Assembly: GCA_021927905.1 (NCBI GenBank)
Contig: BLLK01000045.1
Coordinates: 248,001-312,000 of the forward strand
Origin: Chaetoceros tenuissimus
Lineage: Eukaryota; Bacillariophyta; Thalassiosirophyceae; Chaetocerotales; Chaetocerotaceae
Direction: 5' to 3'
Length of the DNA: 64,000 nt
Position numbers and translations under genes: made by a program. The notes under the pieces were generated by a model. That model was not told the origin of the DNA. It did no database searches and was given only the letters and a program-made list of their open reading frames with translations. This document shows, one piece after another, positions 1 to 64,000 of the stretch. Within the stretch, counting starts at the first letter, position 1. Every line of letters starts with the position of its first letter.

Positions 1-109
1 GATCAGTAGCTTTGGGCTTTTCATAGTAATGTCATTGTGCAAATAAGAAGTACATTCTTTCAAGTAAAAAATATGCTAACATACACATAAACTATGAATC
101 TGACTGCAT

Positions 110-2448
110 TTAAAGTTCATTAACTCCATTTTGCATTTTCAAGGCAAAATATGATACAATTATCCCCAAAAGAAATGCACCAAAGAAAGCCAGTGATGAA
201 TTAATGGTACTAGACTTCTTCCCCTCTTCTAAATTAAAGTCGAATTCTTCTGCTAACCTTTTGTGTATCATATAGCTCTCTCTTCGTCGGGTTGCCTTGT
301 GTTCTTGTAGCCTTTCTCGTGTCACCTTTTCTTTAGCAGTAGGAGCAAGAAGAAATGTATTCATCAAACCTTTCCCCTTCACCTCCAATGATCCTCGAGG
401 AATGACAATAAATTCATATGGGTACTTGATCGCTTCAGTCGCAACTGCGGTAGTACAATGGATACAATTCTCGATACCACTTGATTCCATTCGTGAAGCA
501 ATCTATAGATTTATGAGAAAGTTAGAGGCAGCATCCTAAAAATGTAAAGCAAGGACAAAGAACTTACATTGACTGCATCGCCCCAAAGATCAAAGAATCT
601 TCGTTTGGTTCCTACCACCCCAGCGACGACTGATCCAGTATGCAAGCCTACACCTATTGGACATTGATATAAGCGAATTATGAGATATTTTGAATCAACG
701 CCAGCAAGTACGTTGAACGGTACAAATATTGAACAGCAGATATAAACGAATGTGCTTGAATTTGAAAACTACTCACGTATACCGAACTTATTGTTACCAC
801 CATCATCATCTTTGGAGATTTCTGCGTTCAGTCTTTTCACTGCATCCAACATGTCTAGTGCAAACTGTATTGACTTATAAACATGATCTGGATCACCATC
901 TAATCCTGCTACTGCCATGTAGGCATCACCTATTGTTTTAATCTGTAAAAAGCAAAGACATGTTGAGTTTATTCGTATAGAGAAAAAAACCTGCAACGTA
1001 TTCGTTTTACGCACCTTTTCAAGATTGTATTTGTCAACTAGCATGTCGAAATCTCGAAACACCTTATTTAAATAATGAACTACCTCCATTGGAGTTCGAT
1101 CAGATGCAAACTGAGTGAACCCAACAATATCAGCAAAACAAATGGAAACATTTTCATAATTATCGGCAATTTGAATACACTCTTGACCTTTCTGAGCCTT
1201 CAATCTTTGACAAATATGATGGGGAAGAACATTCATTAATAAGGCCTCAGACTTTTCTCTCTCGAGTTCGGAGGTCGCAGCTCTTTCTTTGTCCTCCATA
1301 TCTCTCATGATTCCGATGAAGCCATGCCGATTGCTATTTGTAGAAGATACTTCGAATTCGGAAACTGTTAACAATATGGGGAATGTGCTTCCATCTTTTC
1401 TTTGCCCTGTCACATTTCTACCCTTCCCAACTACATAGGATTCTGACTCTCCACTCATTGCTTGTTTTCTTCTGTTACTTGCCATGTATTTATCCAAGTA
1501 ACTTTGATGATGAGTCGCATGAGAATTTGGCATTAAAAGTGTCACAGAATGCCCAAGTAATTCTTCTTTGGTGTATCCAAAGACTTCAGTACATGCTGGA
1601 TTACATCTTTCGATAACACCTTGGGTAGTTATCACCACAATGGGGTCGACACATGAATCAATCATGGCCTTTAAAACTTGTCGTTCTTCTTCTTCTGCGC
1701 TCAAAGATCGCATAATACCGTTGAATACTTTTTCACCATTTAAAGTTGCTTCTGATAGTGTAAGGAACATCGGAAACGTTGTGCCATCCTTTCTCATTCC
1801 AGGCAACGAGCGTCCTCTTCTACCTTGCTCGACAACCTTTGCAACTCCTGAGATGAGATAATTTTGAATAAATTGAGAATGTCTCGAAGCAAATGGCTCA
1901 GGCATAAGCATTGATATGTTGTTGCCTACGAGTTCTTCTCTTTCATATTGAAAAAATTTACAACAAGCTGGATTAGCAAGTCGTATAGTTCCATCGCAAC
2001 TAATTTGGACTATAGGGTCCATCGAAGACTCCACCAAATTTTTCATAGCATTGAGAAGCTGCTCGCCCTCTAACTCAGCTGAAAGATTTCTCATTATGCC
2101 AATCCATTCTCGTGTTCCTGTTTCTTCGTTAAAAATCTCTGTTAGAGTTAGGAACATTGGAAATGTATTTCCGTCGCGTTTTAATCCTTGGAGTTTCCTG
2201 CCCACTCTAGGTACAACTTTTCTAACACCTGTTTCTAGATAATTGCTAATATACTTTGCATGCTGAGATGCATATGGCTCAGGCATTAGTAAACTTATAT
2301 TTTTGCCAACCAGTTCATCAGAGCTATACCCAAAACAATTACAACATGCTTCATTCGCCGACAATATTACACCGCAACTATCAATATGCACAAATGGATC
2401 TATTGTGACAATATCTCTAATACTATCAGCCTTGTTCATCTGGGCCAT
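110..2448 (-). CDS. Triple-PAS class III adenylate cyclase with C-terminal membrane anchor
   Basis: Predicted to make cAMP from ATP under control of PAS sensor domains. Four exons fit the frame: 2448-1015, 942-777, 653-568 and 502-110, giving about 692 residues. The first intron (943-1014, 72 nt) has no stop and keeps frame, so an unspliced reading wrongly inserts 24 residues between LEK and IKTIGD. Three similar PAS modules span roughly residues 10-125, 130-250 and 255-395; each has the pattern ANPAC...GY/QY...LMPEP...RKDG...FP. The cyclase domain starts near residue 420. Visible catalytic residues are the metal aspartates D440 (FADIVGF) and D484 (TIGDAY), purine-selecting K480 and D555 (FFDLWGD), and transition-state N562 and R566 (VNIASR). 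The Lys/Asp pair is the adenylate, not guanylate, signature. A hydrophobic helix near the C-terminus (LAFFGAFLLGIIVSYFALKM) suggests tail anchoring. The PAS ligand is unknown. Confidence 0.88.
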
Positions 2449-2856
2449 TTCCTACTGCTTGAAGAAGTATAGTAATTGCTACAAAGATATCATGTTTAAT
2501 GTGATGGCTTTTTTCTGACTGATTATCCTTCCTCCTCATATCCATATTCCTCCTTCCTTTTTCGTCCTGTATCAGTCGTGGATCCTTTCCTTTGAAAGGG
2601 GTCATTCGAACATTTTAAATTTTTGACACCGTCATGAGAAGGGAGTGCCGATAGTATGTAGGTACGTACGAGTAAAAGTAGGAGAGAAGAAGAGAGGGGG
2701 AGACAAATAAAAATTACCACAAGTAACACCACCATTGATCATCATAGAACCGCCATCCATATATATTTACCCATTTTTAATTAAGAAATACTCATATACT
2801 GAGGATTGGGATTATATGTTATGAACTCCAATTGATGGTGAGATGGATAGCTAGAG
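2449..2856. other. Divergent intergenic region between cyclase and DUF3605-like gene
   Basis: About 400 nt separating two divergently transcribed genes, so it must hold both promoters. It contains a GTACGTAC palindrome near 2662 and a TATA-like stretch (CATATATATTTACC) near 2757. No convincing open reading frame or RNA gene is seen; the small open frames here are unsupported. Confidence 0.5.
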
Positions 2857-3507
2857 ATGGATTCAAAACTTTCATGGAATGATCTCAAATCCATCATTGA
2901 GGAACGGAAACTCGAGAAACTGAAAAGAAGTGTAAGAGCATCACAGAGTATATTTTATATTTTCTAGTATTGAACGTATCTCAGTCTTCATAACTGTATT
3001 CTGTTTTTACCCTACGAGTAGTCGGAACAGGAACGAATATATCAAGCAAGTATATTATTCATCAAGAGGCATTTTAAGTCCATATACGATTTTATACTCT
3101 ATTCAAAGTTCGACTATGAATTAGAACCTTTCAAGATTACAAAGGAAAGTCAAAAAGACGATTCCTTGAACCCAGAAATATCAAAAATATCACAAACATT
3201 CCCAATGCCGCCTGAAGGATATTGTTGGAAAAGTGTGAATCCAGAGAAACATAATTGTCAAACGTCAAGATTGGTGCTGAATGATTTCCCATATTATTTC
3301 GAAGAAAATATAGAACATTGGGTGTATTGGAAGTTAGGTAGTACTATTACGGAATCGGAAATCAACAATACTATCAATAGCTTTTCGCAGGACAAGAAGT
3401 ATTTAGAAATATCTTTTTGGATCAACCCACCACACCTCAAGAGTCTCCCGGATATAGACCATGTACATTTTGTATGTCTATGCAAGAATAAACCGGTCGG
3501 TACATGA
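2857..3507 (+). CDS. DUF3605-like protein
   Basis: A two-exon gene reconstructed from frame continuity: 2857-2931 and 3022-3507, with a 90-nt intron (GTAAGA...GTAG), giving 186 residues. The first exon encodes MDSKLSWNDLKSIIEE and ends in KRS; the second starts SEQERIYQ. The join gives the W-x-D-L-K...L-x-R-S...Y arrangement that I associate with the start of the DUF3605 family (PF12239). Later blocks also fit that family: NDFPYYFEENIEHWVYW (with a conserved H) and LPDIDHVHFVC near the end. The function of the family is unknown and no signal peptide or membrane segment is seen. The family name comes from memory of its motif pattern and should be tested by a profile search; the exon structure itself is well supported. 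Confidence 0.7.
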
Positions 3508-3564
3508 CCTTCCAAATAAGCTTGAAAATTCTCAAGATATCTATATTATAACATTTATTTGTAA

Positions 3565-4020
3565 TTATTGTTCATTTACATTGTTCCTCTCTTGGGATGC
3601 CCCGTGTCTGCTGTAGTTTAGTGGTTGACTTCTAGCTTGATTCATACTCTTCTCCATTCTTCTCTTCTTGATTGTGGTCAATACTACAGATGATACCACC
3701 TTGCTGGCTACAGTATTGGCAACCGTCACTAGACACGCTCCATTCAGCAATCCCAAGAGAGCAGAAGTGGCAACAGCAACAGTGGTATCAATATTCATTC
3801 TTGGCATGTGTGGAACATGCTTCAGTAGCTTACATTGCTGCACTTGTATTTTCATTGACAAGTCGATTTTATTCATGGTTCCTTGAAATCTTTTGACAAC
3901 ATTTTTCCTTGCCCGCTTCATCTTGAAGTCTATCCTTCGAAGAGTTTTGAACGGGAACCTTTCCTTTGTTTTTCTCAGTTGCTCTCGCATCTTTGTCCTC
4001 TGGTGATCCTGCTTGCTCAA
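3565..4020 (-). CDS. Hypothetical small basic membrane protein
   Basis: An intact single-exon frame of 151 residues that I do not recognise. The first 65 residues are strongly basic (many K and R, e.g. FKMKRARKNVVKRF). They are followed by a hydrophobic stretch at about residues 77-117 (TTVAVATSALLGLLNGACL then VTVANTVASKVVSSVVLTTI) that could form one or two membrane helices, then a polar tail. It is convergent with the DUF3605-like gene (57 nt between stops) and divergent from the methyltransferase gene, which matches the alternating layout of the locus. Length and composition make it more plausible than the overlapping frames on the other strand, but no homologue can be named and it could be a chance frame. 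Confidence 0.4.
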   Translation of the reverse strand: MSKQDHQRTKMREQLRKTKERFPFKTLRRIDFKMKRARKNVVKRFQGTMNKIDLSMKIQVQQCKLLKHVPHMPRMNIDTTVAVATSALLGLLNGACLVTVANTVASKVVSSVVLTTIKKRRMEKSMNQARSQPLNYSRHGASQERNNVNEQ

Positions 4021-4311
4021 ATGCTATTGTTAGCTGTTGCGTTTTGGTATAGAGAGATACAACTACTTCGTGGTAGGAAAAAAAGCAAAAGAACATCTCC
4101 TGCCGCCTCCTGCCTCCTCCTAGCGTCTTGAGAATTTTTGTCTCGTCGAAAATCGCTTATTGGAAGAATATAGCTTTTGACAGTCGTAGACAGGGAATTC
4201 CGAATTGTTAGCCGACTGAAAAAGCGGATCTCTTCATCTTTAGTAAAAAAAAATAAAAGACAGTTCTTCTTCTTCATCTTGAAAATAACTATTTTCAATT
4301 ACAACATTCAC

Positions 4312-5405
4312 ATGCTTTCAATAGCAACACAAACATGTATCATATTGTTAGCTTGCAGTTTGCTGCAAGTCTGTTGCTTTTCGACAAATAATGATCCGTC
4401 ATCGTTTAAGTTGTCATCAATTCATCATGATGAAAGCAGAAGAAACACTTTAAAGCAAATTACATCGATGGTTCCAATGTTGCTTCCGGGGGATGTATTA
4501 GCAGGTGAATGTGATGACGGTACAATAGTGGCAGAGATGCAGATCCCTGGAGCTTATCAACAGTTGTGCATGAGTCTACCAAGTAGGACAATAACATTGA
4601 AAAGTATAGGAGAAACTGTTACCGTCGTCCAGGGGGCAGCAGAAGATCAGTCTTCAGGTGCAAGCAATAACTCAAGTGTTTCAGGACGGACTGGTGTTGC
4701 ATTATGGAATAGGTGAGTTATATATACTCATTGAATTCATTCGATTCGCATATCAGAATCTGACATTTGTGTCATTTAAAATCACCAAGTGGAATATTAC
4801 TTTCTCGATTGTTGGATGAAATAGCAATAAAAGAGTCTGATTTTTTCAAAGATAAGAGTGTTTTGGAGTTAGGATGTGGAGTTGCGTTGTCTGCGATAGT
4901 GGCATCAAAGCTTGGAGCATCAGAAATAGTAGCAACCGATGGAAATGAAGAAGTGTTGAAGTTGGCACAAAGAAATTTGGAATTGAATAAAGTTATAAAT
5001 AACGCTTCATCCGCAGTATTGAAATGGGGGACATTAGACACTGTCGACTTTTTTGATTCGTCAAATTTAGTTATTGGATCTGATCTGACATACAATTCTG
5101 GTTCGTGGGGAGTTCTTGCAGAGACTCTTCGAGATGTATTGAAAACAAATGGATATTTCATATACTTAACCTTAGGACATGCTGGTTTCAATGTATCAAG
5201 TGAACTAGGAGGATTCCTAACTTTGGTTGAAAGCCGAGGGGAAATTGAGCTTGTAAAGGAAGGCAGTGACGCATGGCCATTCAAATCTATACCATCTTTG
5301 GATCAATTACTATTATCTTCGTTGAGCCCGAAAGAACGAGAAGTCGTCTCTAGCACTGGTGGCTTTAAAACAGTCGTGATGAGAAAGAGAAGGAAGAGAC
5401 GATAG
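4312..5405 (+). CDS. Family-16 (METTL21/FAM86-type) protein methyltransferase, signal-bearing
   Basis: An SAM-dependent methyltransferase of the Methyltransf_16 group, whose known members methylate lysines of elongation factors and chaperones. Exons 4312-4712 and 4790-5405 with a 77-nt intron (GTGAGT...CCAAG) encode 338 residues; the join restores TGVALWNSGILLSRLL, the family's G-x-x-x-W...L entry motif. Motif I is VLELGCGVALSAIVASKLGA (about residues 157-176), followed by IVATDGNEEVL. The post-I element GSDLTYN corresponds to the D-x-x-Y substrate motif. The N-terminus (MLSIATQTCIILLACSLLQVCCF) looks like a signal peptide ending in a C-F-S site, so plastid or secretory targeting is possible, which is unusual for this mainly cytosolic group. 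The C-terminus is Lys/Arg rich (MRKRRKRR). The substrate cannot be told from the sequence. Confidence 0.8.
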
Positions 5406-5481
5406 ATGAAAAATACACTTTAATTATTAATATAAAAAGATTTGAATTAACTAGTGTACAATCATAGCTATGTTGCTATCT

Positions 5482-6312
5482 TTAAGGATCATAGTCATCA
5501 ACCTTTACAGAAACGAAATATCCACCAGGTGCATTCTGCTTGATAATAAGCATATCATCATCTAGATATGTAACATCAAAGAATCCTGGTGCAGTTTCTG
5601 GATCAACGCCTGGAATATCTTCAAACTTAATCTGTGGGAAATTGACACTGAATGGAGGAAGCATATCTGCCTTCATTCCAAATACTTCGACTGGCTTTAA
5701 ACTCACTGCTTCAAATACCAAACCAACTCTGTTCGAATTACTTGCACGTTTTGATGTTCTTGTTTTGACCTCCGCACGTAACAAAGAGGATGGAAAATTG
5801 GTTGGAAGGAGTGTTTGTGCACGGGGAATAAAGTCGATAATATTGGTAGCGATGGGAGGATCGATCACTTGATAGATACTGCCTGGCGCAGCGACTGGAT
5901 TCGCTCCCAAGTTCAAAACATCTAGTGCAGTTGTCCAGACCATTCTCCATGCCCCCTTCAATGGGATTTCATCACCTGTATATTCTCCATCTACACCTTC
6001 AGCCGCGTTGATAGGTGTTGGATTCATCAGTTCTAATTCAGCCACAAGGTCGTTTACTTTTTGTTTTGCACTTGCAGAAGCACCATACCCACGATCATAG
6101 GATGCACATAGTTGAATAAGTTTTCGTTTCATGCTTTGACGCTCTTCATCGTCACCTATATCTTGTGGCATATCCATACTGCTATCAACATCAGAAGGAG
6201 CAGACGAAAAGAACTTTACATTTGTACGTTGATTTGCAGGCCTACTGAGCACAAATGCACAGGTTTGTGCCGCGAAGCTCAGAAAAAGTAAAGCTAAGAA
6301 TCTCATTTCCAA
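5482..6312 (-). CDS. Plastid lipid-associated protein (PAP/fibrillin)
   Basis: A 276-residue single-exon protein of the PAP/fibrillin family, lipocalin-like proteins that bind lipids in plastoglobules and thylakoids. The start MEMRFLALLFLSFAAQTCAFVLSRP is a signal peptide followed by an A-F cleavage motif, the diatom bipartite plastid-import pattern. The family core begins near residue 68 (KLIQLCASYDRGYGASA, then VNDLVAELE) and has the hallmark LKGAWRMVWTTALDVL block, where fibrillins have W-x-L-x-Y-T-T. The C-terminal half ends with TYLDDDMLIIKQNAPGGYFV, matching the usual ending of the domain (D..L.I.R...G..FV). It is convergent with the methyltransferase gene (76 nt between stops) and divergent from the LRR gene. 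The lipid ligand cannot be inferred. Confidence 0.85.
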   Translation of the reverse strand: MEMRFLALLFLSFAAQTCAFVLSRPANQRTNVKFFSSAPSDVDSSMDMPQDIGDDEERQSMKRKLIQLCASYDRGYGASASAKQKVNDLVAELELMNPTPINAAEGVDGEYTGDEIPLKGAWRMVWTTALDVLNLGANPVAAPGSIYQVIDPPIATNIIDFIPRAQTLLPTNFPSSLLRAEVKTRTSKRASNSNRVGLVFEAVSLKPVEVFGMKADMLPPFSVNFPQIKFEDIPGVDPETAPGFFDVTYLDDDMLIIKQNAPGGYFVSVKVDDYDP

Positions 6313-6591
6313 TATTTTACTTAGAAATGCAAATCACTAGTTCCTAGTAGTAAGATTTCAATAGGTGTGTCGAAAGGGTTTCATATCATCTGCTGTCGAC
6401 TGCTTGTTGCTTGTCTTGCTGTGGTTGAATTGAAAAGATTTGTTTTGTTTATAGCACTGATATGGGACCCCCTGATTTCAAGGGGTATAAGCTAATGTCA
6501 ATGACATCCCAGCCATTCATTTCGATGCGTCTATTAACGAGCTACGAGATGCGAGAGAATTTATTATTGTTTTCATACATATTTCAACACA

Positions 6592-8075
6592 ATGGCTTGG
6601 TAAGGATGTGTGTATGAGTGCTTTATATTCTTTGACATATTGAAGGCTCATCTTGTTTTGTTTGCAGGGGAAGTGCCGGCTTTAAATCTTGCAAAAATCT
6701 ACTCGATAGAATTGAGAAAAATGACCCATCTCTTGTGGAGCTCGTCGTACTCCCGATGAAGAACTTTGGAGATGAAGATTTGAAGCGTTTATCTGAGATT
6801 ATCGAGTCTGGGAAAAACAATAATTTAAAATCTATCAGCGCTTCAGGACATAGAGTGTCTCCAGAATCATTGTTTTTATTGGGGAAAGCGCTAGCTTCCG
6901 AAAATGGAAGATATATTACAAAAGTTGCTATTGGGGATGAACATATGATGGACGAAGGAATTATTTCTTTCTGTGAACCTTTAATCGAAGTGAATGGGGG
7001 TAACATTGAAGAGCTAGATTTGGCATACAAGAATATCACCAAGACTGGTGCCAAAATCATAGGAGAAACATTTGGAAGAAGTAAATGTATGAAGCGGTTA
7101 GAGTTGTATAGAAATCCAGATATGGGAGATGAAGGAATCACCGACCTATGCCATGCTGCCATCACAAGATCTGGATCATCACTATGTTTTAAAAATATTG
7201 AATATTTGGATATTTCTGAGTGTCAAATCACAGGAGATGGAATGATTGCTTTTGCTGACTGTTTGACAAATGGTGAAAGTAGTGAGAATGTTAGATCATC
7301 TGCACTTGAATTGCAAGTTAGTAAAAACGATATTGGACCGGAGGGTTGTAAACACATAGCAAAGCTTCTTTCAAATCAGGATGGTAGATCCAGTATAATA
7401 TCAAGATTATCAATGAAGAAATGCGTGTTGGGTGATGAAGGTTTTGAGATTCTCGTCAATGCTTTTAAAGAGGATTGTTCAAGATTACTTTTCATGGATT
7501 TAAGTGACAACGAAATTGGTGCAAAGGGAGCATTACACGTCTCAGAAGCATTGACTGCAAACTCACGAAACATCAAATCTCTTGGTGAAGTCATATTAGC
7601 AAATAATCCTTTGGAAGAAGAAGGTATTTTGAAACTCGCTAAATCGATGCAAAAAGAGGAAAATGCTATCCACACTTTGGATCTCAGTGGAACAAAATGT
7701 GGTGTAAATGGTGCTGTAGAGATTCTTCAATGTCCTACTCTGAAATCTATCAGGCTCTTTAATAATAATTTGAGTTGTGATGGTTTTGAAGCGATCACGC
7801 CATTTTTCATTGGAGGACATGCCACAATAGAACATTTAGATCTTGGTGGAAATAGAGCAAAGGAGAGTGCTGTTGCTACACTTCTTCATGCCATCATGAT
7901 GGATGTAGATTCAATGGAAAGTAAACTCGCTACACTAGAGATTGGTGGAAATGAAGTTGGTGAAATAGTTGAAGAGATCTTAAGAGAGATGGAGACAACA
8001 CGTCCTGAAATTGATGTTGCAAGAGATCGACCTTCTGTGGAACAACCCAATGATTTTGGAGAAGAAAAAGCTTAA
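6592..8075 (+). CDS. RNase-inhibitor-type leucine-rich repeat protein
   Basis: An intracellular LRR protein of about 471 residues, probably a protein-interaction scaffold. The open frame begins inside exon 2. An 8-nt first exon (ATGGCTTG, 6592-6599) with a GTAAGG donor and a TTTGCAG acceptor (intron 6600-6667) continues it perfectly as MAWGSAGFKSCKNLLDRIE, which I take as the start; the alternative is the internal ATG at 6759. The repeats have the 28-29 residue RI/NOD type: LDLAYKNITKTGAKIIGE, LDISECQITGDGMIAFAD, LDLSDNEIGAKGALHVSE, LDLSGTKCGVNGAVEIL and LDLGGNRAKESAVATLL. No signal peptide, membrane helix, NACHT or RanGAP-specific motif is visible. Its stop lies 19 nt from the stop of the opposing WD40 gene. 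Confidence 0.8.
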
Positions 8076-8094
8076 GTTAATTTTCTCTTCTATT

Positions 8095-9951
8095 TTATTT
8101 TGTACTATCAGACTTGCTTGGACATAAAACCATAACATCCCCGCCATCTATAGCTACAGCTACATTTGAGCCTTGTACTTTACTGCAACCTGCATCCCCG
8201 CAATCTTGTGGTAAATACCCTCTACTGTATACTGGTGTGATGTCTGTATCTGGCGTCCTTTCTGGATCAAAATTAAAAAGAGCGAGAGAACCGCTTCCTT
8301 CGCTACCACTAAGAATGTATTGATTTTCATTATCACTCTTGAGGAAGGAAGGTCGATGTATGCGTTTGTGCTTTCTAGTTGTCTGTGGCACATGTCCCTT
8401 TAACCTTCGAAAAGGAGTACCTAAATTTCTCCTATCCCACACAAGAATCACATCATCAAGTCCAGCAGTCGCAAAGTAACTTCGGCTTTCATTTTCCCAA
8501 ACAAATGCGTGAGGTTTATAGTGCGCATCATCACATGAAAAAATAACCTTATTAGTTCGATAATCATGAAGAGCAAATGACCCGTCATCTGATGTCGATC
8601 CTATTTGACTTCCATTCATTTGAACCGATGATACTTTGGATGTATGATGATTTGAAACAAAAGATGGGGTACAGTTTCTGCCATGGCAAATTGCTTCCAT
8701 TGATGTTACGCAAATTGTCTTATCTTTTGAACCTGTGCATACAAGAACATCCCTGTAATTTGTATCTTTTCTTTCAACATGCATAGAGAAGATACCACTA
8801 CTATGGAGGGTTTTTCCTGTCTGTGTAAGTAATTTGGGTACGCCAGATGACGATGCTGTACTTTTCAGATCCCATAAACACACTGAACCATCGTTTCCAG
8901 CAGTGAGTAAATTTGATGGACACGATCCTTTTTCATTGTTGTTTATATCGCTTTGACTTGGAACAAAAAGAGCATCTGCAATCCACCGGCCATTGTGACC
9001 CTTGAAACTGATGACAGATTCGATCCCACCTTCATTCGGTTTATCATACATATTCCATATTGATACAATTCCAGACTTTCCAGCTCCGACGACCCATTGC
9101 ATAGGGTAATTTTCATCATCTGAGTATAAATCTAGTGAATACAGAGCAAGTTTTGCTTTAGGAGATAGCAATCTAGAACCAACTGGCTCCAGTGATGCAA
9201 TTGGACCTTTGTGCGCAGATAATGATAATGCATTGTTCGTGTCTTCATGTGTACTATTCATTGAATATTGCACTAGAGGTGAATCCTCAAACATTTCAAG
9301 TTCATCTTGTACTTCCTGTTCCATTGCCAATGGTTGAGATGCATTTTCTGTCAACGAGTTAGTCTCGTCCACTTCGGTCAAAGATTTCCTATTTCGTGTT
9401 GATCTTCGAACTGGCAAATTCTTTTTAGGGAAAGTTGGAGCGGAAACTTTCTTTCGTTTCTTCTTCCTATTTACAGTTGAAGATGAAGTGTCCCTGTTCA
9501 TCATTGGCAAAGAGTTTGGTTCTGCAAGCCCGAGCGCAACAAGTCTTTCATGATTTCTTTTAATATTTCTCAGACGAAGCTTTTCATATTCCGATAAGAT
9601 ATTATCATCGCTACCAAATGCTTCACTGGAGACATTACTTCTATTCGTTTCAGATGGTTTGTCGACGTCATTGCTAATTACTTCTTCACTCTCTGAATCT
9701 GATACTTTGTCATGATTATCAATATTTTCATGACGATTGCTATTCATCTGTCTTTCTTCTGTATTCTCTTCTTGTACATGAACAGAATCAGAAGTCATAT
9801 GGGATGGCTTTACATCATTTATGCATGAATTCACCTGATCATCATGATTGTCATTTGTACTGCTGGTTGTGACAATATCCGAAGATTTTTCCGTGCCTTT
9901 TGCCTGCTTCTTTGAATGAAAGAATGAGAGAAGCAGCGTCTGCTTTACCAT
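8095..9951 (-). CDS. WD40-repeat protein with N-terminal PCNA-interacting (PIP) box
   Basis: A single-exon protein of 618 residues. Residues 4-11 read QTLLLSFF, an exact PIP-box (Q-x-x-L-x-x-F-F) in the N-terminal position seen in MSH6-type PCNA clients, followed by basic residues. Next comes a long acidic/polar linker (about residues 20-240) with a nuclear-type basic patch (KKKRKKVSAP, then RRSTRNRK) and a LRLRNIKRNHERLVALGLAEP helix reminiscent of WDR76/CMR1-like proteins. The C-terminal half is a WD40 propeller with recognisable blades: VSIWNMYD, LLTAGNDGSVCLWDLKS, VLVCTGSKDKTICV, IGSTSDDGSFALHDYRT, FATAGLDDVILVWDRR and ILSGSEGSGSLALFNFD. It is probably a replication- or repair-linked chromatin adaptor (WDR76-, DDB2- or CDT2-like). 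Exact orthology is uncertain; the PIP box and the propeller are directly visible. Confidence 0.8.
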   Translation of the reverse strand: MVKQTLLLSFFHSKKQAKGTEKSSDIVTTSSTNDNHDDQVNSCINDVKPSHMTSDSVHVQEENTEERQMNSNRHENIDNHDKVSDSESEEVISNDVDKPSETNRSNVSSEAFGSDDNILSEYEKLRLRNIKRNHERLVALGLAEPNSLPMMNRDTSSSTVNRKKKRKKVSAPTFPKKNLPVRRSTRNRKSLTEVDETNSLTENASQPLAMEQEVQDELEMFEDSPLVQYSMNSTHEDTNNALSLSAHKGPIASLEPVGSRLLSPKAKLALYSLDLYSDDENYPMQWVVGAGKSGIVSIWNMYDKPNEGGIESVISFKGHNGRWIADALFVPSQSDINNNEKGSCPSNLLTAGNDGSVCLWDLKSTASSSGVPKLLTQTGKTLHSSGIFSMHVERKDTNYRDVLVCTGSKDKTICVTSMEAICHGRNCTPSFVSNHHTSKVSSVQMNGSQIGSTSDDGSFALHDYRTNKVIFSCDDAHYKPHAFVWENESRSYFATAGLDDVILVWDRRNLGTPFRRLKGHVPQTTRKHKRIHRPSFLKSDNENQYILSGSEGSGSLALFNFDPERTPDTDITPVYSRGYLPQDCGDAGCSKVQGSNVAVAIDGGDVMVLCPSKSDSTK

Positions 9952-10287
9952 TGGAAGTTTATGTATATGATTGGAAGTGCTGGAAGTAGAGTTTTTAATG
10001 AGTATAACATTCAGTGTACTCGAATGTAAGGTATGTTGTTGTGTATGTTCAATACAAATATGTTTGGCTTTTTGTTTTGATGGCGGGCTAAGACTTTTTG
10101 ACTTTTGTAATCAGTTAAATTTCTATATTTTAGATTTGATTTCAGCACGATTGAAGATCAATGGCGGATACACCATGAAGAACAATGATGACGCGTAGCT
10201 TAACAAACTACAAAATAAGAGGCCGTATTAGCATCAAAAGTGGAAGGTAATACTATTATCTTTTGCATATGCTCTAATACAATAGGT
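9952..10287. other. Divergent promoter region, WD40 gene / aldo-keto reductase
   Basis: 336 nt between two divergent starts. It includes TGATGGCGGGC near 10079, a GC-rich core in AT-rich surroundings that could be a transcription-factor site. The reductase frame is open upstream to an earlier in-frame ATG at 10240. No separate gene is supported. Confidence 0.4.
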
Positions 10288-12171
10288 ATGAGCAAAAGAA
10301 TTGTTTATATTCTAGCCGCTGCTGTGCTTGTTACGTACACATACTCCTCTTCAGCTTCACTTTTCATGGGTTCATCCATTTTACAAAAGACCCTCAGTAG
10401 GTTGAGTGGCGGTGCAAGAAACAATTCATGCACCTCAAACATCCTAGTACAAACAGCAAAAGATGCGATCCAAGCAGCTGAAAATGAATTCAGACTGAAA
10501 CCAAAGGTTGTAGATCCAAACTCAAACGACAACACTGCAAACCAAGAGAGTATCGCAGTTGCAAAGCACTTTCTAGAGAAGACTTCACCTGAATTTCTAC
10601 ATTCATTTGCAGCCAAAGATGAAGATCGCCTGGTAAAAGTTGGAAGATCTATAGTTGATCTTTTTGATATTGATAGTGACGACTCTGTACTTTTGACTCA
10701 AGGTTTGACTCACATCATTGAATCTACACAGATTCTCTCACATATTGGTCCAAATACTGAAATAAAAGTGCCAACTGTAAGATTTGGGAAAACTGAATTG
10801 CAAATGCCCATCGTAACGCTGGGAACGATGAGGTATCAACAGACTTGGGGAGGTAGTATTAACGACATGGAAAAGATTGATGCAAAAGGTCAGGAAAATT
10901 TGCTAGCCATTATGAGGCACGCGATTAAAAATCTAGGTATCAACCACATTGAATGTGCCAGAGGCTATGGTTCTTCTGAATTACAAACTGGAGCAGCGCT
11001 ACAGCAATTGTTCAAAGAAGGTGAAGTAAAACGTGAAGATTTGATTATTCAAACCAAAGTTAATGCCATGAATCCAAAGCTTTTCAGAGAAACTATTGAA
11101 AAGTCCTTCGCTATGCTTCAAGTTGACTACATTGATTTGTTTTCTTTTCATGGACTAAATCTTCAATATCACTACGACTTGATATTCAATAATCCTAGCG
11201 GTGGCGAGAATCTAATGGATATTGTGAATGAATACAAGGCTCAAGGAAAGATCAGACATATTGGATTCTCGTCCCATGCACAACCAAAGTTTATTGTCAA
11301 GTGCATCGAGACTGATGCTTTCGAATATGCCAATGTGCATTATCATGCATTTGGTAGCTATACCGCGTCCGGTGGAGGAGATTTTGGTGGGAATAAAGAA
11401 GTTGTGAGGCTAATGAAGGAAAAAGATATGGGTATCTTTGTTATATCTCCGTATGATAAAGGTGGAAGGCTTTATGCTCCATCAAAGAAATTACGGTCAC
11501 TGACCTTGCCTGAGTTTGAGCCAATGACATATGGTAGCATGTGGTTGTTTGGCCATCAATATTTTGACGAGGAGCATGCTCCGATCCATACATTCACTGT
11601 TGGTGCGGCTCGTCCGAGCGACTTAGATGAAAGTGTTATCGCTGCGCTTCAATTCAACTCGAATCCAACAGGTTATCTCGAACAGATCAAAATTGTTTCT
11701 GAACGTTTGAGAGCGGCTGAGATTGAGTCGTTTGGGGAACAGTGGGTCAACTCCTGGTGGCATGGCGTTCCGCAGTGTGATACTGATAATGATATGTACC
11801 AATTTGGACAGATTGTATGGCTCCATAATGTCATTAAGGCATGGGGGATGTTGGATTTTGCGAAGGATCGGTACGCTACGTTTTTGGGGAACATGGAAAA
11901 ATGGGACTTCACCAAGCCTGCTAGAGAAAACATTGCCAAGATGAGAGGAAGGTGGGGATACATGCCTGGCCTAGCTTATGAACCTACAAAAGATTATTCA
12001 GATATTTTAAGAGATGTTCCAGAGGAGAACAAGGAACGAGTTCTTGAAGCTATTAAATTTGTTCATTATCACTGTTCATCTTCAAGTGAGAAACAAAATG
12101 ATCAGATTTTACCAGAATGGGAACAAGCTCTCGATATGCGACCCTGGACGGCTTTCCCTGAAAGAAAGTAA
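10288..12171 (+). CDS. Aldo/keto reductase-family oxidoreductase with N-terminal signal and C-terminal extension
   Basis: An NAD(P)H-dependent TIM-barrel oxidoreductase of about 627 residues. The start at 10288 was chosen because it gives a clean signal or anchor sequence (MSKRIVYILAAAVLVTYTY); an in-frame ATG at 10240 would add 16 residues. After a helical lead of about 150 residues the barrel begins at VRFGKTELQMPIVTLGTMRY. The catalytic region reads INHIECARGYGSSELQ, with Tyr in the usual place but Glu where most aldo/keto reductases have Asp. The lysine is in IIQTKV and the histidine in DLFSFHGLN. Strand motifs IRHIGFSSHA and MGIFVISPYDKGG follow. The last 130 residues (from about WVNSWWHGVPQCD) are an extension typical of the COG1453-like group rather than classic reductases. 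Substrate unknown. Confidence 0.8.
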   Translation: MSKRIVYILAAAVLVTYTYSSSASLFMGSSILQKTLSRLSGGARNNSCTSNILVQTAKDAIQAAENEFRLKPKVVDPNSNDNTANQESIAVAKHFLEKTSPEFLHSFAAKDEDRLVKVGRSIVDLFDIDSDDSVLLTQGLTHIIESTQILSHIGPNTEIKVPTVRFGKTELQMPIVTLGTMRYQQTWGGSINDMEKIDAKGQENLLAIMRHAIKNLGINHIECARGYGSSELQTGAALQQLFKEGEVKREDLIIQTKVNAMNPKLFRETIEKSFAMLQVDYIDLFSFHGLNLQYHYDLIFNNPSGGENLMDIVNEYKAQGKIRHIGFSSHAQPKFIVKCIETDAFEYANVHYHAFGSYTASGGGDFGGNKEVVRLMKEKDMGIFVISPYDKGGRLYAPSKKLRSLTLPEFEPMTYGSMWLFGHQYFDEEHAPIHTFTVGAARPSDLDESVIAALQFNSNPTGYLEQIKIVSERLRAAEIESFGEQWVNSWWHGVPQCDTDNDMYQFGQIVWLHNVIKAWGMLDFAKDRYATFLGNMEKWDFTKPARENIAKMRGRWGYMPGLAYEPTKDYSDILRDVPEENKERVLEAIKFVHYHCSSSSEKQNDQILPEWEQALDMRPWTAFPERK

Positions 12172-12291
12172 TGCAATACTATCGTCATAGGAAATTTAAT
12201 TTAATTTACTACTATTCCATTGTCTATCCTAGTAAAAGTAGCTAAAAACAATTCTATTCTTTCGATTTGTGATTAATAATGTAATATTTAA

Positions 12292-13440
12292 TTAATGTGG
12301 AGATGACATTCCCTCCCAACAGTACCCAGAAGACTCTAATTGAGTAATTAAAGTATCTCGAACTGTCGAAATGCTGGGCCGTTTTTCGGCTTCTGCAGCC
12401 CAACTCTTTTGAATAGTGTCTTTAATCTCCGTCGGCCATTTACGTTTCATTTTTAATCTCTTATTCTTTTTGTACACAAATCTTTCATACTGATCGCTGT
12501 TCATCTTATCGTAAGGAACGGACAATGTTAGCACTTGCCACATCAATATAGCAAATGAGAAAACGTCAGCACTCAGATTATATGGCTTTCCTGCAAATAC
12601 CTCAGGAGCCATGTAGCGTTTTGTTCCTGCTCTTGAGAGTTTAAAGCTATCAGTTCCTGGTTCTCGATATTTCTCTTTGAGCTCTATGCAAAGGCCAAAG
12701 TCAAAGATCTTTGCAACACCATCATTTGTGATGCCGACGTTACCTGACTTGATGTCCCTAAAGATAACATCGGAGTCATGAAGAAACTGGAGTGCCGATG
12801 CAACATCAGCCAAAACTGTATACCTTTCAATTGATCTTTGAATCTTAAACTCTCTCTTCTTCTGGCCACTAGACATACTTAAAGTTTCTCGGAGGAACTG
12901 TCTTTCTTTAGTATTGTTCATCAATAAGCCAGTGGACCATCGCTTTATACAAAAACAAAGATCATGCTCTAACTTTTCTACAACGATAAAGTAATCTTTG
13001 CTTCCAGGGACAGCTCCATTGGAATGCAAAGAAATAATGTTTGGATGAACCAAAGCCTTTAAAAATGTTGCTTCTCTTGCTAAATCAATTTGGGCCGCAT
13101 GTTTCATCTCTGGTGGAAGAGTGTGCAAAACCTCCTTAACAGCATAAAGCCGAGGGTTGCTTTTTGACATTGATGTACAGCTAGTGTAACCGCTAGAAGT
13201 ACTAAGATCACTTCTGTCTAATCCGTCCATCGTAATTGAGCTGGAGCTGGTATCATATATCTTATTGTGTTGTTCCAACTTGGAGTCTACTGCAGATGCA
13301 AATTCTAAGATACTAGAGACTCTGCTAAATCCGCCAATTCCAATAGTTTTGCCGAAGCTTAAATCTACAAAAAATGCAGGGCGGGTGTGAGATGGAGATA
13401 TGTGAATCTCACTGGCATAGGTATTTACAGTTTTGTTCAT
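12292..13440 (-). CDS. Ser/Thr (TKL-like) protein kinase
   Basis: A 382-residue protein kinase consisting almost only of the catalytic domain. Visible motifs are the glycine loop IGIGGFSRV, the VAIK lysine in LYAVKEV, the catalytic loop VIFRDIKSGNVGI, DFG in KIFDFGLCIEL, APE in GTKRYMAPEVF, and lobe motifs NLSADVFSFAILMWQVLT and KRPSISTV. The HRD histidine is replaced by Phe (FRD), while Asp, Lys and Asn remain, so activity is expected. An insertion rich in Ser between the glycine loop and the lysine (about residues 50-100) is typical of diatom kinases of this sort. Upstream, a 63-codon frame (13600-13409) overlaps the start in another frame and may be a mis-spliced or 5' exon; the simplest model starts at 13440. 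The pathway is unknown. Confidence 0.82.
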   Translation of the reverse strand: MNKTVNTYASEIHISPSHTRPAFFVDLSFGKTIGIGGFSRVSSILEFASAVDSKLEQHNKIYDTSSSSITMDGLDRSDLSTSSGYTSCTSMSKSNPRLYAVKEVLHTLPPEMKHAAQIDLAREATFLKALVHPNIISLHSNGAVPGSKDYFIVVEKLEHDLCFCIKRWSTGLLMNNTKERQFLRETLSMSSGQKKREFKIQRSIERYTVLADVASALQFLHDSDVIFRDIKSGNVGITNDGVAKIFDFGLCIELKEKYREPGTDSFKLSRAGTKRYMAPEVFAGKPYNLSADVFSFAILMWQVLTLSVPYDKMNSDQYERFVYKKNKRLKMKRKWPTEIKDTIQKSWAAEAEKRPSISTVRDTLITQLESSGYCWEGMSSPH

Positions 13441-14019
13441 TACCTTCTTTGTCCAAGCTCAAGATTCTATCGTTGATTGATCCGCTGAAAATTTTAGATT
13501 CTAGCTTCAAACTTTGTAGACACTCATCAGTTCTTTCTCGCCGAAGAATCGAACCTCTTTTGTCTGGTTCCGGTAGTTGTGATTGTTTCTCGCTGCTCAT
13601 ATTTTTGTTTGCAAATTAATATATTAGCAATGCAGATAAAGTGTCAACTTTTAATCTTAAAATTTGATTCCTTTTCAGATTAGTCTCACGCTTTTTGTCT
13701 TTCAATGAGGCGGCAACGTTATTATGGCGTTCAAAAGATTGGAACCGATGAGGTGTATGATACGTACGTACTCTTGTTTTCAAGACAAGAGATTTCAGAA
13801 ATGTGACAAAATGAGAAGCTGTGTGAGAAGGCTACGTTTTCAGGAATCTTGCAGAAATGAATTTGTTTGAAAATTTTGTCATTAGAATTTCGTAAATGAT
13901 AACTACCGCTGGATTTGTTTTGCTTTGTGAAAGAATTGTGGTCGGTAGTGCTATATAATGTGCAATAATTAATTCGATGAGTTTCAGTCAGTGGATGCAC
14001 AAAGTAGACGGATTTCATT
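13441..14019. other. Upstream region between kinase and Sec5 genes
   Basis: About 580 nt upstream of the kinase start and downstream of the Sec5 stop. It holds a short minus-strand frame (13600-13409, beginning MSSEKQSQLPEPDKRG) that could be 5' coding sequence of the kinase but cannot be joined in frame by the only nearby GT-AG pair (32 nt). A repeated ACGTACGTAC palindrome lies at 13762-13771. Nothing else is recognisable. Confidence 0.35.
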
Positions 14020-17000
14020 TTAATCTCCAAGACACATCACAAATACTCTGCCTAATCTTTCTAGACGCTCGATAGCACCTAAACCATCTGGTCCATTGCG
14101 TGTCCCCCCTCCAGTCTTGGCTAAGAGCTTGTTTTTGCATGTCTCTACTGCATGTAAAACTTGATCACTCAAATATTTCTTCAGTGTGCTTACAAGAAAT
14201 TGTAATTCATTCAGATACTGATCTGCTTGGGTGCCCCTCATTCTAGCTAAACGTTGGTTGATCTCGTAACAAATTCCATCCACTACACTATCTGCTGCAC
14301 AGGACATGGCCAAGTATAAATAAGTGGAAGGCGATTGACTTTTTCTTACTGTCTTTTCTCCCAAAGCCTTTTCTACCTGTGCACGGCATCTGATGATGGC
14401 AAGAAGAGATGCCGATAAATGAGGTGGAAACTGCATTTCTGAGGGATTCTTTTCAACTCCGTCACCACCGTTGTCAATGCTAATCATTGGACCGAGTTTG
14501 CAGTATGATGTCATATTTCTTCGAATGCTTTCCAAGAACTCATCAAACATCTTTGCTTCTACTGCTAGGACGTCATCAGTAAGGATTTCCTCTAGACTGG
14601 ACCCTTGACTGTTGGTCAAATAAGAAACCTCACGAACCACATTGTCAATGCTTCCAGATAATGCATTAGCACATTCTGCTACAGCACGCAGTCTTGCGCT
14701 GTCTCCTCTATCGCCAACATAGCTTTTCAAACCTTCACAACTTTTGTGCACTGCCAACTCACAACCCTTATCAATCTCATCTACACAATTTTCAGGCCGT
14801 GTTAATTGCTCGCCTAGTTTCTGTACACATGCTACTATTGCGCTACCATCAAAAGCGCCACTGCCAGATGCTCTTTGAGAATTGGAACGAGCGCATTGAT
14901 CAAAGGCGTAAATACATTTGCGGCGTTCAATAGTTACTACAAAATCTTCGACGAGTACAGCCAATTTCTCAAGGACTGACTCGCTTTCGGATCTATTATA
15001 TTGAGCATTTTTGACAAAACCGTTGTAGTAGTCGCTCTCTGTAGGACGGAGACTAATGGCAGACTCAGCTATTGATTGAACAATATCAGCTAGCTCTGCA
15101 AGTTCGGTAGCGCATTTAGAAGTTTGGGTAGCCGGTAGTGGAGCTTGGACATGCTTTTGAAATGGAGCTTCATTGCCATAAGTTGCTCTCAATTCATTAC
15201 CTTCGTTTCCATTAAAAGAACCCAAGGCACAGAATGCACCGTGTTCTACAATAAGTCGAATTGATGGCACAATGCTCGATGTAAACACTTCAAAGGTTTT
15301 CATCATACCTTCACTCTGAGCCAACTCTTCGTTGTTTTTTGCACGGGCAGCCCTCCGCTTTTCTGCTTGCCGTGCTGATTCTGCTACCTTCAATAACCTT
15401 GGTAACCATGTTCTCGCAATATTCACTGTATGGATTGTGGATATTACTCGAGATTCAAGAACATCATATTTCCATCTGTTCCGTTCTCTCTTATCGGCAC
15501 TGCTTTTCGAACCTGCATCATTTGTAGACGCATTGTCTGTATGAGTCTCGTCGACCGTATGACTATTGTCCTCGTGCACCGCGGCTAATGTTTCGCCTTT
15601 GTGCAGACGACTGATTGCTGTCTCAGTCTCTTTCACTGTCTCATTGACAAGTTGAGAAAAATGGGCAGCTTGAAGTTGTAAACATGCCAATCCAGGTGGA
15701 AGTTCACGAACATTAACGATTGTCTCGCCAACAGCAATTTCACCAAGCCCTCTGAACTCTACTCTTGGTAACTCAATCAGCTCCTTCTCTTCACTTTTGC
15801 CTTCTTCTTCGTTGCTATCTGGAATATCAAGTTCATTAAGTTCTCTCAGATCACGAATAGAATCCAATAAGCTTTGAAGCGGGAGAGCGGGATTAGCAAG
15901 TCTACATTCAAGATCATCCCTAGCCATTCTAGCGGCATCTGCAGCTCGGACCTTTATATTGGAAAGGAGTTTGACTTTATTATCGTCATCGATAACAAGA
16001 ACGCGACGATATGCTTTGACTGCTGCACTAAATCTCCCATTTTCAATATGTTGACGCATGAGACTTGGAACTTGTAAAAGTGGACCGACTCGAGATAAAA
16101 CAGCAAGTGCAGACTGAACTTTACGAACTTCACTTGTGTTATCAAGAAGAGGCTTGAAACTCTTCTTTGCCTCGTCAGAACACAACTCTGCAAGTTCCTC
16201 CAATTTGTCTATACGCCTATGTACATTTGGACCTCCTTGGTTACTTTTAGTCTTTCCAGCTTTATCTGAGAAGAGATCAATACCATCTGCGCATCTGATA
16301 TACAATCCAAAGTTTTCTTTCACGCGTTCTTGGATACGTTGCATGTGATCATCGCTTTGGTCTACATTCAAAAGGTCAGTGATTGTTCCGAAATTTTTGA
16401 TATAAATGAGTCACACAAAATACTTACTTCCTAAGCGTTCGATACCAGCTTTAAGATGTTCGTATCCAGTTCCGCGATGAACCAATGTCAGAAAGAGCAT
16501 TGGGTCGAAATTCGGGTCAGACGGTAAAATAGACAAATCTTCTGCTGACTCAATTTTTTCGTCGTCTTCTTCTTCAGAACTGAGTTTCTTCTTCTTCCCG
16601 CCAGTAAGGACTTCCTCCAAAGAGCTCTTTTGAGCACCTATCGTAATCAACATGTCAACTCCAAGAGAATGACGATCTAGGGGGATGACGTTTCGTAAGA
16701 ATCAGAAGAAGGAGTAATTGGACAGGTATCATCTCAAACCAATGTTGGACTTACCCTTCTTTTTCTTTCGCTTTCGAATAAGCTCAAGTTCCTTTTCATG
16801 CGGATCAAGATCTTCCATCTCTTCTTCCAAATCTTCAATTGCTCCATGCAACATTTCCGCAGCTCTGCCTTTAAAGTTATTTAAATCAAAAGTTGGTGGG
16901 CGTATTCCCAGAGGGTCTAATCCAACCAGTCTCTTTCTTTCCTCGTCCTGCTTCTTGATCTTTTCCACGTTTTTGCTCTTTCGGTCAATTTCATCATCGT

Positions 17001-18069
17001 CCACGACACTATTTCTAAGCATGCCACTCTCTGCTGTATTAAGCTGAACATGTTTTGCTAGCTTTGAGTCACTCCATCTAGTTGGTAGCTCATTGCTCAT
17101 ATTCATCAACAGTGGGTCATCCTTATCAAAAAGTTTGATACCAAGATCTTCAAGCTGTTCGTCAGCATGAGCTTCTGCTTCTGCCATTGCCTCCTTTTGG
17201 TCATCAGTTAAACTTTGATTCTTGAATGCGTCCATTGCATCAATATCGACCTCAATCTTTTCAGATGCAAATGGATTAGAAGCATTATTTCCAGATGGAC
17301 TCAAAGGATTCGTTACCAATATAGACTTATCTGCCCTTTGCCTAATTTTATTCTGAACATCCTTTGTACAATTCTGTACCATCCAATTTTCAAATGATTG
17401 TCGTGCAGCTGCACTTGGTAATAGGTCTTCCATGTAAAGAGTAGGCTGATTACTATTTCTTGCATCTGGATCAAAGTGTCGTGTGAATAAAAGAACAAGA
17501 ACTTTACACGCTTCACTTTTGGCTCCTGTTCGAGCATTTCCATCTGAAGAATTGTATCTTGTATCTTTGATATGTGCATCAAAATTTGCAATTTTCAACT
17601 GTGACGGTTTCAGGGTACACAATGCATATGCAAACGGATTCAATTCTACTAATCCAGAGGTAGCATCAACACCTGATGAAACCGGTTCTCCGTCCTCCAT
17701 GTCAACGTGATCACATGCTAGATATTTTACAAGATGCATGGCATTTCTTGCACTTCGTTTTAGTCCCCCTTGATGATCTGAAGAAGGGGTTGCACAAGCC
17801 TGTAATAATCCATAGTAGGACGATAAATCACCATATTGTTCATCGTCATATAGAGCTGTTGATGATTCCGATCCAAGAAATAATAGAGGCAAGTCATCAT
17901 CATAGAACTCAGGTGTATTGCCCTTGTTTTTCGTATTTGCACCCGAGACATAGTTTCTGAATTTGGTAAGTGCACGAACACGATCTTTGTGATTTCCTCC
18001 CGTCTTTGGGTTCAGTTTTAAAAGGAGGGACTTGATTTCCAGCGTCGATCTCTCTGGACCATCTGCCAT
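14020..18069 (-). CDS. SEC5: Exocyst complex subunit Sec5 (EXOC2) with long N-terminal extension
   Basis: Sec5 is part of the exocyst, which tethers secretory vesicles to the plasma membrane. Three exons join in frame: 18069-16755, 16676-16428 and 16361-14020, with introns of 78 and 66 nt, giving 1301 residues. The Sec5 core begins near residue 500 with NFDPMLFLTLVHRGTGYEHL, matching the conserved HRDTS...LL.GL entry, then VKENFGLYIRCADGID. The next hallmark is EVRKVQSALAVLSRVGPLLQ, then LMRQHIENGRFSAAVKAYRR. The rest is helical, ending VETCKNKLLAKTGGG. The first 438 residues (helical, with GGLKRSARNAMHLVKYLACD and an acidic, Lys-rich end) are not part of animal or yeast Sec5 that I know. The splice junction GAAG|GTAAGT...CCCCTAG|ATCG keeps them in frame. 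They could be a separate upstream gene, but the exon join makes one transcript the better model. Confidence 0.8.
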
Positions 18070-18422
18070 TTTAGAAAGCGATTTTCTTGTGCCTTGACTA
18101 TGTCGCTGTTATGGAAACGAAGATCTGATTTATTGTGCTAGACGTAAATTACAAAGTAGATGAAGATTGTGAATATTGAACAAGTGATTCTTGTGATGCT
18201 CCTTCAATTTTTTTGTGTTCGCGCTCGAAGTCGGTCGGCCTACAATTGTACGGGACTCGACAACAGGAAACAGGGAACGAAAGATAGATACTAAGTATGG
18301 GTTGATTAGGGATGATACTACGTATTCTGTTATCTTCAATCTTCAATCTGTTGATGCAATCAATACTTTTTTTCAATCAATCATAAAGTGTAACCTCTTT
18401 GAACTGAGATAGGAACAAGAAA
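18070..18422. other. Divergent promoter region, Sec5 / Bet3
   Basis: 353 nt separating the starts of two vesicle-tethering genes (exocyst Sec5 and TRAPP Bet3), which therefore share upstream DNA. Small overlapping frames exist on both strands but none has coding character. Confidence 0.4.
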
Positions 18423-19043
18423 ATGTCTAAATCTGGAAGCATTACAGCAGCGGGTCAGAATCTCTGGGCAAAAGTCCCCAAGGCGAACTCTGAACTTTTT
18501 GCTTTGACCTATGGCTCACTCATTACAGAATTGATCCGTGACTATGATCAAAACATTCCCGAAATAAATAATCAACTTGATCGCATTGGCTATTCGATCG
18601 GGGTCAGGTGCATTGATGAGTTGTTTGCAAAGAGTGAAGTTAATGGTGTTCAAATTCCATCCTGTAGAGAATTACGTGAGACAGCGGAAGTCGTTGCAAA
18701 GATTGGCTTCCGTATGTTTCTTGGAGTTAGTTGCGATGTTGGGAAATTGACAGAAAAGAGTTTTAGCTTATATTTGAGTGAAAATCCATTGAGTATATTT
18801 GTAGAGTTGCCTCAGAATGAAGTCGGAGTTGATGGATCTTCTTCGCATGGACCCGATTGGACCCAGTTGAAATATAGCAATGTTTACTGCGGAGTTATAA
18901 GAGGGGCTTTGGAGCAAGTCAACCTCAAGGTAGAATGTGAATTTGTCGGAGACATGCTACAAGGGGATGATGTCAATGAAATCAAGGTGGAAGTGAAGGA
19001 GGTCATTGCAGATGGTGCGGGAGAGGACTATCAAGAGGAGTAA
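18423..19043 (+). CDS. BET3: TRAPP complex subunit Bet3 (TRAPPC3)
   Basis: Bet3 is the core subunit of TRAPP, the guanine-nucleotide exchange and tethering complex for Rab1/Ypt1 in ER-Golgi traffic. The 206-residue frame has no intron and matches the family throughout: NSELFALTYGSLITELIRDY at residues 20-39, DRIGYSIGVRCIDELFAKS, CRELRETAEVVAKIGFRMFLG, NPLSIFVELP, and YSNVYCGVIRGALEQVNLKV followed by FVGDMLQGDDVNEI. Animal Bet3 carries a buried palmitoylated cysteine in the GVRLIEDFLAR region; the C in GVRCIDELFAK lies nearby but whether it is equivalent is inference. Insertions are small (one near residues 135-145, GVDGSSSHG). The start at 18423 gives the normal family length plus a short acidic tail. 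Confidence 0.93.
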   Translation: MSKSGSITAAGQNLWAKVPKANSELFALTYGSLITELIRDYDQNIPEINNQLDRIGYSIGVRCIDELFAKSEVNGVQIPSCRELRETAEVVAKIGFRMFLGVSCDVGKLTEKSFSLYLSENPLSIFVELPQNEVGVDGSSSHGPDWTQLKYSNVYCGVIRGALEQVNLKVECEFVGDMLQGDDVNEIKVEVKEVIADGAGEDYQEE

Positions 19044-19212
19044 AAATATCTTCTTTTCTCAGTCATGACTAGATCTACCGTCTGTAACTTTTGTAATTGG
19101 AATAGAACTTTTTTACATTATTACTACTATTTCACAAGATGTTGATGACCCCATATTTTGACATTTGACGCATATTTTTTCTTGACTTTGCGCTTGTATT
19201 ATACATCTTTTC

Positions 19213-22200
19213 CTATTTTGTAGTTTGATTTTTCTTGTTTGACCCCAATGCTGTTGTATCCCTAACAAGGGAATCGTGGAAGTAATGCTTGGCAACAAGA
19301 GACTTTTCGTTACCCTTCTTAGTCTTTGTTCGCATTTCCAATAGATCCATTAGGATTGCATCTCTTTCAGTTTTTGTTTTGAATTCCGCATTCTCAATGG
19401 AGCTGCCGGCATTCTTGTCAGCAATGGATGTTGTAAGCCCAGTTGTAGTGACTGCTTGTGATTCTAATTGGCTTTCAGTGCCTCCTTCTGACAAATGCTG
19501 TGCTCTTCTCTTGAAAAAGTCAAACATATACTTTGCGTCCTTCTCTGCTGCAGAACATTTAGATCTAGCCTTATCGAATTCATTCATGTGACAATACCAT
19601 TTCTCTGGTAAAGTTTCGACTTCTACGAACGAAGGAAGCATTCTCCATTTCTCACATGTCTCGCACTGGACCCAGTTGTCGATCTCCATAATGGCACTAA
19701 TCTCTTCAGAAGAAAAATTTCTCTTTGGATCCTTTTGATCGATAACACTTGCAGCCAAATTTGTCTTATTCACGCTTCTAGAATAGACCTTTTCTTCCAT
19801 GGATCCTTCCGTGAGTAATCTGTAACAGAAGACAGGTTTCTTCTGTCCATATCTGTAACAGCGATGGACAGCCTGTTGTTCAAGGACAGGGTTCCAACCA
19901 CAATCGAATAGTACGACTCTATTTGCTGCAGTAAGATTAATACCCACACTCCCTGCTTTAGAAGATATGAGAAATAATTTCACGGATTCTTCTGCTTCTA
20001 GCTCTACTTGACTTCCCATGGTATTTTTTTGTGTTTCTTTCTCTTTGTTGAACTGTCCTACAAGAACACCTCTCTGTGTGGCAGAAACTTGGCCATCAAT
20101 CCGCAAATAATCAACACCATTGGACCAGCTTCCAAATGACTTTCCTCCTCTACAGTATTTCTGGATATCATGTTGAAAGTCTTCCCATTTTGGCTTTTGG
20201 AGCATAGATTCAATGTAATCGAGTGTTTTCAAGCATTGTGAGAAAACGACAACCTTATCCCCTGTACAAGAAAGAGTATGATGCAATTTATCATTAGAAT
20301 TGTTTTAGAGGAAAAAGTTGGATAGAGAGATTGGAAAAAGAGTACTTACCAATGTACTCGGCATGAGCCAAGATTTGCAATAATACAGATGCCTTTCCTC
20401 CACTTTCAATGTTTCCCATGTGCGGATACTTTTTGTAGACCTTGTCCCACCATGGAACTTCCTCTTCCTCGGATTCAATTGACTGCATACTGTCCATGCT
20501 TTCTCTTCGGGGAGATTTAGGATTATCGATGACAGTGGCTACAACTGCATCCTCATTGTCCTCCTCATCGTCACTGTCATCAAGCATGATGATTTCGACC
20601 CCTTTTGAACTCTGTGAATTACTCTGAATAGGATGTGGATCTAACTGTACAGGTTCGACTTTGATTTCTAATACTGCCAAATTATCACCACTTGATTTCT
20701 CTGTAGAAGATTTTGAATCACTCAAATTCTGTTCTCGTTGCGCAATTGCAGCACCGCCTTTCGCAATGTTAGATTTTTCTTGTACCTTATTCTTCTTCGA
20801 TTTTGATCGTAAGAGCAATGCTCCTGGATGATTATTCACTGGAAATAACTTTTGATATTGTTCCAAGAAATTATTCTTTTCTAGAGAAATGGAATGTTTC
20901 TTAAATGCCCGATATAGAGATTTTTGTATAGGAGTTTGATGAATATGGATAACTGCTTGTTGAATAAACTTCAGGTCTTTTTCAAGGACAGACGCATCTA
21001 AGCGATGAAGGAATGGACCCACTTTTTGGAAAAGTTCTTTGAGTAGCACGGTTCCTCTTTCTTGTGCTTCTAGTGAGGAGTCAGAATTGAAACAAGACAT
21101 AATATTCTTTTCGTACTTGCTCTCAAACTTTGATTCAGGCCCCAAGCAGCCTGGATTAATCCAGTCGCTCATTCTGTAAAATTCAAAAAGATTGTTTGAG
21201 AGGGGAGTTCCTGTCAATACTACTCGTCTAGTTGTCTTCATGCCAATGAGAGACTTATACATGGAGGTAGTCTTCGTTTTCAGCATTAGATGGCCTTCGT
21301 CAATGAATATGCAGTCAGGGCCTGGGTTTTGGAAAACCTTTTGGTAGAACTCTACATCTTTCCCTTTCTGCGATGTAGCAACTTTAGCAAAGGTTTTGTG
21401 TGTGACAAGAAGGACCCCACCTTCTCTCCACCAGTCCTCTGTCACCTTTCTTCTACCCTTATTTTTACTGGATGAAAAATCCCAAATACGAAATCCTAGC
21501 ATATCTTCTCCAATCCATTTTGCGAATTCATGTTTCCAGTTTTCAAGGACGTTTACAGGTATAACCAATAGGACTCTCGATACCATTCGGCTTTTGATTG
21601 AAGACCCCTGTTTTCTGTATCTCAAAGCGGGATGACAGAGAAGTGTATGAATCAAAGTTACAACCTGCAGGGTCTTGCCAAGTCCCATGTTGTGTGCCAA
21701 AATACATCCCTTCGTTGCTTCGATCTTCGAATCTTCATTCGGTTGGCCAATCTGCGTCGCAGAGAATGTTGAAAGATCAGTAAAGGTTGTGTTCCACATG
21801 AACTTGACACCATCTACTTGATGGGGTTTCAATATTTCTGCAAGCGATGACGCAACGGATACGTTTGTAGGAGCGTCGGAATCCCGGAGCAATGAAGTCG
21901 TATCTGCTTGAAAAAGAACAACATTCGAATTCTCAAACATGGCATTTTCGTCTCCATATGTTTCATGGATCTCGTGGTCTGGACGGTATACTGTATTGTT
22001 TCTATTGCTTGTATGGCCAGGATATTTCTTCGAAGAATTGGAAGCTTTCTTTCTTGAACTTGATGTACTAGCACTACGTTTTTTCCTTGTGAGAAGATTA
22101 GCATTTCTTCTTACAACAGTTACAGAAGAGTTTTTCTTACGTCCTTGAATTTGGATTACTTCCTTCTCTCCTCGTACTCCAACTCTGTCAATGGTTGAAT

Positions 22201-24558
22201 CCTTCTTTTCACTCCTTTTCTTGATAGTTACTCTGCGATCCCTTAGCTCATAATCTTCATATTTTATGGACTTCTGAAGGTTCTTTATTGTAGATGCGTC
22301 CACAGTCGTCGTACTTTGGAAACCAGTAGAAGGACCTCTATTTCTTTGATTCATCATGTCTTCCAAGTGTTTTACAGTATCTTCAGTGGTATTGATTTCT
22401 TCAATTTGTGCTAGTTCAGATGATGTCAAGTCATCAACGTCTTTGGAATAATTGGATGGGTTTGTTCCTAGAAAACCGTCGGCACCAATGTCTCTTCCTT
22501 TTGTATAACCATAATCTTTATCACGATTCGTGAGAGCTCTCTCTGCTGTTTGTAGCCAATCATCATTACCTGTCCCTTCAGGATCTTTCTGAGTATACTC
22601 TCTGAAAAATGTATCCATTGATATACCGTTATCTCCTAGACAGCATCGGATTAGAATTGAGTTGCAATGAATATTCTATAGAATGAGGTTTGAACAAGAA
22701 CTTACCAAGTTGGTCCTGGAGAATACCAATCATATCTTGGTAGCGAAAAGAGTCGTCTGTCAACTTGCTATGCCATGTTGACATCCTCTCCTTTATTTCT
22801 TCATCAGTTTCGTTAGGATGTTCTGCTCGAAAGCAGTCTTCCTGCTTCTTTATCCCAGTACTCTCTAACATAAAATTGATATTTTCACATTCTTGTTGAT
22901 AATACATGTACTGGTCAATTAGCTGCTGCAAAGCTTCTGAGTCCTTGGTACTACCACTTGCATCAGACATATCCATTCCGTCGTCGTTCCTTTCCACCAA
23001 AAATGCTTCCATTTCTTGCAGTATAGTGGTTGGTTTGCAGTAGAGGCACTTCCAAGGACCATCATCTTGACATAATGCCTTCAATTTTTCATGAGCTAAT
23101 TCATCGCCACCGAGTGCTTTCAACACGCATATATCACAAAATACACGAGGGCAGTTATCGCAGGCAAGTTTGGTATCACCCTCTTTGCCAGGATCAGCAC
23201 ACCAACTGCATATTTCCATTTCCATGTGCGGAGTAGACATCTGAGGACTTTCTTGTTCAGCAAGCAAATTATGTACATCATCTTCTACTCTATATGCTAA
23301 ATCTGCGCAGAAAGAACAAGTTGCAACACTGTTGTATGACATAATTTTGTTAGAGAAATAATCTTGTGAAGGTAATGGCAAGCAACGAATAAGAATAAAC
23401 TTACTTCAACAAAGGATGAGTGTGAATAAAGGATTTCATTACCACGCCTTCAATGGTATCCTCTGCCAAATCTTCTGCGCATGACCAGCACATTTCACTT
23501 GTTGGATCAATTTTCCCCTCTGAATCCAACAGAGCCATAATGTCATTACTAGTTGCCAATTCAAGGTTTGCGTTGTTAGTTTCGTTTTCTCCTTCATTCA
23601 TTTGCTCTAGAGCTGTTTGGAAACTATCATGAGAACTATTATTATCATTGTTTGTAGCATCCTCTTGATATCCCATGTTTACATCCTCTCCATCTTTCTT
23701 TTCTTCTCCGTGATTTGAATCCATCATTTCCTTCTTCGTAAGAAGGTCATTTGATATCGCCGCATTGGAGTCTTTGGAGTCAGTAGGAGCTACACACGGT
23801 GCGGTAGAAGATTGCTTCTTTTGCGATGATGGAGCTGCGTCACTAGTTACTTCTTCATCTGAAGAATCGCACAAATCAATCAATTCTGCATCGGCTGGTA
23901 TTTTCAGCAGAGGATTCTTCCTTGGAGACGAAATCTTTCCCGGTACTCTACTCGATAGCTTACTCTGTCTCTTCTTCTTTCTCGGTTGAGGAATAACTGT
24001 CTCATCTTGCTGTTCCAAGTTGCTATTCTTGTCGACATTGCTGGCATTGGCACCAGTATCTGTCACGCCGCAGTTCCTAGTTGGCTCCGGGCTTGGACTG
24101 GATGCCACTGTCTCATCAATAGTATCCATTGGTAGCTTTCTCTTTCTGTTTGGAATGAATTTATCAATGAGATTCTTGATTGGCTTTTTCTGTTCCTTCT
24201 TTTTTTCTGGTTGTCGTTTGGAAGGTTTACTGAACCTATCCCAAATTTTCTGGACTTTCGGTGTGGACTTTGTCTTTGGACTCAAGTATCCATCAATTCT
24301 ACTTTGGATAGACCTAGCTGGAGAATTTGGAATTGATCTATGCGGTGAAGAAGGTACAGATGTACGAGATGTTGACGATAGAAGAGATTCCGTAGTCTCT
24401 GATGGAAGCTGTGATGCCTCCATTTGAAATTGACTCTCTTCTTGATTCAGGGAGGCGTCATTATTCATTGCCTTCTTTTCCTTTTCTTGCTCCTCCTCTT
24501 GTAGCTTTCGCTTCTTTTTCCGGAATTCATCCAGCGAAGCTGAAGATTGCAAACTCAT
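19213..24558 (-). CDS. ATRX-like SNF2 chromatin remodeller with ADD domain and C-terminal CW zinc finger
   Basis: A nuclear DNA translocase of 1703 residues from four exons: 24558-23405, 23328-22706, 22635-20350 and 20261-19213; introns of 76, 70 and 88 nt all keep frame. Residues 1-360 are a charged, Ser/Lys-rich tail. The ADD zinc region follows (FIHTHPLLNVATCSFC, EICSWCADPGKEGDTKLACD, CPRVFCDICVLKALGG, WKCLYC), the ATRX/DNMT3 module that reads histone H3. The SNF2 motor has GCILAHNMGLGKTLQVV (near residue 908), FIDEGHLM with the ATRX/RAD54-type DEGH, VVLTGTPLSNNLFEFY, then GDKVVVFSQCLKTLDYIE, GSVGINLTAANRVVLFD and QAVHRCYRYGQKKPV. A CW finger (WVQCETCEKWRMLPS then W-Y-C near 1550-1590) closes the protein. 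SIM-like motifs occur at AELIDLCDSSDEE and VEIIMLDDSDDEE. The start was chosen at MSLQSSASLDEF; an in-frame ATG lies farther upstream at 24720. Confidence 0.9.
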
Positions 24559-25016
24559 TGTCACCGGCTGGCTTCTCAGGTGCCTATTAGGAAGTGCAAG
24601 TATACAATGGACTGGATGGAATCGACTGAAATTCAAATAGAAACAGACAACGAGAGGTGATGATTTTTGAGTTTGAGTTTGGAGTGGAGAAGAGATTTCG
24701 CATGCTCGTAAGTACTTCAATACTGATTCCTACTGATGGCGCCAAAAGCAAAATTTCCGTGTCTATTCAGTGAGTCCCATATCATTTCTAGCCATAGATG
24801 TACCTTAGCTAGCTGGGAAATAAATTCCTCCTCAAGTTGGGAAATACGTGTTTGACCACATCACACTGTTGACTACGGAGCGCTATGAACAAGCAATGTA
24901 ATGCATCACTGTTCACTGATGAAGTAAGATACTGTTGCAAACATTGCTTACTTTTCAGCTCTAAACTACAATATCAAACTTTTGAACTCAAGTCTTGAAA
25001 AATCTAACAAGAAATC
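24559..25016. other. Divergent promoter region, ATRX-like / LHC-like gene
   Basis: 458 nt between an ATRX-like gene and a light-harvesting-like gene. It includes a perfect E2F-type element (listed separately). The minus-strand frame remains open to 24720, so part may be 5' UTR or an N-terminal extension of the ATRX-like protein. Nothing else is recognised. Confidence 0.45.
24738..24747 (-). promoter_or_regulatory. E2F/DP-type element
   Basis: Read on the minus strand the site is TTTTGGCGCC, which contains a perfect TTTSSCGC E2F consensus, 180 nt upstream of the ATRX-like start codon. E2F sites mark S-phase genes in plants, animals and algae, fitting a chromatin remodeller. The match is seen; function is inferred. 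Confidence 0.4.
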
Positions 25017-25412
25017 ATGATGAAGCTATCACTTTTCGCTCTTTTCGCAATCCTCTTCACATCTGTAAATGGATTCGCAACTCCAAAGAACACCTTGATG
25101 ACTAGGACAGCTGCTCCTCAAATTGCATCCACTACATCATTAGATATGGGAAGACAATGGAATTTCAACGAGGGACGTGGACCATTTGGACTCAAGAAGA
25201 ATGCAGAGATCTGGAATGGACGTGCTGCTCAAATGTGTTTTACAATTGTTCTATTGCAAGAACTCATTTCTGGACAGGGAGTGATTCAGGGAATCCAAGA
25301 GGGAAATCCATTCAATCTTGCAATGGGTGGAATTACCTTCGCTTCTTTGGCTGGACTTACTGTTTTCCTTGCAATCAAGGGAAAAGATGACTACATTCCA
25401 AAGAGAAAGTAA
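25017..25412 (+). CDS. LHC-like (one-helix/HLIP-type) chlorophyll-binding protein
   Basis: A 131-residue plastid protein of the extended light-harvesting family. Residues 1-20 form a signal peptide (MMKLSLFALFAILFTSVNGF) ending at a GF-AT site that fits the diatom ASAFAP-type import motif, with a transit stretch to about residue 45. The mature part has the LHC motif 1 pattern AEIWNGRAAQM, with E64, N67 and R69 as the expected chlorophyll and salt-bridge residues. The usual G-Q-G...Q-E-G (SGQGVIQGIQEGN) follows. A second hydrophobic segment (about residues 100-121) is less typical, so it may be an OHP2- or SEP-like protein rather than a classic one-helix HLIP. Such proteins help in photoprotection and photosystem assembly. 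The gene is intronless and is followed by almost 1 kb without genes. Confidence 0.82.
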   Translation: MMKLSLFALFAILFTSVNGFATPKNTLMTRTAAPQIASTTSLDMGRQWNFNEGRGPFGLKKNAEIWNGRAAQMCFTIVLLQELISGQGVIQGIQEGNPFNLAMGGITFASLAGLTVFLAIKGKDDYIPKRK

Positions 25413-26411
25413 ATTGCATATCCTGGGTATGAATTCATTAATATTGGTTGAACGAGAATGGAGAATGGAATCATAAATGGACTGGATTTTGATATGATAC
25501 TATCGAAATAGTTTTGAATATTGAAGATTTTGGAAAATGATGAATTGAAAGAAGAATTGGATTGGTTGAAAATTTCACCTAATAGATGGCCAAGTACGAA
25601 TGGACATTATTATATAAAATAACTTCATACATAGCTAAGTAAGTACTGGAACATGTTTACTGGAAATGAAAGGGAAAGAAGTTATTGAATATGAACAGAA
25701 ATGGCTTCATTTGTAAAGTTGAATCTTACTTTTTTGCACTGATACTTTTGATGTGCATACAAGGAGTCAGTCATTACTTTTTTACTAGCCCGGACTTACA
25801 TTATTCGAACATTTGGATGGTTTAGCCAAACACAGCGCTCTTCTTTGACTGCATTCTTAGTTCTGTTTGCACGACTGTGTATAGGTAGGTTAGTGCCTTT
25901 AGTATTAGCATAGCATACGTAGCACTTTATCGCATAGTACATGCGAATATCTTTTCATCAAATGATAAAAAATAAAAATGAAGTCTATGTAGCTCTGCGA
26001 ATAGCTACATGCACTCCCAATGCTTGACTTGACTCAAAATGGGACTCGACTGAATAATGAGTTTAGCCACTGCCTCTATGCAGTCACAGATGTTATTCGT
26101 GATCCATTGATGTGACGACAGCACTTATGTTTTTTTCGTTTATGATTCGATTCTATATTTAGGAGTTCATTTATCCGTCAAACTCGTATATCTATAGATC
26201 TTCTAGAAAGAATAGAAACAGATATCTGATTGAAAATTTTCCAGGGAGTTCAAGGCTTCTGTGGATTGAGTCGAGAGAAAAGGACTGAAAAGTATCAAGG
26301 GTTTCACTAGATAGCAAATCTTTCCATCGAGCAAACAATTCCGTGAGTAACAAAGTTGGAAGTAGAAAAGAGAAAGTAAAGTTTTTCAGTACCGACTTTA
26401 ACTGTATCATA
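25413..26411. other. Gene-free, AT-rich intergenic region
   Basis: About 1 kb between two plus-strand genes, the longest gene-poor stretch in the window. It is AT-rich with many short repeats of A and T but no clear tandem array, hairpin or RNA gene. The downstream gene's frame is open a further 69 nt upstream of its ATG without another ATG. Confidence 0.4.
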
Positions 26412-29189
26412 ATGAAAGCGGGGTCTGTATATAACAAATTGAACGACTCCTATGAAAGTGATGAAGCTGATACTGCAACCCTGGGCCATGCGAACACTCA
26501 AGAACATTCAAATATTGACAGTAATAGACAGCGTATTGCTCAAGATCCTCCACCTGTGTCGGAACAAAAAATAGAACCTAATCAACAGCATGAATGTGCT
26601 CCTATGATAGATCATGATTTTGCCAATTTTGAAGAAGGGTTCTCAGAGCAGAATGATAGTAGTACTGAAACAAATTGTGTTCAGAATGAAGATTTTACGA
26701 GTAACCTAGCCCATATGCATGCGGGTTCTATTCAATTCACGCCATCACTTCGGACCAAGAAACCCGACGAAAATATTCATGGTCATAATACAGCATCAGC
26801 TGGTGATCCTCATTTACCTCTATCTAAAGATGGCAGTAGTAGTGGAAGTAGTGTGACTAGATTTTTCACTCTAACAAAGAAACCGAAGAAAGTGAGAGAA
26901 CCTAAAGTGAAAGCCAGTGGTATCATAAATTATGGGATAAGTAGTGATTCCGAATCAGATGTATCAAGTATATCTACGCAATCAAAAGGGTATGAGTTGC
27001 CATATGATATGTCGAACGCAATGCAATATTCACAAGTAAGATTTGATGATGGAAAAGATGCAGATGATAATAGTATACGAACACCCATTCCAACAAAGCC
27101 ACCTGAACCAGGTTTAGTTTTGCCGTCGTCATTTTTGCGAGACAGAAATGTTTCGACTGTATCAGATCTATCGGAAGAGGAAACTTCTGTTGTAAAACGA
27201 AAACGAAGAGAGGATGAAAACGTCGGACGTTTGGTTCAAGCAGCGAAGCAACAGCAGTCGTTTGCACAGGCTTGGTTCAACGCTGGAAAGACGCTCAACT
27301 TTTTACCGCCTCGGCCACCTAAGAAGGGAATGTCGAGCAATGCCCCAGTAGATTTGAAGAAGAAGAAGAGATCGGGGGAAGAAAGTTCTGGACCGATTGA
27401 CTTAGATTCTGGTGATGTTTGGGGTGGTGAAGATGATAGTGATCAAGGAGAAGTCGGAAGTAAAACAAACTGGGAGATTGGAAGTTTTAATTTTACTACC
27501 CACAGTGGAACAACAAAGAAGAGAAGAAATAGGAGAGGGAAAGGTATTCCAGACGATGAAGAACTCACTGCATATTATCAAGCAAAATGTGGAGATAGGA
27601 CTGTTTGCACTCTAGGGAGGATACGATGCTCTCTTTTAGCCTTGATCATTGTTACCATAACAATACTTATTGCAATTGGTGCAACTTTTGCGGGAATATA
27701 TATACCGAGATTCACAAAAATTATTGTTGAAAGTGCTGCACCATCAACATCCCCAATGCCCACTACGTCTCCGCCTTCCATTAGTCCCTCGCTCAGGCCA
27801 AGTACTACACCATCTTTCGCACCTTCCTCCATTCCTTCTAGCCAACCCTCCAAAATGCCAACTACTTCACCATCTATTTCCCCAACTATTTCATTACAAC
27901 CTAGCTCAAAGCCCTCCAGCTCGCCTACAACTTACTTTGCAGATGAAACTTTTGTACCATTTGGTACTAGAATACAGCATCCTTTACCTCAAACAGGTGA
28001 CGAATTTGGATACGTTGTTGAAATTAACAAAGAAGGGAATATTATTGCTATAGGTTCGGATAATCCATCAGGTTCTAGTATTTCAGTTGTTTTGTTCGAG
28101 TTGCTTGAAGGAGGCACAAATCCAGAATATATACAAAAAGGAAACGTTATCAATGGTCTAGAAGCAGCATTAGGGTCGGATAGATTGAGTATGGACCTGA
28201 GCAGCGATGGTCTCTCTATTATCATTGGGGAAAAGAATTACAACGGTTCAAAAGGAGCTGTTAGAGTTTTTAACTTCAATGAATTATCATCCGAATGGGA
28301 AAGAATTGGTGATATTCTCGAGGAGCCAGAAAAATCATCTTTTTCTCCTCCTTTCTTTGGATCTTCTGTGTCCATATCCGATGATGGTAAAACTGTAGCT
28401 GTTGGTGCACCAAACATAGATTGGGGTGATGGTAAAGCATATCTTTATCGACATGAAAATGGTGTATGGATTTTGAATAAAGAATTTGAGTCTAAGAGCA
28501 TTGCTTTTGAATCAAGCTTTGGCTCCGCAGTTGCTTTGAGTGGTGATGGTAAAGTTCTTGCCTGTGGTGCAGAAAAAGGAATCCTGAATACATCGGTAGG
28601 GATAGTGTCACAGTATGGACAGGGATTTGCTAGAGTTTACAAGTTTGATGACTTTTTTGAAACTTGGGAAGATTATGATATTTCATATACCGGTGAACTA
28701 GAAGCTGTGGTCTTTCCTCTGGCAAATTTCGGACATACAATATCTGTTTCGGAAGATGGATCAAAACTTGTCATAGGTGCCTATACAGACTCGATCAATG
28801 GTCAAGAGAATGTTGGAAGTGTGTATGTCTACTCCTTCAGGTCAATCTCCGGTACATACGAGTTGGAGTCAAAACTTAGTGGTAATCGAAAAGATACATT
28901 TTTTGGGACAAGCACTACAATTTCTAGAAGTGGTGATTTCTTGGCTGTTGGAACTCAAAATCCTGAAACGAATGGAAGCGTGATTGCTTATAGATATAGT
29001 GAAGGTGGAGATTTTTGGGATGCTTCGGTTGCCCTTGAAGGTGATGATGGGGACTACCTAGGTCAATCTGTTGCTTTGACTACTGAAATAACTGTTGGTG
29101 GAGATGAAAAGGTTATGCTGATTGTTGGTTCTCCAAATAAAAAGATTGAAAGTGCTGGATCTGCGAGGGTTTTTGAATGGAATAGTTAG
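26412..29189 (+). CDS. Single-pass membrane protein with predicted seven-bladed propeller ectodomain
   Basis: A 925-residue protein of a type common in diatoms. Residues 1-400 are polar and presumably cytoplasmic, rich in Ser/Asp/Lys, with no N-terminal signal peptide. A single membrane helix follows (LLALIIVTITILIAIGATFA, about residues 406-425). Next is a Pro/Ser/Thr linker (about 441-506) of SPS/PTT repeats that should be heavily glycosylated. The C-terminal 410 residues hold seven repeats ending in hydrophobic-x-G-A/S/E motifs: GYVVEINKEGNIIAIGSD, LSMDLSSDGLSIIIGE, GSSVSISDDGKTVAVGAP, GSAVALSGDGKVLACGAE, GHTISVSEDGSKLVIGAY, GTSTTISRSGDFLAVGTQ and a last GQSVALT...LIVGSP. Seven units suggest a closed FG-GAP-like beta-propeller exposed to the cell surface or silica wall. 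The first ATG at 26412 was used; upstream only a GTG is in frame. Ligand unknown. Confidence 0.75.
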   Translation: MKAGSVYNKLNDSYESDEADTATLGHANTQEHSNIDSNRQRIAQDPPPVSEQKIEPNQQHECAPMIDHDFANFEEGFSEQNDSSTETNCVQNEDFTSNLAHMHAGSIQFTPSLRTKKPDENIHGHNTASAGDPHLPLSKDGSSSGSSVTRFFTLTKKPKKVREPKVKASGIINYGISSDSESDVSSISTQSKGYELPYDMSNAMQYSQVRFDDGKDADDNSIRTPIPTKPPEPGLVLPSSFLRDRNVSTVSDLSEEETSVVKRKRREDENVGRLVQAAKQQQSFAQAWFNAGKTLNFLPPRPPKKGMSSNAPVDLKKKKRSGEESSGPIDLDSGDVWGGEDDSDQGEVGSKTNWEIGSFNFTTHSGTTKKRRNRRGKGIPDDEELTAYYQAKCGDRTVCTLGRIRCSLLALIIVTITILIAIGATFAGIYIPRFTKIIVESAAPSTSPMPTTSPPSISPSLRPSTTPSFAPSSIPSSQPSKMPTTSPSISPTISLQPSSKPSSSPTTYFADETFVPFGTRIQHPLPQTGDEFGYVVEINKEGNIIAIGSDNPSGSSISVVLFELLEGGTNPEYIQKGNVINGLEAALGSDRLSMDLSSDGLSIIIGEKNYNGSKGAVRVFNFNELSSEWERIGDILEEPEKSSFSPPFFGSSVSISDDGKTVAVGAPNIDWGDGKAYLYRHENGVWILNKEFESKSIAFESSFGSAVALSGDGKVLACGAEKGILNTSVGIVSQYGQGFARVYKFDDFFETWEDYDISYTGELEAVVFPLANFGHTISVSEDGSKLVIGAYTDSINGQENVGSVYVYSFRSISGTYELESKLSGNRKDTFFGTSTTISRSGDFLAVGTQNPETNGSVIAYRYSEGGDFWDASVALEGDDGDYLGQSVALTTEITVGGDEKVMLIVGSPNKKIESAGSARVFEWNS

Positions 29190-29225
29190 AAATAACCTTA
29201 TTTTATGTATGTATATATAGTTTCA

Positions 29226-31454
29226 TTACCCCAAACTCAGAGATTTCATTCTTTCATCTTCTCTCAAGCGAATGTCTAATGCCCTTAGCTTTTCCATTGA
29301 GTTCTTCTCACTTTCGGAAAGCCTTTGCTCTAGAATTTTGATTCTAAAAGAAATTTCATTCACCATATTTTCGTGCCTGTCTTTTTGGTCGTCACTGGTA
29401 TCAATGCAGCCGTTCTGAAGTTCAGAAAGCTTTGAATTCTCTTCATTCAGCCTATGCTGGATGATATTCACTCTTGTGGTGCATCGTGACTTTAGAGCAT
29501 TCACACAAGCTTCGTAGACTCCTAGCGTCTCTTCCTGTGTCATGTTTTTTGGATCCTTTACCTCTGTGAGGTATGGGGAGAGATAATCAAACGCAGTACC
29601 AATTTCTTCATCCTTTTTGTTGTCGTTACTACTTGATACACTAGAAGTTTGTTTAACTTCACCTCCAATTTTTGAAACTAATCCAATCTTTTCTTCTTTC
29701 TTTTTCAACCTTACAATCTCAACAAGGTCATTATTCAATTTCCGAGCAGTAGAAAGAATTTCTTTCTCAGATTTTAGGAATTTTGTCTTGTCGCTTCCCT
29801 CGTCGTGAGTCACTTTTGTTGCGGAAATACTTCCAGCTTCGGAATAGAATGCTGTCTCTAATGTTTTTTCCAACAAGTTTAATTTTCTAATTGCAATTTG
29901 AGAAGCTACTGTACTTGTCATGGTTCTGGGAGGTGCTGAGTAGCGTTCCCTATATGTATCGAGTTTAGAGGTACTGATACTTTTGGGCAGAAATGAATCA
30001 GCATTCATTACTTACTCTACTGAGGCAACCACAGCATTGTGACTACCGTAGGAAGAAGGCAATAGGAATCTTCCATTCATTTTGGTCTTTCCTTGTTCTA
30101 AAGGTGTGACACTTATTATTACCTTCTTCAAACGGTCTCTTCTTCTTTCATCAAATTCAAAGATTATTGTTTCTCGAAATACTTCTCTACATGATTTCAA
30201 AAAATCGCTTCTATCCCGGTCATGGAAAGATAGTATTCTCTCTTTGCTTGGGTTTTCGATCCACTCTTTGACTGAAAATTTGTGCGAAGTATCGTAGGCT
30301 TCAAAACTCCAGTTGGAGTAAGGTAGTCTCACTCGCAGTTTGCATGAACCCACGGAGAAGTACTCGATAATATAGTCAATGTACTCTCCATCACTCCCTG
30401 TAAAGATTATTCTTTTTCTCAAACCTTGTGAGTGTTTCTGAGGTGCATATAATTCAACTTTGGCATTTTTATACTCAATCATTCGAATACCCTCATTTTT
30501 ATACTTGTTTTGATATTCATCTTCTGAAATTTCAAGTCCGCTGACCCAGGATATTGGTGGTTCAGTTTTATCACCATTGAGAATAGTTGATACCGTCGCT
30601 GATTTGTTTCCAAAGACAGGTAACCAATCCTCAAGGTTTGAATGAAAAAGCTTATCTTGTGTTGTATTCACATAATAGTTTTTATTATTCCAGATTGCAT
30701 ATATTTCCTTGTACGGATGACAGTCTAGATTGTAGTGAAAACCAGTCGTTGGTTCGATATAGTAGTCTTTATTTCCTTCACAACGAACATTAGATCGAAC
30801 CAATACCCAGCAATGAACACTATGTAAATCGTCTTTCGAACTTGTTTGCTTTTTCAATGTAGGTCTTGTAGTCAAGTCGTTGCCATTGCTCATGGATTTC
30901 AGCGTATTAATCTTTTCCTGGACTTGACTTTCAATCGAATGAGGATAATCAATGCAGGAAGTGTCTTTGGTACAAATTGAAATTGGAGCACTACCGAAGA
31001 CAACATAGGCGTCGTAACTAGATCCGAGGAGAAAAGAAGCTAGTAAAATTGCAAAATCAAAAGAGTCTCCAATGCCCCATTCTAGAACTTGAGTTGGGGA
31101 AGGAACAATGGTTGGAGGGCAGCATGAATCTAGTGGCTCGTACTCTAAAAACTGAGATACAAATTCACTCATCTCGATTGAGTTGTAAATGTCTGGATGT
31201 GGCAGTAGAGTTGGTTTCAGTGTGGAACAAAGACATTTTCGAATTCCAAACTCATTTTCTGCAGAAAGAAAGAGTTTTTCCGTAAGGTCTGGGTGAGTAA
31301 ACTTTTGCAGTATAGCTTCGCATTCCTCTTCTCTTTCATTATTCTGGGTGTACTCTAGTGGTGATTGTTCATTGGCAGCGAGTAATGATTGACATCGCCT
31401 TATTTTGTTTGATATTCTTCCTTCCGCGGTCACTGTTTGTCGAGGAGTTTGCAT
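29226..31454 (-). CDS. DRC7: Dynein regulatory complex subunit 7 (DRC7/CCDC135)
   Basis: DRC7 belongs to the nexin-dynein regulatory complex of motile 9+2 axonemes. Exons 31454-30016 and 29949-29226 give 720 residues. The 66-nt intron (GTAAGT...TATAG) contains an in-frame TAA that otherwise splits the gene; splicing restores ASVEERYSAPP, like the V-x-x-x-ERF/ERY region of animal DRC7. Other matches are CLCSTLKPTLLPHPDIYN, GDSFDFAILLASFLLGSSYD followed by AYVVFG, VHCWVLVRS, YYIEPTTGFHYN, IYAIWNNKNYYVN, ISWVSGLEISEDEYQNKY and, near the end, EISFRIKILEQRL before LDIRLRED. The S/C-x-D-F transglutaminase-like block is present. The first roughly 60 residues of the animal N-terminal coiled coil are not seen; an extra 5' exon is possible. 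It is convergent with the propeller gene, 36 nt apart. Confidence 0.87.
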
Positions 31455-31969
31455 CAATCCAACTTGCCTCAAAAAAGTCGCTTTTGTTACTTATAAAAAA
31501 CACTACAACTGATGAATTCGTTTTGGTGATGGGATTTGAACGGATGTGAGTTTGTGATAGCTTCAGTATTTTGTTCATAGTGTGCAAATGAAGGGTGTTT
31601 CTTCTCATACAGTCCTCTCGACAACAGGGCCCGAAGAAATCTATCGGTCCAGATAAAGATGTATTGTTGTGGGTACTGACCGCATTAGAGGCCGAGGATA
31701 TTCCAATCCTCTCCTGAATTCTTTTCCAATAATCATCCAGACTCAAATGGAAACTCTATCATGACAATACTTTGACAAAACCCTTATCTTTATGATGCAA
31801 ATTTATATTTTTAATTAGTATTGCTACAAAAGCAATCTAACTCTTCAGAATTCAAAGAATATCGTTTTTTAGAGAATAGAAACATGTTTGGAAGTGTGTA
31901 TTATAGACGCACTGGCAGCTTGAATCTGAATCACTTAGTCAATCGCTGAAAGAATCTGCATGTCTAAAT
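31455..31969. other. Intergenic region upstream of DRC7 and downstream of SNF2 copy A
   Basis: 515 nt. A minus-strand frame starting MSLDDYWKRIQERIG (31746) is open into the DRC7 region in another frame. It could be an upstream DRC7 exon but no good donor/acceptor pair keeps frame. Otherwise AT-rich with nothing recognisable. Confidence 0.35.
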
Positions 31970-34900
31970 CTACGCTTGAATTTTTTTAATGGTCAAGTCG
32001 AAAACAGATTCAGGAATATCATCATCTTCGTCTTCAGATAATGATACCGTTTTATTGAGAATATCTTCGCCTTGTTTGGTTGGAACACTCTCAACTAAAT
32101 CGACAGTTCCATCACTCTCATCACCAGAGTCGAAGTTATTTGAAGTTGTCTGATCAAAAATGCTATCTTTTGAAACCTCTTCATTGAAGGTTTGAGCATT
32201 AGGAGTATTCTGTGCATTTGCATTTTCACTTGTCATCACCTTGATAACAGATACAGCTTGCAGTGGTGTTGACTTTGAAATCAAGTTTGAGGCAGTTGTG
32301 ACATGAATAGGAACAGATGCCCCTCCTCCTTCAAAGATTGGCAGAGAAGAAGGTTTTTTGTCACCTTCCTTACTTTCCTCTAATTTCTTCTCTGCAACGT
32401 CAATAAGAGTTTCTTCTGTGTATGGATCATTGATTTTGGAGGAACTTCCTCTGTTCCGAGTCATATATTCCATCATATGTCCAAGCATACCTCCAAGTTC
32501 CTTGAATGAGATATTGTCACCCGTGGAATTAATCTCACTACCGTCTGCCAACAAGATCTTTGCATTATTCTTCTTGATAGAGTTGGTTGCTGCCATTACC
32601 TTTTGATTAAGTCAGTAACAATGTATAAGTAAAAGAAAGTATTTTACAAGCAACGTCGAATAGACAGATTCTTTTCTTACCTCGTCCACAGTCTTATTCG
32701 CATCGAAATACTTCACATTCACTGGCTTCTTTTGTCCCAGTCTATAGCATCTATCCTCCGCTTGATCATGTACACATGGCTATTATTGAAAAGAGAAAGT
32801 CAGAATGAGAGTGAAATATAGGTAATCATGAATAACTATACAAACTCGTAATTTCATCATGGAAAGAATCTACGATGAGAATAATACAACACTTACATTG
32901 AACCAGCGATCTACAAAACCCACATGATTCGCCTCCACGATGTTGAGACCTACTCCTCCTGATTGAACAGACACAAGTAGGAACCTGCAAGTTGGAGACT
33001 GTTTGAATCTAGACATTGCCTTTGCACGTGCAGCAGCTGAAACATCTCCGTCAAATCTCTCGCAGTCGAGGTTGAAGTGTTCAATGAAGATGCCTTCGAG
33101 GATATCCCTTTACAATATAGTATGAGAAATATGTTTGTACGCAGAAAAAAATCGATCGATAAGGATATACTTACAGAGTGGCCTTGAAGAATGAATAGAT
33201 GATGACTTTGTCATCTTTGGGAATCGACAATGCCCAATCAATGACCTTTTGGATCTTAGATGATGCTTGAATACCCTTTACATTTGGACTAGCTTGGATA
33301 TGCTCACAATATGTCTTGAGAGAAGAGTCAGAACAATCTTGTTGAGATAGCTTGAGTCTCTTCTCAAAGTCGATACAGCGAGGGCAAACTGGAGTCTCAT
33401 CACTGTCTTCAAAACTTTGGAGAAAATTTTTCTCACATTTCTGATGGATAAAATGTGGGGCTTTGTCGGAAGCACTGCATATAGGCATTGCAAGTGGAAC
33501 TAGTTTCCCCAATTTCTGCATCTGAGCCTTTTGTTGTTTGTCGGTATCATTTTTATTTGTGGAATTCTGTCCCTGATTGGTGGCACCGAGAGAAGATCCT
33601 AACTCTTCATCATCTGGATCCCCATCGGTGTCCATTTCAGCGGATACATCGTTGGTGCTTTTTTGATCACCCTTTGTGGGAGGAGGGTCGGATGGCATCC
33701 TTGCACAACAGACACATACCTTTGCATTTGTCGTTTTGCATTTTGAAATCAATTGACGGCGCGTTGGAGAAAACTGCATCGTAATTTCACGGCCTCCGGG
33801 AATAATTGGATGGATAAGACTCATTCTCATTAGACTCATCTTGGCCATCATATTTTGAAAAGACTGTAACATGCTTTGGAGGGCTTCTGGAGTCAACCTT
33901 CCTGCATTGGCGTATTTCGAGAATCGCTTGAGATCTTCGAGAAACATTTTCTCATAGTTCAGATAAATACTCATCTCAGTCATGTATGGCGAAACTTCCA
34001 CCTTTGAAGAGGTCTTTGGTGGTAGAGTCTTGGAAAGGAGAGTCTTGTCTCGACGAAGCATATAGACTTCGCGCCAACTAGTGATGTTCTTCACAACTTT
34101 GTCTAAGCTAATATCACTGGTTGCTTGTTTCCACCATTCAACATTTGCAGCAGGATGAGTAGCATCAATCATTGTCATCTGTGTTGCCATGTCTTGAGAA
34201 CTGTTGTTGTATGGTGTTCCACTTAGCAAAGCGGTGCGGTTGGAATACATTCCTAGAAGAGCGCTTCCCATACCCTAGATAATTATGGATGATGAGATGA
34301 TGATATATTATACACTTGTGAATGGAGGGGAATTCAAACTTACCCAAAAAGCCTCAAGGTTGCGAAGAAAGTGGCTCTCATCAACCAGTAGCATCTCAAA
34401 CTCGGACTTGATAGAAAACTTGTTGCTTTTGAATATTCTAGTAATACATTGAGAAATGCTCTCTTCTGCATTGCGATATTTATTCTTGGCTTTGCCTTTA
34501 CTAGCCTGGTACTGATTCTCTAACATTTCAATGAATGATTTATTTACTCGCTTCGGAAAGATAGAGGACAACTTTGACTGAAACAGACTCCTCATTTCTG
34601 TCATTAACTGATATCTGGTGAGTAACAGAAATGCATCTCCCAGTGTCTGTTTATCACTTTTTCTATTGAATAGTCTGATCTTGCCTTGAGGATATCCACT
34701 CGCAATCAAAGACTCCTCCCATTGCGCTAGAACTGCATCATTCGGACCCAAAATGAGAGTTGGCTTTGGAACATATAATACTTTTGTAGCAGTATTAATA
34801 ACTTTGACAAGACGATTACGAAGAATCGCTCCACCTAAGCCCTGAATCGTTTTACCAAGACCCTATTTGTAATAAAAATATAACATGAGATTGTTCCAAA

Positions 34901-35816
34901 CAGATGTCATACATATTTGTCATGACGAAAACATATAAAAAATCCTTACCATATCATCTGCAAGCAACATCCCCTTACTCTCTACAAGCTTAACATTATT
35001 CACACAAAACTCACGACGAAACTCAACACTATCCTCCCCAAGTCCAAACACCTTCTCCTTGTCATTTTCACTTAGCTTCTCTAGCTCCTTACACACATGT
35101 ACACTATCTACTCCAGCTACAGCTAGTACTCCTTGGTATTGATGATGCAATAGAGTGTATCTAAAGTCAAAGTCCCATAGCAAACACACCAAGAACTGGT
35201 TCAAAGATGCATAGTCGTCTCCACTTTCTACAATCTTGGCTAGCTCTTGCTGCTTTTGCTCTGTGGAGAGCTGAGGTCTGACCTGTACATCTTTTCTGGT
35301 GGAAAGCTTAGGTCTCTCGTTATATGTAGTCTTTCTATTGAACTTGCGTTTTCTTCTATTGCTAGTGAACCACTCCCCTTCGTCATCAGAAAACTCATCG
35401 TCAGAGAATTCATTTTCGGACTCAGAGCAAGACATATCCTCTTTGCCATTTGTATAGAACTCGGCTTCCTTTTCAAATCCTGTATCTTTGCAGCCTTCCT
35501 TCCATTCGGCATCGCCTTCATCTTCTGAATCAGAGTCTACAAAGATAATCTTCTTTTTCAATATAGGTTTCTCCGCTTCCGCCTCACTCTCAGAAGAAGA
35601 TTCATCGGAACTGCTTTCTCCATTCTCATAATCGGAAGCGAGATACTCTTCTCTTCTTTCCCTACGACGTTCAGTAGAGGAAAGCTCAAACTCGCTTGCT
35701 CTCTCTTCTAATTTAGATTCTGGGGAAGAGAATACGGAAGCATCATCATCAGCAACTATTGTTTCTGGAGGCTGATCATCTCTTATCGTATAGCGATTTC
35801 CACTTCTAGTCGGCAT
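31970..35816 (-). CDS. SNF2-family translocase with internal RING-like domain, copy A (Rad5/Uls1-like)
   Basis: A DNA-dependent ATPase of 1141 residues in six exons: 35816-34950, 34862-34344, 34274-33175, 33107-32897, 32779-32681 and 32599-31970. The start MPTRSGNRY was chosen by match to copy B (MPTRSGNRF); the frame is open upstream. Residues 1-200 are acidic and Ser-rich. Motor lobe 1 shows LLADDMGLGKTIQGLGGAIL, PTLILGPNDAVLAQWEESL, MLLVDESHFLRN (DESH) and LLSGTPYNNSSQDM. Lobe 2 shows DKVIIYSFFKATL, CERFDGDVSATARAKAMSRF, VSVQSGGVGLNIVEANHVGF and CVHDQAEDRCYRLGQKKPV. Between them lies a split zinc module: CVCCARM, about 90 acidic residues, then C-x8-H-x2-H-x2-C and CPRC. The tail ends with an acidic SIM-like TVDLVES. 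The RING/SIM layout resembles yeast Uls1/Rad5; orthology is not proven. Confidence 0.85.
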
Positions 35817-36669
35817 CTTGGTTTTCTCTGTACAGTTATTCAGATGGATATGTTTACGATGTATGAGATAATGTGATGGAGATCTATTTCTTCTATTGTT
35901 CTTTACCGTTTTTGTACTTACATTTGAATTGAGGAATGAGATTGAGATATAACGATCTTTTCCACAGTAGAACCTTCTTTCTCTCTCTTTCTTGGCGGTC
36001 AGGTCTGAAAAATGACTGTTTTCTATCACGACTGCAAATCCCAATGCGGTGCATGTGACCATTTTAGCATAACAAGTTTATTTAAAAAATAAAGCTGCAA
36101 ACTTGAAACTTGAAAAAACCCGTCGAAGCAAGCTTGTGATATCTAGTGTAGTTGGAAACAGATACGTATCATATTATATCGTTGCATGAACTGTACTGCT
36201 CTTTTCTTCTCGATTCAATCTTGTGACGTTGGAGTCGTGAAAAGGTTTGGGTCATAATTCTTGTCTTTCAAGTGAAATAATGGTGTATATTATTCACTAC
36301 ATCATCATTCAGTAAAAGCTATGTATTTGCACAGTTTTTCTGATATTTGATCCTAGATCTATGCGATTATATGTGTTGTGATTACTGCCTGAATCAACAC
36401 TATCCAATGCTAGAGTTTAAATTAGCCATAAATTGACATCACTAACACATACATCTCTTCGCGACGACACCAATTCTCGGAGCTTGGGAGAACACAATGA
36501 AAAATTTCAATTCCCAACGGAGATGAATCTACTTTCACTTCTTGTTTATGGTACTTACATTTTCATTATTAAGTTACATGTTTGAGTAGAAAATTGGCAT
36601 ATTCATAACGCGTGCAATTCATAGCTAAGGTAGTCTCTACATAAATTTGTGTGTTGATAGTTGAAAAGA
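35817..36669. other. Divergent intergenic region, SNF2 copy A / NSS transporter
   Basis: About 850 nt. The minus frame of copy A stays open to 36062 (beginning MVTCTALGF), but this part has no counterpart in copies B and C and reads like 5' UTR. No RNA gene, repeat or mobile-element end is recognised. Confidence 0.4.
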
Positions 36670-38591
36670 ATGAGCAATGAAGAAAGAGAAAACTGGACAT
36701 CAAGACCAGCCTTCTTACTTGCAGCCATAGGAAGTGCAGTAGGTTTTGGAAATATTTGGAGATTCCCAGCTTTGGCGTACAAATATGGAGGTGGATCATT
36801 CTTTATTCCATATATATTAGCAGTGATATTCATAGGATTTCCTTTGTTACTTCTTGAAATTGCATTAGGTCAGCATCTTAAAACAGGTGATGTAGGCGTA
36901 TTTGGTTGTATTGATACTCGACTTAGAGGAGTTGGATTAAGTGCAGTGTTGTGTGGGTTTCTTGTTACTGGATACTATGTCCCATTATTGAGCTGGGTGT
37001 TAAGATCTTTGTGTGAAAGTTTTGGTGAGATGAAAAATAAATGGAGTGGCGCAGTGACCGGATCAGCTGCATCCGATTACTTCTTTAACGATATTGTTGG
37101 TATGGAAACTCTTGGTGCGAACTTGACACCAACTCGTTTGGTATTTACAAATGTCTTCTATCTGCTTCTGTCATGGATCACAATTGGTGGATGTGTCTTT
37201 TTTGGAATAAAGTGGACTGGAAGAATAGCATACTTTACGTAAGTTTGAGAGTGAAAAAAATACTATGATTGCGATGTTTATCTCATAGATATTGTTTCAC
37301 TTGCAGAATGGGTCTCCCTATAGTGTTGTTGTTTCTTTTCCTTTTTCGAGCAATCACCTTACCAAATGCTGGCGAAGGAATCCAAGCATACATTGGACAC
37401 TGGGACACTACAGTTTTAACTGAGCACAAAGACGTTTTTTCTACAGCTGTTTCACAAGTTTTCTTTTCCTTGGGCACTACATTTGGAATAATGACAGCAT
37501 TTGGGTCTCATTGTCCAAATAATTCTCCGGCAACCGAAAATGCTGCAGTTATAGCAGTTTCTAACAGCCTCTTCAGTTTCATAGCAGGCTTCGGTGTGTT
37601 TGGTAGCTTGGGATATTTGAAGTATATTGAAAATGCAGATAGTTTTGATGAAGTCGTTCAAAGTGGACCTTCACTAATGTTTGGTGCTTATCCAGCTGTT
37701 TTATCAACTCTTCAGGGTGGTATACATTGGATCAGATTATTATATTTTAATTTGTTCCTTCTTGGTATTGATAGCGCTTTTGCACTAACAGAGGCACTTT
37801 TGACCGTTGTCAAAGATTCAGCATTTGGCAAATCAAAAAGCGAAAAAGGGATTGTGATTGTGGCTGCAAGTGTCGGCTGTCTAATGGGACTTCTCTACGT
37901 CACTGATGCTGGTCTCATATTTCTTGACGTGGTAGATTTCTATGTCAACTTCATTATGCTCCTGATTGGATTCTCGAAAGCATTTGCAGCTGGATGGATG
38001 TACGATTTGAACTCTCAGATAGAAAAGTATGGAATAGTAGCGAAGATGTACATAACGACAACATTTGGGGCTCTATTCCTTGCTTCATTGTGTTGGTTTG
38101 GACCTAAAGGTGACACAACAATTCTTGGCTTCATCGTGTTGATCTTAAGCTATGGATGTGGTATGTTCTTGGTTATTTCGAAACTTAAAGAAAATGATCT
38201 AGATGTGAAAGAAAGTTTACATGACCTTGGTACTTCCAATGTGCTGAAACTAACAAGCCATCTTGAAAGCTCGTGCGGGAAAATTCCGAGGGCATGGCCC
38301 TACTTGATCAAGCATGTCATTCCACAAGTTCTATTGGTGCTTTTCGTCAACCTAGTATTTAGTAGGAATGAATATGGGATCGAATTCTCAAATTACGAGG
38401 GATATCCAGCTCCTTTTCAAGCAATCGGGATCTTGGTTGTTATATTCATTTCTTCGGTATTTGTCCTTGGCTTTGTGAAACCCCAGGCATACAATGTTCT
38501 CTCTTCTTCTGATGAAAAGCCTTTTGACTCTTCATTGAAGACCCAAGATGATGGACAAACAAACTATGTGGAGATGTCTTCAGTTGCGTAA
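36670..38591 (+). CDS. Sodium:neurotransmitter/amino-acid symporter (NSS, SLC6-like)
   Basis: A sodium-coupled amino-acid transporter with the LeuT fold. Exons 36670-37238 and 37307-38591 (68-nt intron GTAAGT...TTGCAG) give 617 residues; the join reads YFTMGLPIVLLFLFLFRA. TM1 carries the Na/substrate-binding signature LAAIGSAVGFGNIWRFPALA at about residues 17-36, as in bacterial and protist NSS members. YVPLLSWVLRSL fits TM3. FFSLGTTFGIMTAFGSH fits TM6, with its unwound binding segment, and LLGIDSAFALTEALLTV fits TM8. No large glycosylated loop of the animal type is present, so it is closer to microbial NSS carriers. The ATG at 36670 gives a short cytoplasmic N-terminus with the expected N-E-R-E-N-W-x-S-R lead. 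Substrate cannot be told from the sequence. Confidence 0.9.
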
Positions 38592-38701
38592 AGTAAGTTT
38601 GATGTTGAAAATTCGAAAACTACGTAACCGAGATCACGTTTAGGATCATTAACAACTCAATAATTTAGTTTAAATAAACTGCTAATGCGGCAAGTTTCTC
38701 A

Positions 38702-38726
38702 CTCGGTTCGCCTAAGCTAAACCGAG
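38702..38726. terminator. Short inverted repeat between convergent genes
   Basis: CTCGGTT (38702-38708) and AACCGAG (38720-38726) form a 7-bp stem with an 11-nt loop, in the 169-nt gap between the ends of two convergent genes. It may fold in either 3' UTR. A role in termination is only a guess. Confidence 0.2.
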
Positions 38727-38760
38727 CCCGAAAACTCGCACATGTAATATATCAGTTGTT

Positions 38761-39777
38761 TTAATCATACTCAGAAAAGAATGAATCAACTATTTCGCCA
38801 TACACAGTGGGTTGCTCTAATAAGCCATGATGGGAACATCCTTCCAATACCTTTATTCTGACGAATTTGTGATTGAAAGCTTGTTTCCAACCCTGAATAC
38901 AAACATCAGAGACAAAGTCATTCTCTCCTCTCATCACTAGGGCCGATGGCATCCGAGACGCAGAATCACTTGGTTTCTCTGCTTTCCAGCCTTTGATACT
39001 ATCAGTCCCTCTCCATATGCCTGGTTTCCCTGCATGGTCATATGCATCAATAAGAGGCTGTGGTTTGTCTTCTGTCTGGCATTGATGCCTTTTCCGAAAT
39101 CTTTCCATGATTGTCGATTCATCATTGTCTTCTTCCATCAGTTTCGATATTAGATCTCCAGCTACGCCTTCAACTTGATCTACATCACTTGGACCACTGG
39201 AAAGAATCACAGAAAGACACTCTGATTCATTCCTAGATCCATCGGATTTCTCTGCCAATCTTTTGAGATATTCAAAAGCAAGGATGGAACCAAAAGATTG
39301 ACCGTATAAATGAAATCGTCTCAAACCACACTTTTTAATCAATAACTCTAAGTCATCCACAGAATCTTTTAGGCTATATGCATCTTTACACTCTGGTCCA
39401 GGACTTCTTCCACACCCAAGTTGATCGTAGAATACAATTGATCTATAAGGTATGACATCTTTTAATGGGTGTAGGTAATCTGATGGAACACCTGGACCCC
39501 CGTGCAAAACTAAAATCGGCGCTTTCTGCACGGAAGACAAATTCATTCTATTATGAATATGGTATTTGATTTCATGTTTAGTTGTTGTTACGTCAGTGGA
39601 ACTTTCGTCTTTTTGATAAGTTCTTGATACTTCAATGGATCCATCAAAAGAAAGCCCTGATGATGCATTGAGTTTTCTGAGTCCATCACTCTTTGGTGCG
39701 CTTTGGAGGAATGCATCACAGTTTCCAACTAGTAAAATAAAATGGATTAATACAGAAAATGGCTCCAGTATCCTCAT
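38761..39777 (-). CDS. Proline iminopeptidase-like alpha/beta hydrolase (peptidase S33), signal-bearing
   Basis: An S33-family hydrolase of about 338 residues, likely removing N-terminal proline or similar residues. The fold markers are APILVLHGGPGVPSDYLHPL (oxyanion HGGPG), IVFYDQLGCGRSPGP, and the nucleophile elbow HLYGQSFGSILAFEYL. The later ALVMRGENDFVSD probably carries the acid, and LEGCSHHGLLEQP the catalytic His. HGGPG plus DQLGCGRS is the proline iminopeptidase/tricorn-factor signature. The N-terminus (MRILEPFSVLIHFILLVGNCDAF) is a signal peptide with a plausible plastid motif DAFLQ; an ATG five codons upstream (39792) is an alternative start. The lid region is shorter than in bacterial enzymes, so the substrate may differ. 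It lies in tandem with the ribosomal P2 gene on the same strand. Confidence 0.82.
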   Translation of the reverse strand: MRILEPFSVLIHFILLVGNCDAFLQSAPKSDGLRKLNASSGLSFDGSIEVSRTYQKDESSTDVTTTKHEIKYHIHNRMNLSSVQKAPILVLHGGPGVPSDYLHPLKDVIPYRSIVFYDQLGCGRSPGPECKDAYSLKDSVDDLELLIKKCGLRRFHLYGQSFGSILAFEYLKRLAEKSDGSRNESECLSVILSSGPSDVDQVEGVAGDLISKLMEEDNDESTIMERFRKRHQCQTEDKPQPLIDAYDHAGKPGIWRGTDSIKGWKAEKPSDSASRMPSALVMRGENDFVSDVCIQGWKQAFNHKFVRIKVLEGCSHHGLLEQPTVYGEIVDSFFSEYD

Positions 39778-39792
39778 ATTGCTTGTTGACAA

Positions 39793-40136
39793 TAAGACTT
39801 CGAATGTTGTATAACGCGTTGGAAGGAAAAAAGTGAGAGTATTTGGAGTCCGTCAATTTCTGTGGAAGCAATACCAAACAAATCATTGATTCACGAGAAA
39901 ATTATACAGATCGGAACACGTATCTAGTCGTTTCTCAATAGCAGTGCAGTTTTCAAATAAGAGCTTCAATTTGTAATATACATGTAATTCTTGGTTATAA
40001 AAATAAAAACACACACATGTGACATGACAAGGTCTGTGCTATGAATAGGAAAATCATTGAAGCCCCAAAATTTTTTGTGATCTCAATTCTGGACTATCTC
40101 TTTTTTCTAGAGATTTTCTTTATAGTTACAAGGAAA
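39793..40136. other. Intergenic region between S33 peptidase and P2
   Basis: 344 nt of AT-rich DNA serving as promoter of the peptidase and 3' region of the P2 gene. An opposite-strand open frame over the P2 gene is an artefact of its alanine/glutamate-rich coding sequence. Nothing else seen. Confidence 0.4.
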
Positions 40137-40475
40137 TTAGTAGTCTCCACCGTCGTCTCCTCCGAACATATCAATAGCATCTCCTGGTCCTGCCTCTTCC
40201 TCAACTTCTTCCTCTTCCTCCTCAGCAGCTGCGTCTCCGCCAGCTGCTGCTCCAGCTGCAGCAACTCCTCCTCCGCCACCGAACTTAGCGAGCATTTCCT
40301 TTCCAGCAGCAAGAGTCTCCTCAAGATCCTTTCCTTCCATCTCTGCAAGGAACTTTCCAAGAGAATCAGCATCAGCCTCAACTCCTACAGAAGCAAGAGC
40401 AGCAGTTACATCATCAGCAGTTGGAGCCTCGTTTCCTCCAAGAACGAGCATAAGGTAAGCAGCAATGTGTTTCAT
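40137..40475 (-). CDS. RPLP2: 60S acidic ribosomal protein P2
   Basis: P2 forms, with P1 and P0, the lateral stalk of the large cytosolic ribosomal subunit that recruits elongation factors. The 112-residue frame has the P2 dimerisation domain: MKHIAAYLMLVLGGNEAPTA, then VTAALASVGVEADADSLGKF and LEETLAAGKEMLAKF. A Gly/Ala hinge and an acidic Glu run follow. The ending AIDMFGGDDGGDY departs from the usual DDDMGFGLFD/SLFD tail seen in animals and fungi. That tail is the binding site for elongation factors and several ribosome-inactivating proteins, so the change is notable. Codon use is strongly biased (GCT/GCA, GAG), as expected for a highly expressed gene. No intron. It shares a divergent promoter with ELOF1. 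Confidence 0.92.
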   Translation of the reverse strand: MKHIAAYLMLVLGGNEAPTADDVTAALASVGVEADADSLGKFLAEMEGKDLEETLAAGKEMLAKFGGGGGVAAAGAAAGGDAAAEEEEEEVEEEAGPGDAIDMFGGDDGGDY

Positions 40476-40882
40476 TTTGATATGTTTGAGTAAAAGTTAG
40501 AGTGAAAGCTTACAAGCAGTTTAAGCGTAGGGCGGCTAGCAAGTGAACCAAGGATAAAGGTACAAAAAGACACCCAATTGTTTTTCTGGCTTTTGTGGTT
40601 TAGTAGAGGGGTAAGTAAAAGTAAAATACCCACCCGATATGGTTCTTCAAAAACCTATTTTGTACAGAGATACAATAGGTTTTGAGGCTACTTTCAATCC
40701 TTGTAGGTGCCAAGCCGAAAGCCGAAAGCTGCTTTGATTGCAAATTGCAAAGCAAACCTTATCTAGTATTTGCATGGAGTGCACATAGTGAAATAATAAA
40801 ATTTAAGCGTGACGCTGTATATCCATAACACGAAAAGAATCAAGGAAAGAGTTCTGAAGCTATAATAAATATATATTAAAAA
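40476..40882. other. Divergent promoter region, P2 / ELOF1
   Basis: 407 nt between a ribosomal and an elongation-factor gene. It includes a short direct repeat (CCGAAAG at about 40718-40731) and an AT-rich stretch just upstream of ELOF1. No gene seen. Confidence 0.4.
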
Positions 40883-41413
40883 ATGGGACGCAGAGCGAAA
40901 AAGGCACCGGTAAGTTCTTGCACTTCACGTCCTGAACCTGAGATAAAAACATTTCCAACCAATGGGAATGGATAAAGTTTCTTATGAAATTATGTATAAA
41001 CTTGATCTTACACCTTTGTTTTCATTGAATTAAATAAACAGGTACAAACAAAGAAAAGAGTGACACTAGCAAAGAGGTTCAAATGTCCATTTTGCGCGAA
41101 TGAAGATGTAGTAGAATGCACAATGAAACTAAGGGAGGGAACTGGCTCTCTCGAATGTCGTATATGTGATGCTTCATTTCAGATGCCAATACACCATTTA
41201 CACGAACCAATTGATGTATTTAGTGAATGGCTAGATGCATGTGAAGCGGCAGAAAAAGGAAACAGCGGAAACAATAACGCAGCAGATAATGACTTTTTGG
41301 GTCAAGGGTTGAACAATAATAATAGCAGACCGTCTTCGGCCAGAGCATCAGAAGGACAGAAAAAGGCTGCATTTGCATCATTAGGATTGGACGATTCAGA
41401 TGATTCAGATTAG
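40883..41413 (+). CDS. ELOF1: Transcription elongation factor 1 homologue (ELOF1/Elf1)
   Basis: A zinc-ribbon factor that travels with RNA polymerase II and takes part in elongation and transcription-coupled repair. A 27-nt first exon (40883-40909, MGRRAKKAP) joins exon 2 (41042-41413) across a 132-nt intron (GTAAGT...AACAG), giving 132 residues. The basic MGRRxKK start is the ELOF1 hallmark. Zinc cysteines are C24/C27 (FKCPFC) and C48/C51 (LECRIC). Also conserved are FQMPIHHLHEPIDVFSEWLDACEAA, corresponding to the family's EPVDVYSDWIDACE. A 50-residue Asn/Ser-rich tail ending GLDDSDDSD extends beyond the 83-residue animal protein, as in many fungi and plants. The gene would be missed without the tiny first exon. 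Confidence 0.93.
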
Positions 41414-41964
41414 ACTATGATATTTATCCAATACTGCTATTACTTGGAAAACTTCTGATTTCATTCCATCTTTAATCAAAACCTCTCCCGATCCGATAAA
41501 AATTTACAAAATCATTATATATGGAAGATGCATTTACAAGCAGAATGAAATTGAAATTAAATTATAGTTTTGCATAAGTCTAAGAACTGGGTATATTCTT
41601 TTGGTCTAATTTGTCTTTGTAGAACAGAGATCACCTAGGGCAAATAGGTTTTCTCTAATAAAATCCAAGATGCAAACAGGAGCACTAACCAACCAGGAGT
41701 CCCATTTTCTATTTGAAAACTCATTATTGATTAGATGTCGCTGAAGTATGCAGTTGTGACAATTATAACTATATAAAGCTTGCTGTGCTAGGTAGGGGCA
41801 TGGTTCTTAGCATACGAGACCACAGCTCAACCCGTTCCTTTGAATTAATTAAAATATACTTTAGATTTACGAAAGAACAATAACGTCCTTAAGTTGTGTA
41901 TTATATAGTCCGAGAAGAATTAAAAGTGCACCCATATGATAATCACTCGTCGGAGAGCATTCCT
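41414..41964. other. Intergenic region between convergent ELOF1 and Mpv17-like genes
   Basis: 551 nt, unusually long for a convergent pair in this window, where others are 19-216 nt. I looked for a tRNA or small RNA and found no cloverleaf with T-arm and anticodon. A non-coding RNA cannot be excluded. Confidence 0.35.
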
Positions 41965-42795
41965 TTATTTCTTTGTTGACGCGCTGCGGTTTGCAACCAT
42001 GCTCAAGTAAATTGTCCAAATGAAACTCATCAAATTGATAAATACAGGAATGAACTTGATAGGAACCAATGAGTATGAAATCAAATCAACCATTGGCCAA
42101 AATGCTGACCCACTCAACCAAGCACCTGGAAGATCTTTCTTAATTTTTTGAATCCAATTCCCAATGCTAAATTGACCAGATTGCATCAATGATGTTGCAA
42201 AAAATATGCAAGTAAAAGAAGGCCCAAACAACATTTGTCCCAGGGCAGCCTTTTGCAAAGTTGAAACGAGAGAAGTACCAGGTAGAATAGAGAAAATCCA
42301 TTCATACCACATGTGAGCAGCAGGTCCAAAGTAAAATAGTCCAACTGCACATGAAACTAGAGTCCGAGTCCAATCATGCTTTGAAACTTCAGCTGATATC
42401 TTCTTATCTTTTTCTGTCTTCTCTTTTGGTTTTTCAATGCGCTGAGCTGTGTAATCAGAAAGGAAGAATGTCACGCCAGCTGTAATGGATTTAGTGAGAA
42501 TCGGTGCAGAAGAAAGTGCAGAAGAATAAGAAGATCCTGCAGCTTGAACAGCAAGAACAAGTGGTGATAGAATACCCATAGGGGAGGATGATTTCAAAGT
42601 TGGTACAGAGCTTTCTTGTGTCTTCTCTTCAACTGCGTCGAGATCGATAACTTCTTCTGAATCTTGAAGCTCGGATAATTGTCCTCCTCTAGGAACTTGC
42701 GGAAGTTTGAATGTAGTTGGATTGCGTACGACAAAAGATGCAGAGAGAGATTCTACGCGCCAGCAAAGACAGAGAAGTAAAGCAAAGATGCGCAT
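41965..42795 (-). CDS. Mpv17/PMP22-family membrane protein, probably plastid-targeted
   Basis: A 276-residue protein of the Mpv17/PMP22 group of small channel-like proteins found in mitochondrial, peroxisomal and plastid membranes. The family part is the C-terminal 190 residues: the opening PILTKSITAGVTFFLSDYTA, then SCAVGLFYFGPAAHMWYEWI, LGQMLFGPSFTCIFFATSLM, and the signature SGSAFWPMVDLISYSLVPIKFIP (W-x-x-WP...N/S...VP). It ends with SFIWTIYLSMVANR. Four membrane helices are expected. The N-terminus (MRIFALLLCLCWRVESLSASF) is a signal peptide with an SASF motif, then about 70 polar residues, favouring the plastid envelope or thylakoid over the mitochondrion. No intron. Physiological role unknown. 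Confidence 0.82.
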   Translation of the reverse strand: MRIFALLLCLCWRVESLSASFVVRNPTTFKLPQVPRGGQLSELQDSEEVIDLDAVEEKTQESSVPTLKSSSPMGILSPLVLAVQAAGSSYSSALSSAPILTKSITAGVTFFLSDYTAQRIEKPKEKTEKDKKISAEVSKHDWTRTLVSCAVGLFYFGPAAHMWYEWIFSILPGTSLVSTLQKAALGQMLFGPSFTCIFFATSLMQSGQFSIGNWIQKIKKDLPGAWLSGSAFWPMVDLISYSLVPIKFIPVFINLMSFIWTIYLSMVANRSASTKK

Positions 42796-43162
42796 TGTAA
42801 GATTTTCCTTCTACCCTCAATTCGATGAGATTCGAAAAGATAATATATGTACTCAATGAATAGCAGTCCATCAACATGAAGAGGAAAGATGAAAGATCCA
42901 ATCAGCTGACTACTATGACGTTACATTCTTACTCAACTTTTGAATTGGAATTACAAAAAAGAAAGAAAGCGAAAGAAAAGAAAGATCTTGTAGGCCCACG
43001 TATATGCTTTCCGTACAATGCAAAACCAATCATTTTCAAAAAAATGAATGCAACCCAGAGCAATAAGAAAAGAAAACATCCGCAAGGTAAATATGAAATA
43101 ATTTGCATATCTTTGATTGCCATATTGAACAGACAAACCTGTTCTTTATAAATATATACATA
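42796..43162. other. Divergent promoter region, Mpv17-like / RRP45
   Basis: 367 nt between two divergent starts. The plus frame of RRP45 is open 60 nt upstream of the chosen ATG without good coding character. No other feature. Confidence 0.4.
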
Positions 43163-44914
43163 ATGTCAGCTAGTACAACATATACACCGTTGAGAGATGA
43201 TACATCGTATCGATCAATGTCATCCAATGAGCGAAGCTTCATTCGTTCATGCGCAACTGGAATCATTACTCATACTGGACATGGTACAAACAATACTAGA
43301 ATTGATCGGAATGGAAATATATTGAGAACGGATGGAAGATCAGCTGGAGAGTCAAGACCTATTCGAATGACATTTAGTAGATCACACAATGTGTCAGAAT
43401 GTACTGTTCAGTTTGGAGCTAATACTCGAGTATCATCGGTTGTCACTTGTCAATTGATTCCTCCTCCGCATTTAGATCGTCCAAATGATGGTTCCATTGC
43501 TTTTTCAGTGGATTTATCTCCCATGTCTGCAATGGGATTTGAATATGTTCAGCCAGCTTCTACATTGACTGGTCAACAGAGTAGTATAGGTGGTGGAATG
43601 GGACAAGCTCAAGATGATGGGCAGAAGTTGCTATCAAATAGAATATTGAGGATTATGGAACGGACTTTATTAAATGGTGGAGCTATCGATGCAGAGGCTC
43701 TTTGTGTTCAAAGTGGGAAGTGGGTATGGAGACTCATGGTTGATGTGACTGTTCTTGATCATGGTGGAAACCTTGTAGATGCATGTGTATTGAGTGCTAT
43801 TGCAGCATTGAGGCATTTTCGAAAACCAGAAGTTGAAGTTGATGAGAATGGGGGCGGTCCTTCTATTTTACATAGCGATGAAAGGGAACCTACGCCATTG
43901 CCTTTGCATCATTCACCGTTGACAGTGACTTTTGGATTGTATTCTGACCCCACTGGAGCTAGTACTACAGTATCTGCATTGGTTGATCCATCTCATCGTG
44001 AAGAGCTAGTTATGGATGGTACAACAACTTTTAGTTTCAATAAATATGGTGAAATCTGCTCACTTGACTTTCCAGGTGGTTGTGAATTGAAACCTCGTCA
44101 GTTGGTCACTTGTGCTACTTTGGGAAAGAGAAAGTGTGTTGAACTTTGTGAAATTCTAGAGAAATCGTTGACAGAGGCTGATCAAAAAGCAATCGAAGAA
44201 AGATTGAGTAGATTGAAATTGGCAGGAGGTTTTGGTAGCAGCAGTGACGTCGCATTGCCCGAAATATCTGAGAATGTACCATTTGCAGAGAGAACAGACA
44301 TGGAGCGTGATGGTGACATGATGGAGGTAGAACAAGATGGACTGAAAGATAGAGCAGCCGCAATTGCAGCTGCTGAGGAAGAGAGTTACAGGATAAATGC
44401 TCTAGACTATGCTCAAGGCCATGTTGCTGCCAAGGTCAAAGAAGATGATGCAAAGAAGGGTAAATCATCGAAAGGACCCATGTTTGGTGGCTCACTCATG
44501 GCTGCTATGCTCAAATCTGCTGGAGAATCTACAACAACAGAGGAAGAGAATACTTTTGCATCAGATCTCGAGCTTAAAGGATCATCCAAGAAAAGCAAGA
44601 CAGTTGCAACTTCGTCTAGTAGAACACAGGAGGCAGATGATGAATTTGAAAAGCTTGCTCAAGAAGCTTCCAACACATCTACAACAGTACAAAGGACAAC
44701 AGTATCATCAATGGATATAGATAGCGATGAAGAAGAAACTACTGTTGTTCAGAGTGAATTTGTTCAAATGACAGAAGAACCAGTAGTACAACAGAAGAAA
44801 TCAAAGGCCAAGACAAAGGTAGTGAAACAAGACGACGACGATGATGTCGACGATCTCGCAATGGCAGTAAAGTCAAAGTCCAAAAAGAAGAAGAGTAAAA
44901 AAAGTAAAAAATAA
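43163..44914 (+). CDS. RRP45: Exosome subunit RRP45 (EXOSC9), RNase PH family
   Basis: RRP45 is one of six RNase PH-like ring subunits of the exosome, which degrades and trims RNA in nucleus and cytoplasm. The frame gives 583 residues from MSASTTYTPL at 43163. RNase PH features are RNGNILRTDGRSAGESRPIR, then CTVQFGANTRVSSVVTCQLI, the central FSVDLSPMSAMGF, and LNGGAIDAEALCVQSGKWVW. Also present are VTVLDHGGNLVDACVLSAIAAL and LTVTFGLYSDPTG with LVDPSHREELVMDG. The last equals the DPT..EE...G block specific to RRP45. The C-terminal 230 residues are an acidic, Lys-rich tail ending in KKKKSKKSKK, as in the tails of animal EXOSC9. Catalytic phosphorolysis residues are not evident, in line with the inactive eukaryotic rings. 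Confidence 0.9.
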   Translation: MSASTTYTPLRDDTSYRSMSSNERSFIRSCATGIITHTGHGTNNTRIDRNGNILRTDGRSAGESRPIRMTFSRSHNVSECTVQFGANTRVSSVVTCQLIPPPHLDRPNDGSIAFSVDLSPMSAMGFEYVQPASTLTGQQSSIGGGMGQAQDDGQKLLSNRILRIMERTLLNGGAIDAEALCVQSGKWVWRLMVDVTVLDHGGNLVDACVLSAIAALRHFRKPEVEVDENGGGPSILHSDEREPTPLPLHHSPLTVTFGLYSDPTGASTTVSALVDPSHREELVMDGTTTFSFNKYGEICSLDFPGGCELKPRQLVTCATLGKRKCVELCEILEKSLTEADQKAIEERLSRLKLAGGFGSSSDVALPEISENVPFAERTDMERDGDMMEVEQDGLKDRAAAIAAAEEESYRINALDYAQGHVAAKVKEDDAKKGKSSKGPMFGGSLMAAMLKSAGESTTTEEENTFASDLELKGSSKKSKTVATSSSRTQEADDEFEKLAQEASNTSTTVQRTTVSSMDIDSDEEETTVVQSEFVQMTEEPVVQQKKSKAKTKVVKQDDDDDVDDLAMAVKSKSKKKKSKKSKK

Positions 44915-44994
44915 GCCCCAATTTTTGACTTACGAATATGATTTTTATCATGTAATGTACGTAGACATGCACAGTTTTTAGGTTAGCCGCTTAG

Positions 44995-45627
44995 TTAAAG
45001 TTCAAGTGCCTTAATTATCGTTCCAAGTGCACCTCTTGCTAGAATTACTTGCTTCTTAGCCTCTTCAAGATACTTAAGAACTTCGTCCTTTCCTCCGCCA
45101 GGATTGTATTCTCCAAACTGAGAGATGAAAGCCATACTGTTACTCATATTTTGTGCAGTGTTCCATTCCTCACAAGCTTCGAAGAAAGGCTCAAGCTGAT
45201 CAGGATCCAAATCCATATATTTTACTTTGTCAAAGACTTTCTCTATTTGAAACAAAGGATCTTTTGTGCTTCGAAGACCCAAATAGAATCTCACTGGATC
45301 AGCATCACGCTTACATTCTCCTCCATTTTCTTTACACACGGTAGTTTCTTGTTCAAAGTTGTCCAACAGGTATCCCAACTTTTCGTATCCTATCTTGATA
45401 CGTGCAAGCTCGTCAGCAGTTGGTGGTGCCTTTGCTGCAGATGCAATTCCTGGGCTCACAACTGTTGCAACAGTCGCCAAGGAGAATGCTGTAGCTGTTT
45501 GAAAGATTTCACGACGGGAAGCTGAAAGGCTGGTAGATTCTCTTACATTCGCAACCTGTGCTGTAAATGCATCGGTAGTCATGATGCATGCTAACAAAGC
45601 AAGGGCAGTATTTTTCGAAGAAACCAT
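44995..45627 (-). CDS. Thylakoid-lumen PsbQ/Psb31-like photosystem II extrinsic protein
   Basis: A 210-residue lumenal protein. The presequence has three parts: a signal peptide (MVSSKNTALALLACIMTTDAF) with the plastid-import F, a transit stretch, and a Tat-type signal with twin arginines (SRREIFQTATAFSLATVATV) ending ASA before AAKAPPTADEL. The mature part, about 145 residues, is helical: LARIKIGYEKLGYLLDNFEQ, TTVCKENGGECKRDADPVRF with a Cys pair, YLGLRSTKDPLFQIEKVF, and YLEEAKKQVILARGALGTII. This fits the four-helix-bundle PsbQ/Psb31 class of PSII extrinsic proteins found in diatoms; the YLGL...DPL pattern is typical. I am sure of the lumen targeting and fairly sure of the class, less of the exact subunit. 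An ATG six codons upstream (45645) is possible. No intron. Confidence 0.72.
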   Translation of the reverse strand: MVSSKNTALALLACIMTTDAFTAQVANVRESTSLSASRREIFQTATAFSLATVATVVSPGIASAAKAPPTADELARIKIGYEKLGYLLDNFEQETTVCKENGGECKRDADPVRFYLGLRSTKDPLFQIEKVFDKVKYMDLDPDQLEPFFEACEEWNTAQNMSNSMAFISQFGEYNPGGGKDEVLKYLEEAKKQVILARGALGTIIKALEL

Positions 45628-45645
45628 TTCGATAAAATTTATCAA

Positions 45646-45997
45646 TTGAAGCGATTTATGTTTTATGTCTCGATAGAATAGCTATGCAACTGTACCGTAC
45701 AATACAATTTCAATTGTAATGATGGTTTTATTGCGTGGTGTTCATCGATGATGTGTTTGATAAGAGAGTGTCAAGAAAGCTCAGAAAGATACAGTACCTC
45801 CCTACCCAACGGGATAAGTGCTGCATCCCTCCGCCGCCCTTCTTTCCTCCTTTGGTAGCATCAATTACCACATTACCACTCAATTGAAGCATACTTCTAT
45901 TCCTAATACTTCCATCGCTTGATTCCATAGGCATCATTAATCTATCTATGTTCATTCATTCTAAATAGTTGACGAACTCAATTTATAAGTTTTCAGC
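45646..45997. other. Divergent promoter region, Psb31-like / mL41
   Basis: 352 nt. A 75-codon minus-strand frame (45955-45728) with a Gly/Lys-rich centre exists but has no family signature and lies where both promoters should be, so it is not called. Nothing else seen. Confidence 0.4.
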
Positions 45998-46336
45998 ATG
46001 TTGCAATTAATAGGAAAATCGCTATCTTCAATCGTTTCGAAGTCAGCAAGCACAATAAATAACCAATGGACACAAACAAGAAACATGTCGAAATTTATGC
46101 CAAAATCAGCATCAAAGAGAAAGCCACTATCTACAAAGCACGCTCGCAAAGGATATTATAAAGGGAAGGGAGCAACGAAGGAAGGTACATTTAGAGGAAA
46201 GGCTGGAAGATTTGTTCTTGATCAAGAAAGAATGCTTGATATTGTTGCGCCTGATTTGACTGGATTTAAGCTCAAGCCATATATTGCAAAAACTGTACCA
46301 AAATGGGCTCCAGAAAATGATAGAAATCGTGCATAA
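45998..46336 (+). CDS. MRPL41: Mitochondrial large ribosomal subunit protein mL41
   Basis: A 112-residue mitochondrial ribosomal protein of the mL41 family (yeast MRPL27, animal MRPL41). The N-terminus (MLQLIGKSLSSIVSKSAS, rich in Ser, Lys and hydrophobics, no acids) is a likely mitochondrial presequence. The family core follows: LSTKHARKGYYKGKGATKEG (the K-G-Y/F-YKG block), GKAGRFVLDQERMLDIVAPD (corresponding to GGY.ID..K....VVPDL), and LTGFKLKPYIAKTVPKW, the strongest diagnostic segment. The size fits the family. It is intronless and convergent with the zeaxanthin epoxidase gene. Confidence 0.85.
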   Translation: MLQLIGKSLSSIVSKSASTINNQWTQTRNMSKFMPKSASKRKPLSTKHARKGYYKGKGATKEGTFRGKAGRFVLDQERMLDIVAPDLTGFKLKPYIAKTVPKWAPENDRNRA

Positions 46337-46552
46337 GTTGAATCTGAAAGCGCTACGATGATGGTCTGTGATATGCGGAACAATGAAGGAATTATTGAAG
46401 TTACAAAGTTTCTCAATCAGGAATGAATGAAGACTCGAGCAGGTTTGAACGCGTACATCACATTTCATATTTCCAATACAACAATGTAATATATATTTTT
46501 AAAAAAGTCAATAAAATAAGACTATACAATTAATATTAGCGTCAACAGATCT

Positions 46553-48404
46553 TTATGCTTCAACGGTTTCACCTTCAACCTCAGCCTTCTGGAAGAATGA
46601 TGGTCCACTCTCGATCTTCTTTCCAGCAGCTACATCAGCAAAAGCCTTTTCAGCATCAACCTTGTGTCTGGACATAATCTTGTCCTCGAGTTCTGCTGGA
46701 AGATCTCCCATATTTCCACTTGGATAATAACTGTAGAGGAATGCAAATTGAGCTGGGAAAATAAGATATTGCAATAGTGGCTAAAGGAAAGAAATTGGTG
46801 GTGAGATAATGTAAATTTTTGCATGATGGATAACAAGATTCTTCAAAATTAGATAAACTCACCTTCCAGAAGAAAGTCAAATAACTCTTCCATGATGTTC
46901 CCTTATTGTCGTGTGGAGACCATGGTGTATCAAATGCATTGATGATAAGATCAGAGGCAAGACGAGACAAGAACTGTACTGCACTAACACGAAGAATACG
47001 CTTTCTGTAGAATGCCTGAAGATTATCTTCAATCTTTTCTGTGGTCTTGGTCTGTGCCAAAATTTCAGTCAATACATATGCATCTTCAATTGCCTGACAT
47101 CCACCCTGTCCAAGATTTGGCATCATAGGATGAACTGCATCTCCTGTCAATACAACGTTTCCGTCAGCCCAACTACGAAGGAACTCTGGAGAACGGTCAT
47201 ACAAATCACGCTGTTCCACACTATCTGGTGGGGTAGCATCAAGTACCTTGAATACTTCGTCGGACCAACCCTCGTGAAGAGTCTTGATGTATTCTACTAG
47301 ATTTTCTTCTGGATCTGCTTGCTCGTCTCTTATAGATCCACCCCATCCACTTGGAGCCTTCTTGGATCCAGGAGGAAGAGCAAAGAATGCATACCATTGA
47401 ATGCGTCCATCACCAACATCAGAAGTTACGAAATATCTCTGTGGTCCAATGTATACCTTGTATCCAGTCTCATAGTAATCTGGTGTCTTGACAACAGTCT
47501 CTCCTGCAAACACAGTGTATCCACTGTACTTACATCCCTGTCTAGTCTTCAAGTCTTTGCTAGATCCCTTAATTTCTTCCCCATACATTTGTGCACGAAC
47601 AGCTGACCAGATACCATCAGACCCAACCAATACATCTGCATCTACACTCTGCCCATCTGCAAGATTGACAGTAACCCCTTTACCCTTTCCATGACTTTGG
47701 TATCCGGTGACAGGGTTTCCGTTCTGGATAAAATCAGGTTTAAGTTTCTTACATTCATCAATCAAAATTTCTTGCAAATCAGGGCGATCAATAACACCAG
47801 TATATGGCAAACCAAATACATCTGCACATTCTCTAAGAGGGAACTTTACAAACCAATCAGCTGGTGCATCAGGATTAGTCAAGTAATCCAAAGAATCATC
47901 AGTCATACGGAAAGACCCATCTGCTCTAAGTCCATCTTTGATACCACAGACACGAGTTCCAGTAAAGGTAAATTTATCCATGACACGTTCGAAAAGCTCT
48001 TCGTCAATTTCTTTCAATACAGAAAGCGCATTAGAAGCAAATTGAATTGGTCCACCGAATCTAGCAAACGCTGCAGTCTTTTCATAAACAGTTACATCAA
48101 ATCCTTTCTTAAGCATGTATAGTGCAGTTGTAAGTCCTCCAACTCCTCCTCCAGCAATAGCTACCTTCAATGGTCTTCCTGGACGAGCTGGAAGGGAAAG
48201 GAGCTCGTAATCAGTTTTATCAGTTGCTTTCTCATCTGTTTCATTAGCGACTGCATCAGACATACGAAGAGAAGTTGCAGATGCTTTTGGTGAGAAATAT
48301 TTCTGTGCATTTGATTGTTGGATAGATGCAGTTTGACGAGTAGAGATTGGTGCAAAAGCAGATGCAGATGCAACCAACAATAAGCAGGATGAGATGAATT
48401 TCAT
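46553..48404 (-). CDS. ZEP: Zeaxanthin epoxidase
   Basis: A plastid FAD monooxygenase that turns zeaxanthin into antheraxanthin and violaxanthin (and diatoxanthin back to diadinoxanthin in diatoms), the epoxidation arm of the xanthophyll cycle and an entry to fucoxanthin synthesis. Exons 48404-46863 and 46780-46553 (82-nt intron GTGAGT...TTTAG) give 589 residues. The presequence MKFISSCLLLVASASAFAP contains the diatom ASAFAP motif exactly. The Rossmann FAD motif is VAIAGGGVGGLTTALYML (residues 81-98), then FDVTVYEKT. Also present are GVIDRPDLQEIL, VLVGSDGIWSAVR (the DG motif), and the second FAD motif VVLTGDAVHPMMPNLGQGGC with AIEDAYVL. No C-terminal FHA domain is present, unlike plant ZEP. 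It is divergent from the CSP41-like gene. Confidence 0.93.
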
Positions 48405-48778
48405 GTTTCTATTTTGATCTAACTATGAAACGACAATGGAAATTATCTGAGTTAGAGAGAAAATAGTAAGGAAGTAATTATTTGATGGATAGTAGTAACT
48501 TCAAAATGAAGAATAGTGAACCCACGTATTTGTATGCCATCAGCATCTTGAAGCAAATTTTTGCGCCAAGCTCGCAAGATTTTTCTACGTTGTGTCAATC
48601 AGAAAAAGAAGAGAAGCAAAGAAAGAGAGCATCATTGGATGACGACGCAAATAATGAAGAAAGGGGACAACATGTTCATGTATTATGAAACATAATTGCA
48701 CCATCAACAAAGGCTTTCTAATAGTCCTGAGCAACAAGAAACTTATTCAATTAGGTTCGCGAAATATAAACTGAAGAA
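48405..48778. other. Divergent promoter region, ZEP / CSP41-like
   Basis: 374 nt between two plastid-protein genes. A 68-codon plus-strand frame (48482-48688) lies inside but has no known signature. A shared promoter is likely; no specific light-response element can be named. Confidence 0.4.
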
Positions 48779-50044
48779 ATGATGATTCCAAAAAGTGTAG
48801 CTGTTGTTACTTTGCTCCTTGCTGCTCCATCTGCGGCTTTTATGCCATCCAGCAGACCATCTCATGCTGCAGCAAGAAAATCTTCTTTGAACATGAGTGC
48901 TGCACTTATTGTACAGAATAAGGGCGGTGGACATGGAGAGCTTGGTACGTAAATATGTTTACATATTTCTCTTCTTCTAAAGGAAGTCATGTCTGATTTA
49001 ATTTTCTTTTATAGGATTTCAACTTGCAAAGACTCTTCAGTCCAACGACAAAATTACTTCCATCACAATTCTACAAGACGAAGCATGCAACGATGAGAAG
49101 GAACCATTCAAGTCATATGGAACTGATATTCCTGATGTAAAAATTGTAAAAGCAAATTTGGCAGATGAATCCATGACTGCAGAATCTCTCAAAGAAATTC
49201 TTGGAGATGCTACTTTTGAATATGTATGGGATAATGCATCCAAAAAGCCTGAGGGAGCAGGCAAGGCTGTATGTGATTGCGCAAAATCTTGGAATACAAA
49301 GGTATTCACCTATGTATCTTCTGCTGGTATGTATCAACCAACTGGTGAATTCCCAATGCCAGAGACTACACCAGTAAAGGAGTCAGCAGGACAAAACTTG
49401 TTTGATAATTATGCTGTTGAGATTGGTTTGCCACTTGTTTCTTTCCGTCCACAATACATTTATGGACCAAAATCGAACAAATATGATTACATTGATTGGT
49501 ATTTTGATCGTTTGTGTAGGGGGCTTCCACTTCCAATCCCTGGAGATGGAACTCAAAAAGTTTCCTTGACTAATTCCGAAGATGTTGCATCACTTCTTGC
49601 TGCTGTTTTGGAAAACGAGGAGGCGGCTATTGAACAAAGATTTTTCAACTGTGGAACTGATAAGCTTTATTCTTACGATGAATACATGTGTGCTGAAGTG
49701 CAGGAATTGCAAAGGATGATGTTGCTATTGAACATTATGATGCAGACATGTTTGGAAAGGCGAAGTTCCCATTTCGTTTGACTGACTTTTACGTTTCTCC
49801 TGACACTGCCAAGGAGAAGCTCGGATGGACTGGACCATCCCATGATTTGGCAGATGATTTGAAGGAATACTATGAGGGATTCAAGGCTCGTGGAATGTTG
49901 GAGAAGGACATTTCTATTGAGAAAGATTATGAAATTGTTTTTGCTTCAAAGTCTAATTTTGAGATTGGATCTGTATATGATAAGTACTTGGGATTGAACA
50001 TTGATACAAGCAACGTCAAGCCTTTGGATGTTAACATTAACTAA
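48779..50044 (+). pseudogene. CSP41-like plastid NAD-binding/endoribonuclease-type protein, with a frameshift
   Basis: A relative of plant CSP41b, an SDR-like protein that binds chloroplast RNA. Exon 1 (48779-48944) encodes a signal peptide with a plastid motif (MMIPKSVAVVTLLLAAPSAAF, then MPSSRP) and the nucleotide-binding entry VQNKGGGHGELG. A 70-nt intron leads to exon 2. CSP41-like blocks follow: FEYVWDNASKKP, VFTYVSSAGMYQPTGE, VSFRPQYIYGPKSNKY, IDWYFDRLCRGLPLPIPGDG, and FNCGTDKLYSYDEYM. The reading then shifts between about 49697 and 49700. The first frame runs to a stop at 49781, while the family sequence resumes at once in another frame as AGIAKDDVAIEHYDADMFGK and continues to FRLTDFYVSPDTAKEKLGW and 50044. 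One missing base explains it. Since both halves are otherwise intact this may be a sequencing or assembly error rather than a dead gene. Confidence 0.72.
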
Positions 50045-50494
50045 ACATGTTCATATCTTTCAATGACCACCGATTTTACTCATCTCGCTGGGAACGTTTC
50101 CATGTTATTTTCACAAATGAAAAAAGGTGGGGATCGCTTACTTTCTTCTGATTCCTTTTTTTATTACTTTTATTGACCTTGTTTTTTATATACCGTATGG
50201 ATATAAGTTTGTTAAAGATTCTAGTGAATTGGTGAATTCAAATTCTCAAAATCCAACAAAAATCTAAGCTAAATTAGTTCTCGCGCCGATGGCAACAAGA
50301 GTAAAGACCCGCCAAATTAAAATGGAAGCCAAAGGATGGACACCGAACACCGATCCAGATACTATTCGATCTCTCTCATTTTTCAATCATCAAAGATATA
50401 GTAACCTAGAATAGCAAGTCTAGTCTACTGTATTCATCAACAAGCATACCATACATCCGTATTCATCTGCATTGCTATCGCATAGACCATCAAG
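50045..50494. other. Intergenic region upstream of SNF2 copy B
   Basis: 450 nt with the 3' end of the CSP41-like gene and the promoter of copy B. It has a GC-rich cluster near 50280-50316 (TCTCGCGCCGATGG and CCCGCCAAA, the latter listed separately) and poly-T tracts. No gene. Confidence 0.4.
50308..50316 (-). promoter_or_regulatory. E2F-like element
   Basis: Read on the minus strand it is TTTGGCGGG, one base from the TTTSSCGC consensus and a known functional variant in other eukaryotes. It lies about 180 nt upstream of the copy B start, a distance like that at the ATRX-like gene. Function is inferred. Confidence 0.25.
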
Positions 50495-53400
50495 ATGCCA
50501 ACTAGGAGTGGAAACCGCTTCAGAGCAAGAGATCATACATCACCAGCCACGACTGCTTCTGATGATCAAAAAGTACCTACCTCAACTGATGCCTCCTCCG
50601 TTTCATCTCCCCCTGAAGCTAGATTAGAAGAGAGAGCAAGCGAGTTTGAGCTTTCCTCTACTGAACGTCGTAGGGAAAGAAGAGAAGAGTATCTCTCTTC
50701 GGATCGCGGCGGTTCCGATGAATCCTCTTCTGAAAGTGAGGCGGAAGCGGAGATACCGACTAGGAAGACGATTCTCATGCGTAGCCAAACCATGGGCAAC
50801 GAGGAAGAAGACGATGCCGAATGGAAGGAAGGTTGCAAAGATACTGGATTTGAAAAGGAAGCCGACCTCTACACAAATGGCAAGGAAGATAGGTCCGACT
50901 CCGAGCTCGGAGATGATGATGACTACCTAGATGATGAAGAGTCGGAAGAGGAAGAGTCGGAAGACGAGGAGTGGTACTCTAGTACTAGAAGAAAACGCAA
51001 GTTCAATAGAAAGACGACATATAACGAGAGACCTAAGCTTTCCACCAGAAAAGATGTACAGGTCAGACCTCAGCTCACCACAGAGCAAAAGCAACAAGAG
51101 CTAGCCAAGATTGTAGAAAGCGGAGACGACTATGCATCTTTGAACCAGTTCTTGGTGTGTTTGCTATGGGACTTTGACTTTAGATACACTCTATTGCATC
51201 ATCAATACCAAGGAGTACTAGCTGTAGCTGGAGTAGATAGTGCACATGTGTGTAAGGAGCTAGAGAAGCTAAGTGAAAGTGACAAGGAGAAGGTGTTTGG
51301 ACTTGAGGAGGATAGTGTTGAGTTTCGTCGTGAGTTTTGTGTGAATAATATGAAGCTTGTAGAGAGTAAGGGGATGTTGCTTGCAGATGATATGGTAAGG
51401 AATTTTTATATGTTTTCGTCATGACAAATATGAATGACATCTGGTTGGAACAATCTCATGTTATATTTTTATTATAAATAGGGTCTTGGTAAAACGATTC
51501 AGGGTTTAGGCGGAGCGATTCTTCGTAACCATCTTGTCAATGTCATCATGTCTGCAAACAATCGTCTTCATGTTCCAAAGCCAACTCTCATTTTGGGTCC
51601 GAATGATGCAGTTCTAGCGCAGTGGGAGGAGTCTTTGATTGCGAGTGGATATCCTCAAGGCAAGATCAGACTATTCAATAGAAAAAGTGGTAAACAGACA
51701 CAAGGAGATACATTTCTGTTACTCACAAGATATCAGTTGATGACAGAAATGAGGAGTTTGTTTCAGTCAAAGTTGTCCTCTATCTTTCCGAAGCGGGTGG
51801 ATCAATTATTCATTAAAATGTTAGAGAATCAGTATCAGGCTAGTAAAGGCAAAGCCAAGAATCAATATCGTGAGAAGGAGGAAACAGTTTCTCAATGTAT
51901 TACAAGAATATTCAAAAACAATGAGTTTTCTATCAAGTCCGAGTTTGAGATGCTACTGGTTGATGAGAGCCACTTCCTTCGCAACCTTGAGGCTTTTTGG
52001 GTAAGTTTGAAGTTAAGACAACTCACAAATTATATTATAATATATCATTATCTCATTATGCGTATTATATTCAGGGTATGGGAAGCGCTCTTCTCGGAAT
52101 GTATTCCAACCGCACCGCTTTACTGAGTGGAACACCATACAACAACAGTTCTCAAGACATGGCGACACAAATGACAATGATTGATGCTAATCATCCAGCT
52201 GCAGATGTTGAATGGTGGAAACAAGCGACCAGTGATATTAGCTTAGACAAAGTTGTGAAGAACATCACTAGTTGGCGCGAAGTCTATATGCTTCGTCGAG
52301 ACAAGACTCTCCTTTCTAAGACTCTACCACCAAAGACCTCTTCAAAGGTTGAAGTTTCGCCATATATGACTGAGATGAGTATTTATCTGAACTATGAGAA
52401 AATGTTTCTCGAAGATCTCAAACGATTCTCGAAATACGCTAATGCAGGAAGGTTGACTCCAGAAGCCCTCCAAAGCATGTTACAGTCTTTTCAAAATATG
52501 ATGGCCAAGATGAGTCTAATGAGAATGAGTCTTATCCATCCAATCATTCCCGGAGGCCGTGAAATTACGATGCAGTTTTCTCCAACGCGCCGTCAGTTGA
52601 TTTCAAAATGCAAAACGGCAAACGCAAAGGTATGTGTCTGTTGTGCAAGGATGCCATCCGACCCTCCTCCTACTAAGGGTGATCAAAAAAGCACCAACGA
52701 TGTATCCGCTGAAATGGATACCGATGGCAATCCAGATGATGTAGAGACAGGACCTTCTCTCGGTGCCACCAATCAGGGACAGAACTCCACAAATGAAAAT
52801 GATGCCGACAAACAACAAAAAGTTCAGATGCAGAAATTGGGGAAACTAGTTCCACTTGCAATGCCTATATGCAGTGCTTCCGACAAAGCCCCACATTTTA
52901 TCCATCAGAAATGTAAGAAGAAGTTTCTCCAAAGTTTTGAAGACAGTGATGAGACTCCAGTTTGCCCTCGCTGTATCGACTTTGAGAAGAGACTCAAGCT
53001 ATCTCAACAAGATTGTTCTGACTCTTCTCTCAAGACATATTGCGAGCATATCCAAGCTAGTCCAAATGTGAAGGGTATTCAAGCATCATCAAAGATCCAA
53101 CAAGTCATTGATTGGGCAATGTCAATTCCAAAAGATGACAAAGTCATCATCTATTCATTCTTCAAGGCCACTCTGTAAGTATACCCTCATTCATTGAATT
53201 TTTCTACTAAAATACGCATCACTCATAATATATTGTAAAGTGATATTCTCGAAGGTATCTTCGTTGAGCACTTCGACCTCGAATGTGAGAGATTTGACGG
53301 AGATGTTTCAGCTACCGCACGTGCAAAGGCAATGTCTAGATTCAAAGAGTCTCCAACTTGCAGGTTCCTACTTGTGTCTGTTCAATCAGGAGGAGTAGGT

Positions 53401-54781
53401 CTCAACATTGTGGAGGCGAATCATGTGGGTTTTGTAGATCGCTGGTTCAATGTAAGTGTTGTATTATTTGTCTCTGCATGTAGATTCTTTCCATGATGTA
53501 GTGATGAGTTTGAATATAGCTATTTATGGTAATCCATGTTTCATTTGCTCACTTTCTCTTTTTGATAATAGCCATGTGTACATGATCAAGCAGAGGATAG
53601 ATGCTATAGATTGGGTCAAAAGAAGCCAGTGAATGTGAAGTATTTCGATGCGAATAAGACTGTAGACGAGGTAAGAAAAGAATCTGTCTACTTGACGTAG
53701 TTTGCATACTTTTTCTCATACATATATACTGCGAAAGGTCATGGCAGCAACCAACTCTATCAAGAAGAATAATGCAAAGATCTTGTTAGCAGACGGTAGT
53801 GAGATTAACTCCACGGGTGACAATATCTCATTCAAGGAACTTGGAGGTATGCTTGGACATATGATGGAATATATGACTCGGAACAGAGGTAGTTCCACCA
53901 AAATTGATGATCCATACACAGAAGAAACTCTTATTGACGTTGCAGAGAGGAGAGTACAGAGTACTAAGGAAGGTGACAAGAAACCTTCTTCTCTGCCAAT
54001 CTTTGAAGGAGGAGGGGCATCTGTTCAGATACCACAACTGGAGAATTCTTCCTCAAATACCTCATTACCAATACAAGCTTTTACACAGGATGGTCTGCAA
54101 CCGGTGCCACCAACTCAGCTCATTGTCGAAAATATGATGTCGCAAGCAGCTCCTATGCAAGCTTTTGCATCGAATATGTTGTCACATGCAGCTCCTATGC
54201 AAGCTTTTTCATCAAATACGTTTGCACAGGTAGCTCCTATGCAAGCAGCTCCTATGCAAGCTTTTTCAGCAAATATGTTTGCACAGGCAGCTCCTATGCA
54301 CGCTTTTACCCAGAATAGTTTGCAACCAGTAGTACCAAGTCAGTTCATTGCTGAAAATATGATGATGCAAGCAGCTCCTATGCAAGCAGCTCCTATGCAA
54401 GCAGCTCCTATGCAAGCAGCTCCTATGCAAGGTTTTTCATCGAATATGTTGTCACAGACTGGACCAGATCATTCATTATCTAGCTCAAATACGATTACTG
54501 GAAAGGTTTTAGCCGAAAATACCAAATCTCCTGTTCTTTTGAGCAATGAGGTGGTGTTGAAGGAAGACAACGTTGATTCGAAGAAAGAAGCTAAGACGAC
54601 TCCTGAAACTATTAGCATCAATTCCGACGATGAGAGTGAAGGAACTGTCGATTTAGTTGAGAGTGCTCCAACGAAATCCGATGCACACATTCTGAATAAA
54701 ACAGTTTCATTGTCAGACGATGAAGGTGACGATATCCCTGAATCTGTTTTCAACTTGAGTGTGAAGAAGATTCAAGCATAG
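50495..54781 (+). CDS. SNF2-family translocase with internal RING-like domain, copy B
   Basis: The largest of the three paralogues: 1290 residues, six exons at 50495-51394, 51482-52000, 52075-53174, 53241-53451, 53572-53670 and 53738-54781. Exon count and phases equal copy A, exons 2-5 have identical lengths, and the first intron is nearly identical in sequence. Motor motifs are DDMGLGKT (K304), DESH (461-464), LSGTPYNN and DQAEDRCYRLGQ. The split zinc module spans about residues 659-770 (CVCCARM ... CSASDKAPHFIHQKC ... CPRC). The tail differs most: a Gln/Met/Ala-rich region of AAPMQ repeats (listed separately) is inserted before the acidic SIM-like SEGTVDLVES and the final DDIPESVFNLSVKKIQA. 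Its N-terminal ERASEFELSSTERRRERREE block is shared with copy A. Probable nuclear DNA translocase/ubiquitin ligase; target unknown. Confidence 0.86.
54073..54470 (+). repeat. Higher-order coding repeat in copy B (LQPV...ENMM...AAPMQ units)
   Basis: Two long related units, starting near 54073 and 54302, each encode a FTQ-x-x-LQPV-x-P-x-Q segment, then ENMM, then runs of AAPMQ with short FSSNMLS spacers. In total nine AAPMQ-like pentapeptides are seen. Neither copy A nor copy C has this region, so it expanded after the duplication. Confidence 0.85.
54371..54430 (+). repeat. Four perfect tandem 15-bp repeats (AAPMQ)
   Basis: The unit GCAGCTCCTATGCAA is repeated four times without a mismatch (54371-54385, 54386-54400, 54401-54415, 54416-54430). 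It keeps the reading frame and encodes Ala-Ala-Pro-Met-Gln. Perfect identity suggests recent slippage and likely length variation between strains. Confidence 0.95.
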
Positions 54782-55495
54782 GCGAAAGAGAGACTCATTC
54801 TTTCCATCACGGATGAGATCGAAAGAGTGAAGTAGATATTTGGTGGTTATCATTAGCAGTATTTTTGGGGAAGACATCATGGTCGAATTAGGATGCAAAT
54901 TGACCATCGAAGAAAGTTGATTGTTACGAATAGCTGTGTATATTATGCTAATAGGCAGGGATAAGTAGGATAAAGCTAAGCTAAATGATAAACGCTGCAA
55001 CTTTGCACTGTGCATCTAGTATTTCCACGCAGAAGTCTATGCAGGTGATAAAGCGAACGATCACAGTTAGAGTTTACGTAAAAGGGTCCTAAAAGCAAAG
55101 GCGCACTATATTCTACAAAGTCAATTCCTAAAGCGAAGTTACTGATCATATTGAAAAAGAAGTTTATATAATTTTTCATTAGGATACATCTATTTTGTCT
55201 ACTTTTACAGCTGTTAGTACCTATTAAATAGTAGCTGCAAACACATTTTCTGCTTAGAATAAAATTACTTTTTTGTCAATATCAAGAAAAGGCCTTTTTT
55301 GACGCGCCACTTTTTGCACAGCTCCAATTTTTTCATTTTTTGAGGATCTCTCTACCCGCCGTATCCTACGTACCGGTACTTTACAAGAGTAAACACAGGA
55401 ATTGAGAGAAGGTAATATTAATTATGCTATACCCCTCTCCAAGAGATATCATTGATTCAATTATACCAAGTAGAAAACATTAGAAAGGACGCAAT
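54782..55495. other. Intergenic region between SNF2 copies B and C
   Basis: 714 nt between tandem paralogues. It is AT-rich, with a GACGCGCCAC core near 55301 and CCCGCCGTATCC near 55354, possibly promoter elements of copy C. No similarity to the region upstream of copy B is obvious by eye, so the duplicated unit appears limited to the gene body. No transposon ends recognised. Confidence 0.4.
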
Positions 55496-58400
55496 ATGTC
55501 AAGTAGTAGTAATGTACCAGTCTCGGAAAAGAGCTCGACAAGTTCAAGTAGTGATACCATGACTAAAAGTACCATTCATGACACATCTCCTACATTGGTT
55601 TCAAGTTTTCCTTCCAGTGCTCTTGAGTTTCAAATCTCATCTGTTGAAAAGCGCAAGGAAAGAAGGGAAGATGCACCTGCTGGTGACACCTGCTACTTGT
55701 CTTGTTCTGAGAGTGAAGCGGAAGAGGAGAAACCTATATTAAAAAAGAAGATCATCTTTGTAGACTCTGATTCAGAAGATGAAGGCGATGCCGAATGGAA
55801 GGAAGGCTGCAAAGATACAGGATTTGAAAAGGACGCCGACCTCTACACAAATGGCAAGGAAGATGTATCTTGCTCGGAGTCCGAAAATGAGTTCTCTGAC
55901 GATGAGTTTTCTGATGACGAAGGGGAGTGGTACTCTAGTACTAGAAGAAAACGCAAGTTCAATAGAAAGACGACATATAACGAGAGACCTAAGATTTCCA
56001 CCAGAAAAGATGTACAGGTCAGACCTCTGCTCTCCTCAGAGCAAAAGCAACAAGAGCTAGCCAAGATTGTAGAAAGCGGAGACGACTATGCATCTTTGAA
56101 CCAGTTCTTGGTGTGTTTGCTATGGGACTTTGACTTTAGATACACTCTATTGCATCATCAATACCAAGGAGTACTAGCTGTAGCTGGAGTAGATAGTGTA
56201 CATGTGTGTAAGGAGCTAGAGAAGCTAAGTGAAAGTGACAAGGAGAAGGTGTTTGGACTTGGGGAGGATAGTGTTGAGTTTCGTCGTGAGTTTTGTGTGA
56301 ATAATATGAAGCTTGTAGAGAGTAAGGGGATGTTGCTAGCAGATGATATGGTAAGGAATTTTTATATCATTGTATCGATGAGCCATAATATTTTTGTCTA
56401 GTTTCTGAATTTTTGAATTACACAGGGTCTTGGTAAAACGATTCAGGGTTTAGGCGGAGCGATTCTTCGTAATCGTCTTGTCAACGTAATTAAAAGTGCT
56501 ACAAAAGTAATATATGTTCCAAAGCCAACTCTCATTTTGGGTCCGAATGATGCAGTTCTAGCGCAGTGGGAGGAGTCTTTGATTGCGAGTGGATATCCTC
56601 AAGGCAAGATCAGACTCTTCAATAGAAAGTGTATGACTCAAACATCTGGAGATGCATTTCTGTTACTCACAAGATATCAGTTGATGACAGAAATGAGGAG
56701 TTTGTTTCAGTCAAAGTTGTCCTCTATCTTTCCGAAGCGGGTGAATAAATTATTCGTTGATAGATTGGAGAATCAGTACCAGGCTAGTAAAGGGAAAGCC
56801 AAGAATCAATATCGTGAAAAGAACGAGACAATTTCTCAATGTATTACGAGACTCTTCAGAAATGCTTTTAGAATCAAGTGGAAAACTGAGTTTGAGATGC
56901 TTCTGGTTGATGAGAGCCACTTCCTTCGCAACCTTGAGGCTTTTTGGGTAAGTTTGAAGTGCAGCCCACTCACATATATATATTTTTATATTATATCAAT
57001 TATATCATTATCTCATCATTATATCATCATCCTGTTATCTAGGGTATGGGAAGCGCTCTTCTAGGAATGTATTCTGACCGCACCGCTTTGCTGAGTGGAA
57101 CTCCATACAACAACAGTTCTCAAGACATGGCGACACAGATGACATTGATTGATGCTAAGCATCCAGCTGCAAGTGTTAGATGGTAAGTTTTTTCTTCAGA
57201 AAGGAATGTTAATGGCATCTCAAAAATATATACTAATAGACCTTTTTATAGGTGGGACAATGCAACAAAAGTCAAAGCAAAAGAAGACGTCATAAAAAAT
57301 ATCACTGGTTGGCGCGAAGTCTATATGCTTCGTAGAGATAAGAGCCTACTTGCAAAGACTTTGCCACCAAAATCATCTACAAAGTTCGAAGTTGCGCCAT
57401 TCCTCTCTGAAATGAGTATTTACTTGAACTATGAGAAAATGTTTCTTGAAGATCTTCAAAGTACGTAGATTATCTCCATTCATTTCTCTTTTTCTTCAGT
57501 GCTTCTAATTTTTCAATTTGCGACTTAGACTTTGCCAAATATGCTGATGCAAGAAGTTTAAGTCCAGAAGCCATTCAGTCTATGCTACGAGCTTTCCAAA
57601 ATATGATGGCCAAGATGAGTTTAATGAGAATGAGTCTAATCCATCCAATCATTCCAGGAGGCCGTGAAGTCACGATGCAGTTTTCTCCAACTCGACGTGG
57701 TTTGTTAGGATCATGTAAAGCTGCTAATGCAAAGGTCTGCGTTCATTGTGCGAGGATGCCGTCCGATCCGCTTCCTGTGAAAGGGGAAAAGAAAAAGGAA
57801 GAACATAATTCTGACGACATGGATACCGACGGGAATCCAGATGATGAAGAGCTCGGTTCAAGTTTAGGAATTGCTCAAACAGTAGAAACACTAGTACAGC
57901 AAGAGAAAAAGAAGAAAAAGAACTTGGGCGACCTGGTACCTCTTGACAGGACCATATGTGATGCTCCAGAGAAATGTGGACATTTCATTCATACGAAATG
58001 CCTCAAAGAGTTGAAGGAGAGTTTTCTCGAAAGTGGAGAGACTCCGAACTGTCCAAAATGTACAGACTTGCGAAAAAGACTTTCCTTTATCCAGAATGAA
58101 TCTGAACCTTCACTCAAAATGTACTGCGAACACGTAGAAGCCATCCGCGGTGTTAAAGGCATTCAAGTATCCTCCAAAATCCAGAGAGTTATCGATTGGG
58201 CATTATCTGTACCGAAAGACGAAAAGGTTATCATTTACTCATTCTTCAAGGCCACTCTGTAAGTTTGTGACTTTTTTTACTACCATATACCAGATATTCT
58301 TGGGATTCTCAACTTTATTCTCATCTCCTCAATTTAGAGATATTCTCGAAGGTATCTTCGTTGAACACTTCAACCTCGAATGTGAGAGATTTGACGGAGA

Positions 58401-59581
58401 TGTTTCAGCTACCGCACGTGCAAAGGCAATGTCTAGATTCAAAGAGTCTCCAACTTGCAGGTTCCTACTTGTGTCTGTTCAATCAGGAGGAGTAGGTCTC
58501 AACATTGTGGAGGCGAATCATGTGGGTTTTGTGGATCGCTGGTTCAATGTAAGTGTTGTATTATTTGTCTCTGTGCATGTAGATTCTTTCTCCATCATGA
58601 AGTAGTGATGAGTTTGAATATAGCTATGTATGATTACTTTATTTCAATCTCACTTTCTCTTTTTGATAATAGCCATGTGTACATGATCAAGCGGAGGATA
58701 GATGCTATAGATTGGGACAAAAGAAGGCAGTGCATGTGAAGTATTTCGATGCGAATAAGACTGTAGACGAGGTGCGTGAAAAATCATCTTTGCTTGCTTG
58801 GTTTTGTATGACATCATTTTATTTATATTCTTTTTGAACACAAAAGGTCATGGCAGCGATCAACTCCATCAAGAAGAATAATGCGAAGATCTTGTTAGCA
58901 GACGGTAGTGAGATCAATGCAACTGGTGACAATATCTCATTCAAGGAACTTGGAGGTATGCTTGGACAAATGATGCTATTCGCAATTGGTCATAGGGGAT
59001 CCTTTAATCAGTTGGAAATGCCATACACAGAAGAACTTCTGGTTGCTGTTGCCGAAGCAAGAGCATTAGCAAAGTCTGGGAAAACTCCAAAGAATGATAA
59101 AGAAAAGGAAACTCTGAACACCCTTCTTCAAATGACGAATAAAAATTTAACCAATCATTCTTCTTCAATTGCTGAAGCTTTGTTCAACTACGCCTCCAAC
59201 CCAAATGCAGACCCAACACACGTCCAACAGGCTCATTCTCATGATATTGATGCGAATGTCATGGATATTTCTTCTGAACCTGTCACAACAACGTTGGATA
59301 ATATGGGAAGCATTCATATGAGTAATGATGATTCAGACGACGATAGCGAAGGTACTGTTGATCTACTTGACGGATTTGACCAAGACGTTGAAGACACTGC
59401 AGGTTCCACTAATATTGCTGGTACATTACATCCATGCGTTCCCCTATCAACAATAAAGTCATCTGAACTTTTATCCGACGATGAAGAAGACGATATTCCC
59501 GAATCGGTTTATAATTTGAAGCCTAAAATTGAAAGTCTGAAGACTGGATCCAAGGGCGATTCTTCTTCACAAGGAAAGTGA
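55496..59581 (+). CDS. SNF2-family translocase with internal RING-like domain, copy C
   Basis: The third paralogue, 1166 residues in eight exons: 55496-56350, 56426-56947, 57043-57182, 57252-57460, 57529-58258, 58338-58548, 58673-58771 and 58847-59581. Two introns (57183-57251 and 57461-57528) split what is one exon in copies A and B; both joins restore family sequence (VRWWDNATK and EDLQNFAKYAD). The motor is intact (DDMGLGKT, LLVDESHFLRN, LSGTPYNNSSQDM, DQAEDRCYRLGQKKAV). The zinc module is present but diverged: CVHCARM, a shorter Lys-rich insert, then CDAPEKCGHFIHTKC and CPKC, with an extra Cys. The N-terminus lacks the MPTRSG start and begins MSSSSNVPVSEKSS. The tail keeps SEGTVDLLDG and DDIPESVYNL. 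Exons 1 (end), 2 and 6 are nearly identical to copy B while exons 4-5 and 8 are not. Confidence 0.86.
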
Positions 59582-59723
59582 GGATTCGGATAGAGTTTGA
59601 TTGACGGGAGAACACATGATAATATAGAATGTTTTTAAAATTGTATTTGTAAACCAAGAATTTAATATCATGGCTTTATTTGAGTATTTTGATCAACTCC
59701 AATTATACCACTCCATCCCAAGA

Positions 59724-60860
59724 TTAGCACATATGATTCAAAGAATAGACGTCACTGAGAAGATCACCTTCACCCCTAATCTCTAATCGATCATCAAAGA
59801 CATTTACAAACCCATAAGTTTTGACTGGATCTTTACTCTCAAGAGGAGCAGCGAAAACTCGAAAATGAATACCACTTTCTTCATCCCTTTTATAACCACA
59901 TCTATGCGCATGTCCTGAGAAACTCGCCGCTACAACATCTTTATGTCGTCTAAGAACATCAAGAACCTCATGATAATTCCACATGAGACAGATTGGCGAC
60001 GATGTTCCTGGTAATATTGGCTGATGGGAAACTATAATCACCTTTTGATTGTCTTTCTTTGCCTGAGTCAAAGTATTTTCCAGCCATTCCAATTGAGGAG
60101 CGTCAACTGCACCATTAAATGCAACAAATCTCTTTTGCATGTCTTCAAGGCCAACAGGAGAGTTTTCATTATCTGGGTAATTTGGATTATTCTTGCTCAG
60201 AATTTCAGAAGCCTTTTGACGTTTTACAGAATTCTCGGGACAGCGTTGCATCAATGCAATATCATATGAATCAAGTACAACGAATTTGATGGAATTGCAT
60301 GAACTAGTATGAGTGTAATATCCAACTAGATCACCACAACCTTCTTGTACAAAAGGTATGTTCAACTTTTGACCAATCTCTTCTCGTGGTAAATTGTACA
60401 GTTCATGATTTCCATATGTATGAATGACACGACCATCGTAGACGGATAATGCTTCGACAACATCATCCACCGCCAAATGACCAGGGTTAGAATCTTCACC
60501 ATGTTTTTCAGCATGAATTATATAACCCTCTTCATCTTTACAATGTTCATCTACTTCTTGACATTTCCCATCAATGATATCTCCTAAATTTAATACTAGA
60601 TCTACCTTTTCTTTTTGGAAATGATTGGCAGCATGTCTGGCAACTTTTAAACTATTTCTGTAATATCTCGGTGTACCCGAAAAGGAAGCTCCATCAGGGA
60701 TGGGCGCGTATTGAATGTCTGCTAAAACTCCTATTCTCAAAAATGGCAAAGAGGAAGACGACAGAGCATCAGGTTTTGTTTCAGTTGGCGATGACATGAA
60801 TGCATGTGTAAATAATGATGTCGTGCTGCTTAGTAAAAGGGCGGACGGAATAAGTTTCAT
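59724..60860 (-). CDS. ADPRM: ADPRM-like metallophosphoesterase (ADP-ribose/CDP-alcohol diphosphatase family)
   Basis: A calcineurin-like phosphoesterase of about 378 residues; the family hydrolyses ADP-ribose, CDP-choline and similar compounds with Mn2+. Metal motifs are all present: GVLADIQYA, LNLGDIIDG, TYGNHELYN, VIIVSHQPI and FSGHAHRCGY. The DIQY start and the AP-x-PDG-x-SFSG-x-x-RYYRNSL block that follows are specific to ADPRM-type enzymes. The start MKLIPSALLLSSTTSLFTHAF, then MSSP, gives a signal peptide with a plastid-type AF motif, whereas the animal enzyme is cytosolic. An in-frame ATG at 60944 would bury this signal, so I prefer 60860. It converges on SNF2 copy C (142 nt apart). 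Confidence 0.87.
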   Translation of the reverse strand: MKLIPSALLLSSTTSLFTHAFMSSPTETKPDALSSSSLPFLRIGVLADIQYAPIPDGASFSGTPRYYRNSLKVARHAANHFQKEKVDLVLNLGDIIDGKCQEVDEHCKDEEGYIIHAEKHGEDSNPGHLAVDDVVEALSVYDGRVIHTYGNHELYNLPREEIGQKLNIPFVQEGCGDLVGYYTHTSSCNSIKFVVLDSYDIALMQRCPENSVKRQKASEILSKNNPNYPDNENSPVGLEDMQKRFVAFNGAVDAPQLEWLENTLTQAKKDNQKVIIVSHQPILPGTSSPICLMWNYHEVLDVLRRHKDVVAASFSGHAHRCGYKRDEESGIHFRVFAAPLESKDPVKTYGFVNVFDDRLEIRGEGDLLSDVYSLNHMC

Positions 60861-61615
60861 GGCAGTGAAAAAGACTTCGTGACGAGATGCAGATGTTTCT
60901 ACTTGCAAGTCGTCTATGAAGTATGAAGAAGTTCTTATCCACAACTACTGCTATTGAATAGTTCCTTTTCCTTCTTCGTTTTCTTTTGTCATCATCGTCA
61001 TTCGTCATTGCAAAAAATGAGGGTGAGGGATGTTACGTATTGTATTGGATTCTACCTACCGCTAGATTTTTATGGGACTGAAAGGGGCTTAAGTAAAGTG
61101 CTATTTCTACGACATTTTCTTCAAAACGAAGTTGGTTAGCATTGAAAAACATTGTATTCCTAATGAAACTATGATAATAGAACCTGCTACAATCAATGAT
61201 CCCTCCCCCTCGTTCAAACCCTTCTTGACAGGTGTCAATAAAAAAAGTATCTTGCACGTACGTACTCATAATACGACCGCCAAAATTTCAATTTTATGAA
61301 TCGTGCGGGGGCAGTCCCATTTCGTAATACTCACATTCTCTTTTGCACACAAAACATATGTTAGGAACCTCTCCGATCTAATCAAGTCTTGTACACCTGC
61401 ATTCGGTTCCTATCTGTTGCAAATATCGGATTAGAAGCAGAGCATCGTGCAACAAGAGTGCTGAAGGCGGGTATTTCTCACAATCACTCATTTCTCAAAG
61501 CAAAGTACAAGAAGCTTACGATTTAATTATACATATAAAGGAGCTTCCTATTCCCAACTAAAGATACTGCCTAGTTGCAATCAACATTCCATAGAGAACA
61601 GCAAACGCAGGAAAT
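60861..61615. other. Divergent intergenic region, ADPRM-like / LRR protein
   Basis: 755 nt. It contains an ACGTACGTAC palindrome (61256-61265), also present upstream of the kinase, and CT-rich stretches near 61200. No gene, RNA or repeat array is recognised. Confidence 0.4.
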
Positions 61616-64000
61616 ATGAAGATCTCCATGAAAGGAGCTGCTATGGCACTCCTCTTCTCGGGTGCTCAAGCACTTACAATCCCAGAGACTCTAGACCTCC
61701 TCTACTCTGCCACTAATGGGCATTCATGGTCTAAAAATAGTGGCTGGTCAGATGACTATGAATACAAGTACTGCGAATGGCCGGGAATCACTTGTTACAA
61801 CGTAGATAGATACAATGAATTGTACAGACAAATTGAAACGATCGACCTTAGCGACAATCATTTGGATGGAACCATACCTAGTGAAATCTTTCGTATTCCA
61901 TTCTTGTCGAACCTTATCCTTCGCGAGAACCCTGACTTGACGATTCATTTCAAGGGCATGGAACATGCTCATACCCTGAACAAGTTGGTCATCTCCAACA
62001 CTAACATTGAATCCTTTGAGGGCTTACAAGGAAATGAATTGCGTGAGTTGCACCTTACAGATTGTTCCCTCAACATGCCTTTTCCAAAGGAGATTACAGG
62101 GCTCAAAAAGTTGAATGCACTTTATGCAAACTATAACCACTTTTACGGAGAGCTTCCTTCAGAGCTGGGTGAAATGACCTCACTTGTAGAGCTCTACCTA
62201 CTCAAGAATAAATTGGAAGGACCAATTCCAGAATCAATTGGAAACCTCTCCGATCTTGAGATCCTCGTCATGAGTGATAATCAGTTCACAGGGACTCTCT
62301 CATCCGACGTCTTCAATAGGTTGACTGAATTGAGAGTGCTTTCCTTGGAGAAAAACAAATTGCAAGGGCAGATTCCATCCCTTCATAAACTTTATCACAT
62401 TAGAGATGTATTCTTTAGTGATAACCAGTTTACAGGCAGTGTTCCTGAGAACTTTTTGTGGCATGCACCCAAAGATGAACTCATGACTGTTGAACTGAGA
62501 AACAACCAATTGTCTGGAAACTTTTATGCAAAGAGAATGGTTGATTTCACTAACATGAATTTGGATATTACCATGAATGAATTCACAAGCATTGATGCGG
62601 ACTTATGTGAAAAGAGTGAATGGATGGGAGGAGCTGTTGGTTCTCTCAAGTGTGATGCAATCATGTGTCCAATTGGTAGTTGGGCTCCTGCAGGTAGATC
62701 TACCTCCGAATACAAGTGTCAGAATGGTTGCGAGACTGCTAGATTCATGGGTTCCAACAATTGCGATGGCGATAAGAAGAGAATCTTGCGTGAATTCTAC
62801 CTTGCATTGAATGGAGACTTGTGGAATGAGAATAATTGGTTCAAAACAGATGATGAATGTGAATGGACAGGAGTGACATGTAGCGATGATGGACTGAAAT
62901 TGATCCTTGGCTTGGATTTGAGAGGAATGAAAATGCTTGGAACTGTGCCATCTTCTGTTTTCAAGCTTGAGGGATTGAAGGAACTGGATTTCAGTGATAA
63001 CTTTGTGCGGTTCAGTTTTACAGGAATCAGACACGCAAAATACCTTCGCAAACTGGATTTGACAAGTACTGGTCTTGACTCTTTCAAAGATTTTGAGGAA
63101 TTGAGAGCTACATCGATCCTGGAACTGTTTCTTTCTTCCAACAATTTGAACGAAGAGATTCCACAGGCGTTGTATGATCTTACTGATCTTAGAAAGTTGA
63201 TGGTAAGATATTTTGATCTACATAATTTTTGTTTTGTACAACCATTTTACTCACTCTATTTACTTTCTAGCTTGCACATAACAATCTTTACGGTGGCATT
63301 TCTAGTCACATTGGACGGCTTACTAATTTGGAAGAATTTAATGTGTATGGTAATAATCTTTCTGGTCAAATTCCTAAAGAGTTTGGGGCGCTTCGCAATT
63401 CATTAAAACATGCAACATTTAGTGAGAATGACTTTACAGGTACTATTCCTGAAGCATTCAGCGACATGCCTCAGTTGATCACTCTCGGAATGCACCAAAA
63501 GACTAATACTCAAGGTGGATTCACTGGACCTGTACCTGATTTTAGCGGATGTCCAAAGTTGGAGGCTGTAAGTTTGGCGGGCAATTCTTTGAGTGGAAAT
63601 CTTCCATCTTCCTTTATGGAGAACTCAGATCGACTTAGACAAGAAATTGATGTTGATCTTAGTAGCAACAAAATTACTGGTCAGATTCCTTCAAGTTGGG
63701 ACATGTTTGGATACTTGAATTTCGATTTGTCAGATAATATGATTGATCACATTCACAGTAGTTTGTGCACAATGAAGGGCTGGCAAGGTGGCATTTTGGG
63801 CGAAATGGACGGATGTGATGCAATCCTCTGTAAGAAGGGTACTTTCAACGCAAATGGAATGGCTTCCCCTGGGAATGAGTGTGTTCCTTGCGCTGGTGCG
63901 CAATTTTACGGAACAACGAAATGTGATGAATTGGGTTCCGATGAAATTTGGTGGATTCTTGAAACATTCTACGCAAGTACCAATGGAGATGACTGGGAAG
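61616..64000 (+). CDS. Secreted leucine-rich repeat protein, 3' end beyond the window
   Basis: An extracellular, plant-type LRR protein, incomplete at its C-terminus. Exon 1 (61616-63202) joins exon 2 (63271 to the window end) across a 68-nt intron (GTAAGA...TTCTAG); the join reads LRKLMLAHNNLYGGIS. The start MKISMKGAAMALLFSGAQAL is a signal peptide. Each module begins with an LRRNT-like block (ETLDLLYSATNGHSW then CEWPGITCYN; REFYLALNGDLWNENNW then CEWTGVTCSD). Plant-type repeats of about 24 residues follow (LVELYLLKNKLEGPIPESIG, LEILVMSDNQFTGTL). A Cys-rich cap then ends each module (CDAIMCPIGSWAPAG ... CQNGCETA; the second has CDAILCKKGTFNANG). A third module is starting at the window end (IWWILETFYASTNGDDW). 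It may continue to a membrane helix or kinase-like tail, which cannot be seen. Role unknown; surface recognition or wall protein is plausible. Confidence 0.85.

Follow-up and report, generated by a model that had tools for sequence, protein, structure and literature searches.

We have found three intact intron-containing SNF2 genes, here called A, B and C, in a single block of Chaetoceros tenuissimus DNA (the window, 64,000 nucleotides of contig BLLK01000045.1). Their divergence patterns indicate that C is an old copy and that gene conversion has homogenised the motor exons across all three, while the N-terminus of B has diverged, as have the zinc module and the tail in C. We propose, with moderate confidence, that these ochrophyte paralogues would act as SUMO-guided chromatin translocases, in a way similar to yeast Uls1 and Rrp2.

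Three mosaic SNF2 genes in one block

The spliced models have GT-AG introns and no internal stop, and C has two introns more than A and B. Protein identity is 86% for A/B, 73% for A/C and 71% for B/C. The genes and the regions discussed in this section are as follows.

31970-35816, minus strand: copy A gene, 1141 aa, 6 exons (34950-35816, 34344-34862, 33175-34274, 32897-33107, 32681-32779, 31970-32599)
34371-34382, minus strand: DESH (Walker B) of A
50495-54781, plus strand: copy B gene, 1290 aa, 6 exons (50495-51394, 51482-52000, 52075-53174, 53241-53451, 53572-53670, 53738-54781)
51962-51973, plus strand: DESH (Walker B) of B
54130-54431, plus strand: 42/57/15-bp tandem repeats in the coding tail of B (QAAPMQAF units)
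55496-59581, plus strand: copy C gene, 1166 aa, 8 exons (55496-56350, 56426-56947, 57043-57182, 57252-57460, 57529-58258, 58338-58548, 58673-58771, 58847-59581)
56909-56920, plus strand: DESH (Walker B) of C
55949-57182, plus strand: homogenised block 1 of C (aa 152-506, lobe 1)
57252-58258, plus strand: diverged island of C (exons 4-5, about aa 507-819: brace, zinc module and start of lobe 2)
58338-58771, plus strand: homogenised block 2 of C (exons 6-7, lobe 2)

The initial annotation had described a local expansion of three SNF2 paralogues, and the features it named are present in intact gene models. Searches of the genome at the DNA and protein levels revealed no additional copy: beyond A, B and C, the best protein match had an E value of 2.4e-16. 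As far as these searches reach, the expansion is restricted to the block. The SNF2 helicase motif strings are complete in the three copies, identifying them as SNF2 ATPases. In the Pfam scan, which covered A and C, SNF2-rel_dom (1.9e-20 in A and 7.8e-20 in C) and Helicase_C (9.7e-17 and 4.8e-17) were all above cut-off. The replacement of DEAH by DESH was found in all three as first described. However, we dropped it as a special feature because the third residue of the motif is loose across the family and is thus not diagnostic: Walker B could be read in 22 of the 24 aligned rows (C and 21 relatives), giving 16 DEAH, 3 DECH, 1 DEGH and 2 DESH.

Divergence is very uneven along these genes. Between B and C the dS was 0 across a run of 120 alignment columns (from aa 152 to about aa 271), and in the zinc region it reached about 2 or was saturated. 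The two copies also have tracts of 160 and 162 bp in which they are identical, the 160-bp one lying within homogenised block 2 of C and matching B from 53276. Fourfold sites differed between B and C at 13 of 164 positions in the homogenised blocks and at 61 of 129 positions outside them (Fisher p 7e-15; the blocks were selected from the dS comparison of the same genes). The comparison of A with C gave 15 differences at 22 fourfold sites in the zinc module and 4 at 42 in the lobe-2 block, and in C both the zinc module and the tail are distinct from those of A and B at the majority of fourfold sites. Pattern heterogeneity across the copies was 331, versus no more than 85 in 2000 shuffles. The left border of the diverged island coincides with an intron found only in C. 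Introns 2 and 4, located inside or beside the homogenised blocks, were 84-93% alike between C and either A or B (78-86% for A/B), and intron 5 was 85% alike for A/B and 72-74% for the other pairs.

Even on the unconverted region the three copies form one clade (support 100/97), and are thus not split among different ancient clades. The description of the paralogues as recent applies to A and B, which are close, but not to C, whose motor looks recent because of gene conversion. The average dN/dS of the copies was about 0.3, a value that is insensitive to positive selection at single sites. The combination of a shared motor with a diverged zinc module and diverged ends suggests that the copies probably have the same motor task and differ in their targets or partners.

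The split zinc module and the acidic ends

Between the motor lobes, nearly all members of the family carry a RING-type ligand set that is interrupted by a stretch of 56-126 residues, which is usually acidic. The modules and the SIM-like motifs of the three copies are located as follows.

33375-33716, minus strand: split RING-like zinc module of A (CVCC ... PIC...HFIHQKC ... CPRC)
52633-52974, plus strand: split RING-like zinc module of B, A type
57738-58061, plus strand: split RING-like zinc module of C (CVHC ... C...CGHFIHTKC ... CPKC)
35517-35549, minus strand: N-terminal SIM-like IIFVDSDSEDE of A
55751-55783, plus strand: N-terminal SIM-like IIFVDSDSEDE of C
32090-32110, minus strand: C-terminal SIM-like GTVDLVE in the acidic tail of A
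54641-54661, plus strand: C-terminal SIM-like GTVDLVE of B
59351-59371, plus strand: C-terminal GTVDLLD of C, not scored as a SIM by the first scan pattern

The insert measures 69 residues in C and 75 in A and B. Hence, of the long acidic insert reported before, the split is clear but the acidity is weak, with a net acidic charge of only 5. Copy C has the full RING-H2 ligand set (8 zinc ligands, C-x2-C ... C-x-H-x2-[HC]-x2-C ... C-x2-C). A and B have lost the C-x-H Cys, which 14 of 24 rows possess, and retain an upstream Cys, so that they fit this set only if the upstream Cys (found in 23/24 rows) substitutes for it. In the alignment of C with 23 relatives (24 rows), C646 and C649 were conserved in 22 and C719, H727, C733, C750 and C753 in 23, and position 730 was H or C in 21. 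The exceptions were P0019, P0022 and P0023, apparently incomplete gene models, plus an Arg at position 730 in P0016 and P0019. Proteins P0013 and P0018 have exchanged His for Cys at 730, the pattern expected of a zinc ligand.

Pfam RING models left the inter-lobe module below cut-off in C and did not match it in A; actually, any one of them matched at most 7 of the 24 members even at E<=1 (best value, zf-RING_2, E 0.00088). When the 23 family modules were compared by hhalign with 17 RING-bearing SNF2 matches, which had been chosen by their RING pattern, we obtained P 1e-4 and a probability of 57%. The second half of the module alone reached 59% and a score of 26.6, the maxima in 30 column shuffles being 0.86% and 13.2, and the 31-32 aligned columns cover only the half from C-x-H to C-x2-C. 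AlphaFold gave a mean pLDDT of 90-95 for residues 131-180 of the C piece, and searches with the module alone by Foldseek and VIA-align returned nothing usable. The outcome by profile is therefore mixed, below cut-off with Pfam but alignable to SNF2 RINGs in its second half. This alignment, together with the kept ligand set, argues for the RING-type module between the lobes that had been annotated. In active RINGs the E2-contact position is the Ile of C-x-I-C, a hydrophobic residue two after the first Cys, and a basic linchpin residue directly follows the last Cys. The contact position is occupied by Cys in A and B and by His in C, departing from the hydrophobic rule, and by Leu or Phe in 12 of the 24 rows, and a basic residue after the last Cys was absent from all 24. 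Judged from these residues, activity of the module as a ubiquitin ligase is uncertain.

The ends of the three proteins are acidic, with a net acidic charge of 16 to 23 in the N-terminus and 14 to 21 in the tail. The tail motif is TVDLVE in A and B and TVDLLD in C, as had been noted, and its likeness to a SUMO-interaction motif agrees with a moderate enrichment of such motifs over shuffles in the tails of the family, SUMO binding being a prediction. The N-terminal IIFVDSDSEDE, overlooked in the initial annotation, is absent from the N-terminus of B. Across the family there were 23 SIM-like motifs versus 8.3 in shuffles, and none of 500 shuffles was as high. In the merged count the family had 14 (5.9 expected) and 16 Rad5/HLTF-type proteins had 4 (4.5 expected), with an excess also in 81 other SNF2 matches (64 versus 47.5). 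Members with no SIM-like match numbered 13 of 26 in the first scan and 16 of 26 in the merged count, and we regard these motif statistics as modest. Also present in this genome are two neighbouring genes for SUMO-like proteins that carry a near-terminal GG.

The family among SNF2 proteins

The copies belong to a distinct, little-known SNF2 family of diatoms and one pelagophyte, with 23 relatives at E<=1.2e-73 and the next match at 3.3e-28. Two orthologues (P0003 and P0005) have a UBX domain above cut-off (38.1 and 35.6 bits, cut-off 21), with FPP in place of the usual FPR motif; Pfam found no UBX in A and C. A second, C-terminal RING was above cut-off in one orthologue (P0008), the inter-lobe module not being the source of those matches, and UBA-like matches in two orthologues were below cut-off. 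Among the matches listed in the open-access literature we found no earlier description of a UBX domain fused to an SNF2 translocase, nor, in the same literature, of a diatom SNF2 ubiquitin ligase tied to SUMO, and claims of novelty are limited to that extent because the search was of open-access literature only.

A RING-type ligand set between the lobes, as found here, is a trait of Rad5/16-like SNF2 proteins, and the family profile aligns to Rad5 there, running through the second half of the RING. Rad5 (K. lactis, structure 6l8n) was the best eukaryotic PDB match among the matches listed, with 171 bits versus 142 for the next eukaryotic one. Motor trees are unstable. When the three longest rows were omitted, a single branch (97/94) set the family together with the RING-SNF2 group off from the rest. 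In the tree of all rows the family stood apart from that group, and alternative placements were not rejected (p-AU 0.18 and 0.309). The idea of a regional cluster of SNF2 genes of the same kind beyond A, B and C was dropped on the evidence from two genes. One, L035, lies left of the window; its match to a Ran-type zinc ribbon is weak and does not reach cut-off, and on this basis we read the gene as ZRANB3-like; in motor trees it falls beside the family, with both branches very long (1.98 and 1.88) and a program warning of a false join. The other, at 19213-22618, has a CW zinc finger and is placed by the tree with other SNF2 genes.

By described architecture, the closest likeness of the copies is to yeast Uls1, which combines an SNF2 motor, a RING and SIMs within a single polypeptide (PMC6428284), and to its fission-yeast homologue Rrp2, described as a SUMO-targeted translocase (PMC8161396). 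Unlike in these proteins, a loop of 69-75 residues interrupts the RING of the three copies, SIM-like motifs occur at both ends instead of in the N-terminal part, and a UBX or a second RING has been added in some orthologues. Diatom DNMT5, a DNA methyltransferase with SNF2 and RING (PMC9998398), shares the latter two elements, and its structure 7r78 was Foldseek rank 22 for the P0007 model. However, A and C had no methyltransferase match, and DNMT5 was not among the best 60 of 86 family-profile matches.

Proposed function and alternatives

In the proposed mode of action the SIMs would dock on SUMO-coated chromatin proteins, the ATPase would pull or push these off DNA, and the RING-like module may help to pass the displaced proteins to the ubiquitin/Cdc48 path. 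Such a mode of action is reported for yeast Uls1 (PMC6428284), and its displacement step for fission-yeast Rrp2 (PMC8161396).

A possible alternative, to which we give less weight, is a remodeller or translocase whose zinc module is structural or contacts histones with no ligase function, with the acidic insert, the N-terminus and the tail serving to bind histones instead of SUMO. The Cys or His at the E2-contact position, the missing linchpin, the RING models below cut-off and the charge of both ends would fit it, but the ligand set is retained in nearly all rows, some relatives have added UBX or RING domains, and SIM-like motifs exceed shuffles. A diverged fork remodeller and PCNA ligase of the Rad5/HLTF type is improbable: the PDB profile match and the reduced tree point in that direction, but Pfam gave A and C no HIRAN match at E values up to 1, the E2-contact residue is replaced, the family leaves the RING group when all rows are used, and the genome has a separate gene (L043) that combines SNF2, RING and Helicase_C and falls among Rad5-type proteins.

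The mosaic pattern itself could be thought to result from a recent triplication with domain-wise selection and no gene conversion, as the motor is generally the most conserved part of SNF2 proteins and A is similar to B along much of its length. We consider this very unlikely, since the unevenness extends to fourfold-degenerate sites, introns 2 and 4 of C (not intron 5) are as alike to A and B as these are to each other, and B and C share the long identical tracts. Even less credible is a defence locus against viral or mobile DNA. The initial annotation had raised control of foreign DNA, and a local expansion with diverged end modules could suggest it, but none of the analyses supported it: the neighbours identified by Pfam are ordinary cellular genes, the average dN/dS is about 0.3, and the viral-contig pattern scan gave only 4 distant relatives with 28-35% identity.

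Returning to the SUMO-guided translocase, a tentative and rather doubtful extension is that ochrophytes have a separate class of one-polypeptide SUMO-guided extractors (split RING, SIMs and sometimes UBX or a second RING), represented here by three copies with one conversion-shared motor and diverged ligase/reader islands that would serve different targets. The locus carries a caution, as motor identity gives an old paralogue a recent look. The three mosaic copies also amount to a natural swap experiment, with a near-identical motor, two types of zinc module and different ends. If the proposal is true, diatoms and related organisms would possess a second version of the removal of chromatin proteins by SUMO-guided SNF2 motors that is reported for yeasts, and some members of the family would carry a fused domain presumed to dock on Cdc48.

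Copy number and conversion among the three genes

The window lies within a 3.79-Mb contig of the 41.0-Mb genome. With GT-AG introns, uninterrupted models could be built for A (1141 residues), B (1290) and C (1166); all carry the helicase motif strings, confirming three SNF2 motors in one block. Searching the genome at both DNA and protein level gave no further copy, and a tree of the unconverted region joined A, B and C in one clade (100/97) instead of different ancient clades, the nearest outsider being the metagenomic relative P0022 (46% of columns filled; 100/99). The local expansion proposed by the initial annotation therefore holds and, given this clade, the triplication fits this lineage. 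Its supposed recency suits A and B, which resemble each other closely in the middle region and in lobe 2; C, which has two extra introns absent from both, is old, the sequences indicating that it branched off long before A and B separated, with its motor apparently homogenised later by conversion.

We read the uneven divergence of these genes as ectopic gene conversion among A, B and C, A being inverted relative to the others. Two tracts, of 160 and 162 bp, are identical between B and C, and A and C share a 668-bp N-terminal stretch at 96% identity. The B/C dS was 0 at alignment columns 180–299; in the zinc region it reached about 2 or was saturated. Fourfold-site differences in the homogenised blocks versus elsewhere were 13/164 and 61/129 for B/C (p 7e-15), 22/164 and 58/129 for A/C (p 3e-9) and 19/164 and 24/129 for A/B (p 0.10), p-values that serve only as a guide because the blocks were picked after inspecting the dS profile. 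Pattern heterogeneity along the alignment reached 331 (highest of 2000 shuffles, 85), and in introns 2 and 4 C is as similar to A or B as these are to each other. The diverged island of C (brace, zinc module and start of lobe 2) corresponds to exons 4–5, an intron found in C alone flanking it on the left. The average dN/dS, 0.31–0.35, fits purifying selection in all pairs. For copepod GOT1 paralogues, a study reports that islands of divergence amid conversion can mark regions selected for new functions (PMC3728101).

The Pfam-identified neighbours are ordinary genes (symporter, hydrolase, Mpv17, RNase PH, FAD oxidoreductase, metallophosphatase). At window 29226–31454 lie DRC7 domains (flagellar dynein regulatory complex), which would agree with a centric diatom having motile sperm. 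Two other SNF2 genes lie nearby:
window 19213–22618, minus: SNF2 gene whose second lobe is followed by a CW-type zinc finger, placed away from A, B and C in the tree
G000:C32:234000-240500 (L035), about 8–12 kb left of the window: SNF2 gene read as ZRANB3-like for its weak Ran-type zinc-ribbon match; a SIM-like EVIELLDDSD stretch was also spotted by eye

The zinc module and the family

A search with C residues 180–930 gave, among the best 120 of 3135 matches, 23 relatives at E ≤1.2e-73; the next match was at 3.3e-28. The nearest named relatives in this set are diatoms; among those listed, Skeletonema menzelii, Epithemia clementina, Seminavis robusta, Thalassiosira exigua and a Bacillariaceae MAG have one match each; Aureococcus anophagefferens has three, of which two are nearly the same. 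In motor trees the family occupies one side of a branch (100/100). With all 53 rows it was separate from the RING-bearing SNF2 group, adjoining the long L035 row; without the three longest rows it joined that group (97/94), and constraining it with the other eukaryotic rows or with the prokaryotic rows was not rejected (p-AU 0.18 and 0.309). Its placement relative to the RING-bearing group is thus unstable.

The ligand columns of the family alignment are C646, C649, an insert, C719, H727, H/C730, C733, C750 and C753. C646 and C649 are present in 22 of the 24 rows, C719, H727, C733, C750 and C753 in 23, and H or C at 730 in 21. Cys 725, which gives the textbook C-x-H, occurs in 14 rows including C and is missing from A and B, C719 being the steadier. 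The insert between C649 and C719 spans 56–126 residues (35–68 in P0019, P0022 and P0023) and is net acidic in 23/24 rows; the described splitting of the module is found in all copies, though the insert of each of the three is just weakly acidic (net 5). Aligned with hhalign to 17 RINGs of other SNF2 matches, the family module gave P 1e-4 and a probability of 57–59%, over its second half only (best of 30 shuffles, 0.86%). No Pfam RING model scored over cut-off for the inter-lobe module, and a fold search with the module piece alone gave no usable match. We read the module as probably RING-type with an enlarged first loop. The usual E2-contact place, Leu or Phe in 12/24 rows, is Cys in A and B and His in C, so ligase activity of the three is doubtful.

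Tails and added domains

The SIM pattern, a consensus, matched the family tails 23 times with overlaps counted, against 8.3 in shuffles (0/500 as high), in 13 of 26 proteins with at least one match; with overlaps merged and tail limits slightly changed there were 14 matches against 5.9, in 10/26 proteins. Merged counts were 4 against 4.5 in 16 Rad5/HLTF-type proteins and 64 against 47.5 in 81 other matches. Relatives show clear examples in EIIELSSDEE and VIDLSLDDD, as do A and C in IIFVDSDSEDE. The suggested SIM-like motifs thus exceed chance, but the statistics are modest and 13/26 proteins (16/26 in the merged count) have no match.

The coding tail of B has tandem repeats of 42, 57 and 15 bp (window 54130–54431), none being listed for A and C. 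A second common motif, DDIPESV[FY][DN]L, follows an acidic run in the tails of A, B and C, which align poorly elsewhere:
window 31994–32023: tail motif
window 54728–54757: tail motif
window 59489–59518: tail motif

Some relatives carry additional C-terminal domains:
P0003, residues 1273–1334: UBX domain
P0005, residues 1173–1243: UBX domain
P0008, residues 872–914: second RING, over cut-off

The UBX domains of the two orthologues scored 38.1 and 35.6 bits (Pfam cut-off 21), and their loop is FPP, the usual one being FPR. In two Aureococcus rows, UBA-like stretches scored under the cut-off. No such UBX, second RING or UBA-like addition was found in A or C.

SUMO, ubiquitin and the comparison with Uls1 and Rrp2

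There are 27 Rad60-SLD matches in the genome, some locally clustered, including:
G000:C27:2334185-2337268: Rad60-SLD locus
G000:C44:122314-123554: Rad60-SLD locus
G000:C32:1351767-1352216: Rad60-SLD locus
G000:C14:2068580-2070484: Rad60-SLD locus

SUMO-like genes are present, two of them adjoining and with near-terminal GG; other matches are ubiquitin or multi-domain proteins. The L055 locus matches ubiquitin better, and L060 is a larger protein, lacking a terminal GG, in which two stretches are SUMO-like.

Four points cast most doubt on a Uls1/Rrp2-like reading: the E2-contact residue is altered, Cys 725 is loosely kept, RING models score below cut-off and the SIM statistics are modest. For Rrp2, displacement of SUMO-modified Top2 is reported (PMC8161396). 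Membership does not follow from the anatomy of the proteins studied here, but this anatomy is compatible with a Uls1/Rrp2-like way of working, and the UBX, second RING and UBA-like additions link the family with ubiquitin and perhaps with Cdc48.
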